Origin: Desulfuromonadales bacterium
GTDB taxonomy: Bacteria > Desulfobacterota > Desulfuromonadia > Desulfuromonadales > BM103
Assembly: GCA_014860225.1 (NCBI GenBank)
Contig: JACZKE010000068.1
Location: 1 to 39,135, forward strand
DNA length: 39,135 nucleotides
Reading direction: 5' to 3'
Below are positions 1 through 39,135 of the stretch, piece after piece. The notes beneath the pieces were generated by a model. It was not told where the DNA came from and made no database searches. It saw only the letters and a program-made list of their open reading frames with translations. Positions within the stretch are counted from its first letter, which is position 1, and each line of letters opens with the position of its first letter. A program made the position numbers and the translations under genes.

Positions 1-145
1 GGCTGCAAATCCGGCTGTTTGGCCCATATTTCAGCTCCTTTTTGGTCCATAGCTACGGCTATGAACCTGCAAATGAGCTAAAATCTGTTCTCAAACATCC
101 AAATTTTCGCTTCGGCCCGTATAGTCCGACAGACTGCTAGGCTGA
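1..145. repeat. Palindromic intergenic repeat element
   Basis: This non-coding block contains a long imperfect hairpin. ATTTCAGCTC at 28-37 pairs with GAGCTAAAAT at 75-84 (9 of 10), and the apex is CATAGC-TACG-GCTATG at 47-62. It ends with AGTCCGACAGACTGC. A 27-base segment at 4-30 recurs with 23 of 27 identities at 19344-19370, upstream of pepN. The 13-mer ATCCGGCTGTTTG occurs at 9-21 and again at 192-204. The element may begin outside the window. It looks like a dispersed, non-autonomous repeat; no transposase was seen. Confidence 0.5.
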
Positions 146-259
146 AAAAATTACAGGGTTGTAGGCAAGTAAAGAAAAGTAATCAGTATTTATCCGGCTG
201 TTTGATTTGTTGTTTACATCGCAACACAGCATGTCGAACCTGTTCAGAGAAAAAGGCTT

Positions 260-1444
260 ATGAAAAAACTATGTTGGCTGATTATTGTTTGCGTGGTGCT
301 GTTGGCCGCTTGTGTACGGCCACCGGAAGTGCCGATTGTCGAAGAACCCGTCATTGGGGAGCCCGTTATTGAAGAGCCGGCCGTTGAGAAGGACGTCCCG
401 CCGCTGCAGGCCGTTTCCTGGTCAGAGGTTTCCGGCTGGCAACAGGACAACCCGAGCCTGGCTTTCAGTGCTTTTCTGAAAAGCTGTTCAGCGCTGCGCT
501 GGCGGCCGCAATGGCAGCCGGCTTGCGAGCAGGCCGCTGCCCTGGAGCATGCCTCGGAAGCCGAGATCCGCGCTTTTTTTGAAGGTAACTTTATTCCGCA
601 TCAGGTCAGTCAGTCGAATGGCTCTACCGAAGGTTTGCTGACCGGCTACTATGTCCCTGACCTCAAGGGCAGCCGCACTGCTTCGGCAGATTATCCGTAC
701 CCGCTCTATCAACGTCCGGATGATATGCTGACGATCGACTTGAGCGACGTCTATCCCGACCTTGGTAATTATCGGCTGCGTGGCCGCGTAGAAGGCACCC
801 GGGTTATCCCTTACTGGAATCGGAGTGATATCGATAGTGGTACGCAACCGCTGGCCGGTCAGGAGCTCTTCTGGGTCGCTGACCCGGTTGAACTGTTTTT
901 CCTGCATGTTCAGGGCTCGGGCCGCATTCTGCTTGATAATGGTGACCGGGTGATGGTCGGTTACGCTGATCAGAATGGCCATCCCTATAAATCAATCGGT
1001 AAATATCTCATTGATCGCGGCGCGATGACCCGTGATCAGATGTCAATGCAGAATATCCGGGCCTGGGTCAGGAACAATCCAGGCGAAATGGGCTCAGTTC
1101 TTAACCAGAACCCGAGTTATGTTTTTTTCAAAGAACTCGGCAATGAGATACAGAGCCCCCCCGGAGCCCTAGGTGTTCCGCTGACACCTGGTCGCAGCCT
1201 AGCCATAGACCGGCGCTATATCCCGTTAGGTGCTCCGGTTTTTGTCGAGACCACTTGGCCCAACAGTGACAAGCCATTGCAGAGATTGATGATGGCCCAG
1301 GATACGGGTGGCGCCATAAAGGGCAGGATTCGAGGCGATTTTTTCTGGGGCATGGGCGGCCAGGCCGGAGAACAGGCCGGGCGCATGAAACAGGCGGCAA
1401 AATTCTGGGTATTCCTGCCTACTCCGACGGAGGAGATACAATGA
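260..1444 (+). CDS. mltA: MltA family membrane-bound lytic murein transglycosylase (lipoprotein)
   Basis: Predicted to cleave the MurNAc-GlcNAc bond of peptidoglycan and form 1,6-anhydromuropeptides, working from the periplasmic face of the outer membrane. The N terminus is a lipoprotein signal: a hydrophobic stretch ends in LLAAC, so Cys18 is the likely lipidated residue. A Glu/Pro/Val-rich linker follows at about residues 20-50, then the MltA domain. Near the C terminus the 3D (double-psi barrel) segment reads AQDTGGAIKG, with Asp348 as the expected catalytic acid, followed by RGDFFWG. The length of 394 aa is typical. AAAGG lies just upstream of the ATG. Its stop codon directly abuts the stop of the convergent PilZ gene. 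Confidence 0.95.
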   Translation: MKKLCWLIIVCVVLLAACVRPPEVPIVEEPVIGEPVIEEPAVEKDVPPLQAVSWSEVSGWQQDNPSLAFSAFLKSCSALRWRPQWQPACEQAAALEHASEAEIRAFFEGNFIPHQVSQSNGSTEGLLTGYYVPDLKGSRTASADYPYPLYQRPDDMLTIDLSDVYPDLGNYRLRGRVEGTRVIPYWNRSDIDSGTQPLAGQELFWVADPVELFFLHVQGSGRILLDNGDRVMVGYADQNGHPYKSIGKYLIDRGAMTRDQMSMQNIRAWVRNNPGEMGSVLNQNPSYVFFKELGNEIQSPPGALGVPLTPGRSLAIDRRYIPLGAPVFVETTWPNSDKPLQRLMMAQDTGGAIKGRIRGDFFWGMGGQAGEQAGRMKQAAKFWVFLPTPTEEIQ

Positions 1445-2170
1445 TTATGCCTCGCCGGTTTTGCTGAGACGCTCGAGGAGCTCTTTAACCACCACGTCTA
1501 TACGATTCTGGTCTTCTTCCAGAATGTTTAAAAAGCGCAGGCCTATCTGCTGCATATCATCGTCCTGCACCGGACCGATCCATATCGCTTCAGCCAGAGC
1601 GCAGATGATGCCCTTTTTGTCGCCGAGCGAGAGGTATATCAGAACCAGTTCCGCTGTCTCGACCGGAGACCGTAGAGGCAGACGCATGCCGCCACCGGAA
1701 AGATTGACCAGGTTCTTCTTGAATTCGGTCAGCTCTGCTGCAGACACTCCCGACTTGATCTTGTTCAGGTTTTTATCCCAGAGTCCGCGCATTGCCGCCA
1801 GATTGCCTTTCTCACGCTGAATCCCTGCCCATGCATTGACATCCACGCGGCGATAGATACGCCGTGAAATGAACTCCAGGTTGCCCTCAAACCGCAGGCG
1901 GACATCCTGACTGCTGATGCGCTCAACAAAAGATGCGATCAGGCGCAGGCCCATCCCTCTGTGATCAGTCAGAACCTCAAACTTCATCCCCGGTTCGAAG
2001 GGGTAGGAATCCGCTGCATCGGAGCCATATGGCAGGGCCAGGTCGAGTTGCATCGGCTGGCAGCGCATGGCGTAGCCAGTGATGGTGTCCAAAGCGGTTC
2101 GCTCCTCATTGGTAAAAACCCGCTTTATGAAAACCTTCTGTCCTTTAGTGAAATATTTACCGTAAGACAT
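1445..2170 (-). CDS. PilZ domain protein (YcgR-like)
   Basis: Probable cyclic-di-GMP receptor. An N-terminal beta-rich YcgR-N-like region, with residues resembling a flagellar-brake domain, precedes a PilZ domain. The first c-di-GMP motif is the Arg-rich RRIYRR near residues 103-108, and the second is NLSGGG near 156-161 (pattern [D/N]xSxxG). Both are intact, so ligand binding is plausible. The frame is also open up to an ATG at 2221, but that start would overlap the upstream kinase gene by 35 bases. I chose the ATG at 2170, 17 bases after the kinase stop, with AGAAGA upstream. It is the last gene of a likely qor-kinase-PilZ operon. Its physiological output cannot be read from the sequence. 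Confidence 0.85.
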   Translation of the reverse strand: MSYGKYFTKGQKVFIKRVFTNEERTALDTITGYAMRCQPMQLDLALPYGSDAADSYPFEPGMKFEVLTDHRGMGLRLIASFVERISSQDVRLRFEGNLEFISRRIYRRVDVNAWAGIQREKGNLAAMRGLWDKNLNKIKSGVSAAELTEFKKNLVNLSGGGMRLPLRSPVETAELVLIYLSLGDKKGIICALAEAIWIGPVQDDDMQQIGLRFLNILEEDQNRIDVVVKELLERLSKTGEA

Positions 2171-2186
2171 ATCGATTAAGTCTTCT

Positions 2187-2711
2187 CTATGCGTCTGCTT
2201 GGCAACATACCGACTGTTCAATGGCTGCAGCGACAGCCTCGACTCTCAATCCGCCTCCGGAAATCGTCACCTCCGCGTACTTCCTGTAAAGCGGTTGACG
2301 CTCTTCGTAGAGATCTTCATAAGTTTCATTGGGACCGATCACCAGGCCACGGGTGTCCATATCGTTCACCCTGTCGAGCAACTCTTCCAGGGGAATGTCG
2401 ATAAACACCAACTGCCCCAGCTTCTTCAGGCTGATCATGGCCCGATCACTGTATACAGCCGAACCACCAGTGGCAATGATGCTGTGAGTTGCTTCGAGGT
2501 TGCAGAGGAGCTCAGCTTCCAGTGTCTTGAATTCTTTCAAACCCACACGGGCAATGATTTCTTGTAAGCGACATTGCTGCCGGGTCTGAAGCAGTAAATC
2601 GGTGTCGATGAACTGGTAGCCGAGGCGTTTCGCCAGCAGTACGCCGACCGTGCTTTTGCCGGCTCCCGGCATGCCGATCAGAATGATGTTCAAGGCGCAA
2701 TCTGTACGCAT
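2187..2711 (-). CDS. Shikimate kinase-like protein, divergent substrate site
   Basis: A P-loop kinase of the AroK/SKI family, 174 aa, which is normal length. The Walker A motif is GMPGAGKST (13-21), DTD is at 36-38, TGG at 81-83, the lid arginine is in TRGLV (Arg121) and ERQPLY carries Arg138. Two shikimate-contacting features differ from the family: the arginine of the usual FR pair is Lys62 (EFKTLE), and the usual GGG reads GGS. It could phosphorylate shikimate at C3 or a related substrate. No other aromatic-pathway gene (such as aroB) is adjacent. Eight bases separate it from the oxidoreductase upstream, so they are probably cotranscribed. Confidence 0.8.
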   Translation of the reverse strand: MRTDCALNIILIGMPGAGKSTVGVLLAKRLGYQFIDTDLLLQTRQQCRLQEIIARVGLKEFKTLEAELLCNLEATHSIIATGGSAVYSDRAMISLKKLGQLVFIDIPLEELLDRVNDMDTRGLVIGPNETYEDLYEERQPLYRKYAEVTISGGGLRVEAVAAAIEQSVCCQADA

Positions 2712-2719
2712 AATTCAGC

Positions 2720-3706
2720 TCAGCTGACCTTCAACACGATCTTGCCAAAGTGGCTGTCTTCTTCCATCATGCGATGTGCCTCGACCACCTCATCGATGGT
2801 GAAAACCTTCTCGATGATCGGCACGATGGTACGATCGGCGAATTTCGGCAGTGCCCGTCGGATGAATTCGGTGACGATTGCTGCTTTTTCGGGAACCGGA
2901 CGGGAGCGTAGCACCGAACCGATGATCTGCTGACGCTTGACCATCATCAGGGCGAGGTTGAGCTCGGCCTTGATACCCGAAATAACGCCGATGATGACCA
3001 GCTTGCCCTTGTAGCCGAGAGAGTTCATGTTCGGGGCGAGATACTTGGCACCGACATGATCAAGAATCAGATCAACCCCCTTCTTGTGGGTGAATTCCTT
3101 GACGATTTCGGTGAAGTCGGGATTCTCAAGGTAGTTGATCACCAGGTCGGCGCCGAGAGCGCTGACCCGCTCCATTTTTGCAGGATGGGCGGTAACGATC
3201 AGCATGCTGTTCGGGGTGAGCGCTTTGCAGAGCTGGATAGCGGCCGTGTTGACGCCGCCGCCACCGCCATGCAGGATGGCGGTCTGGCCGTCCTGGAAAT
3301 CACCAATCATGAAGACGTTGAGAAATGCAGTGATGTAGGATTCGCAGACGCAGGCGGCTTCTTCGAAACTCATACTGTCCGGGATACGTATCAGGTGGCT
3401 GGCGTACGCCACGGCGTATTCGGCATAGCCGCCACCACCGACCAGGGTGATGACCCGTTCACCGACTTTCCAACCTTCGACGCCCGATCCGATTGCGGCG
3501 ATGGTGCCTGCCACTTCGAGGCCGAGGATTTCAGAGTCGCCAGGGGGAGGCGGATACTTGCCCGCACGTTGCACCAGGTCGGGTCGATTGATCGAGGTGG
3601 CCACCACTTTGACCAGCACTTCGCCTTCCTTTGGTGCCGGTTTGTCGATCTCACCAACTTTGAGAACCTCAAGGCCTCCGAAGCCATCCAGTAACACTGC
3701 TTTCAT
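2720..3706 (-). CDS. NAD(P)H:quinone oxidoreductase, zinc-free MDR family
   Basis: Medium-chain dehydrogenase/reductase of the zeta-crystallin/PIG3 type, 328 aa. It has an N-terminal GroES-like domain followed by a Rossmann domain with the glycine-rich segment HGGGGGVNTAAIQL, and LVIIGVISG near the next strand. No structural-zinc cysteine cluster is seen, which fits the quinone oxidoreductase branch, where NADPH reduces quinones or enones. The frame extends to 3778, but the ATG at 3706 has a strong AGGAG ribosome site and gives the family-typical start MKAVLLDGFGG. It heads the short minus-strand set that continues with the kinase-like and PilZ genes. The natural substrate is unknown. Confidence 0.88.
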   Translation of the reverse strand: MKAVLLDGFGGLEVLKVGEIDKPAPKEGEVLVKVVATSINRPDLVQRAGKYPPPPGDSEILGLEVAGTIAAIGSGVEGWKVGERVITLVGGGGYAEYAVAYASHLIRIPDSMSFEEAACVCESYITAFLNVFMIGDFQDGQTAILHGGGGGVNTAAIQLCKALTPNSMLIVTAHPAKMERVSALGADLVINYLENPDFTEIVKEFTHKKGVDLILDHVGAKYLAPNMNSLGYKGKLVIIGVISGIKAELNLALMMVKRQQIIGSVLRSRPVPEKAAIVTEFIRRALPKFADRTIVPIIEKVFTIDEVVEAHRMMEEDSHFGKIVLKVS

Positions 3707-3782
3707 CTCTTCTCTCCTCAACAATTTAAGGTTTTTAAGCTTATATTTTATCTTTTTCTTGATATGGGTTAACGCCAAACTC

Positions 3783-3881
3783 TAACGCAAAGACTCAAAG
3801 GGTTCAAGCAAGGCGCAAAGGGAAACATGTTTTCTTAAATCATTTCTCTGTTCTTTCTTTTTACTCTGCGACTTTGCGTTA
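3783..3881. repeat. AACGC-type inverted-repeat element, copy 1
   Basis: About 99 bp bounded by a perfect 10-bp inverted repeat, TAACGCAAAG at 3783-3792 and CTTTGCGTTA at 3872-3881. Further imperfect pairing lies inside, for example AACGCAAAGACTCAAAG against TCTGCGACTTTGCGTT. Related elements lie at 9511-9643 and 30097-30172. It sits between the response-regulator gene and the downstream codirectional qor gene and could act as an mRNA hairpin. Confidence 0.7.
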
Positions 3882-3945
3882 ATCAGATTTTTCTGAGACT
3901 GCGAACCCGCTCTTATCTTGAGTCGAATGGATGCCAGAAAATGTT

Positions 3946-4650
3946 TTATTCCGGTCGTTTAACAAATCGGTAACCCCGCCCCCGCACCGTCAGAATATGT
4001 TTCGGATTTGCCGGGTCGACTTCGAAGTATTTACGCAGGCGGACGATGAAGTTGTCGAGTGTGCGGGTTTCCGTGTCTTCTGCCATCCCCCAGATCGATT
4101 TGAGAAGTTCGGTGCGTGTCAGCGTCTCGCCCTCGTTGGCAAAAAAGGTTTCCAGCATACGTCCTTCAAGTTCGGTAAGTCGGAGGTCGCCGCTTGCGGT
4201 GACGGCTTTCAGGTTCTTCAAGTCGATGCGGTTGCTGCCGAACAGGTAGTCTGCTTCCCGGTTGTAAACGGGTTGATACCAGGCTGAGCGCCGCAGCATG
4301 CCATGCACCCGCAACAGCAACTCGTCAAGGCTGAATGGTTTGCTGAGATAGTCATCTGCGCCTTCTTTGAGACCTTTTACACGATCCTGCTCTTCACCTA
4401 AAGCCGTAAGCATGAGAATCGGTAGTTGTGGTGCTGCTTTACGCATCTTTCGACAGAGATCAATACCGTGGCTGTCCGGCAGCATCAGGTCGAGTATGAC
4501 GAGATCGAAACGGCGACTGCTAAAGGCTTCCATCGCCGAGGCCCCTGTCTCTGCATGAGTGACCAGGTAGCCTTCACGCTCAAGGTTGTAAATCAACCCC
4601 TGGGCGATGTGCGTTTCATCTTCAACAAGGAGGACGTGCGGCTGTTTCAT
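3946..4650 (-). CDS. OmpR/PhoB family response regulator
   Basis: DNA-binding response regulator of 234 aa. The receiver domain (about 1-120) has acidic residues at 10-12, phospho-acceptor Asp54 in VILDLMLPD, and the conserved lysine in SKPFS. The C-terminal winged-helix domain (about 135-232) ends with the typical TVRGRGYRFVKRP. A strong GGAGG site lies inside the end of the kinase gene, and the ATG overlaps the kinase stop as ATGA, so the two are translationally coupled. Its target genes are unknown. Confidence 0.95.
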   Translation of the reverse strand: MKQPHVLLVEDETHIAQGLIYNLEREGYLVTHAETGASAMEAFSSRRFDLVILDLMLPDSHGIDLCRKMRKAAPQLPILMLTALGEEQDRVKGLKEGADDYLSKPFSLDELLLRVHGMLRRSAWYQPVYNREADYLFGSNRIDLKNLKAVTASGDLRLTELEGRMLETFFANEGETLTRTELLKSIWGMAEDTETRTLDNFIVRLRKYFEVDPANPKHILTVRGRGYRFVKRPE

Positions 4651-5618
4651 CAGTCCTCCCCGGTCCGGGCAGGTTGAGTGACCGGGAGAATAATTTTGAA
4701 AGTCGTCCCTTGTCCGTGTCCTTTGCTTTCCACTTTGACCTGGCCGTGATGGCGGCGAACCGTGGCGTGGACGATGAACAGACCGAGCCCGGTGCCGCGG
4801 ATGTTTTCGTCTTTACGTCGAATGCGATAGAACATGTTGAAGATTTTTTTCTGGTCATTGAATTCTATGCCTCGGCCATGATCTGAAAATGCCAGACAAC
4901 ATTTGTGTGCATCGCTGCTCAGAGTGACGTTAATCCTGGGAGAATTGTCAGAATAAAGGATGGCATTTTCCAACAGGTTGCGCAAAACGGTTTCCATTGC
5001 GTCCTGGTCTATGGCGGCGTAAATGCCGGGGGCAATATCGAGTGACAATTTCCCGGCCTTGGGCAGGGTGAACCGGCGTGCGCGGAAATATCTTTCCACG
5101 AAGGCACTGAAGTCGATGGGCTGCAGATCCAGTCGCCAATGCTTCTGATCGACCCGGTTGGCTGATAGCAGGTTGTCAATCAGGCCATTGAGACGGCTGG
5201 CGTCACTCATCATGGTCTCAAGGAAAGCAGCCTGGCGCTCAGCGGAGGGTTGGTGCCTCCGAAGGGTTTCCAGGTGCAACTGCAGGGAAGCCAGTGGCGA
5301 TTTCAGTTCGTGGGTTACCTGGGAGATGAACTGGCGCTGCTGGCGAACCAGAGAGGACTGCTTCTTCCAGTAAAGAAAGATGACATAGACGCCGACCAGG
5401 ATGGAGACCAGCAGCAGCAAACCTTCGGTCAGAATCAGCCAGTCCGGACCGCCGACCAGCAGCTCGGGGCTATATTTCTCCGCCAACGCCCTTAATTTGC
5501 GATGGCTGCCAAGGAACCAGTTCAACCAGACTATAACAACCAGCACCCAGGCGATCTGAATGCCGATAAAGGCCATGAGAGGATTGAAAATACGTTTAAG
5601 CAAGTTCATAGAACCCAT
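4650..5618 (-). CDS. Membrane sensor histidine kinase
   Basis: Predicted partner of the overlapping response regulator. Two membrane segments (about 12-36 and 61-84) bracket a very short outer loop of about 25 residues, so no sizeable sensor domain is present and no HAMP domain is evident. The HisKA box reads SQVTHELKSPLA with His103. The HATPase_c domain shows NLLENA (N box), DHGRGIEF (G1) and GTGLGL (G2). The annotated ATG at 5618 has no clear ribosome site; an internal ATG three codons in is an alternative. A long palindrome lies immediately upstream. The signal is unknown; the short loop suggests membrane or intramembrane sensing. Confidence 0.92.
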   Translation of the reverse strand: MGSMNLLKRIFNPLMAFIGIQIAWVLVVIVWLNWFLGSHRKLRALAEKYSPELLVGGPDWLILTEGLLLLVSILVGVYVIFLYWKKQSSLVRQQRQFISQVTHELKSPLASLQLHLETLRRHQPSAERQAAFLETMMSDASRLNGLIDNLLSANRVDQKHWRLDLQPIDFSAFVERYFRARRFTLPKAGKLSLDIAPGIYAAIDQDAMETVLRNLLENAILYSDNSPRINVTLSSDAHKCCLAFSDHGRGIEFNDQKKIFNMFYRIRRKDENIRGTGLGLFIVHATVRRHHGQVKVESKGHGQGTTFKIILPVTQPARTGED

Positions 5619-5622
5619 CTTT

Positions 5623-5750
5623 GATGGCGTCGCAAAAAGTCCGCCCTACGGCGTTATGGCGCTTTTTCAGGACCTCGACATACCATATGTATGCCTTCGC
5701 CCCTGAAAAAACACCAAGCCTTGTAGGGCGAAATTTTTGCTTAGCCATCC
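5623..5750. repeat. Long near-perfect palindromic element
   Basis: A palindrome of about 127 bp centred on CATATG at 5684-5689. The left arm begins GATGGCGTCGCAAAAAGT. The reverse complement of the right arm begins GATGGCTAAGCAAAAATT. Both arms then carry CGCCCTAC and a TTTTTCAGG stretch, and both end in CATAC beside the centre. As RNA it would fold into one long stem. It separates the divergent histidine kinase and nitronate monooxygenase genes. It has no coding capacity and looks like a dispersed intergenic repeat. Confidence 0.8.
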
Positions 5751-5855
5751 CATGACTATTTGCGGATGCATCATCTTTACCACTATCGCCAGCAGGCGGC
5801 AAGGGGGAGAAGTAAATGTTTTTACAGAAGTATTACACAGCATGGAAGTAACTTT

Positions 5856-5864
5856 TGCTAGATT
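5856..5864 (+). promoter_or_regulatory. Possible extended -10 promoter for the flavoprotein gene
   Basis: TGC-TAGATT fits an extended -10 motif (TGn followed by five of six matches to TATAAT), about 45 bases before the ATG at 5909. No good -35 box is visible at the right distance, so this is tentative. Confidence 0.3.
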
Positions 5865-5908
5865 ATGCGATGATTTAGCATGGACAAGGCGATAACAGAG
5901 GAGAGATT

Positions 5909-6982
5909 ATGCGCATAGGTAAACATGAAGTTGTTTATCCCCTGATCCAGGGTGGCATGGCCGTACGTGTCTCCGGGGCTCGCCTGGCCGGCAATGTCGC
6001 TCGTTGCGGCGGCATCGGCGTAATAGCCACGGCTGGCATCGCTCTGAATTCGCCACTCTTCAAAGGTGACAACTACTTTTCTGCCGAGCCTCAGGCCCTT
6101 AAGGAAGAACTGGCCAAGGCTTATGCAATCGCTCCGGATGGTGTCATCGGTACCAACTGCATGGTGGCAGTCACTGACTATGCAGAGCTGGTCAAAGCCT
6201 CCTGTGAAGGAGGCGCCAAGCTGATTATCAGTGGCGCCGGATTACCATTGAATCTTCCGGCGTTGACAGCGGATTGGCCGGATGTTGCCCTGGTGCCGAT
6301 CGTTTCCTCAATCAAGGCTGCCGAGCTGATTGCCCGCAAATGGCATAAAGCCTATGATCGCATGCCCGATGCCGTGGTCGTCGAAGACCCTGATACTGCT
6401 GGTGGCCACCTTGGTGAGAAAATGGAGAATATCGGTACCGGCCAATATGATCAGTACGCTACGGTTCGTGGCGTCAAGGCCTATTTCCGTGACAACTGGA
6501 ATCTTGATATCCCGATTATAGCCGCAGGCGGCATCTGGGATCGTGATGATTTACGGCATGCCCTGGAGCAGGGTGCGGATGGTGTACAAATGGGCACGCG
6601 TTTTGTCTGTACTGAAGAGTGTGATGCCGATGATGCCTTCAAACAAGCGTATCTCAACTGTAAAAAGGAAGATATTGGCTTGATCATGAGTCCTGCAGGC
6701 TTGCCGGGCAGGGCGCTGACCGCGAATGTCGATAAAATTCGTGAACGTGACCTGGAAATGACGCCTACCTGTCCCACCGGTTGTCTGCGTAAGTGCGCGT
6801 ACAAGTCGGACGGTGAACGCTTCTGTATCGTCCATGCTCTCGATCGTGCTCAGCGGGGTGACACGGAAACCGGATTGGTCTTCTGCGGGAGCAATGCTTG
6901 GAAGGCCACGCGCATCGAAAAGGTCGCAGATATTTTCGAGGAACTTTTTCACGACGAAGATTCCCTCTCCGTGAGCAGATAA
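5909..6982 (+). CDS. Nitronate monooxygenase family FMN protein
   Basis: FMN-dependent TIM-barrel protein of the 2-nitropropane dioxygenase/FabK-like superfamily, 357 aa. Visible features are PLIQGGMAVRVSG at the N terminus, the active-site histidine in DTAGGHLG (His167), AAGGIWDRDD for phosphate binding and GADGVQMGTRF. Members oxidise alkyl nitronates or act as enoyl reductases; which applies here is not clear. The C-terminal third carries a four-cysteine cluster, CPTGCLRKC plus a further Cys (288, 292, 296, 306), not needed by classical nitronate monooxygenases. The ribosome site GAGGAG is strong. It appears monocistronic, with a terminator downstream. Confidence 0.85.
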   Translation: MRIGKHEVVYPLIQGGMAVRVSGARLAGNVARCGGIGVIATAGIALNSPLFKGDNYFSAEPQALKEELAKAYAIAPDGVIGTNCMVAVTDYAELVKASCEGGAKLIISGAGLPLNLPALTADWPDVALVPIVSSIKAAELIARKWHKAYDRMPDAVVVEDPDTAGGHLGEKMENIGTGQYDQYATVRGVKAYFRDNWNLDIPIIAAGGIWDRDDLRHALEQGADGVQMGTRFVCTEECDADDAFKQAYLNCKKEDIGLIMSPAGLPGRALTANVDKIRERDLEMTPTCPTGCLRKCAYKSDGERFCIVHALDRAQRGDTETGLVFCGSNAWKATRIEKVADIFEELFHDEDSLSVSR

Positions 6983-7032
6983 GTGCTAGCCATAATTTGA
7001 GCCTTATGTAAAAGCTTCATATGGGTTTTCTA

Positions 7033-7060
7033 AAAAGGCTCCTAGCGGCCTTTTCTTTTA
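7033..7060 (+). terminator. Rho-independent terminator
   Basis: AAAAGGC at 7033-7039 pairs with GCCTTTT at 7048-7054 around an 8-base loop, followed by a T-rich tail. It lies about 50 bases after the flavoprotein stop codon and separates it from the heme genes. Confidence 0.65.
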
Positions 7061-7131
7061 CTTTTAAGAACCGCAACAAGGATGTCCGCCCGGACTTTCG
7101 AACATCATCAGCCACGAAATCCCCTTAAGCC

Positions 7132-7161
7132 TTGTCAGGCCTGCTTGCCCTGTTGTAGAAT
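7132..7161 (+). promoter_or_regulatory. Sigma70-type promoter for the radical SAM/heme genes
   Basis: TTGTCA at 7132-7137 and TAGAAT at 7156-7161 each match the consensus at five of six positions, with an 18-base spacer. The expected start is near 7168, immediately before a stable hairpin and about 68 bases before the ATG. Confidence 0.55.
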
Positions 7162-7199
7162 GACCGACGTGGTTCGGGGTCACCCCCGAACCTCATTCT
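7157..7199 (+). promoter_or_regulatory. Leader hairpin upstream of the radical SAM gene
   Basis: GGTTCGGGG at 7171-7179 pairs perfectly with CCCCGAACC at 7184-7192 around a TCAC loop. AGAATGA at 7157-7163 and TCATTCT at 7193-7199 could extend it across a 7-base bulge. A short T-rich run follows. It would form at the very 5' end of the mRNA if the adjacent promoter is real, as an attenuator or a stabilising stem. Confidence 0.5.
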
Positions 7200-7235
7200 T
7201 TTCTCAAAATTCTGCTATTCCTAGGAGATGTCGGC

Positions 7236-8348
7236 ATGGCGCCAAAAGAAGAATTCATTCCCAAGTGGATTGCCTGGGAGTCAACCCAACGTTGCAACCT
7301 GAACTGCGTGCACTGTCGTTGTTCATCGGACATGGATGCGGCGGTCGGTGATTTCAATACGCAAGAGGCCTTCAAGCTGATTGACGATATCTGCGAGGTC
7401 AGCCAGCCGGTTATGGTGCTTTCCGGCGGCGAACCGCTATTACGTAAAGATATCTTCGAGATTGCCCGCTATGGCACCAGCAAGGGCTTGCGTATGTGCA
7501 TGGCCACCAACGGCACCCTGATCACCGACGAAGTCTGCCGGCAAATGCTGGAAGCCGACATCAAGATGGTTTCGCTGTCTCTCGACGGTTCGACCGCCGC
7601 GATTCATGACGACTTCCGCTCCTGTCCAGGCGCCTTCGAGGGTGTGGTCCGCGCTGCCGAAACCCTCAAGCGCAACGGAATCAAGTTCCTGATCAACTCG
7701 TCATTTACCAAGCGCAACCAGCAGGACATCGGTGCGACCTTCAAGGTCGCCAAAGAGCTCGGTGCCACCGCCTGGTACATGTTCATGATCGTGCCCACCG
7801 GGCGCGGCGAAGACATCATGAACGAGCTGATTTCCAAGGAAGACTACGAGGAGATACTCTCCTGGCATTATGCGCAGGAAAAGGGTGAAGACGAAATCCT
7901 GATGCGACCGACCTGCGCGCCGCATTACTACCGGGTCGTGCCGCAGATGGCCAAGGCTGAGGGTGTCGACTTCAAGCGCCGCAGCCTGACTTTCTCCACC
8001 GGCGGAGGCAAAGGCTGCATCGCCGCGCAGACCATCTGTCTGATCGACTGCTTCGGCAATCTCAAGCCCTGCTCCTACTTCCACTCCTCGGTCGGCAACG
8101 TCAAGCAGGTGCCGTTCAAAGACCTCTGGTTCAACAGCAAGACCTTCAATGACCTGCGCGATTTCAAAAAGTACAAGGGCAAGTGCGGTGAGTGCGAATT
8201 CATCAATGTCTGCGGCGGTTGCCGCGCCCGCGCCGACGCTGTTTACGGCGACTACATGGCAGAAGAGCCCTTCTGCAACTACGTGCCGCAACGCACGCTC
8301 AAGCGCATGGAAAAAGAAGCAGCGGAGAATATGGCAAAGGCAAAGTAG
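7236..8348 (+). CDS. AhbD/NirJ-like radical SAM protein, probable heme-synthesis enzyme
   Basis: Radical SAM protein of 370 aa with the cluster motif CNLNCVHC (Cys20, 24, 27) in the context [18 protein letters not shown], then [10 protein letters not shown]-terminal auxiliary-cluster region contains [18 protein letters not shown] and a final PFC. This overall pattern, with CGGCRARA and AEEPFC, matches the AhbD/NirJ group. AhbD decarboxylates the two propionates of Fe-coproporphyrin III to give heme b. Location directly before hemE and hemH supports a tetrapyrrole role. It is not HemN-like: the motif spacing and C-terminal region differ. The AGGAG site is 9 bases before the ATG. The exact substrate is inferred, not shown. 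Confidence 0.82.
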
Positions 8349-8366
8349 GACTGATAAAACGAAAAA

Positions 8367-8418
8367 CGTGAAAAGTGATTGGTGGTAACCTCTCACTTTT
8401 CACTTTTCACTTTTCACG
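8367..8418 (+). repeat. TTTTCAC heptamer repeats forming a hairpin
   Basis: CGTGAAAAGTGA at 8367-8378 pairs perfectly over 12 bp with TCACTTTTCACG at 8407-8418. The right side holds three tandem copies of a 7-base unit (TTTTCAC), so several registers of pairing are possible. It fills the gap between the radical SAM gene and hemE, and ends about 9 bases before the hemE ribosome site. Confidence 0.7.
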
Positions 8419-8437
8419 ATAATTTAGGAGGAGTTGC

Positions 8438-9475
8438 ATGTCTCAAGAATACACTTTTATCAAGGCTTGCTGGGGTCAGCCGACCGACTATGTTCCCGTC
8501 TGGCTGATGCGCCAGGCTGGCCGTTACCTGCAGTGTTACAAGGATGTCCGCGCCAAGGGCGGCGGCACCTTCCTTGACCTCTGCAAGGATCCGGAGCGGG
8601 CGGCTGAAGTGACCATCCAACCGATCGACATCCTCAATGTTGATGCGGCGATCCTCTTCTCCGACATCCTGACGCCGATCGAGCCGATGGGAATGAAGCT
8701 CGATTTCGTTCCTGGTCCTGTGTTCGAAAAGCCGATCCGTACAGCTGCTGATGTTGATGCCCTGGTGGTGCCGGAAGACATGGCTGAAGCTGTCTCTTAT
8801 GTTCCGGCAATCATCAAGCGCCTGCGGGTTGCCTTCGAGGGCCGCGTTCCGCTGATAGGTTTTGGTGGCGCGCCGTTTACCCTGGCCTGCTACATGGTTG
8901 AAGGACACGGCAGCAAGGACTTCGCCTCTCTCAAGCAGATGATGTATTCCGACTTCCCGCTTTACGACGCCCTGATGAAGAAGATCACCGAGATGGATCG
9001 GCGCTACCTCAACATGCAGATTGAAGCTGGTGCCCAGGCGATCCAGATTTTCGATACCTGGGGTGGCCTGCTCGCTCCGCACGATTATGAGCGCTACATC
9101 CTGCCTTACGTCAAAGAGTTGATCAATGGCCTCAATCGCGACGGCATCCCGGTCATCTACTTTGTCAAGAATGGCGGTACCATGCTCGAGCTGGTCAAGG
9201 AAGCCGGCGCCGATGTGCTCGGCCTCGACTGGCACGTCAATCTGGGCAAGGCCCGCGATATCATAGGTGATGATGTTGCTGTTCAGGGTAATCTCGACCC
9301 GACTGTACTCTACGCGCCGAAGGATCACATCGAGCGTGAGGTGCAGCGGATTCTCGACGAGAACGCCGGCCGGCCGGGCTTCATCTTCAATCTTGGCCAT
9401 GGCATTCTCCCCACGGTGCCGCCGGAGAACGCCATTCACATGGTCGAATGCGTGCACCGGTTGAGCGGTAAATAG
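8438..9475 (+). CDS. hemE: Uroporphyrinogen decarboxylase
   Basis: Converts uroporphyrinogen III to coproporphyrinogen III by four decarboxylations, in the cytoplasm. The 345-aa protein has the family signature MRQAGRYL (Arg25, Arg29), the catalytic aspartate in ILFSDILTP (Asp76), GFGGAPFTLACYM, and NLGHGILPTVPPENA at the C-terminal end. GGAGGAG gives a strong ribosome site. It is flanked by the AhbD-like gene and hemH in the same orientation. Confidence 0.97.
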   Translation: MSQEYTFIKACWGQPTDYVPVWLMRQAGRYLQCYKDVRAKGGGTFLDLCKDPERAAEVTIQPIDILNVDAAILFSDILTPIEPMGMKLDFVPGPVFEKPIRTAADVDALVVPEDMAEAVSYVPAIIKRLRVAFEGRVPLIGFGGAPFTLACYMVEGHGSKDFASLKQMMYSDFPLYDALMKKITEMDRRYLNMQIEAGAQAIQIFDTWGGLLAPHDYERYILPYVKELINGLNRDGIPVIYFVKNGGTMLELVKEAGADVLGLDWHVNLGKARDIIGDDVAVQGNLDPTVLYAPKDHIEREVQRILDENAGRPGFIFNLGHGILPTVPPENAIHMVECVHRLSGK

Positions 9476-9510
9476 GAACGCGGAACGCGAGCATTTTTGG
9501 TTCTTAACCC

Positions 9511-9643
9511 AAGCGTAACGCCCGTTCGCTGCGCTCACTCAAGGCGCGAAGAAAAGCCAGGAAAGACGCGAAGAAAACCGGATTATTGTTGAATTAAAAA
9601 CTCTGCGTCTTTCTTTTATTCTTTGCGTCATTGCGTTACGCTT
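9511..9643. repeat. AACGC-type inverted-repeat element, copy 2
   Basis: About 133 bp bounded by a perfect 11-bp inverted repeat, AAGCGTAACGC at 9511-9521 and GCGTTACGCTT at 9633-9643. Inside, AAAGACGC pairs with GCGTCTTT. Compared with the copy at 3783-3881 it has extra internal sequence. It lies between hemE and hemH, so it may reduce or process read-through. Confidence 0.7.
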
Positions 9644-9683
9644 TGACTGTTGGTCTTAGGCTCTTAATCTATGATTGTCACCT

Positions 9684-10661
9684 ATGAACCTCGATAAACC
9701 GACTGGCCTGGTGCTTCTGAACATGGGCGGACCGGACTCGTTACGAGCGGTCCGCCCGTTTCTCTACAACCTCTTCTCCGATCGCGACCTGATCCAACTC
9801 CCTGCCGGGGCTTTGCTGCAGAAGCCGTTCGCTTTCATGATCAGTCGCCTGCGGGCGCCGAAGGTCAAAGTGAACTATGCTTCCATCGGCGGCAAGTCAC
9901 CGCTGCTGGAGTGGACCGTCAAGCAGGCAGAGGGGACGGCCCGAAAACTCGGAAGTCAGGTCAAGCCGTTTGTGGCCATGCGTTACTGGGCCCCCCGGGC
10001 TGAAGAATGTCTGCGTCGCATGAAGCAGGATGGCATTGAGCAGGCGATTGTGCTCTCGATGTATCCGCATTACACAAGCGCCACCAGCGGCAGCAGCATC
10101 AAGGATTTCGAGACCACAGCCGCACGGATTTACCCTGAGCTCAAATACACCGTGATCAGCGAATGGTACAACTGGCCTGCTTATCTCGATGTCCTTGCCA
10201 ACCGGGTTCGTGAAGGTCTTGAGAAGTTTCACGAACTGGTACGCGATGAGATCCCCATCCTTTTTTCGGCCCACGCCCTGCCGCAGAAGTTTATTGATGA
10301 TGGCGACCCCTATCTTGAGCATGTCCTTTTTTCGGTCAGAGGGGTGATGGAACGTTTCGAAGAACGTCCCTGGCGCCTCGGTTTTCAGAGTCGCAGTGGT
10401 CCGGTGCAATGGATGGAGCCCGACACTCTGGACGTGCTGGATCAACTCGGTGCGGAAAAGGCTCCCGGGGTTTTGATCGTGCCGGTATCGTTTGTCTCGG
10501 ATCATATCGAGACGCTGCAGGAAATCGACTACGAGATGCGCATGCACGCCGAAGCGATCGGTCTCCCGCGTTTCGAAAGGGCCCCCTCATTGAACGACCA
10601 CGAGGATTTCCTGCAGGCATTGACCGACCTCGTGCTTGAGTCGGTGCAGGATGAGCGCTGA
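9684..10661 (+). CDS. hemH: Ferrochelatase
   Basis: Inserts Fe(II) into a porphyrin: protoporphyrin IX in the classical route, or coproporphyrin III in the CpfC variant. The protein is 325 aa from the ATG at 9684; a TTG three codons earlier is possible, and neither start has a clear ribosome site. It begins LVLLNMGGPDSL, carries the metal-binding histidine in LFSAHALP (His197), the YPHYTSATSGSS segment and a terminal SLNDHEDF. Sequence alone does not tell the protoporphyrin from the coproporphyrin enzyme. The zinc-ribbon ORF overlaps its stop codon. Confidence 0.95.
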   Translation: MNLDKPTGLVLLNMGGPDSLRAVRPFLYNLFSDRDLIQLPAGALLQKPFAFMISRLRAPKVKVNYASIGGKSPLLEWTVKQAEGTARKLGSQVKPFVAMRYWAPRAEECLRRMKQDGIEQAIVLSMYPHYTSATSGSSIKDFETTAARIYPELKYTVISEWYNWPAYLDVLANRVREGLEKFHELVRDEIPILFSAHALPQKFIDDGDPYLEHVLFSVRGVMERFEERPWRLGFQSRSGPVQWMEPDTLDVLDQLGAEKAPGVLIVPVSFVSDHIETLQEIDYEMRMHAEAIGLPRFERAPSLNDHEDFLQALTDLVLESVQDER

Positions 10662-10845
10662 GATGATTCCCTGTTTACATTGTGGCCAAATATTCGACCC
10701 GGACAACTTGCCGAACGATGCGGCTGTTGAAGCCGGTTTGATCCTGGCCACGGAACGTTACGGCGATGCCGGCAAGGTCTGTGCTAACTGTCTTGCCAGC
10801 CGCGGTCGTCTGGCGATGATGTATGATCCTTCCTGTCGTCATTGA
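10651..10845 (+). CDS. Small zinc-ribbon-like protein
   Basis: A 64-residue ORF whose ATG overlaps the end of hemH. It contains two cysteine pairs, CLHC and CANC, about 38 residues apart, plus a final Cys-Arg-His. This spacing suggests a single zinc-ribbon-like fold. No family was recognised. The tight coupling to hemH suggests cotranscription. An in-frame TTG at 10636 and an ATG at 10663 are alternative starts. It may be a small metal-binding accessory protein, but nothing direct shows its role. Confidence 0.55.
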   Translation: MSAEMIPCLHCGQIFDPDNLPNDAAVEAGLILATERYGDAGKVCANCLASRGRLAMMYDPSCRH

Positions 10846-11043
10846 AGCATGGTCTTGTCGCTATCGCTTTTACGCGTCTGTGACCCGCCTGTTACGTGCT
10901 GGAGCGAACGCTGATTCAGGTTGGCGCTGCGTCTGCAACTTTTGTCCTGTGTGACTTGCTTCCTTGTTGAGCAGTAAAGTAAACTGTTATTGTTTATGAG
11001 CCCTCCCTGCCGGGGGGTGTGGATAGAGGAATTCTTCGGTCTG

Positions 11044-11832
11044 ATGCGCGCCTTCTTCGAAAAAATCGGCTATGAAACTCTCGGGTTTCTGGAATCTTCC
11101 GGGCGGTTGGGCCTGTTCCTGGTGCGTACCGTCAAAAGTCTCTTCACTTCTTCCTTCAAACTTCATCCCGTGTTGCGCCAGGTGCATTTCATCGGTGCCC
11201 GTTCAACCTTTGTCATTCTGTTTACCGGCTTGTTCACCGGCATGGTCCTTGGCCTGCAAGGCTATTATACCCTGCGCAAGTTCGGCTCTGAGGGCTTCCT
11301 CGGCTCGGCAGTGGCCCTGAGCCTGATCCGTGAACTCGGTCCGGTGCTGACTGCGCTGATGGTTATTGGCCGGGCCGGTTCGGCGATCTGCGCCGAAATC
11401 GGCATCATGCGCAACTCGGAACAGATCGACGCCCTCGAATGCATGGCTATCGATCCGTTCCGTTACCTGATTTCTCCGAAACTGCTGGCCGGCATTTTTG
11501 CCCTGCCATTGTTGACGGCGTTTTTCGATGTGATCGGTATCTTCGGTGGTTACCTTGTGGGAGTCGGTCTGTTCGGCATCAATGCGGGGACCTATTTCCA
11601 GGGGATGTACTCGAGCGTGGTCTGGGCCGATGTCGAGATGGGGTTGGTGAAGTCACTGGTCTTTGGCCTGTTGCTGGTCTGGATTACGGCCTGCAAGGGT
11701 TTTTACCTGCACCTTGAACGATCCGGTGGCTTTGGTGCCGAGGGCGTCAGCCGCACGACGACGGATGCAGTCGTTCTGTCGTCGGTCAGCGTTCTGGTCT
11801 GGGATTACCTCATCAGCGCCCTGATGATGTGA
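11044..11832 (+). CDS. mlaE: MlaE family ABC permease (phospholipid transport)
   Basis: Inner-membrane permease of the Mla system, which moves phospholipids between inner and outer membranes. From the ATG at 11044 it is 262 aa, matching the usual length, and the start region MRAFFEKIGYETLGFLE aligns with other MlaE N termini. Several hydrophobic helices are visible; the conserved core includes SLIRELGPVLTALMVIGRAGSA and EIGIMRNSEQIDALE. The frame is open back to 10990, with an ATG at 10996 and a GTG near 11017 after a G-rich run; none has an ideal ribosome site. It heads the mla operon. Confidence 0.92.
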   Translation: MRAFFEKIGYETLGFLESSGRLGLFLVRTVKSLFTSSFKLHPVLRQVHFIGARSTFVILFTGLFTGMVLGLQGYYTLRKFGSEGFLGSAVALSLIRELGPVLTALMVIGRAGSAICAEIGIMRNSEQIDALECMAIDPFRYLISPKLLAGIFALPLLTAFFDVIGIFGGYLVGVGLFGINAGTYFQGMYSSVVWADVEMGLVKSLVFGLLLVWITACKGFYLHLERSGGFGAEGVSRTTTDAVVLSSVSVLVWDYLISALMM

Positions 11833-11848
11833 CGTGAGTAGTGGTGTT

Positions 11849-12664
11849 ATGATGGAAATGATGAATTCGCAAGGACATGACAATTCTACAGCCGTCATCG
11901 AATTGACCGGTGTGAAAAAGCGTTTCGGCCGGCAAATGGTGCTGCGCGGCGTCGACCTGGTTGTGCATGAGGGGCAGACGCTGGTAATCGTCGGTGCAAG
12001 CGGCCAGGGAAAGAGCGTGATCATCAAGCATATGCTCGGCCTGATTAGCCCTGACCGCGGCACGGTCAAGGTTTTCGGCCGTGATCTGAAACGACTCAAG
12101 CGCCGCGAACTCGACGAGATCCGCAGCAGCTTTGGTGTGCTCTTCCAGAACGCTGCGCTGTTCGATTCCATGAACGTCTACGACAACATCGCTTTACCGT
12201 TGCGCGAACGGACCCGGTTGAGTGAGGATGAGATCCGGGACAAAGTTATGGAAAAACTTTCGCTGATGGGGATGGAGAAGGCCGTGGAGAAGTTCCCTGC
12301 CCAACTCAGCGGCGGTATGCGCAAGCGGGTCGGGCTGGCGCGCGCTCTCATCCTTGATCCCAAAGTAGTGTTTTTCGATGAGCCGACCACCGGTCTGGAT
12401 GTGCACAAGAGCAACGAACTTTACCGGCTCTTTTATAACACCCAGCAGCAACTCGGTTACACGGCGGTGATCGTCAGCCATGATGTGCCGAAAATTTTCA
12501 AACTGGCCGACGAGGTTGCCCTGCTCGCCGAAGGCCAGGTCCAGGGATGTATGCCCCCAGACGATTTCCAGATGTCGGACCAACCCCTGATCCGGGCGTT
12601 CGTCGAGGAAACCATGGGGCAGCTCTATTTGAGTGTCGAAGAGGAAGCCAACTTTTATGCGTAA
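11849..12664 (+). CDS. mlaF: MlaF family ABC transporter ATPase
   Basis: ATP-binding subunit that powers the MlaE permease. Walker A is GASGQGKS, the Q-loop is LFQNAALF, the signature is LSGGMRKRVGLARAL, Walker B is VVFFDEPTTGLD, and the switch histidine is in VSHDV. It begins 16 bases after mlaE. Several ATG codons lie close together (11849, 11852, 11858, 11861) and a GTG at 11834; none has a convincing ribosome site, so the exact start is uncertain. The 3' end overlaps mlaD by 8 bases. Confidence 0.93.
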   Translation: MMEMMNSQGHDNSTAVIELTGVKKRFGRQMVLRGVDLVVHEGQTLVIVGASGQGKSVIIKHMLGLISPDRGTVKVFGRDLKRLKRRELDEIRSSFGVLFQNAALFDSMNVYDNIALPLRERTRLSEDEIRDKVMEKLSLMGMEKAVEKFPAQLSGGMRKRVGLARALILDPKVVFFDEPTTGLDVHKSNELYRLFYNTQQQLGYTAVIVSHDVPKIFKLADEVALLAEGQVQGCMPPDDFQMSDQPLIRAFVEETMGQLYLSVEEEANFYA

Positions 12665-13100
12665 ATTTAACCTTGAGATTGTGGTCGGCCTGTTCGTGGT
12701 CGTCGGTTTTGTCTGTTTCGCATGGCTCTCCGTGCGACTTGGCGATATCAGCCTGTTCGGTTCCCCGACCTACCAGCTCACCGCCAGTTTCGGCTCGGTT
12801 TCCGGCCTGAAGAGCGGCGCCATCGTTGAAATAGCCGGCGTCCCGGTCGGCAAGGTCGATGATATCCACTTTGATGCCACCAAGTACGAGGCGGTGGTCA
12901 CACTGGCGATCGACAACGGCATCACCCTGCAGGAAGACAGCATCGCGTCAGTGCGTACGGCGGGCATTATCGGTGACCGTTACATCGACATCTCTCCAGG
13001 CGGTTCCGATGTCGAGATCCAGGATGGTGGCAGGATCATCGAGACAGAGTCGGCGATCAACCTGGAAGAACTGGTCAGCAAGTATATCTTTGAAAAGTAA
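12657..13100 (+). CDS. mlaD: MlaD family MCE-domain protein
   Basis: Membrane-anchored substrate-binding subunit of the Mla complex, 147 aa. One N-terminal membrane helix (about residues 5-25, IVVGLFVVVGFVCFAWLSV) is followed by a single MCE domain with SGLKSGAIVEIAGVPVGKV and SVRTAGIIGDRYIDISPGG. The short C-terminal tail ends in LEELVSKYIFEK. The ATG overlaps the mlaF stop, with GAGGAAG about a dozen bases upstream. A small hairpin, GAGCCG-ATAAC-CGGCTC, lies between it and mlaA at 13102-13118. Confidence 0.93.
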   Translation: MRKFNLEIVVGLFVVVGFVCFAWLSVRLGDISLFGSPTYQLTASFGSVSGLKSGAIVEIAGVPVGKVDDIHFDATKYEAVVTLAIDNGITLQEDSIASVRTAGIIGDRYIDISPGGSDVEIQDGGRIIETESAINLEELVSKYIFEK

Positions 13101-13136
13101 CGAGCCGATAACCGGCTCCGGGAAAAGGAACGGACG

Positions 13137-13910
13137 ATGTTGAATATTCATAAACTGATCCTGAGCCTGACGCTCGTTCTGCTGTTCGGTGTTTGCGGCG
13201 TGACCTGGGCGGCCAGCGACGCCGAGGAGACAACGTCTGACAGCCTGTCGGCAACTGAGCAGGATTGGACGCAACTGGACGACGATGAAGAGGAGCTGGT
13301 CGTCTGGGATCCGATCGAACCGTTCAATCGCGGTATCTTCTGGTTCAACGACAAGCTCTACTTCTATGCGTTGAAACCCGTGGCGCGCGGCTACCGGGCC
13401 GCGCTACCTGAGCCGGTGCGCGAATCAGTGGGAAATTTCTTTCATAACCTTGCCGCTCCGGTAAGGATCGCCAACGCCCTGCTGCAATTGAAGGGTCGCA
13501 AAGCGGTCGATGAATCTCTCAAGTGCGTATTCAATTCAACCTTCGGTCTGGCGGGTCTCTTCGATCTGGGGGTCGGACTGCCAGCCAACACGGACGGCGA
13601 GGACTTTGGTCAGACGCTGGGACACTACGGGACTTCTGCCGGATTCTATCTGGTGATACCGGTTCTGGGTCCATCGAATGCCCGGGATGCGGTTGGAAGG
13701 GTGGCCGATTCACTGGCGCATCCGGTGTCGTCCCCTTATTATCTGCAGATGAAGCAGCTCGAGGTCATCGGCGTGCGTGTCCACCAGACAGTCAACCATC
13801 TGTCGCTCGACAAGGATACCTACGAGTCGATCAAGAAGGAGGCACTTGATCCTTACCTGTTCGTGCGTAATGCTTATATGCAGAACCGGGCAGCCAGGAT
13901 CAACAAGTAG
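13137..13910 (+). CDS. mlaA: MlaA (VacJ) family lipid-transport protein
   Basis: Outer-membrane component that removes misplaced phospholipids from the outer leaflet. The 257-aa precursor has a signal peptide ending near TWA-AS (residue 25). The MlaA signature follows: DPIEPFNRGIFWFND, then LAAPVRIANALLQLKG and DFGQTLGHYG. E. coli MlaA is a lipoprotein, but no clear lipobox is present here (the only N-terminal Cys follows Val), so membrane attachment may differ. AAGGA precedes the ATG. Here it lies inside the mla operon, unlike the separate mlaA of E. coli. Confidence 0.93.
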   Translation: MLNIHKLILSLTLVLLFGVCGVTWAASDAEETTSDSLSATEQDWTQLDDDEEELVVWDPIEPFNRGIFWFNDKLYFYALKPVARGYRAALPEPVRESVGNFFHNLAAPVRIANALLQLKGRKAVDESLKCVFNSTFGLAGLFDLGVGLPANTDGEDFGQTLGHYGTSAGFYLVIPVLGPSNARDAVGRVADSLAHPVSSPYYLQMKQLEVIGVRVHQTVNHLSLDKDTYESIKKEALDPYLFVRNAYMQNRAARINK

Positions 13911-13944
13911 ATGCCCCGGAAACGGGTCTGAAAGAGGTATGACT

Positions 13945-14559
13945 ATGCGATGCTTTAAAATTTTGATACTAATATCCTGCTGGCTGTCACTATGCGTGCT
14001 CCCGGCGTACTCTGCCGCCTCGCCGAAAGCACAGGTCCAGGCGACGGTGGATCAGGTGATCGACGTGCTGCGTGATAAACAACTTCAGGGAGAGCCGCGC
14101 CGGCAGACTCTCAGCCGCATGATTCGTGCCCGGTTCAACTTCAACATCATGTCGCAACGCACCCTCGGCAAGTACTGGAGGACTGCAACCGAGGCTGAAC
14201 AGGAGCGTTTCGTGTCACTCTTCTCCGAGCTTCTTGAGGCGAGCTACATCGGTCGCATCGAGGACTACAGTGATGAAACCGTCAGCTACGGTGAGGAAAA
14301 GATCGAGGAGAACCGTGCCGACGTCGCGACGACGGTCCACAGTGGCAATACCCATATTCCCATCGATTACCGTCTTGTGCTGAAAGGGGATGACTGGTTT
14401 GTTTATGACGTCGTGATCGAGGAGGTCAGCCTGATCAGGAACTATCGCAGCACTTATGGCGAGATCGTGCGCAAGGAAAACTTCTCAGGTCTGTTTAAAC
14501 GCATGGAGGAGAAGATCGCGGAGCTTCGCCAGTCATCAGGAGAGACGACAGGCCAATGA
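13945..14559 (+). CDS. mlaC: MlaC family periplasmic phospholipid carrier
   Basis: Periplasmic shuttle between MlaA and the MlaFED complex. A signal peptide (to about PAYS-AA) precedes the Tol-tol/MlaC domain, with LGKYWRTATEAEQERFVSLF, SYIGRIEDYSDETV and a VYDVVIEEVSLIRNYRS segment. I prefer the ATG at 13945 because AGAGG lies 7 bases upstream; an ATG two codons earlier sits too close to that site. The mature protein is about 180 residues, typical for MlaC. The stop codon overlaps the ATG of the next gene. Confidence 0.92.
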   Translation: MRCFKILILISCWLSLCVLPAYSAASPKAQVQATVDQVIDVLRDKQLQGEPRRQTLSRMIRARFNFNIMSQRTLGKYWRTATEAEQERFVSLFSELLEASYIGRIEDYSDETVSYGEEKIEENRADVATTVHSGNTHIPIDYRLVLKGDDWFVYDVVIEEVSLIRNYRSTYGEIVRKENFSGLFKRMEEKIAELRQSSGETTGQ

Positions 14560-15062
14560 TGAACGTTCTGCAGCCATTTGAAAACGCCTGCCTCGGCGAT
14601 GACTGCTCCGAGCGACTCTGCAGGGAGATGAAGCGGGAGCTCGGCTTCTTCAGCTTTCTTGCAGAGACTGAACTCGAGGAAGTCAGCCCGTATTTCAGCT
14701 GCCGCAGGGTGAAGGCCGGAGAGAACGTCTGGATATCGGGAGACACCTGCACCTATGTCGCCTTCATCGTCTCCGGCCGAGTGCAGCTCAAGGTGGACAC
14801 GGAGTTCCCCGGCAAGCAGGTGGTGGTGGGGGTCTTCAGCCGCGGCGCTGCTATCGGGGTCAGCTGCACAGTCGTCCAACGGCCCAGAAACAGTACAGCC
14901 CGGGCCATTGAGGATACCGGACTGATTCTCATCACCCAGGAGAATTTCGACAGATTGATCGACAGGTACCCGCGCCTTGGCGTCAAGCTCCTGCAGGGGA
15001 TGCTGCTTTCTGAAACGACCCGCCTGCACAAAGCTTATACGCGCCTGGCCTCCATCTTCTGA
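14556..15062 (+). CDS. Stand-alone cyclic-nucleotide-binding domain protein
   Basis: 168 aa with one Crp-type beta-roll domain (about 30-150): a hydrophobic segment reads LGFFSFLAETELEEVSPYF, followed by VWISGDTCTYVAFIVSGRVQL and FSRGAAIGVSC. There is no C-terminal helix-turn-helix, so it is not a Crp/Fnr-type DNA-binding regulator. The usual phosphate-binding RXA motif is only loosely represented (NSTARA). It is translationally coupled to mlaC (ATGA overlap), so it likely acts on, or with, the Mla system. A second ATG lies one codon downstream. Confidence 0.8.
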   Translation: MMNVLQPFENACLGDDCSERLCREMKRELGFFSFLAETELEEVSPYFSCRRVKAGENVWISGDTCTYVAFIVSGRVQLKVDTEFPGKQVVVGVFSRGAAIGVSCTVVQRPRNSTARAIEDTGLILITQENFDRLIDRYPRLGVKLLQGMLLSETTRLHKAYTRLASIF

Positions 15063-15073
15063 TCGTAGTCGGC

Positions 15074-15961
15074 TTACAGCCCGGATTCTTGCAATGTTTT
15101 CAGCAATTCCTTCTGCACATCACTCAATTCCAGCGGCACTTGCACTTCAATGACAGCATAAAGGTCACCGGCATGACTCCCGGCGCGCCCTGGAACCCCA
15201 AATCCTTTGAGCCTTATCTTGCTGCCGTTCTGCGTGCCGGGTTTAACCTTGATACGCTTCGCGTCCTCCAGTGTCTCCACCACTACTGAGGTGCCGAGAC
15301 ACGCTCCGGTAAAGGGGATGGCTACTGTCGTATAGAGATCCTTGCCCTCGCGGCGAAAGCGGGGGTCGCCTGTGATGTTGATTTCAAGCATCAGGTCGCC
15401 GGCCGGACCGCCGGAAGGGCTGGCACCACCTTTCCCTGCGATCCGCAGTTTCTGCCCGGGCTCGACGCCTGCCGGGATGTGTACCTGCAACTGCTCATGC
15501 TGGCCGTTGCGGTCGAGGTCAACCCTGCGATCTCCGCCGAGTATGGCCTGGCGAAACGGGATGGTCAACCGCATCAGGTAGTCTTGTCCTTTTGCCGGAC
15601 GTGGCTGTCGTCTGCCGGTTGTTGTGCCTCTACCGAATATCTGGCTGAAGACATCATCACCGCCGCCGCCAAAACCAAACTCACGGAAGATGTCGCCAAG
15701 GTCCGCATTGCGGAAGATGTCTTCCTGGGAGAAACGCTTGTGGAAAGCTGTGTCGCCGAATTGATCGTATTGCTGTTTCTTCTCAGGATCAGAAAGCACT
15801 GCGTAGGCTTCGGTGATTTCCTTGAAACGCTCTTCCGCCTGCTTGTTGTCCGGATTTTTGTCCGGATGGTATTTCAGTGCAAGCTTGCGGTAAGCTTTTT
15901 TGATCTGGGCGGCGTCAGCAGTCTTTTCAAGTCCGAGGACGGCGTAGTAATCTTTCGCCAT
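15074..15961 (-). CDS. DnaJ/CbpA-type J-domain co-chaperone
   Basis: Hsp40 protein of 295 aa. The J domain spans residues 1-70, with HPD at 32-34 in KYHPDKNPD. A Gly/Phe-rich segment with FGFGGGG follows, then two C-terminal substrate-binding domains (IPAGVEPGQKLRIAGKG and IKVKPGTQNGSKIRLKGFG). There is no CxxCxGxG zinc finger, so it is CbpA-like rather than canonical DnaJ. The frame is open to 16045, but the ATG at 15961 has AAGGA 7 bases upstream and starts at the J domain. A good sigma70 promoter lies 50-80 bases upstream. Confidence 0.93.
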   Translation of the reverse strand: MAKDYYAVLGLEKTADAAQIKKAYRKLALKYHPDKNPDNKQAEERFKEITEAYAVLSDPEKKQQYDQFGDTAFHKRFSQEDIFRNADLGDIFREFGFGGGGDDVFSQIFGRGTTTGRRQPRPAKGQDYLMRLTIPFRQAILGGDRRVDLDRNGQHEQLQVHIPAGVEPGQKLRIAGKGGASPSGGPAGDLMLEINITGDPRFRREGKDLYTTVAIPFTGACLGTSVVVETLEDAKRIKVKPGTQNGSKIRLKGFGVPGRAGSHAGDLYAVIEVQVPLELSDVQKELLKTLQESGL

Positions 15962-16016
15962 TAATTGTTCCTTATGATTTGTTCTGGGAGTCTGTAGGAC
16001 TATCCATGAGCTGATT

Positions 16017-16045
16017 AATATAGTAACGGGCCGGCAGGACGTCAA
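16017..16045 (-). promoter_or_regulatory. Sigma70 promoter for the J-domain gene
   Basis: On the minus strand TTGACG (16040-16045) and TATATT (16017-16022) each match consensus at five of six positions, with a 17-base spacer. The predicted start near 16010 gives a leader of about 50 bases. No CIRCE repeat is present. Confidence 0.6.
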
Positions 16046-16118
16046 GGGAGCAACTCGCTACGCGGGGCGAGGAATGAGTTTTTTAGGTCCGCATCGGCAC
16101 TTCTCCAGCCTTAAGGCG

Positions 16119-16913
16119 TCAGCCCTTTGCTTTCCAGATGCCCAGGTTGCCTTGAATGAAATCGACAATCCGCTGCTGTTCTTCCTGCCCTTTGCCGATC
16201 ACTTCCATGGGTTCGCCAAAGGCAAAGTGGATGGTTCTCGAGGGGATGATGGGGCCGAAGTCCTTGATCAGCCTCCCGGTCGACCAGGCCCAGGTCAGCA
16301 GCGCGACCGGTACAACGGTTACTCCGGTCTTTTTGGCGAGTTTGATACCGATGCTGTTGAACTGCTTTGGATCGAAATCAACCGTCCGTGTATGCTGGGG
16401 AAAGATAATCAGTGAACGTCCCTGTTCAAGGCGGCGGGCGCCTTCTTCCATGACCACTTTAAGATCTTCGCGCGGGTTGACGCGGTCGACAACCACAGGA
16501 TCACGGACTTTGACGATGTCACCGAAGACCGGGTAGTCGATCAGGCTGCGTTTGACTACGTAAGCCAGGTCAAAACCATGGGGCATGATCAGGGAAGGAA
16601 GCACGAATGTCTCCAGGGTGCTCATGTGGTTGCCAATGAAGATGCACGGCCGGTCGATATCCTTGAGGTGTTCGATGCCAGTCACCTCCAGTCGGCAGCC
16701 GACCTCCTCCAGAGCCTTGACAGTCCTGGCGCTGTCGTCGTGCCAGTCAGCGGAATCATAATGACCGTTCCTGACCCTGCGGCTGGCGTGCCAGACAATC
16801 GAGATGGCCCTGCCGTAAAAAGTGAGTGAGGGGAACAGCCGCGACCACCAGCCGGTTATGCGCTGAGGGGAGTGATATTCAGTGCCTTCGTAAAACCCTT
16901 TGATGTCGTCCAT
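16119..16913 (-). CDS. PlsC-like lysophospholipid acyltransferase, variant motifs
   Basis: 264-aa protein of the 1-acylglycerol-3-phosphate acyltransferase superfamily, probably acylating a lysolipid or related acceptor at the inner membrane. The catalytic block I reads GNHMSTLE, giving His96-X4-Glu101 instead of the usual HX4D. Block III reads FPQHTRT (171-177) instead of FPEGTRS. A hydrophobic segment near residues 29-42 may associate with the membrane. AGG lies 4 bases before the ATG. It begins 14 bases after the MFS gene and is probably cotranscribed. Altered motifs may indicate a different acceptor or altered chemistry. Confidence 0.8.
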   Translation of the reverse strand: MDDIKGFYEGTEYHSPQRITGWWSRLFPSLTFYGRAISIVWHASRRVRNGHYDSADWHDDSARTVKALEEVGCRLEVTGIEHLKDIDRPCIFIGNHMSTLETFVLPSLIMPHGFDLAYVVKRSLIDYPVFGDIVKVRDPVVVDRVNPREDLKVVMEEGARRLEQGRSLIIFPQHTRTVDFDPKQFNSIGIKLAKKTGVTVVPVALLTWAWSTGRLIKDFGPIIPSRTIHFAFGEPMEVIGKGQEEQQRIVDFIQGNLGIWKAKG

Positions 16914-16927
16914 GATACCTGCTGAGT

Positions 16928-18079
16928 CTATGCTGCGGAACGTGTATTGCGTAAATGTAAAAGGACCAGCGCAGTGGCCATACTCAGCCCCGCACAGACA
17001 AACAGTACATCCAGGCCGAACCAGTCGCCAATATAGCCTAACATCAGAGATCCTGCAAAGATTCCCGTATCAATTCCTCCGGTAAAAATCCCGGTTGCCT
17101 TGCCGCGGATTGCGGCCGGCTCATCACGGACGGCCATAGTGTTCAACAGCGGAAAGAGCAGGCCGTGGCCGATTCCGGAAAGAATCCCGGCAGCGCAGAG
17201 TGTCACCTGGTTGTACGTGAAGGGCAGGAGGAAAAGTCCAGCCATGTACAAGGCGATGCCGTAGGGCAGAATGCGCTTCTCACCCAGAGAGTCTGCCAGC
17301 CAGCCGCCGACGAAGCGCACGGCGATCGCCCCTCCCGAGTAACAGAAAAAATATACCGAGATAAAGCCGAGGTTGCGTTGTTCGGCCAGCGGAGCCACAA
17401 AGCCACCGGTTGCCGCGACGCCGAAACCGAACAGCAGCGCAAGCAGCCCAACCGCAATGAACTTTTTGCGTTTGAGCAGGCCAAAGAAGGTGGTCTCTTG
17501 CGTCGACCTGGGTTCCCGGCAGCTTTCCTGAAGTGGCTGGTGGACGAATAGTGCAACGGAGGAGAGGGCGCCAGCGGTTAGAAAGAGACCGAAAAAACCA
17601 AAGTGCTCAAGGGTGATTTCAGCAACGACGGGACCGATGGCGATACCGAGCAGCCCTGAGATGCCGAACATGCCGATTCCCTCATTGAGACGATCCGGCG
17701 GCAGGATGTCTGCCATGAAGGTGAACACCGCGGTGAAACAAATGGCCAGCCCTACGCCGTGGACAGCACGGAGCAGCAGGAAGAGGGGATAGTTTGCACC
17801 GAGTGGATCCTGAATGAATATGTAGAGAAAGGGCGAAACAAGCATGAGGAGGCTGCCAACGGTATAGCTGCGCTTGCGGCCTATGCGGTCGATCATTTCG
17901 GCTACCCACGGGCGACATAGCGCCGACGCCAGGGCGAATACGCCCATGATCACACCAATATCTCCCTGGTCGCCGCCGTGATCAAGGATGTAGAGAGGCA
18001 GTAGAAAAAAAGCGCTGAAACTGGCGGTATGACAGAGGTTGGCCAGTGCCATAGCCCAGAATGCGGGAGTGTAGACCAT
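16928..18079 (-). CDS. MFS transporter
   Basis: Major facilitator superfamily protein of 383 aa with about 12 hydrophobic helices. Motif A between helices 2 and 3 reads DRIGRKRSY. The two halves are separated by the loop around SCREPRSTQET. The sequence resembles drug or metabolite exporters; no substrate can be assigned. No good ribosome site precedes the ATG. It is followed after 14 bases by the PlsC-like gene. Two small palindromes lie just upstream of the start and may be operator sites. Confidence 0.88.
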   Translation of the reverse strand: MVYTPAFWAMALANLCHTASFSAFFLLPLYILDHGGDQGDIGVIMGVFALASALCRPWVAEMIDRIGRKRSYTVGSLLMLVSPFLYIFIQDPLGANYPLFLLLRAVHGVGLAICFTAVFTFMADILPPDRLNEGIGMFGISGLLGIAIGPVVAEITLEHFGFFGLFLTAGALSSVALFVHQPLQESCREPRSTQETTFFGLLKRKKFIAVGLLALLFGFGVAATGGFVAPLAEQRNLGFISVYFFCYSGGAIAVRFVGGWLADSLGEKRILPYGIALYMAGLFLLPFTYNQVTLCAAGILSGIGHGLLFPLLNTMAVRDEPAAIRGKATGIFTGGIDTGIFAGSLMLGYIGDWFGLDVLFVCAGLSMATALVLLHLRNTRSAA

Positions 18080-18091
18080 TGAGATGTATCC

Positions 18092-18116
18092 GTTTAGTAA
18101 ACAGTTCTTTTAGAAC
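18092..18116. promoter_or_regulatory. Paired palindromes upstream of the MFS gene
   Basis: GTTTAGTAAAC at 18092-18102 and GTTCTTTTAGAAC at 18104-18116 are adjacent perfect palindromes (5-bp half-sites), 13-37 bases from the MFS start. They could be operators for a repressor. No regulator gene is adjacent, so this is tentative. Confidence 0.35.
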
Positions 18117-18232
18117 ATCAAAATTGCGAGATTGAAATGATCGAACTTTACAGGACAATACGCACTTCTTGGTGCTTTGGTGGCATGGGGTTAGAGAACC
18201 AAACAATTAAGCCTTATAAACTATAGAGTCGT

Positions 18233-19237
18233 TCAGGCTGAAGTGGCGTTGCCCTGTCCGTTGGCTTTCGGCAGGTGGACCAGAAAAGTGGTCCCCTCGT
18301 CGGCACTGCTGGTTACCTCCACCTTGCCGCCGAGGATGTCAACCAGCAGCTGAATGCTGTGCAAACCGAGACCTCGATTTCGGCTCTTGGTAGAGATTCT
18401 GCTCCGGAAGATTTTTTTGCGGACCTGCTCAGGGATCTCTCCGGGGTTGTTGACAGTAAAAACAGCCTCGTCTCCAACCTCCTTGCAAGCCATCCGGACG
18501 GTCCCCGCTGGTGGTGTCGCCTCAAGGGCATTCTTGATCAGGTTGCCAAGAATTCGGGTCAGAAGTGCCGGGTCGCTCTGCAGCAAAAAATCTTCGACCG
18601 GTTCTGAGAGGACAAGATTCCGGTTTCCGACGCATTGATGATGCCGGTAAATCGCCAGCAGGGTGTCCAAAAGAGGTCGGACCTGCAAATACTCGGCGTT
18701 GACAGTCAGTTTCCTGTTTTCGGCAGCGCTTAAAATCTGCTGAGTCTCGATTTCGTCTATGATGTGTTCGGTAGTTTCTTCAAGGAGCTTGGTAACCTGC
18801 TGTTTGTCTTGCAGATCCCCGTCCTGGAGCAGCTCGATAAAACCACGCAGGCTTCCGGCCAGGTTGAGTAAATCATGAAAAAACAGCCGTTCAAGCAGGC
18901 GGCTCCGCTCCACGTTGGACTTGAATTTGTCCAGCAGAATCGTTACAAGCAAGAAGAAACCTAGCCGCACTGTCATGTTCCAGTATAACGCCCAGATCAG
19001 CTGGTAATTATGTCCCGCTGTGATCTCAGCAAACAGCCATACTGCAGCAGCCAGCAGGGAAGCAAAAATACCAAGCGTCAGACCATACCCCCAGGTCAGC
19101 CAGAAGATCGGTGCTAAATAGAAGATCGAAAAAGAGAGCTCGGCACCGCTGAGCACGTCGAGGAGACCCAGCAGGGGGATAACAAGAACACCACAGAGTG
19201 GTTTGCATGCAGAGCGAATGATGCGCCAAAGTTCCAA
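18233..19237 (-). CDS. Orphan membrane histidine kinase
   Basis: 334 aa. The first about 105 residues hold four hydrophobic helices with no separate sensor domain. The dimerisation helix has ERLFFHDLLNLAGSL: His121 followed by Asp and, at +4, Asn125. The catalytic domain shows NLIKNALEATP (N box, Asn236) and RGLGLHS (G2), with a short lid. The start is TTG at 19237, chosen because AGGTGG precedes it by four bases on the minus strand. No response-regulator gene is next to it, so its partner is elsewhere. It is followed by the MFS gene 150 bases on. Confidence 0.88.
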   Translation of the reverse strand: MELWRIIRSACKPLCGVLVIPLLGLLDVLSGAELSFSIFYLAPIFWLTWGYGLTLGIFASLLAAAVWLFAEITAGHNYQLIWALYWNMTVRLGFFLLVTILLDKFKSNVERSRLLERLFFHDLLNLAGSLRGFIELLQDGDLQDKQQVTKLLEETTEHIIDEIETQQILSAAENRKLTVNAEYLQVRPLLDTLLAIYRHHQCVGNRNLVLSEPVEDFLLQSDPALLTRILGNLIKNALEATPPAGTVRMACKEVGDEAVFTVNNPGEIPEQVRKKIFRSRISTKSRNRGLGLHSIQLLVDILGGKVEVTSSADEGTTFLVHLPKANGQGNATSA

Positions 19238-19343
19238 GTTGCCACCTATGGATAGTAAGACAGAGTGCTAACTGATATTAGTGCAAACACATAAGCTATG
19301 AAAACAAGATTCTTTAAGCCTGCCTGACTCTTCCTGAGCCGGG

Positions 19344-19370
19344 TGCAAATCCGACAGGTTGACCCATATT
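19344..19370. repeat. Diverged copy of the 27-base repeat at the window start
   Basis: Matches positions 4-30 at 23 of 27 bases (TGCAAATCCG and CCCATATT are shared). It lies in the gap between the divergent orphan histidine kinase and pepN, about 80 bases before the pepN ATG. Confidence 0.5.
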
Positions 19371-19451
19371 ACAGGGGGATTGCCCTTTCTACATGTGCAG
19401 AATGCGTGGTATCTTGCTGTTGATATAAATTACAAAAGGAAAAGGTCACAG

Positions 19452-22094
19452 ATGAAACACGCATTAAAAATGATCCGTCTTGAAGATTATCGGCCGCCCG
19501 TATATCTGGTCGACACCATTGATCTCTACGTAGAACTTGAGCCCACATGCACCAGGGTGCGCGCCCGGCTGCAGGTGCACGTTAATCCGGACCGCCCGAA
19601 TTCGCAAGGGACGCTGCAGCTTGACGGCCGGCAACTGCGGCTGCTGCACGTCATGCTCGATGGCAGGGTACTGTCGGCAGACGAGTATATTATGGACAGC
19701 GAAACGTTGACGATTCCCGGTGTACCGGAGCAGTTTGCCCTGGAGACGCTGGTAGAGATTAACCCGGACGCCAATACGGCTCTCGAAGGGCTTTACCTGG
19801 CGAGCGGCCTCTATTGCACCCAGTGCGAAGCCCAGGGCTTTCGCAAAATCACCTATTATCCGGATCGGCCTGACGTCATGGCTCGCTACACCACGACCCT
19901 GGTGGCAGATGCCGACAGCTCTCCGATACTGCTGGCAAACGGCAATCTGATTGACTCTGGAATCCTTGATGATGGCCGTCACTATGCCACCTTTGAAGAT
20001 CCATTCCTGAAACCGAGCTATCTGTTTGCCATGGTGGCGGGGCGACTGACTGTCATTGAAGACAGCTTCACCACCATGTCGGGTCGCAAGGTCGGTCTGC
20101 AGATTTTTGTCGAAGAGCGTAATCGTTACAAATGCGATCATGCCATGGCCTCACTGATCAACGCCATGCGCTGGGATGAAGAAACCTTTGGACTCGAATA
20201 TGATCTGGATGAGTACAAGGTTGTCGCCACCGATGATTTCAACATGGGAGCGATGGAAAACAAGGGGCTGAACGTCTTTAATTCCAAGTACGTCCTGGCG
20301 CGGCCCGAGACGGCTACGGATGCCGACTTCCAGGGTATTGAAGGTGTCATCGGCCACGAATATTTCCACAACTGGACCGGCAACCGGGTCACTTGCCGGG
20401 ACTGGTTCCAGCTCAGTCTCAAGGAAGGTCTGACGGTTTTTCGCGACCAGGAATTCTCCGCCGACATGGGATCAAAGGCTGTCAAGCGGATCAGTGAGGT
20501 GCGTTTGCTGCGCAACGCGCAGTTCCCTGAAGATGCCGGTCCCATGGCTCATCCGGTGCGACCCGAGTCGTACATTGAGATCAACAACTTCTATACGGCC
20601 ACGATCTACAACAAAGGGGCTGAAGTCATTCGCATGTATCAGACCCTGCTCGGCAAACAGGGCTTCCGGCGTGGGCTGAATCTCTATTTCCAGCGGCATG
20701 ACGGCCAGGCAGTGACTACGGATGATTTCTTTGCTGCCATGACCGATGCCAATGATGTCGATTTCAACCAATTCAAGCGATGGTACAGCCAGGCAGGGAC
20801 GCCGGTCCTCGATATCAGCGGTGTTTATGACGAGGCCGCCAAAGAGTTCCGTCTGCACGTCCGTCAGACCTGCCCGGAAACTCCGGGACAGGCTGATAAA
20901 CAACCTTTCCTGATCCCGCTGACGGTGGCCCTGCTTGATCCGGCCGGTCATAATCTGCCGTTGCAATTGGCCGGCGAAGGATCCGCGCCAGAAGATTCCC
21001 TGACATTAAGGGTTGTCGCTGCTGAGCAGACCTACACTTTTATCAATGTTCCGCTGAGCCCGGTTCCGTCTTTGTTGCGTAACTTCTCGGCACCGGTCAA
21101 AGCTCGTTACCCTTACAGCAGAGAAGAACTGGCCTTCCTGTTTGCCCGCGACAGTGATACGTTCAACCGTTGGGAGGCCGGACAGCGCCTCGCAACCGAT
21201 GTCATGCTTGAGATGATTGACGACTTCGGGGCCGGCAGGCAGCCGGAGGTCCCCGGGGATTTCCTGACCGCTTTCCGTTGTGCCTTGACCGACAAGGCTG
21301 CTGATCCGGCCTTGCTTGCGCTGGCGCTGACATTGCCCGCCGAGATGGAATTGGCGGAAGCCATGACCATCGCCGACCCTGGAGCTATTCACATGGCCCG
21401 GGAAGTCTTGCGCAAGGCTTTGGCTCGGGAGCTGCAAGGTGAGTTCAATGCAGTCATGCTGGCTATGCAGGACAAGGGACTTTATTCTCTGCAAGCCCGG
21501 GCAATCGGCAGGCGTAGCCTGAAAAATCTCTGCCTCTCCTACGTAACGCTCTTGCCGGATTCCGGGATCCGGCAGGCGTGCTTTGAACAGTTTACCGAGT
21601 CCGACAACATGACGGATCGTATGGCGGCGCTGACCTGCCTGGTGTACAATCGTCTGCCGAAGTGGCAGGAGGCTCTGGCTGCATTTTATCACCAGTTTCA
21701 GGACGATTCCCTGGTGATCGATAAATGGTTCAGCCTGCAGGCAAGTGCCCCCCGCCAGGAGACCCTGGCCAAAGTCAAGGAGTTGATGGAACATCCGGCC
21801 TTCACCATGCGCAACCCGAATCGTGTGCGCGCCCTGATTGGAGTCTTTGCCCACGGCAATCCGGCGTGTTTCCATGATCTGTCAGGTGACGGATATGCCT
21901 TCGTTGCCGACCGGGTTCTGGAACTCGACGCGCTCAACCCGCAGGTGGCTGCCAGGATGATCTCGCCTTTAAGCCGCTGGCGGCGTTATGATAGCGTGCG
22001 TCAACGATTGATGCGCAGCCAGCTGGAACGCATTCAGGCACAGGAGAATCTGTCCACGGATGTCGGCGAGATTGTGCAAAAATCATTGCAATGA
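19452..22094 (+). CDS. pepN: Aminopeptidase N (M1 zinc metallopeptidase)
   Basis: Cytoplasmic exopeptidase that removes N-terminal residues from peptides, 880 aa compared with about 870 in E. coli. The substrate-binding GAMEN motif is at 266-270 and the zinc site HEYFH at 302-306, with the third ligand Glu325 in LSLKEG. The frame is open back to 19359, but the ATG at 19452 has AAAGG 6 bases upstream and gives a family-typical N terminus. It is followed after 9 bases by the SDR gene and then hemY, so it begins a likely three-gene operon. Confidence 0.96.
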   Translation: MKHALKMIRLEDYRPPVYLVDTIDLYVELEPTCTRVRARLQVHVNPDRPNSQGTLQLDGRQLRLLHVMLDGRVLSADEYIMDSETLTIPGVPEQFALETLVEINPDANTALEGLYLASGLYCTQCEAQGFRKITYYPDRPDVMARYTTTLVADADSSPILLANGNLIDSGILDDGRHYATFEDPFLKPSYLFAMVAGRLTVIEDSFTTMSGRKVGLQIFVEERNRYKCDHAMASLINAMRWDEETFGLEYDLDEYKVVATDDFNMGAMENKGLNVFNSKYVLARPETATDADFQGIEGVIGHEYFHNWTGNRVTCRDWFQLSLKEGLTVFRDQEFSADMGSKAVKRISEVRLLRNAQFPEDAGPMAHPVRPESYIEINNFYTATIYNKGAEVIRMYQTLLGKQGFRRGLNLYFQRHDGQAVTTDDFFAAMTDANDVDFNQFKRWYSQAGTPVLDISGVYDEAAKEFRLHVRQTCPETPGQADKQPFLIPLTVALLDPAGHNLPLQLAGEGSAPEDSLTLRVVAAEQTYTFINVPLSPVPSLLRNFSAPVKARYPYSREELAFLFARDSDTFNRWEAGQRLATDVMLEMIDDFGAGRQPEVPGDFLTAFRCALTDKAADPALLALALTLPAEMELAEAMTIADPGAIHMAREVLRKALARELQGEFNAVMLAMQDKGLYSLQARAIGRRSLKNLCLSYVTLLPDSGIRQACFEQFTESDNMTDRMAALTCLVYNRLPKWQEALAAFYHQFQDDSLVIDKWFSLQASAPRQETLAKVKELMEHPAFTMRNPNRVRALIGVFAHGNPACFHDLSGDGYAFVADRVLELDALNPQVAARMISPLSRWRRYDSVRQRLMRSQLERIQAQENLSTDVGEIVQKSLQ

Positions 22095-22103
22095 GGATAT
22101 TTG

Positions 22104-23039
22104 ATGAACGAAGAGCATAACATGCTGAAAGATGTTCTGATTGTCGGTTGCGGCGATATCGGTGTGAGGGTTGCACGTCTGGTACAACAGGCCGGTGGCA
22201 ATGTCATTGGACTGGCTCGTTCCGAGGCGAGTGCAGGTCGCTTACTCGCTCTGGGGATTGATCCGGTGATAGCGAATCTGGATGATGCGGCCTCGTTGAG
22301 TGCACTGCCGACCGCTGGTAAACTGCTTTTCTATTTTGCTCCGCCACCGGGAGGTGGTCCGTTTGACAGCCGCATGCGCAACTTCTGCCAGGCTGTTGAC
22401 GCCGCACAAGTGCCCGTCAAAGTCGTCTATATCAGTACCAGTGGGGTGTACGGTGATTGCCGTGGTGAGTGGGTTACAGAACAAACGCCGATCAACCCGC
22501 AGACCAGCCGGGCGCAACGTCGTGCCGATGCCGAGGCAACGCTGTTGCAGTGGGCAAAGAGACGTGCTGTACCAGTGACGATCCTTCGGGTGACAGGCAT
22601 CTACGGTCCCGGTCGCTTGCCCCTGGCGAGGATTCAGCAGGAACATCCGATTTTACGTGAGGAGGAATCCCCACCGACCAATCGCATTCATGCTGATGAT
22701 CTGGCCGACGTCTGTATCAGAGCCGCTGAAAAAGCAGTCGATGGCGATATCTTTAATGTCAGCGATGGTCAGCCGGGCACGATGACTCAGTATTTCAATA
22801 CCGTCTGCGATCTGCTCGGTCTGCCGCGATTGCAGCAAATAGACATGCAAGAGGCGAAACAGGTCATGAATCCGATGATGCTCTCCTACCTGACGGAAAC
22901 CCGGCGCATGGACAACCGCAAGATGATGGAACAGCTTGCGGTCACCCTGATGTACCCCGACCTCAGTTCGGGGCTGGAAAATGTCATCGCCCAGATGGAG
23001 CAACCGAACATGGGATATCTGGGCTCCGTTGGGCATTGA
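22104..23039 (+). CDS. Atypical SDR-family NAD(P)-binding protein (YeeZ-like)
   Basis: A Rossmann-fold protein of 311 aa with nucleotide motif VGCGDIGVRVARL near the N terminus and YISTSGVYGDCRGEW in the active-site region. The usual YxxxK of extended SDRs is not evident, which fits the atypical NAD-dependent epimerase-like group including YeeZ. The substrate is unknown. The ATG at 22104 has GAGG 7 bases upstream; a TTG one codon earlier is less likely. It lies between pepN and the porphyrinogen oxidase. Confidence 0.82.
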   Translation: MNEEHNMLKDVLIVGCGDIGVRVARLVQQAGGNVIGLARSEASAGRLLALGIDPVIANLDDAASLSALPTAGKLLFYFAPPPGGGPFDSRMRNFCQAVDAAQVPVKVVYISTSGVYGDCRGEWVTEQTPINPQTSRAQRRADAEATLLQWAKRRAVPVTILRVTGIYGPGRLPLARIQQEHPILREEESPPTNRIHADDLADVCIRAAEKAVDGDIFNVSDGQPGTMTQYFNTVCDLLGLPRLQQIDMQEAKQVMNPMMLSYLTETRRMDNRKMMEQLAVTLMYPDLSSGLENVIAQMEQPNMGYLGSVGH

Positions 23040-23094
23040 GACATAGGACGCACAATAGAATTTCAAGCGATTTTCGATAAACCTGGAGGATAGA

Positions 23095-24504
23095 ATGAGG
23101 CGAATTGCAATCATCGGTGCCGGGGTTTCCGGCTTAAGTACTGCTTATGCCATCGAACGACTTGCCGGTGAGGCAGGCCTGGAAGTTGAGGTCACAGTCT
23201 TTGAGCGGGAAGACCGTACCGGCGGTAAGATCTGGAGCATCAAGGAAGAGGGTTATCTCTGTGAATGGGGTCCAAACGGGTTCCTCGACAGCAAGCCGAT
23301 GACTCTCGAATTATGTGATCACCTCGGTATCCGCGGCCAACTGGAACGGTCCAACGACAATGCCCGCAAGCGCTATATCTACAGTGGCGGAATTCTCAAC
23401 CGTCTGCCGGAAAACGGGCCGATGTTCCTGCAATCGAAACTGATAAGCTGGCCAGGGAAAATTCGACTGGCCCAGGAATTCTTCAAACCGAAGCGCAGCG
23501 ATGGCGTTGATGAAACATTGGCTGATTTCGCCCGGCGCCGGCTCGGTGCTGAGGCTCTCGATAAATTAATCGGACCGATGGTCTCCGGGATTTTTGCCGG
23601 CAACCCGGAAACCATGAGTCTGAAAAGCTGTTTCCCGCGCATCCATGAGCTGGAGCAGGAGTATGGCGGGCTGCTCAAGGCCATGATGAAGATGGCCAAA
23701 CAGAAAAAAGCCGAAGTCAAGGCCGGCAAGCAGGTGGCCAGCGCCGCCGGTCCGGCCGGAGTACTGACCTCCTTTGTCGGCGGCATCCAGGAGTTGACTG
23801 ACGCGACGGTCAATGCACTCAAAGGTCGTGTGCAGAATTGCAATGCCGTCACCGGCTTGAAAGCGATAGAAGGCGGCTGGGAGCTGCGTCTGGCTGATGG
23901 CTCCAACTTTGATGCCGAGGTCGTGGTCTCTGCCGCGCCGGCTCATGTCCTCAAGGAACTCACCTGGTCTTTGGATGGTGAGTTGTCAGAACTTCTCGCC
24001 GGCATCCCTTATGCCCCGATGAATGTCATCTGCTTCGGTTACGAGGAGGACAAGGTCGAACGTGATCTGAATGGCTTCGGTTATCTGATCCCGAAAAAAG
24101 AAGGCTGCGAGATCCTCGGCACCCTTTGGGATTCAAGTATTTTTCCGGCCCGCGCCCCGGAGGGACATGTCATGCTGCGTTCGATGATGGGCGGAGCGAC
24201 CAATCCCGCAGCGATAGAGTTGAGTGATGCTGAAGTCAAAGAGCGCACCATGGCCGAGCTTAAAAAGATCATGGGTATCAGTGCTGAGCCGGATTTTGTC
24301 CGGATTTTCCGTCACCGGCGAGCCATCCCCCAGTATATCGTCGGCCACGCCGAGCGGCTTGCTGCAATAGAGGTAAAACTCAAGGCACACGCCGGCCTGA
24401 TCCTGACCGGCAACGCCTTCTTCGGCATAGGTCTCAACGATTGCGTCAATGCCGCCAACAAGGCCGGCGAACAGGTCATTGCCCGTCTGCAGACTATCGA
24501 CTGA
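23095..24504 (+). CDS. hemG: HemY/CgoX-type porphyrinogen oxidase
   Basis: FAD-dependent oxidase of 469 aa. The FAD motif IGAGVSGLSTAYAIERLA is near the N terminus, then GGKIWSI and GPNGFLDSKP, with a C-terminal GNAFFGIGLNDCVNAA. The family takes either protoporphyrinogen IX to protoporphyrin IX, or coproporphyrinogen III to coproporphyrin III (CgoX). Sequence alone does not decide which. It is usually oxygen-using. The ribosome site GGAGG is strong. Its 3' end overlaps the convergent methyltransferase gene by 11 bases. Confidence 0.93.
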   Translation: MRRIAIIGAGVSGLSTAYAIERLAGEAGLEVEVTVFEREDRTGGKIWSIKEEGYLCEWGPNGFLDSKPMTLELCDHLGIRGQLERSNDNARKRYIYSGGILNRLPENGPMFLQSKLISWPGKIRLAQEFFKPKRSDGVDETLADFARRRLGAEALDKLIGPMVSGIFAGNPETMSLKSCFPRIHELEQEYGGLLKAMMKMAKQKKAEVKAGKQVASAAGPAGVLTSFVGGIQELTDATVNALKGRVQNCNAVTGLKAIEGGWELRLADGSNFDAEVVVSAAPAHVLKELTWSLDGELSELLAGIPYAPMNVICFGYEEDKVERDLNGFGYLIPKKEGCEILGTLWDSSIFPARAPEGHVMLRSMMGGATNPAAIELSDAEVKERTMAELKKIMGISAEPDFVRIFRHRRAIPQYIVGHAERLAAIEVKLKAHAGLILTGNAFFGIGLNDCVNAANKAGEQVIARLQTID

Positions 24505-25156
24505 CCGGCTGGCCCATCAACAATCGGTTCTTCGGTGTGATATCACCCGGAATCAGTTGCGTGAAAATTCTGTAACCCTTGCTTCGCAATTGGCTCGCTC
24601 TGGCGATATCCACCGCCAGCGGGCCATTTATCCATCCGCCCAGTCCCCCCTGATCGGCTTCATCGAGGTTGTGGCAGCAGGGAAGTACGGCCAGGTGTGC
24701 GCCAGCGGCCGTCGCCCGCTCCAAAACCAGGTCAGTCAGGCCACCGCAGGCGTGTACAGAAACGACCAGATCACCTGAATCCAAAGCAATCTCATCAAGA
24801 GGTGCTTCAATAAACTCAATCCGATTGCCAAGCCGTGGCCAGGTTTCAAACAGGGCCGCGTGCAGCCGGTGTGCGGACGCAGGAATGCTGCGGTCAACAG
24901 CCAGGGCTTGCTGCGAGCTGTCATCGAGGAGCAGCAGCAGGGCCGCGGCCAGGCCATGGCCACAAGCCAGGTCGACGATGCGGCCACCGCGAAAACGACG
25001 ACGCACACGCCTGGCAACCTCCCAGGCTTCAAACAGCTCTTTGCGTGGCAGACAACCGGCCTGACAGACGGCACGGCCAATCTTGTCGAACAAGGTGTCG
25101 CCAGGGAAGAGAAACAGCTCTTTTTCGGTCAGGCGGTTTTTGGAGGAACGCTTCAT
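24494..25156 (-). CDS. SAM-dependent methyltransferase (Methyltransf_32-like)
   Basis: Class I Rossmann-fold methyltransferase with SAM motif I VDLACGHGLAA and an unusual pair of motifs, VHACGGLTD and VLPCCHN, typical of the Methyltransf_32/GSTCD-like group. The substrate is unknown. The frame is open to 25249, but that start would overlap the hydrolase gene by 50 bases and adds a poorly structured His-rich leader. I prefer the ATG at 25156 (220 aa), although no clear ribosome site is present for either. It overlaps the end of the porphyrinogen oxidase gene tail to tail. Confidence 0.75.
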   Translation of the reverse strand: MKRSSKNRLTEKELFLFPGDTLFDKIGRAVCQAGCLPRKELFEAWEVARRVRRRFRGGRIVDLACGHGLAAALLLLLDDSSQQALAVDRSIPASAHRLHAALFETWPRLGNRIEFIEAPLDEIALDSGDLVVSVHACGGLTDLVLERATAAGAHLAVLPCCHNLDEADQGGLGGWINGPLAVDIARASQLRSKGYRIFTQLIPGDITPKNRLLMGQPVSR

Positions 25157-25199
25157 GGGGTCCGCTGCGCCAGGAGCCAGGTGGGGATAGCTGTCATTC

Positions 25200-25913
25200 T
25201 TATGATGATGCTTGTTTGCGAAGATCAGCCAGTGAGGCGATAAAGCCACTGATCAGTCTGGCCCCTCTCTCCGGTTGAGCCAGCAGGATAATATGTGGCC
25301 CATGGATCTTCTCAACCTGAAGTTGTGGCAGGTGTCTCTGCAACGGAGCTACTGCGCGTGATGCGACCAGGCGGTCGTTGCTTGCCTGGATATAAAGGCA
25401 TGGTCCGGAGAAGGTTGTGTCCGGAGGCGGCGGCAGCTCGGAAAGAATCTGCAAACGGTGCGAAAGCACGTTCAGCTTGACAGATTTCAGGGCTTTCCTG
25501 AAAAGTTTGACAGCATCCGCCGAGGCTTTGCCAAGACAGAAGAAGCGACTAAAGAGTGTTGAAGAAAAAAGTTTCAACAGCAGCCCTTGCGGCAGGAGGC
25601 GACCGGCGTCGAGAAAAAAAGGGCTTGGATAGTGAGCAAAGGTCGCGACAAAAATCACGCCGGTGAGATTGTCTGGCGGGTCAGCGAGCAGTTGCAAGCC
25701 GATCGGCCCGGAAAAAGATTCCGCCAGAAGTACGAAAGGCTTTTTTTTCGGGAACTGCTTTTTAGCGAAAGCGACATGTTCCTGCAAAGACATGAGTTGG
25801 TCAGCAGGATAGTGCACGAGCTGTGTTTCGATCTCTGCGGGCAGATGCGTCAAGAGCGGTCCGAAGACCAGGCCCGTGCCGTCGAGGCCGGGAAGAAGTA
25901 ACAGTGTCGTCAT
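25200..25913 (-). CDS. Alpha/beta hydrolase
   Basis: Hydrolase-fold protein of 237 aa. The N terminus has LLLLPGLDGTG, which can supply the oxyanion hole. The nucleophile elbow reads AESFSG, with Ser66 and Glu in place of the first Gly of GxSxG. Asp180 (SNDRLV) and His207 (GPH) complete a plausible triad. Substrate and role are unknown. It precedes the methyltransferase gene by a short gap. Confidence 0.78.
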   Translation of the reverse strand: MTTLLLLPGLDGTGLVFGPLLTHLPAEIETQLVHYPADQLMSLQEHVAFAKKQFPKKKPFVLLAESFSGPIGLQLLADPPDNLTGVIFVATFAHYPSPFFLDAGRLLPQGLLLKLFSSTLFSRFFCLGKASADAVKLFRKALKSVKLNVLSHRLQILSELPPPPDTTFSGPCLYIQASNDRLVASRAVAPLQRHLPQLQVEKIHGPHIILLAQPERGARLISGFIASLADLRKQASS

Positions 25914-25992
25914 GGTTGACTGGTCCTGACTGCTGAAAGAGGAACGATAATTTTGATCATTTTGCTGGCGTGAGTACGTCTTGTTGCGGAAT

Positions 25993-26496
25993 TCATTTCG
26001 CTTTTCTCCGGTAAAGATCAGTCTTCAGGCTGGAGACCCGGTCGAGAAACAGCAGGCCGTCGAGATGGTCCAGTTCGTGTTGGACGGCGACCGCCTCGAA
26101 ACCACTCGCTTCAATGACGCGCAGTTGTCCGGCGCGATCAATGAACTCGACGACGATATGTTCAGCCCGCGTTACATTGCCGGTGTAATCGGGGACGCTC
26201 ATGCAACCTTCACGCATCGTCGTTCTCCCTGATTTCTGAATGATTTCCGGATTGACCATTTCAAGCAGGCCGTGATTATTGTCTTTGCCAAGCTTGCTCT
26301 TGGAGACGTCGACCACCAGCACCCGGCGCAGCACGCCGATCTGTGGAGCGGCGACACCGACCGAATGACCGGCATCGATCATGGTGTCGACCAGGTCTTG
26401 AATCACCGCGGTAACGGTTTCGTCAACCACGGCAACCGGCTCGGCCACCTGTTTGAGAATCGGGTCTGGATAGCAAAGAATGGAACATACGGCCAT
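25993..26496 (-). CDS. def: Peptide deformylase
   Basis: Removes the formyl group from nascent N-terminal methionine, 167 aa. All three family motifs are present: GVAAPQIG (Gln52), EGCMSVP (Cys98), and QHELDHLDG with His140, Glu141 and His144. Metal is bound by Cys98 and the two histidines. It begins 2 bases after the ACT protein stop, so the two genes are coupled. No partner methionyl-tRNA formyltransferase gene (fmt) is seen next to it. Confidence 0.95.
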   Translation of the reverse strand: MAVCSILCYPDPILKQVAEPVAVVDETVTAVIQDLVDTMIDAGHSVGVAAPQIGVLRRVLVVDVSKSKLGKDNNHGLLEMVNPEIIQKSGRTTMREGCMSVPDYTGNVTRAEHIVVEFIDRAGQLRVIEASGFEAVAVQHELDHLDGLLFLDRVSSLKTDLYRRKAK

Positions 26497-26498
26497 GG

Positions 26499-27038
26499 TC
26501 AGAGTTCCACGGTCGGGATGGTGCGTACGGTGATGTCAATCTGCAGTTCGTCCCGAATCGGAGCCAGCCAGTTGTTGACATCATTTTCTTCGGCGCCTTC
26601 TGGCAGACATGCTTCGATGACCATCACATAGACAGGCCGCTCTTCAGTGCCGACCAGCTTGGTGTTGAGATCGGTGATGTTGACCTGTTTATCGCCCAGT
26701 ATTTTCGCTACGCGGTAAACGATCCCCGGTTTGTCTGCACCATAGACCGAAATCATGCATAGATCCCCTTCGATCTGTGACCGGGTCTCGCCACCCGGCT
26801 TGAGCACGCGCAGAGCTACGGTAAGATCGGTCTCTTCCAGCGGCTTGAAGGCGTCGCCGAAACTCTCCAGGCTGGTGAACTCCGGATGGCCAAGTATCAG
26901 GATCATGGCAAATTGTCCACCGAGAATCGAGCAACTCGAATCGGCGAGGTTGCAACCGAGATTGAAAAGAATCTCAGTCACCTGGGATACGATTCCGGGT
27001 CGGTCGCGGCCAACAATGGTCAGGGCAAAATGGTTCAT
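26499..27038 (-). CDS. Double-ACT-domain regulatory protein (GcvR-like)
   Basis: 179 aa with two ACT domains, each starting with a glycine-rich turn: VGRDRPGIVSQVTEI (near residue 10) and VYGADKPGIVYRVAKIL (near residue 100). ACT domains typically bind amino acids; this arrangement resembles the glycine-cleavage regulator GcvR, but the ligand is not shown. AAGGAG gives a strong ribosome site. It is coupled to def. Confidence 0.85.
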   Translation of the reverse strand: MNHFALTIVGRDRPGIVSQVTEILFNLGCNLADSSCSILGGQFAMILILGHPEFTSLESFGDAFKPLEETDLTVALRVLKPGGETRSQIEGDLCMISVYGADKPGIVYRVAKILGDKQVNITDLNTKLVGTEERPVYVMVIEACLPEGAEENDVNNWLAPIRDELQIDITVRTIPTVEL

Positions 27039-27069
27039 GGTTTACTCCTTTTGACAACAGGACATAATC

Positions 27070-27075
27070 ATTATA
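27070..27075 (-). promoter_or_regulatory. Possible -10 box for the ACT-def genes
   Basis: A perfect TATAAT lies on the minus strand about 32 bases before the ACT gene start. No clear -35 box is present at the right distance, so confidence is low. Confidence 0.35.
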
Positions 27076-27161
27076 CGTTTTAGCATGAGCGTGTGTTTTT
27101 TACTTCAAATAAGGTCGAGTGAAACGGTTCGCGTTCACTGCTCCTCATCCTGTATCATGGT

Positions 27162-27491
27162 GTGAACGAAATGCAATGGAGTGACAAGGATATCCGTATC
27201 GACTATTTTCGCGGCTCCGGTCCCGGTGGTCAGCATCGCAACACCAGCGAAACCGGAGTGCGAATTACCCACCTGCCCACCGGTGTTGTCGTGACGGCCA
27301 CCGAGTCGCGTTCCCGGCATCAGAACCTGCAGCGGGCCATGGCGCGCCTTGAAGGAAAACTAGCCGCCCGCTCGCATAAGCAGCGGCCGCGCATCGCGAC
27401 CCGTCCCGGCAAGGGCGCCATTGTCCGGCGACTGGATGCCAAGCGCAAGCATAGTGATAAAAAACGGGTCCGCCGGAAAATTGATGATTAA
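27162..27491 (+). CDS. Short RF-type GGQ-domain protein (ArfB/PrfH-like)
   Basis: 109 aa, containing only a release-factor hydrolase core: [18 protein letters not shown], with GGQ at residues 22-24, followed by a Lys/Arg-rich tail ([18 protein letters not shown]). Such proteins usually hydrolyse peptidyl-tRNA on stalled ribosomes; ArfB has the same GGQ-plus-basic-tail design but is longer (about 140 aa). No stop-codon recognition domain is present. The start is GTG at 27162; an ATG three codons later is possible. No strong ribosome site was found. Confidence 0.85.
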
Positions 27492-27556
27492 TGCGTTGTT
27501 TTTCGTCCCTGTCACCCGTCTATGAACTTGCAAGCAAGGGGGGATGCAGCAGTTCA

Positions 27557-28456
27557 TCAGAAAACCAGTCTGGTCAACAAGCCATTGAGCAGGATGGTTC
27601 CCAATACCAGGCCGAGATAGAGGTGTAAGCCAACCCGGAGTTTATAGGCGGTTTTCTCGATAAAAACGGACTTCCGCTGCGTGTGCGTTGCCCAGACGGC
27701 AAAAGAGATCGCCAGCCCTGCGATCAATCCCTGAAGCACGGGCAGCTGCACAATTTGCATGACCGGTAAAAGCAGGGTGACGGTGACCATGCCAAGGATC
27801 CAGAAATGACTGATGCTCAGCAACTGGTGCCCCGAAAGCATGTCGGGAAGGACCTTAAAGCCGACTCTTTTCAAGTCGTCGCGGTCGGGCAGGGCCAGCA
27901 GCCAGTAGTGAGGAACCTGCCAGAGGACCATTAGCAGGACCAGGGCGAGGGGGCGTGGGTCAAGTGGATCGCCTCCGGCGGCCAGCCAGCCGATCAACGG
28001 CGGCAGAGCACCGCATGGCGTGCCCGCAATCACCGCCAGTGAAGAGATGCGCTTCATGGGAGTATATGCCAGCAGGTACCAACCGGTTGCAAACAGCCCC
28101 AACAAGGCCGTTGACATGCCGGTGGCAGCAAACAGGATCGCCAGACCGCCACTGCCGAACAGAACACCGATCACCATACCGGTTGTGGCCGTGAGATCGC
28201 CGCATGCCAGTGGCCGTCGGCAGGTGCGGCGCATCAGGGCATCGGTGAAACGCTCCTGAACCTGGTTGAGAACTGAGCAGGAGGCACTCAAGAGGAAGAC
28301 CCCCCAGCTGATTGCCCAAAGAGTGATCCAGGGTATGTAGAGACCTGTCGCCAGGGCTCCAGCCAGGGCGGAGAGAGCGACCATCGCCGATAAAGGCAGT
28401 CTGATCATGCGACTTAAAGCCGTCAGGTTGGTCATGGTTGCGGAATAGCTCTGCAT
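27557..28456 (-). CDS. ctaB: Heme O synthase (protoheme IX farnesyltransferase)
   Basis: UbiA-family membrane prenyltransferase, 299 aa, that attaches a farnesyl group to heme b to make heme O for the oxidase. The first polyprenyl-binding region reads NQVQERFTDALMRRT (Asn64, Glu68, Asp72) and then RRPL. The second motif is DRDDLKRVGF (Asp191-Asp194). About 8-9 membrane helices are visible. It starts 1 base after the coxB stop and is the last gene of the oxidase operon. No heme A synthase (ctaA) gene was found in the window. Confidence 0.93.
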   Translation of the reverse strand: MQSYSATMTNLTALSRMIRLPLSAMVALSALAGALATGLYIPWITLWAISWGVFLLSASCSVLNQVQERFTDALMRRTCRRPLACGDLTATTGMVIGVLFGSGGLAILFAATGMSTALLGLFATGWYLLAYTPMKRISSLAVIAGTPCGALPPLIGWLAAGGDPLDPRPLALVLLMVLWQVPHYWLLALPDRDDLKRVGFKVLPDMLSGHQLLSISHFWILGMVTVTLLLPVMQIVQLPVLQGLIAGLAISFAVWATHTQRKSVFIEKTAYKLRVGLHLYLGLVLGTILLNGLLTRLVF

Positions 28457-28457
28457 C

Positions 28458-29786
28458 TTATTTCAAGGTTTCCAGCCAGGCTTGCAAGGCTTTAATGTCC
28501 TCATCACTGAGTTGCGGGTAGGGCGGCATTGCGGCCGGGTATCCCTGAACAATTTCAACACCCGGTTCACGGATAGCACGGATCAGATAATCGGCATCCG
28601 CCGAAACCGTTATTTCCTGACCATCCTTAACAACCGTTCGCTCACTTCCCATAAGCCCTTTAAAGCTCGGACCGACCCGACGACTGCCGTCAGTGCTGTG
28701 ACAGCCAAGGCAGCCATTCTTGCCGGCCAGATTTTCTCCCTGGCTGACGAAGTCGCCAGGTCCGGCTGCCTCAGCCGGTTCAGCGGCTTGCCCGGGTTCT
28801 TGTGCTTCTGCTTCAGCTTCAGCTTCGACAGGTTCCAAAGCATCACGCTCTGGCGTGGCTTTGTCGCCCTGCTGTTCACCCTTGAGACCGGTCAGATAAT
28901 CGAGGATTCCGGTCAAATCCTCCTCGGGAATGCGGCCTGCATAGGATGGCATAGACGGCGGAAAGCCTTCCACGATATCCGCACCCGGTTCCAGGATGGA
29001 CTTTTCCAGGTAATCCCGATCTCTGGTCAGCGTGCGGGACTCACCGTCGCTGATCACAACGACCTGACGACCTCCGATATCCTGAAAGCTCGGTCCGACC
29101 ATCGGTGAGCCGTCAAGAGAATGGCAGCCGAGGCAGCCATGTTTCTGCAGCAGATTCTTGCCTGCATCTGAAACCGCCGGTTTGGCGGCCAGCCAGGCGG
29201 AAAACTCCGCCGCCGGGACCGCTTCTACCGTGGTTATCATTGCCGAATGACCGACGCCGCAGTACTCGGCGCAGAACAGGTCGTAGCTGCCAGGCTGGTC
29301 GGCGACGAACCAGACATAGTTATCCATGCCCGGCACGGTGTCGCGTTTAACCCTAAAGGCGGGCACGTAAAAGCTGTGCAGCACATCCTCGGCGGTCAGC
29401 TGCACTTTGACCGGTTGACCGACCGGGACATAAAGCTTGTCGGACGTTTTGCCGTTTTCGTAGGTGAAGAGCCACGACCACATGCGGGCCGAGGCGTGTA
29501 TCGGAACGGCATTGTCGGGGATGTTTCTCAGTGAAAGGTAACCTTCCCAGCCATACCAGAACATCACCATAACCAGAATGGTCGGGATAATGGTCCAGGT
29601 GGTCTCCAGCCAGAGGTTGGTGTTTTTCTGGCTGAGCGGCACGGGGTAACGTTTGCGGTTGTAGCGCCAGACGAAATAAATCATAACCACCGTGACGCCG
29701 AGCAGCATAACGCCGCTGATGCCAAAAATAATATAGAAGGCTTTATCGACGGCCTCGGTGGTGGTGATTAACGGTTGCGGATTCAC
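28458..29786 (-). CDS. coxB: Cytochrome c oxidase subunit II fused to two cytochrome c domains
   Basis: 442 aa. Two N-terminal membrane helices (about 16-40 and 64-80) precede the cupredoxin CuA domain, with ligands His137, Cys172, Cys176, His180 and Met183 (in CAEYCGVGHSAM). Two homologous cytochrome c domains follow: CLGCH at 218-222 with likely axial Met279 (PPSMPSY), and CLGCH at 359-363 with Met420 (PAAMPPY). An acidic, Ala/Glu/Pro-rich linker (about 304-345) joins them. Caa3-type subunit II usually has one cytochrome c domain, so the duplication is unusual. It enables electron entry from periplasmic c-type carriers. Confidence 0.94.
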   Translation of the reverse strand: MNPQPLITTTEAVDKAFYIIFGISGVMLLGVTVVMIYFVWRYNRKRYPVPLSQKNTNLWLETTWTIIPTILVMVMFWYGWEGYLSLRNIPDNAVPIHASARMWSWLFTYENGKTSDKLYVPVGQPVKVQLTAEDVLHSFYVPAFRVKRDTVPGMDNYVWFVADQPGSYDLFCAEYCGVGHSAMITTVEAVPAAEFSAWLAAKPAVSDAGKNLLQKHGCLGCHSLDGSPMVGPSFQDIGGRQVVVISDGESRTLTRDRDYLEKSILEPGADIVEGFPPSMPSYAGRIPEEDLTGILDYLTGLKGEQQGDKATPERDALEPVEAEAEAEAQEPGQAAEPAEAAGPGDFVSQGENLAGKNGCLGCHSTDGSRRVGPSFKGLMGSERTVVKDGQEITVSADADYLIRAIREPGVEIVQGYPAAMPPYPQLSDEDIKALQAWLETLK

Positions 29787-29794
29787 GTCAGCTC

Positions 29795-30079
29795 CTAACG
29801 GTAAAGGACGTCAAAAAAGGTAAAACCGATAAAGATCGCCAGGATAGCCAATGCTGAGAGCAGTGACAGTTTAAAGAGGTAACTTTCATATTGCATATGC
29901 ATGAAGACGGACACCACCAGACCCGCCTTGAGCGTGGCAATGCCGAGGGCCACCCAGATATTCAGGGCACCAAGGTTATACTGGGCCACGGCGATGGTGA
30001 TGCCGGTAAGGATCAGCAGGGCAAACCAGATGATCAGGAACGTTTTGTACGGGACGATATGGGAATGTTCTTCGGTCAT
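29795..30079 (-). CDS. Cytochrome c oxidase subunit IV-like protein
   Basis: 94-aa membrane protein with three hydrophobic helices. It matches the small bacterial COX4/CyoD-like family by position and by the motif LKAGLVVSVFMHMQYES. It lies between coxB and subunit III in the oxidase operon. It likely stabilises the complex. A 76-bp hairpin repeat separates it from subunit III. Confidence 0.85.
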   Translation of the reverse strand: MTEEHSHIVPYKTFLIIWFALLILTGITIAVAQYNLGALNIWVALGIATLKAGLVVSVFMHMQYESYLFKLSLLSALAILAIFIGFTFFDVLYR

Positions 30080-30096
30080 GGATACCTCATTGATTC

Positions 30097-30172
30097 AACG
30101 CGGAGGCGCGGAGGCGCCGAGAAAAACAAAAAACAGATTTTTAAATAGATAATCTCTCCGTGTCTCTGCGTT
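30097..30172. repeat. AACGC-type inverted-repeat element, copy 3
   Basis: About 76 bp bounded by AACGCGGAG at 30097-30105 and CTCTGCGTT at 30164-30172 (8 of 9 paired). It lies inside the oxidase operon between subunits III and IV and resembles the copies at 3783 and 9511. Confidence 0.65.
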
Positions 30173-30202
30173 AAATGTGCAGATGCTTTTGCTGTCCGTT
30201 CA

Positions 30203-30808
30203 TCAATGCAAAATCAAATAGTACAACGGGAAAATAAAGATCCAGATCAGGTCGACCAGGTGCCAGTAAAGGCCGGCATTTTCCAGGATGACCCAGTCGT
30301 TGGCATTAACTTTGTCGCTCTTGACCAGAGCCATGGTCCAGGCCAGAATCAGGGCGCCTATCACCACGTGGATGCCGTGCAGTCCGGTGGTCAGGTAGTA
30401 GATGTTGAAAAAAACCATTTCGCCGGGCAGCATCTCTTTCAGATGTGCCGAGCCGGGATAAATACCGTGATCAATCTTGGCACTCCATTCAAAGTACTTG
30501 TTGACCATGAAGATGACGGCACAAACGATGGTGCCTCCGAGCAGGCCGAGACAGAGGCGCTTGGCTCCGCGGCGCAGGGCGGTGATCGAGACGGCAACAA
30601 ACAGACTGCTGGTCAGCAGTACCAGGGTGTTGCCGCCGCCGAACCAGACATTGAGCTCCTTGCCGGCAGAAATGAATTCCTGGGGATAGCGGCTCAGGTA
30701 GACGGAATAGAGGATGAAGAGCCCGCCGAAGAGCAGTATCTCGGTGAACAGAAAGAGCCACATACCGAACTTGGCGCCGGTATAATCCTTATGGACATGG
30801 CCGCTCAT
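30203..30808 (-). CDS. coxC: Cytochrome c oxidase subunit III
   Basis: 201 aa with five hydrophobic helices, starting near KFGMWLFLFTEILLFGG. The short form lacks the first two helices of the seven-helix enzyme, as in CyoC-type subunits. It contains the segment TGLHGIHVVIGALIL and ends in VDLIWIFIFPLYYLI. The ATG overlaps the subunit I stop by 4 bases, indicating coupled translation. Confidence 0.93.
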   Translation of the reverse strand: MSGHVHKDYTGAKFGMWLFLFTEILLFGGLFILYSVYLSRYPQEFISAGKELNVWFGGGNTLVLLTSSLFVAVSITALRRGAKRLCLGLLGGTIVCAVIFMVNKYFEWSAKIDHGIYPGSAHLKEMLPGEMVFFNIYYLTTGLHGIHVVIGALILAWTMALVKSDKVNANDWVILENAGLYWHLVDLIWIFIFPLYYLILH

Positions 30809-32430
30809 AGGATGCCTGCCTGCTTGAAATCGTATGGACCGTGGGTGACCACCGGGTCCTCATCGAAATTTTCGGTAGGCGGTGGCGACGAGACTTGCCA
30901 TTCAAGACTGGCGCTGCCCCACGGGTTGGCTTCCAGCGGGTCACCCCAGAAGAGACCGCGAATGATATTGGCAAAGAGCAGAACCAGGCCGACAGCCAGT
31001 ATCCAGGAGCCGACAGTGGCCAGCTGGTTCAATCCGGTAAACTCCGGAACGTAATCGTAATAGCGTCGTGGCATTCCCTGCATGCCAACTACTTTCATGG
31101 AGATATAGAGGATGAGGAAGCCGATCATCATCACTCCCCAGGCGACGGTGGCCACGGTCTTGTCATACATGCGTCCGTAGATCATCGGCAGCCAGTAGTG
31201 CATGGCGGCGAAAAATGCCATGCCTGTGCCGCCAAACATGACGAAATGAAAGTGACCGACCACGAAGTAAGTGTCATGAACATGCACATCAGTGGCCGCC
31301 GAACCGAGTACCAGGCCGGTCAGTCCGCCGATAGTGAACAACAGGATGAAGGAGAGTGCGAAGAGCATTGGCGGGTCGAGCAGGATCGAGCCCTGGTACA
31401 TGGTTGCCAACCAGTTGAACACCTTGATAGCCGACGGGATGGCGACGATGAAGGTCAGAAACGAGAAGACCATGACCGCCAGATCCGAGATGCCACTGGT
31501 GAACATGTGATGCGCCCAGACCAGCGAGCCGGCAAAAGCGATGGCCAGGCTCGAAATCAGGATTGCCTTGTAGCCGAAAGCCGGCTTGCGGGAGAAGACC
31601 GGGATAATGTCGGAAACCACACCCATGCCGGGCAACACCATGATGTAGACCGCCGGATGGGAGTAGATCCAGAACAGGTGCTGGAACATGATCGGATCAC
31701 CGCCCTGGGTCGGATCGAACAGGCCGGTGCCGATCACCCGCTCGGCAAACAGCAGGGCGACGGTGATGCCAATGACCGGTGTGGCCAGGATCTGGACCCA
31801 GGCAGTTGAGTAGAGCGCCCAGGTGAACAGTGGCAGCCGGAACCAACCCATACCTTCGGCGCGCAGACGGTGGACTGTGGTCACGAAATTGAGTCCGGTC
31901 AGAATCGACGAGAAACCGAGAATGAAGACTGCGATTGCCGCCAGCGACACGTTGGTGCTGGTTTGTGCGCTGAACGGTACATAGAAGGTCCAGCCGGTAT
32001 CAGGCGGACCGCCTCCGGTAAATAGCGAGGTCACGGCGAGTATCGCTCCTGTGATATAGAGCCACCAGGAGAATAAATTCAGTTTTGGAAAGGCCACGTC
32101 ACGCGCGCCGATCTGGATTGGCAGGATCAGGTTGCCGAAGGCGGCCGGGATGCCGGGGATGATGAACAAAAAGATCATGATCACGCCATGCAGGGTAAAG
32201 ACGGCGTTGTACGTCTGGGCACCCATGATGGTTTCGCCGGGGGCGAACAGTTCAAGGCGGATCAGCAGGCCGAGAAACGCCCCGACGCAGAAGAAGAAGA
32301 AGATGCACCAGAAGTAGAGCAGACCGATGCGCTTGTGGTCGGTGGAGAATATCCAGCCGAAGATACCGGGATATTTGGCTTCACCGAAAAAACCACGATC
32401 ACTGGTTGTCGGGGCAGTCATTTCACTCAT
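30805..32430 (-). CDS. ctaD: Cytochrome c oxidase subunit I, A2-type
   Basis: The catalytic heme-copper subunit, 541 aa with about 12 helices. Low-spin heme ligands are His81 and His395, CuB ligands are His258, His307 and His308, and the high-spin heme ligand is His393 in GHFHFVMFG. The active-site tyrosine is Tyr262. The D-channel helix reads IYSHPAVYI rather than the A1-type HPEVY, so it lacks that glutamate and instead has the Tyr-Ser pair of A2-type enzymes, as in many caa3 oxidases. The ATG overlaps the SCO1 stop. Reduction of oxygen is the inferred role. Confidence 0.97.
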   Translation of the reverse strand: MSEMTAPTTSDRGFFGEAKYPGIFGWIFSTDHKRIGLLYFWCIFFFFCVGAFLGLLIRLELFAPGETIMGAQTYNAVFTLHGVIMIFLFIIPGIPAAFGNLILPIQIGARDVAFPKLNLFSWWLYITGAILAVTSLFTGGGPPDTGWTFYVPFSAQTSTNVSLAAIAVFILGFSSILTGLNFVTTVHRLRAEGMGWFRLPLFTWALYSTAWVQILATPVIGITVALLFAERVIGTGLFDPTQGGDPIMFQHLFWIYSHPAVYIMVLPGMGVVSDIIPVFSRKPAFGYKAILISSLAIAFAGSLVWAHHMFTSGISDLAVMVFSFLTFIVAIPSAIKVFNWLATMYQGSILLDPPMLFALSFILLFTIGGLTGLVLGSAATDVHVHDTYFVVGHFHFVMFGGTGMAFFAAMHYWLPMIYGRMYDKTVATVAWGVMMIGFLILYISMKVVGMQGMPRRYYDYVPEFTGLNQLATVGSWILAVGLVLLFANIIRGLFWGDPLEANPWGSASLEWQVSSPPPTENFDEDPVVTHGPYDFKQAGIL

Positions 32431-33353
32431 AAATTCTTATCCTTCTTGGACTTCTTGCCACCAAAGATCAGGAAAGCAGCAAAAATTGCCAGAGTTGCCA
32501 GAATGACCGTAGCAGAAACGCGTAAGATATTAAAGACATAGGTTTTCTGCTCAGGATCAAAGCTGAAGCAGTATTGGACCATTTTGCGGATCGTCGTGCC
32601 GACGTGCCCTGTCTTGGCTTCGTAGAGAGCCAGGGCCAGATCTTTGGGCACGATATGCGTGCCATGCAGGTAGCGCACGATCTTGCCGTCCGGTGAAACG
32701 ACGAAGAAAGCGACCGGATGCAGAAATTCGGTGCCGACCCGCTGGAACTGGTAGCCTACGGCATCGGTCAACTGGCGAATCGCTTCAGAGTCTCCGGTCA
32801 GAAAACGCCAGGCCTGTTCTGGATATTGATTCTTCATCGCTGCGTAGTAGGTATTGCGGCTGCGCAGCGCCAGTTCCGGTTGCTCGGTTTCATCAAAGCT
32901 GAATGAGATCACCTGGTAGTCTTCGCCGGCTTTGAGCTTGAGCTTGGGAAGCACCCGGGCAAGGTCGCCCTGCAGGAAATGACAGACATTGGGACAACGG
33001 TAATAAACCGGTGCAATGATCGTCGGTTTGGTCACCAGGTCGGCCAGCTTGACAGGATTGCCATGTTCGTCTCGAAAAACCAGGTCGAGAGGAATCCGCT
33101 CACCAAGCTTCTCCTCAAGACCGACTTTGTCGGCACTTGCCGCTGTCTCGGCTGGATGAACATGCTCAGTGGTTTGTTGCGTGGCGTCATTGTGCCCTTC
33201 GTGAGCCATTTCGGAGGACTCATGAAGGCGATGCTCGGGGACCGCGGCTGTCGCCTGGGTAGCGATCAGTATCAAGCTGCAGAACAGGCAGCAGAGAACC
33301 AGTCGATGTGGTGGCCAGATCGGGCATTGTTGCGAACGATAAGTTTTATTCAT
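32427..33353 (-). CDS. SCO1/SenC family copper chaperone, membrane-anchored
   Basis: 308 aa. A signal or anchor helix (about 17-37) is followed by a His-rich region (HESSEMAHEGH and further His) that may bind metal, then a thioredoxin-like domain with copper ligands Cys120 and Cys124 (YRCPNVCHF) and His212 (EFLHPVAFF). A second hydrophobic helix near 276-298 anchors the C terminus. It probably delivers copper to the CuA centre of subunit II. It is the first gene of the oxidase operon and overlaps ctaD by 4 bases. Confidence 0.93.
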   Translation of the reverse strand: MNKTYRSQQCPIWPPHRLVLCCLFCSLILIATQATAAVPEHRLHESSEMAHEGHNDATQQTTEHVHPAETAASADKVGLEEKLGERIPLDLVFRDEHGNPVKLADLVTKPTIIAPVYYRCPNVCHFLQGDLARVLPKLKLKAGEDYQVISFSFDETEQPELALRSRNTYYAAMKNQYPEQAWRFLTGDSEAIRQLTDAVGYQFQRVGTEFLHPVAFFVVSPDGKIVRYLHGTHIVPKDLALALYEAKTGHVGTTIRKMVQYCFSFDPEQKTYVFNILRVSATVILATLAIFAAFLIFGGKKSKKDKNL

Positions 33354-33398
33354 GAGTTCCCATAAAAAAGAGAAAGAGAAATGTTGATAATCCCGGTA

Positions 33399-33426
33399 AT
33401 CATATCAATTTTATGAGAATTTGCAA
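33399..33426 (-). promoter_or_regulatory. Sigma70-type promoter for the oxidase operon
   Basis: On the minus strand TTGCAA (33421-33426) and TATGAT (33399-33404, five of six matches) are separated by 16 bases. The start would be near 33392, giving a leader of about 40 bases before SCO1. The -35 box overlaps the palindrome at 33422-33455. Confidence 0.5.
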
Positions 33427-33455
33427 TGGGTTCGGCTCTCTTGAGCCGATTGCAC
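33422..33455. promoter_or_regulatory. Palindrome overlapping the oxidase promoter
   Basis: TCGGCTC at 33432-33438 pairs with GAGCCGA at 33443-33449 around a TCTT loop. TGCAAT (33422-33427) and ATTGCA (33449-33454) extend it past a bulge. No T-run follows, so an operator is more likely than a terminator. The binding factor is unknown. Confidence 0.4.
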
Positions 33456-33505
33456 AGGTCCTGTTCTTCTGATAGCATGTGGGCGTCAAGAACCTTCCAT
33501 GATCA

Positions 33506-33565
33506 GTAACGATTCAGCACATAAGCGAGTGCATGTGGCGTTGAGTAAGGGAGCTGAATCGTTAC
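33506..33565. mobile_element. MITE-like element with 13-bp perfect terminal inverted repeats
   Basis: GTAACGATTCAGC at 33506-33518 is perfectly repeated in inverted form at 33553-33565, giving a 60-bp element. It is flanked by CATGATCA (33498-33505) and CATGATTA (33566-33573), an 8-bp direct repeat differing at one base, as expected for a target-site duplication. Termini starting GTAA and 8-bp duplications are typical of IS66-family elements, so an IS66-related non-autonomous origin is possible. It has no coding capacity. Confidence 0.6.
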
Positions 33566-33627
33566 CATGATTAAACCATTTACATTTGGTTCTTGTGAAG
33601 TCCGAAAGTCTGATACAGGAGGTTGTC

Positions 33628-33819
33628 ATGGATGAACTGACGGCACGCATCGTTGAGCTTGAAATCCGCTACACTCACCAACTCAGCCTGGTCGAAGAAC
33701 TGAATGTGGAACTGACGAGTGCGAATGCCCGTATTGATCGGCTTGAACGCGAAGTAAGAACCATGCATGACATGCTCGGTAGTCTGGGTCCGGAACTTAC
33801 CGAGTCTCCTGACGAGTAG
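33628..33819 (+). CDS. slyX: SlyX family protein
   Basis: 63 aa, almost entirely predicted coiled coil (ELTARIVELEIRY and RIDRLEREVRTMHDML), with a proline-containing tail. Function in the family is not defined. AGGAGG gives a strong ribosome site that decides the start at 33628, although the frame is open back to 33586. It precedes the rhodanese gene by 3 bases. Confidence 0.85.
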   Translation: MDELTARIVELEIRYTHQLSLVEELNVELTSANARIDRLEREVRTMHDMLGSLGPELTESPDE

Positions 33820-33822
33820 CAT

Positions 33823-34320
33823 ATGTTCAATGATCTGAAACGCATTGGCCTGGAAGCCTGCGTACTGATTGCCTTCGGCGTGCTGGTCGGCCTGAGTCTG
33901 AACCACCAGTTGCTCCTGGATGCCTTCTCCGGTCATCTTGTTTCCCTGCCACGGCAAATTGCACAGGAGAGCGTTCCAATCGCTCTGCCAATACCTGCTC
34001 TGATTGATGAAGTGCAGCAGGTAGCGGCTTCCGGCGGGTTGATCGTTGATGCGCGCAGCCCCGAGCAGTACGCCGCGGGCCATATCGACGGTGCTGTGTC
34101 GCTGCCGCTGGTTGAGATCGATGCAGCGCTGCCGGATTTCATCGCCCGCATCGACAAAAACCGGACCCTTGTTATTTACTGCAGCGGTTTCGGTTGCCCG
34201 GACTCCTTCGATCTGGCTGTACGTCTGATCGAATCGGGCTACACGGATGTACGGGTTTTCGAAGGTGGCTATCCGGAATGGCGAGACGCCGGCCTGCCGG
34301 TTGCGGGTGACGAGCAATGA
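33823..34320 (+). CDS. Membrane-anchored rhodanese-domain protein
   Basis: 165 aa. One N-terminal hydrophobic helix (about 11-30) is followed by a rhodanese domain: VDARSPEQYAAGHIDGAVSLP, then the active-site loop YCSGFGCPDS with the catalytic Cys120 and an extra Cys125, and VFEGGYPEWRDAGLPV at the end. The domain probably faces the periplasm, where it may transfer sulfur or handle persulfides. It overlaps the MauE/DoxX gene as ATGA, so the two likely act together. Confidence 0.88.
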   Translation: MFNDLKRIGLEACVLIAFGVLVGLSLNHQLLLDAFSGHLVSLPRQIAQESVPIALPIPALIDEVQQVAASGGLIVDARSPEQYAAGHIDGAVSLPLVEIDAALPDFIARIDKNRTLVIYCSGFGCPDSFDLAVRLIESGYTDVRVFEGGYPEWRDAGLPVAGDEQ

Positions 34321-34778
34321 AACGCTTCTTTTATCATCTGGCCCGCCTGACCCTGGCGTTGGTCTTTGTTTATGCCGGTGCAGTGAAGATGCAGGATGTG
34401 GTCGCCTTTGCCGGTCATGTTGCCGCCTACCAGCTTCTCCCCTATGCCATGAACTACCTGGTTGCAGCTACTTTGCCATATGTGGAGTTTCTTGCCGGCG
34501 TCATGCTGCTGCTCAATGCCCGGGTGCGGCCGGCCCTGCTGGTCATCGGCGCTATGACTCTGGTTTTCATGGCGGCCCTGGTCTCCGTGCTGCTGCGCGG
34601 ATTGGCGATTGACTGCGGTTGTTTCGATCCGGGCGGTGGCCAGGACGTTACTGCCGGCGTCGCGCTGCTGCGCGATATTGCCCTGATGGTCCTGGTTGTA
34701 CTGGTCTGGTGGCTGCGCGTAAGAATCGAGGAGCGAGGAATGAGGAATGAGGAAAGAGGAATGAGGAAAGAGGAATGA
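34317..34778 (+). CDS. MauE/DoxX-like membrane protein
   Basis: 153 aa with four hydrophobic helices and the motif IDCGCFDPGGG (Cys100, Cys102) typical of MauE/DoxX-type proteins, which act in thiol or redox maturation. Coupling to the rhodanese supports a periplasmic sulfur or redox role. The last about 16 residues are encoded by a purine-rich heptamer repeat, so the C-terminal tail is probably a recent addition from repeat expansion. Confidence 0.82.
   Translation: MKRFFYHLARLTLALVFVYAGAVKMQDVVAFAGHVAAYQLLPYAMNYLVAATLPYVEFLAGVMLLLNARVRPALLVIGAMTLVFMAALVSVLLRGLAIDCGCFDPGGGQDVTAGVALLRDIALMVLVVLVWWLRVRIEERGMRNEERGMRKEE
34728..34778 (+). repeat. GAGGAAN heptamer tandem repeat
   Basis: About six consecutive copies of a 7-base unit, GAGGAAT or GAGGAAA, lie at the 3' end of the MauE/DoxX gene and code its Arg/Glu-rich tail. 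Because the unit is 7 bases long, each extra copy shifts the reading frame. Confidence 0.8.
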
Positions 34779-34833
34779 AGGGGCTGCCCCCGATTTGATC
34801 TGCTGTACCCATCCCGAGAGATAACGAAGTATC

Positions 34834-35802
34834 ATGACCTGGAAAATTCAGCTCAGCAACAGTCTGATTGCGCCGGAGCAACTGGCCGCGCGTTTCGGCA
34901 TCGACCCCGCGCCGCTGCGGACAGTGGCGGCCCGCTATCCGCTGCGCATCACGCCGCACTACCTTGGCCTGATTCAAAAGCCGGGCGATCCGATCTGGCG
35001 GCAGTGCGTTCCTGATCCGAGGGAACTGGAGATAAGCGGCTTGCCCGAGGATTCCTTGAACGAAAGGTCTTTCTCGCCGGTACCGGCGGTTGTGCACCGT
35101 TACCCGGATCGGGCTCTGCTGCTGGTCTCGGGGCAGTGTGCCGGTTATTGCCGCTTCTGTACCCGCAAAAGTCGGGTCGGCACTGCCGCCCTGGCATTTT
35201 CTGCAGAACAGGTTGCCGCAGGGATTGCTTATATTGCGGCCACACCCGCCATTCGCGATGTCATTCTGACAGGCGGCGATCCGCTGCTGCTTGATGACGA
35301 CCAGCTCGAAGCGATCCTGGAGCAGCTATATAACATCTCCCACGTGGAGATGATCCGCATCGGCAGCCGGGTGCCAGTCACTCTGCCGGAGCGCATCACC
35401 CCGCAACTCTGTGGCCTGCTGGCGCGTTTTCAGCCACTTTATCTCAATACCCATTTCAATCATCCCCGCGAACTGGTTGCCGCCAGCATCGGAGCCTGTG
35501 CGCTTCTTGCCGACGGCGGCATCCCCCTGGGCAATCAGACGGTTTTGCTGCGCGGCGTCAATGACGACCCCGGGGTGATGCTTGAACTCTGCCGCGGCCT
35601 GCTGCGGATGCGGGTGCGCCCTTACTATCTGCACCAGCTTGACCAGGCTAAAGGAACGGGACACTTTCGGGTTCCGGTCGCCACCGGACTCAGTATCGTC
35701 AGCAGTCTGCGTGGCCGGATCTCCGGGATGGCGATCCCGCAGTATGTCACGGATCCGCCGGACGGCAGTGGCAAGGTGCCGCTCGGCGATGCCGATGCGT
35801 AA
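34834..35802 (+). CDS. KamA/EpmB-like radical SAM lysine 2,3-aminomutase family protein
   Basis: 322 aa with the radical SAM motif CAGYCRFC (Cys102, Cys106, Cys109), ILTGGDPLLL, and a C-terminal PLP lysine in GKVPL (Lys314). It ends soon after that lysine, as EpmB does, whereas KamA has a longer C-terminal region. EpmB-type enzymes isomerise lysine to beta-lysine for modifying elongation factor P. No efp or epmA gene was seen in this window, so this role is inferred. The start has only a weak ribosome site. Confidence 0.82.
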   Translation: MTWKIQLSNSLIAPEQLAARFGIDPAPLRTVAARYPLRITPHYLGLIQKPGDPIWRQCVPDPRELEISGLPEDSLNERSFSPVPAVVHRYPDRALLLVSGQCAGYCRFCTRKSRVGTAALAFSAEQVAAGIAYIAATPAIRDVILTGGDPLLLDDDQLEAILEQLYNISHVEMIRIGSRVPVTLPERITPQLCGLLARFQPLYLNTHFNHPRELVAASIGACALLADGGIPLGNQTVLLRGVNDDPGVMLELCRGLLRMRVRPYYLHQLDQAKGTGHFRVPVATGLSIVSSLRGRISGMAIPQYVTDPPDGSGKVPLGDADA

Positions 35803-35841
35803 AATAGATACAAACGGTTTATCGTCACTGCGAACGGCCCA

Positions 35842-37584
35842 TTATCGACGATTTCGCGGTAACTCGGTCAGGTAGATCCCGGCCATACCATCTTCCTCTG
35901 AACCCCCTTCGATGCCCATGCTGGCATTGACCGTCAGCCATCTGCCGCGCAGGCCCTCGCGCTCGATGCCCAGCTCGGTGATGGTTGAGCCCACTGGTGC
36001 CTCAGGATCAAGTGTCTGCCCGTTCATGGTGGTGTCGAGAAGGGGCTCAACATCGACTGTTCGCCCCGGCCCCGGCCATCTCCCGATATAAATACCATCC
36101 ACTGGATTTACATAGACGCCGTCAACCAGTACACCAGCCCTTGCTTTGAAAGCGGCATTGAAGGTCGCACCATTACCCGAAACGGCGACGAACGCCGAGG
36201 AACGCCAGCGTGCCGGTTCGCCGTCGTCTTCGGCGCCTTCTTCGGAATGGCCACTGCTGCCCGCGCAGGGGGTCATGCCGGAATAGTTCCAGAACAGGAA
36301 GTCATCGAAATCCGCACCGGTCTTCGCCACGATCCAGGCTCTGCGCGTGTCGATGTCGTGGACGAAGAATCCCTGATTGACCGGCACTTCTCTTACCTGG
36401 TAGCAGCCGGTCTCGTCGCAGATGCTGTTCGTATCGCCCAGCGTCTCGCCTGTGTCTGCGCAGACCAGGTTCCGGTTGCAATAAGCAATGCGGTCCCGGT
36501 TGCCTTCCTCCGCGCAGTAGAGCCGCACGGTCCTGGTTGCTCCTCCCCAGGAGCCCCAGAAACCTACGAATCGACCGTCGAACGCTGCCCCCTCGCCGAG
36601 GCCGGTGAAGGTCTCGCTTGCGAGCTCGCCGGGGACCTGACCACCGATACTCACCAGCGTGCTGAGTGGCGGCTGGTCCAGCAGCGGCGCCAGGTAGATA
36701 CCGCCCAATGTCGGGTCCTCCTCGTTATCGAAGCCGGCGAACACCATTTGGCCATCCGCGGCGCTGGGCGGGGACGTGGAGCCGAAGACCGTATCGGTTC
36801 CTGGGATCATGGTGTCCGTGTTGTTGGCGATCAGCATCGCAGGCCAACTGCCGCCGGTATCATCATCCGCCAGCACGCGGTAATACACGCCGGTTTTGCC
36901 GATGCCCTCGACCGTGTAGTTGCCCTTGAAGGCGATGATGTTGCCCCCCGTCACTGCCGGTGCTCCGGGGAACACCTCGAAGCGCGTGTTAGGGAATTCC
37001 TCGGGCACCTCGTAGAAATAGAAATCCTCGATGTCGCCAAGCTTGCTTCCGGCTGTGATCAGGTCGCCGAACGGGTTGGCGTAGATCCCCGTCGTCCCGG
37101 TCCGGGTCTGGATGACCTCCCCGGTATCCGGGTCGGTCCCGATAACATAATTCCAGACCGGCGGATGGTTGCCGCGCGTGGCGATGGTGTCCGAGTCCTG
37201 GTCGATGCGCGGGAAGGATGGGGTCTCGACGAATGTCGTGACTAAATTGTTGGGGTGCGGGACTTGGGTGGTCCGGTCAAGGATCCTGATGATGTTGCTG
37301 TTGAAAACCGCCATGTCGCGCGTGTAGATGCCGTGGGTCGGCGGCCCCTGTTCGGAGCCGCCCCGGCTGCGGGCACGGAACACGACCAGACCATCCTGGT
37401 TCACCGAGGGCTGGTTGTAGCTGTTGAAGGTTCGTTCCCCTGGTGAATCGGGTATCCGGTCGTTGTTGTTGACTACCGTGACCCAGTCGAACCTTGGTAT
37501 TGGCTTAGCATGGATGCTGCCGACAATCATGAGCACGCCCAGCAGGGCAGCGCTGACGGCGCCGGTCAGTGTCGATTTTTTCAT
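35842..37584 (-). CDS. Secreted protein of unknown function, repeated beta-propeller-like motifs
   Basis: 580 aa. The N terminus is a signal peptide (cleavage near SIHA-KP). About six segments of 50-80 residues share a pattern of a hydrophobic strand with V.F.A or IAFKG and then a G-I/V-Y turn, for example DGLVVFRAR...HGIYT, NIIAFKGNY...TGVYY, QMVFAGFD...GGIYL and DGVYV...DGIYI. This suggests a beta-propeller or repeat-sheet fold. Five cysteines cluster around residues 360-395. No family was recognised. GGAGGGAG just before the ATG supports the start. It is downstream of the other secreted gene. Confidence 0.75.
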   Translation of the reverse strand: MKKSTLTGAVSAALLGVLMIVGSIHAKPIPRFDWVTVVNNNDRIPDSPGERTFNSYNQPSVNQDGLVVFRARSRGGSEQGPPTHGIYTRDMAVFNSNIIRILDRTTQVPHPNNLVTTFVETPSFPRIDQDSDTIATRGNHPPVWNYVIGTDPDTGEVIQTRTGTTGIYANPFGDLITAGSKLGDIEDFYFYEVPEEFPNTRFEVFPGAPAVTGGNIIAFKGNYTVEGIGKTGVYYRVLADDDTGGSWPAMLIANNTDTMIPGTDTVFGSTSPPSAADGQMVFAGFDNEEDPTLGGIYLAPLLDQPPLSTLVSIGGQVPGELASETFTGLGEGAAFDGRFVGFWGSWGGATRTVRLYCAEEGNRDRIAYCNRNLVCADTGETLGDTNSICDETGCYQVREVPVNQGFFVHDIDTRRAWIVAKTGADFDDFLFWNYSGMTPCAGSSGHSEEGAEDDGEPARWRSSAFVAVSGNGATFNAAFKARAGVLVDGVYVNPVDGIYIGRWPGPGRTVDVEPLLDTTMNGQTLDPEAPVGSTITELGIEREGLRGRWLTVNASMGIEGGSEEDGMAGIYLTELPRNRR

Positions 37585-37623
37585 TTCTCCCTCCTCGGAC
37601 GTGGGGTTGAGCAGGCTCGAACG

Positions 37624-37659
37624 GCAAACAGGGGAGCAGACGAAAACCCCCCTGTTTGC
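37624..37659. promoter_or_regulatory. Intergenic hairpin between the two secreted-protein genes
   Basis: GCAAACAGGGG at 37624-37634 pairs perfectly with CCCCTGTTTGC at 37649-37659 around a 14-base loop. On the minus strand there is no T-run after the stem, so it is probably an mRNA-processing or stabilising stem rather than a terminator. Confidence 0.5.
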
Positions 37660-37721
37660 TGCGGTCTCAATGTTTCCGGCCGTCGCGCTTGCTGTTGCCG
37701 GATCACTTCGGGCGTCGGTTG

Positions 37722-39135
37722 CTAATTTCCGCCGCCACCGCCGCCCGTCACCTTGACATTGGTCGTCGCGGTGACGCTGTCGTTGTTGGGATTCACGTCG
37801 AACTCGGCTTCGATCGTCGCCGTCCAGTTGATTTTGGTCCGCTCACCCAGATTGATGGAGAACAGCGTGGTCCAGGAATCGCTCAAGCCCGCAGCGAGAT
37901 CGACGAAATCGTGTGTCCACGGCGAGCCGATGATCACGCCCCCGTTCTCGGCAACGGCGGTCACCGTCACAGAACCCGAGGCTGCGTCCGGACCGGCATT
38001 GGCGATGTTGACGGTGAACTCCCGGCCCTCCGAGCCATCCACCATCTGCACGGGCACCTGCAGCCCGGAAACATCGCTGATCGACACGTCATAGGTGGTG
38101 TCCTCGCCCGGTATCGCATCACAGGGGACTGGTGTCTGATAGATGATCGGTAGCGGCCAGCTATGCATATAGTCGATGACCGCGCGCGTGTCGTCGGCCG
38201 CCTGGGCAAACCCGGTGATGTTGCTGCTCACTGCTTCCACATCGTCAAAGACGATCTCCATGATCGGATCTACTCCGATGCCGAACGTCGGCGGGTCGGT
38301 ACCAAGCTCGTAGAGATGCTCGAAGGTGCCTGCCACCGGTGCGCTTTCCGGGATATAAGCCGGATCAGGCAGGGCCCCGAAGTTCGTATCGCGGTCATAG
38401 TCGTAGGAGGAGAAGTCCAGGAAGCACTTCCGCACCGTCTGTACAATCCCCATCACTTCTTCCCTGACGTTGATGCAGATTTTGTCACCAAGGATGGTCG
38501 TCACGCTCTCGTCGGTCAGGCCCATGATCTCGTTGAGGTAAACCACCAGGTCCACGTTGACCTCGCCGGTCTTGGAGGATGCGGCGCCGAGGGCCCTGGC
38601 CATGGTGTCGTAAACATCTGCATTTGTCGGCAGTTCTGTCCCGATCGAGCCCGTCAGCAGGAGCTGCCGGTAGATCGCCAGGTTCTGCAGCGGCGAGTCG
38701 ATGGCGCTCGACGTGACCGTCAGGTCGTCTGCGACCCTGCTGGTCACTATCCGTCCGGCGGGGTCGAGGCTGAGGCAGTCGGCGGTGGCCATGTTGACGA
38801 CGACGTCTTCCAGCTGGGATGCAAACACCGTATCCGGAGAACGCGATTCGTTGATCCGTTCGAAGTCGACTTCCTCAGTGCAGATGGCGCATTGAGCTGG
38901 AACCGCGCAAGTGGCCGGGTCGACTGTCACAACCCAGGGTTCGCCGTCGGTCGTCTCATCGCCATCATCGCCCGGTACCAGGCACTCCGTTGGGCAGTCG
39001 ACTGAGCCATTGTCCAGGGGCTGCCAACAGCTATCTTCGGTGAGGTAGGGAACTCCATCGGCGTCACGATAGAGGATGAGGAGGTCACCGTAGTCGGGGG
39101 GCTCGCCGCCACCGCCACCGCCACCACCTCCGCCA
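37722..39135 (-). CDS. Secreted low-complexity protein with Gly-rich linker and CARDB-like domain (partial)
   Basis: This frame is open from its stop (37722) to the window edge, so the 5' end is missing. The visible part begins with about ten glycines, then an acidic, Cys-containing region (LTEDSCWQPL, CPTECL and CAICTEEV), a middle region, and a C-terminal Ig-like domain with EFTVNIANAGPDAASGSV and DVNPNNDSVTATT, typical of CARDB/DUF11-like domains, ending in GGGGGGN. No heme-binding CxxCH motif was found. It is probably extracellular. A GTG at 38930 could be mistaken for a start, but the upstream codons remain open and protein-like. Confidence 0.75.
   Translation of the reverse strand, partial: GGGGGGGGGGEPPDYGDLLILYRDADGVPYLTEDSCWQPLDNGSVDCPTECLVPGDDGDETTDGEPWVVTVDPATCAVPAQCAICTEEVDFERINESRSPDTVFASQLEDVVVNMATADCLSLDPAGRIVTSRVADDLTVTSSAIDSPLQNLAIYRQLLLTGSIGTELPTNADVYDTMARALGAASSKTGEVNVDLVVYLNEIMGLTDESVTTILGDKICINVREEVMGIVQTVRKCFLDFSSYDYDRDTNFGALPDPAYIPESAPVAGTFEHLYELGTDPPTFGIGVDPIMEIVFDDVEAVSSNITGFAQAADDTRAVIDYMHSWPLPIIYQTPVPCDAIPGEDTTYDVSISDVSGLQVPVQMVDGSEGREFTVNIANAGPDAASGSVTVTAVAENGGVIIGSPWTHDFVDLAAGLSDSWTTLFSINLGERTKINWTATIEAEFDVNPNNDSVTATTNVKVTGGGGGGN

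What the first reader, a model, noticed from the sequence alone, without database searches (positions are those of the whole stretch)
7236..24504. Possible complete coproporphyrin-to-heme route ending in AhbD instead of ChdC
The window holds an AhbD-like radical SAM gene, hemE and hemH together, and a HemY/CgoX-type oxidase 13 kb away in the same orientation. Chained together, HemE makes coproporphyrinogen III, CgoX oxidises it, the ferrochelatase inserts iron, and AhbD finishes heme b. That path needs no HemN or HemF, and none lies in the window. Seen: the four genes and motifs. Known: AhbD and CgoX activities in other organisms. Inferred: the combined pathway and the substrates of HemH and HemY here.
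Basis: partly seen in the sequence, partly recalled or inferred. Interest (0 to 1): 0.72.

Follow-up and report, generated by a model that had tools for sequence, protein, structure and literature searches.

The report
AhbD-like enzyme standing in for HemN

Summary
In detail: AhbD-like radical SAM gene (7236-8348), hemE, hemH and hemY (23095-24504) share one strand. Searches of the genome found no true HemN, HemF, HemZ, ChdC or AhbC; its one HemN-family protein is HemW. In 10 of 26 genomes with this AhbD type, the four genes are contiguous. The proposed order of steps is probably wrong here. Window HemH has a protoporphyrin-type pocket (proximal Met; Ser where coproporphyrin ferrochelatases have the Tyr that binds an extra propionate), like human and HemN-bearing relatives. 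HemY resembles protoporphyrinogen oxidases. Of 94 AhbDs read, 26 ('type B', this clade) have Tyr at position 181 and 68 have His. Best reading for this lineage: HemE, AhbD-like, HemY, HemH, with the AhbD-like enzyme replacing HemN on iron-free coproporphyrinogen III. This rests on gene content and residues, not biochemistry (0.58). The coproheme route remains possible (0.27).

The parts
7236..8348 (+). type-B AhbD-like radical SAM/SPASM enzyme (370 aa); proposed coproporphyrinogen III decarboxylase replacing HemN
   Evidence: C20-C24-C27 radical SAM motif and C227-C261-C279-C317-C320-C326-C329-C347, which fits the eight-Cys SPASM motif quoted in PMC10452713; Tyr181 where the other AhbDs have His; model pLDDT 88.5
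8438..9475 (+). hemE, uroporphyrinogen III decarboxylase (345 aa); only URO-D match of the genome
9675..10661 (+). hemH, ferrochelatase of protoporphyrin (mitochondrial-like) type; probable start ATG at 9684
   Evidence: proximal Met14 and Ser138 at the B. subtilis Tyr125 position (numbering)
23095..24504 (+). hemY, flavin porphyrinogen oxidase resembling protoporphyrinogen oxidases (469 aa)
   Evidence: Asn61, Arg93, Leu331, Gly342, Phe350

Best explanation
A protoporphyrin-dependent heme pathway in which a diverged AhbD ('type B') has taken the place of HemN. HemE makes coproporphyrinogen III; the AhbD-like radical SAM enzyme turns its ring A and B propionates into vinyls by 5'-deoxyadenosyl-radical chemistry, giving protoporphyrinogen IX, with its SPASM iron-sulfur clusters taking up electrons; HemY oxidises this to protoporphyrin IX; HemH inserts iron. 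Shown here: gene content, synteny, exclusion of other routes, clade structure, diagnostic residues. Inferred: substrates, order of steps, role of the clusters.
For: (1) Searches found no known enzyme for this step: HemN_C one hit = HemW, TIGR00538 124 bits against a cut-off of 325, HemF 0 of 21 genomes with own, HemZ 0 of 148 over the cut-off, ChdC none, AhbC none at 1e-100. (2) None of the 26 type-B genomes among 148 of the phylum has AhbC, true HemN or ChdC. (3) Contiguous ahbD-hemE-hemH-hemY in 10 of the 26, from 6 families. (4) HemH: the position of the propionate-2 ligand Tyr124 of Listeria CpfC (PMC9794026, passages) is Tyr in B. subtilis, in 4 of 4 ChdC genomes with HemH and in 14 of 14 genomes with other AhbDs, but Ser in human, 2 of 2 HemN genomes and 25 of 25 type-B genomes with HemH; the proximal residue is Phe/Tyr in the first set, Met (20) or Leu (5) in type B. 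(5) HemY: positions 93, 331, 342, 350 equal the protoporphyrinogen references in 20 of 20 type-B rows, position 61 in 18 of 20. (6) AhbD position 181: of 94 rows of at least 400 bits read, 26 have Tyr and 68 His; the 23 type-B rows in the tree are one side of a branch, SH-aLRT 100. M. barkeri AhbD barely converts iron-free or zinc coproporphyrin and an unidentified ligand near the metal was inferred (PMC11306076, passages); loss of an otherwise constant His fits an iron-free substrate. (7) G. metallireducens has, besides HemY, a HemG 43% identical to the E. coli protoporphyrinogen enzyme (PMC2700814, passages); its own AhbD was not examined, but Geobacter and Geomonas loci L120, L121 are type B.
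Against: No biochemistry. Type B keeps all cluster cysteines and 39-46% identity to other AhbDs, so the simplest guess is the same reaction. HemH and HemY types may reflect descent: type-B AhbD is one clade and each of the HemH and HemY splits is one branch, so the association is close to one evolutionary event. Tyr can also bind heme iron; the role of His181 is unknown; the second candidate, position 272, is His in only 59 of the 68. E. coli HemH has Val at the propionate-2 position, so Ser is not required. HemY position 362 is coproporphyrin-like (Arg) in 14 of 20 type-B rows and 416 (Val) in 15 of 20; 91 is mixed; 350 is Phe in 4 of 11 His-type genomes too. In the HemY tree the HemN genomes sit nearer the coproporphyrin clade than type B does. 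PMC10740692 excepts Deltaproteobacteria from the Proteobacteria that mainly encode the protoporphyrin pathway, though its tree calls their oxidases PgoX. Coproporphyrinogen is not among the AhbD substrates in the passages I saw. The HemY-less type-B genome G093 gave no HemG in the 400 kb read, which decides nothing.
Confidence: 0.58

Rival explanations
1. One reading: HemE, then HemY acting as CgoX, then HemH acting as CpfC, then AhbD-like converting coproheme to heme b.
For: AhbD is the nearest named family, all cluster cysteines are kept, and reviews describe AhbD ending the coproporphyrin route in some organisms. Twelve genomes of the phylum with His-type AhbD, HemH and HemY and no AhbC have coproporphyrin-type HemH residues (12 of 12).
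Against: HemH and HemY here resemble protoporphyrin enzymes by score, clade and most residues; the His of the 68 other AhbDs read is Tyr.
Confidence: 0.27
2. The AhbD-like protein does some other tetrapyrrole reaction, and an unrecognised enzyme makes protoporphyrinogen IX.
For: The step is assigned by elimination; the TIGR04545 score lies under the curated cut-off; 14 radical SAM matches to that model are in the genome.
Against: Conserved neighbourhood with hemE, hemH and hemY; present in 27 of 31 genomes of the order; never with AhbC, true HemN or ChdC in the 148 genomes.
Confidence: 0.1
3. The AhbD-like enzyme takes either coproporphyrinogen III or coproheme, and both orders of steps run.
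For: Characterised AhbD still forms substrate radicals on iron-free coproporphyrin (PMC11306076, passages).
Against: That substrate is hardly decarboxylated; position 181 separates the types completely in the rows read.
Confidence: 0.05

Closest known systems
AhbD heme synthase (TIGR04545; Methanosarcina barkeri, Desulfovibrio)
   Same: Radical SAM plus full eight-Cys SPASM layout; 39-46% identity to nine other AhbDs of the phylum; likely the same propionate-to-vinyl chemistry
   Different: Below the NCBIfam cut-off; separate clade; Tyr181 for His, His211 mostly for Phe/Leu/Ile, Arg224 for Lys, Asp271 mostly for Ser; not with AhbC in the 148 genomes; paired with protoporphyrin-type HemH
HemN (CgdH), oxygen-independent coproporphyrinogen III dehydrogenase
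   Same: Proposed reaction and pathway position; radical SAM chemistry
   Different: blastp of the AhbD-like protein against E. coli HemN gave no hit at E<=10; SPASM domain instead of HemN_C
Coproporphyrin-dependent route ended by AhbD (named in reviews; 12 genomes in this survey)
   Same: HemE-type start, HemY, HemH and an AhbD without AhbC, ChdC or true HemN
   Different: There HemH has Phe/Tyr and Tyr at the two pocket positions and HemY is CgoX-like at most positions read; here both are protoporphyrin-like
Classical protoporphyrin route (HemN/HemF, HemY/HemG, HemH)
   Same: HemY and HemH type
   Different: The HemN/HemF step would be carried by an AhbD-family protein

Membership tests
AhbD (heme synthase, coproheme to heme) | CX3CX2C radical SAM motif | tested here: met
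   C20-C24-C27, invariant in 8 of 8 rows of A1
AhbD (heme synthase, coproheme to heme) | Full SPASM motif CX20-33CX17CX36-37CX2CX5CX2CX17-35C (PMC10452713, passages) | tested here: met
   C227-C261-C279-C317-C320-C326-C329-C347
AhbD (heme synthase, coproheme to heme) | Score over the curated TIGR04545 cut-off (500 bits) | tested here: not met
   437.8 bits; 0 of 31 genomes of the order over the cut-off. Some AhbC-bearing genomes also fail it (15 at 400-500 bits)
AhbD (heme synthase, coproheme to heme) | His at position 181 (found here, not a published criterion) | tested here: not met
   Tyr in 26 type-B genomes and 80 of 80 named loci; His in the other 68 rows of at least 400 bits read
AhbD (heme synthase, coproheme to heme) | Converts coproheme to heme b | not testable with these tools
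   Needs an enzyme assay
Coproporphyrin ferrochelatase (CpfC) | Proximal Tyr or Phe; Tyr binding propionate 2 | tested here: not met
   Met and Ser in the window; criterion from PMC9794026 passages
Protoporphyrin ferrochelatase (PpfC) | Proximal Met as in human; groups apart from CpfC | tested here: met
   Met14; 19 coproporphyrin-type rows form one side of a branch, SH-aLRT 100, that excludes the window. Activity not tested
Coproporphyrinogen oxidase (CgoX) | Asp65 (B. subtilis) and CgoX clade | tested here: not met
   Asn61 in the window; the clade of 19 rows with B. subtilis (SH-aLRT 99) excludes it
Protoporphyrinogen oxidase (PgoX/HemY) | Nearest characterised enzyme and diagnostic positions | tested here: inconclusive
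   M. xanthus 297 bits against B. subtilis 225; five of eight separating positions protoporphyrin-like in type B, two mostly not, one mixed. Activity not tested
HemN (oxygen-independent CPO) | HemN sequence family / HemN_C domain | tested here: not met
   AhbD-like protein: no Pfam HemN_C match, no blastp hit to E. coli HemN. The genome's only HemN_C protein is HemW: 214 bits to E. coli HemW, 114 to HemN, CPYCDF without the fourth Cys
HemN (oxygen-independent CPO) | Coproporphyrinogen III to protoporphyrinogen IX activity | not testable with these tools
   Needs an assay or complementation
Siroheme-dependent (Ahb) pathway | AhbC present | tested here: not met
   No match at E<=1e-100 in the genome; 84 of 148 phylum genomes have one
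Siroheme-dependent (Ahb) pathway | AhbA/AhbB present | not tested
ChdC route | ChdC (PF06778) present | tested here: not met
   0 of 21 with own; 6 of 148 in the phylum, not this genome

The most novel reading that the evidence does not exclude
A whole clade of AhbD-family enzymes, in Desulfuromonas/Geobacter-type bacteria and 14 further families of the 148-genome sample, has switched substrate from coproheme to iron-free coproporphyrinogen III. It would be a non-homologous third solution to the HemF/HemN step and a hidden class of protoporphyrin-dependent heme synthesis that gene content alone does not tell from the coproporphyrin route.
Probability: 0.55. Interest if true: 0.78.

Novelty: new variant of a known kind. 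Interest (0 to 1): 0.62.

Why it matters
Geobacter and Desulfuromonas relatives are cytochrome-rich metal-respiring bacteria (recalled). A published G. lovleyi table lists a 'hemN' that is 27% identical to the Salmonella protein (PMC3403914, passage); by analogy with this genome it may be HemW (inference, not tested). If the reading is right it fills the missing step, shows that an AhbD-family enzyme can work on a porphyrinogen, warns that AhbD plus HemH plus HemY does not by itself mean the coproporphyrin route, and gives residue rules to tell the two apart (HemH proximal and propionate-2 positions, AhbD 181, HemY 61/93/342). It also offers His181 as a testable candidate for the unidentified metal ligand of coproheme-type AhbD.

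Tried and rejected
Rejected: a hidden HemN (only HemW found); HemZ (0 of 148 over the cut-off); HemF (0 of 21; not tested phylum-wide); ChdC; siroheme pathway (no AhbC at 1e-100; AhbA/AhbB not searched). Using the TIGR04545 score to define the types failed: 15 AhbC-bearing genomes score 400-500 yet 15 of 15 have His181, as do G065 and G091, which I first put with type B by score (G091 marked apart); types are therefore defined by the residue signature. Position 272 as a second marker is weaker (His in 59 of 68).

Rows dropped or set aside: AhbD was read in 94 of the 124 genomes with at least 400 bits (26 Tyr; 68 His = 12 A, 22 S, G084, G091, G163 and 31 fetched later). Five divergent relatives were aligned but not counted; at 181 they have Asn (G073, second G091 copy), Cys (AhbC copies of G139, G163) and Glu (G086). 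G052 has no AhbD match, yet I labelled its HemY 'B'; one search recounts without it (20 rows). G052 HemH (interrupted by a stop) was left out of the HemH set, G071 HemY (truncated) out of the HemY set, G112 HemH is an uninformative fragment. G149 counts among the 14 'other AhbD' genomes by score only; its AhbD was not read. HemY was not read for G044, G082, G147, G031, G141, G170.

Led nowhere: tblastn of a canonical AhbD against plasmids found mainly proteins annotated TIGR04053; 400 kb of G093 (3.5 Mb) gave no hit to E. coli HemG and one 22% identical HemY-like stretch; AF2 coordinates were not in the Python box, so no distances were measured; Foldseek shows general SPASM and viperin-type enzymes (BlsE, PqqE, anSME, SuiB first). 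Papers not held: Dailey 2017 and the 2015 PNAS paper on the coproporphyrin route, so I could not check whether either suggests the type-B reading.
Full report
What is there. The window is part of contig C16 of a 3.94-Mb, 68-contig genome of 100% estimated completeness. The nearest named relatives of its AhbD-like gene, up to 96% identical, are mostly Desulfuromonadales, Desulfuromonas, Geobacteraceae and 'Deltaproteobacteria' bins and isolates (best 80 of 552). The four genes of the finding are confirmed: AhbD-like radical SAM/SPASM protein 7236-8348, hemE 8438-9475, hemH 9675-10661 and, beyond MlaE-type transport and other genes, hemY 23095-24504, all on the + strand. hemE, hemH and hemY are single-copy at the thresholds used. 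The AhbD-like protein scores 437.8 bits to TIGR04545, below its cut-off of 500.

Missing enzymes. HemN_C gives one hit in the genome, a 376-aa protein, which is HemW: 214 bits to E. coli HemW against 114 to HemN, reading HIPFCRQKCPYCDF where HemN reads HIPFCHKLCYFCGC. TIGR00538 finds only that protein at 1e-30 (124 bits, cut-off 325). HemZ is over its cut-off in 0 of 148 genomes; HemF 0 of 21; ChdC 0 of 21 and not in this genome in the phylum run; AhbC none at 1e-100.

Gene neighbourhood. In the 80 named loci hemE starts within 1.5 kb downstream of ahbD in 63 of 68 with room, hemH lies downstream in 52 of 59 and hemY within 10 kb in 12 of 34. Outside the order ahbD-hemE-hemH-hemY are contiguous in 10 of the 26 type-B genomes, from 6 families (G057, G094, G129, G156, G158, G059, G096, G131, G107, and G071 with hemY cut by the contig end). 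So hemY 12 kb away in the window belongs to the set.

Phylum survey. The same 148 genomes were searched for AhbD, AhbC, ferrochelatase, HemY, HemN, HemZ and ChdC. Of 124 with an AhbD match of at least 400 bits, 79 have AhbC and 45 do not; HemH or HemY is found in 2 of the 79 and in 39 of the 45 (Fisher p about 2e-23; genomes are related, so this overstates). The six with neither AhbC nor HemH/HemY are G033, G039, G065, G108, G116 and G123 (62-99% complete; G065 has ChdC). True HemN is over the cut-off in 2 of 148 (G073, G109). ChdC is in 6 of 148 (G046, G048, G065, G086, G122, G151); G048, G086, G122 and G151 have HemH and HemY and no AhbD of 400 bits. Four HemH/HemY genomes (G052, G078, G112, G154) have no AhbD of 400 bits, AhbC, ChdC or true HemN; G126 has AhbC, HemH and HemY without AhbD.

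Two kinds of AhbD. Sequences were fetched and aligned. Type B (the window): 26 genomes with Tyr at position 181, which in all these rows also have V61, S63, S155, S156, M184, H211, R224, P225, G256, I267, D271 and S280. The 80 named loci have Y181, M184, H211, R224 and D271 in 80 of 80. The other 68 rows of at least 400 bits read have His181, with or without AhbC in the genome. In the tree 23 type-B rows are one side of a branch with SH-aLRT 100; the program warned that this branch meets other long branches. Canonical AhbDs of AhbC-less genomes are scattered among those with AhbC, at least 3 changes being forced by starred branches, one of which may be a gap in an assembly (quick tree). In the AF2 model of the window protein (pLDDT 88.5, pTM 0.88) positions 61/63, 155/156 and 181 lie on barrel strands 59-63, 151-157 and 179-184; that they face the active site is inferred from the radical SAM fold, not measured.

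HemH. PMC9794026 (passages) states that in Listeria CpfC propionate 2, absent from protoporphyrin, binds Tyr124, and that the proximal residue is Tyr or Phe in CpfCs but Met in human ferrochelatase. At the Tyr124 position (B. subtilis Tyr125) the residue is Tyr in B. subtilis, in the 4 ChdC genomes with HemH, in 14 of 14 genomes with other AhbDs (9 A, G141, G170, G084, G149, G091) and in 3 more without AhbD of 400 bits (G078, G126, G154); Ser in human, 2 of 2 HemN genomes and 25 of 25 type-B genomes (G147 has no HemH match); Val in E. coli. The proximal residue is Phe or Tyr in the first set; in type B Met in 20 and Leu in 5; Met in human and both HemN genomes; Leu in E. coli. The residues quoted for propionate 4 do not discriminate: Tyr46 and Ser53 equivalents occur in nearly all rows, and the Thr14 equivalent is Gly in most rows of both kinds. 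In the tree the 19 coproporphyrin-type rows are one side of a branch with SH-aLRT 100; the other side is poorly resolved, type B is not one group there, and human, E. coli and B. subtilis are long branches. phmmer agrees: window HemH 219.6 bits to human, 113 to B. subtilis; HemH of ChdC genome G122 107 and 175; of His-type AhbD genome G111 166 and 192.

HemY. Best solved relative M. xanthus protoporphyrinogen oxidase, 297 bits, against 225 for B. subtilis. Eight positions separate my coproporphyrin references (B. subtilis, 4 ChdC genomes) from the protoporphyrin ones (M. xanthus, human, 3 proteins of the HemN genomes). In 20 type-B rows five are protoporphyrin-like (61 in 18, with His in G118 and G174; 93, 331, 342, 350 in 20), 362 and 416 are mostly coproporphyrin-like (14 and 15 of 20) and 91 is mixed. 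In 11 genomes with His-type AhbD, 61 and 342 (11 of 11) and 93 (no Arg in 11) are coproporphyrin-like, 331 and 350 mixed. The clade of 19 rows with B. subtilis has SH-aLRT 99; the HemN genomes join it before type B does (SH-aLRT 96). PMC10740692 (abstract and first part of section 3) puts deltaproteobacterial oxidases with PgoX but excepts Deltaproteobacteria when it says that Proteobacteria mainly encode the protoporphyrin pathway.

Mechanism. If HemH and HemY work on protoporphyrin compounds, protoporphyrinogen IX has to come from coproporphyrinogen III, and of the proteins found here the AhbD-like one is the only candidate. AhbD chemistry (hydrogen abstraction at the propionate beta-carbon, then decarboxylation) resembles that of HemN (PMC11306076, PMC10548856, passages). 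M. barkeri AhbD hardly decarboxylates iron-free or zinc coproporphyrin, and a ligand near the metal was inferred but not identified; loss of an otherwise constant His in type B fits a substrate without iron, though Tyr can bind iron too. A published note that G. metallireducens also has HemG, 43% identical to the E. coli enzyme (PMC2700814, passages), fits protoporphyrinogen IX as an intermediate in this group.

What is known. Reviews state that AhbD ends the coproporphyrin route in some organisms (PMC7242693 section 18) and that ahbD lies with hemY/hemH/hemQ or with ahbABC (PMC10548856 passages). Nine searches of open PMC papers (listings, and the passages named) showed me no proposal of an AhbD-family HemN replacement; two key papers are not held. 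Hence 'new variant of a known kind', interest 0.62.

Noticed in passing
window 10651-10845 (+): A 64-aa ORF with two CxxC pairs overlaps the end of hemH; tblastn finds it in 40 of 80 named loci, from -3 to 152 bases behind the hemH match. Function unknown.
   Followed up: partly
L045-L124, HemE matches: HemE next to the same AhbD-like gene is about 65-75% identical to the window's in some loci and 78-97% in others, not tracking AhbD identity; exchange of hemE within the cluster is possible.
   Followed up: no
G093 (L136, L249-L268): Type-B genome of 100% estimated completeness without a HemY match; what oxidises the porphyrinogen there is open.
   Followed up: partly
L160 (G091:C4): Two neighbouring AhbD-related genes, one with His181 and one divergent, and a third elsewhere, in a genome without AhbC match.
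   Followed up: no
G126, G084, G149: Genomes that hold AhbC together with HemH and HemY, so possibly two routes to coproheme; HemH there is coproporphyrin-type.
   Followed up: no
L086, L111: Bins labelled Sterolibacterium and Chloroflexi carry the type-B AhbD-like gene at 88% identity; probably misbinned contigs.
   Followed up: no
L199 (G052:C87): HemH frame interrupted by one in-frame TAG between two matching pieces; sequencing error or pseudogene not resolved.
   Followed up: no
window 8391-8418: Short repeated text (CACTTTT units) just before hemE.
   Followed up: no
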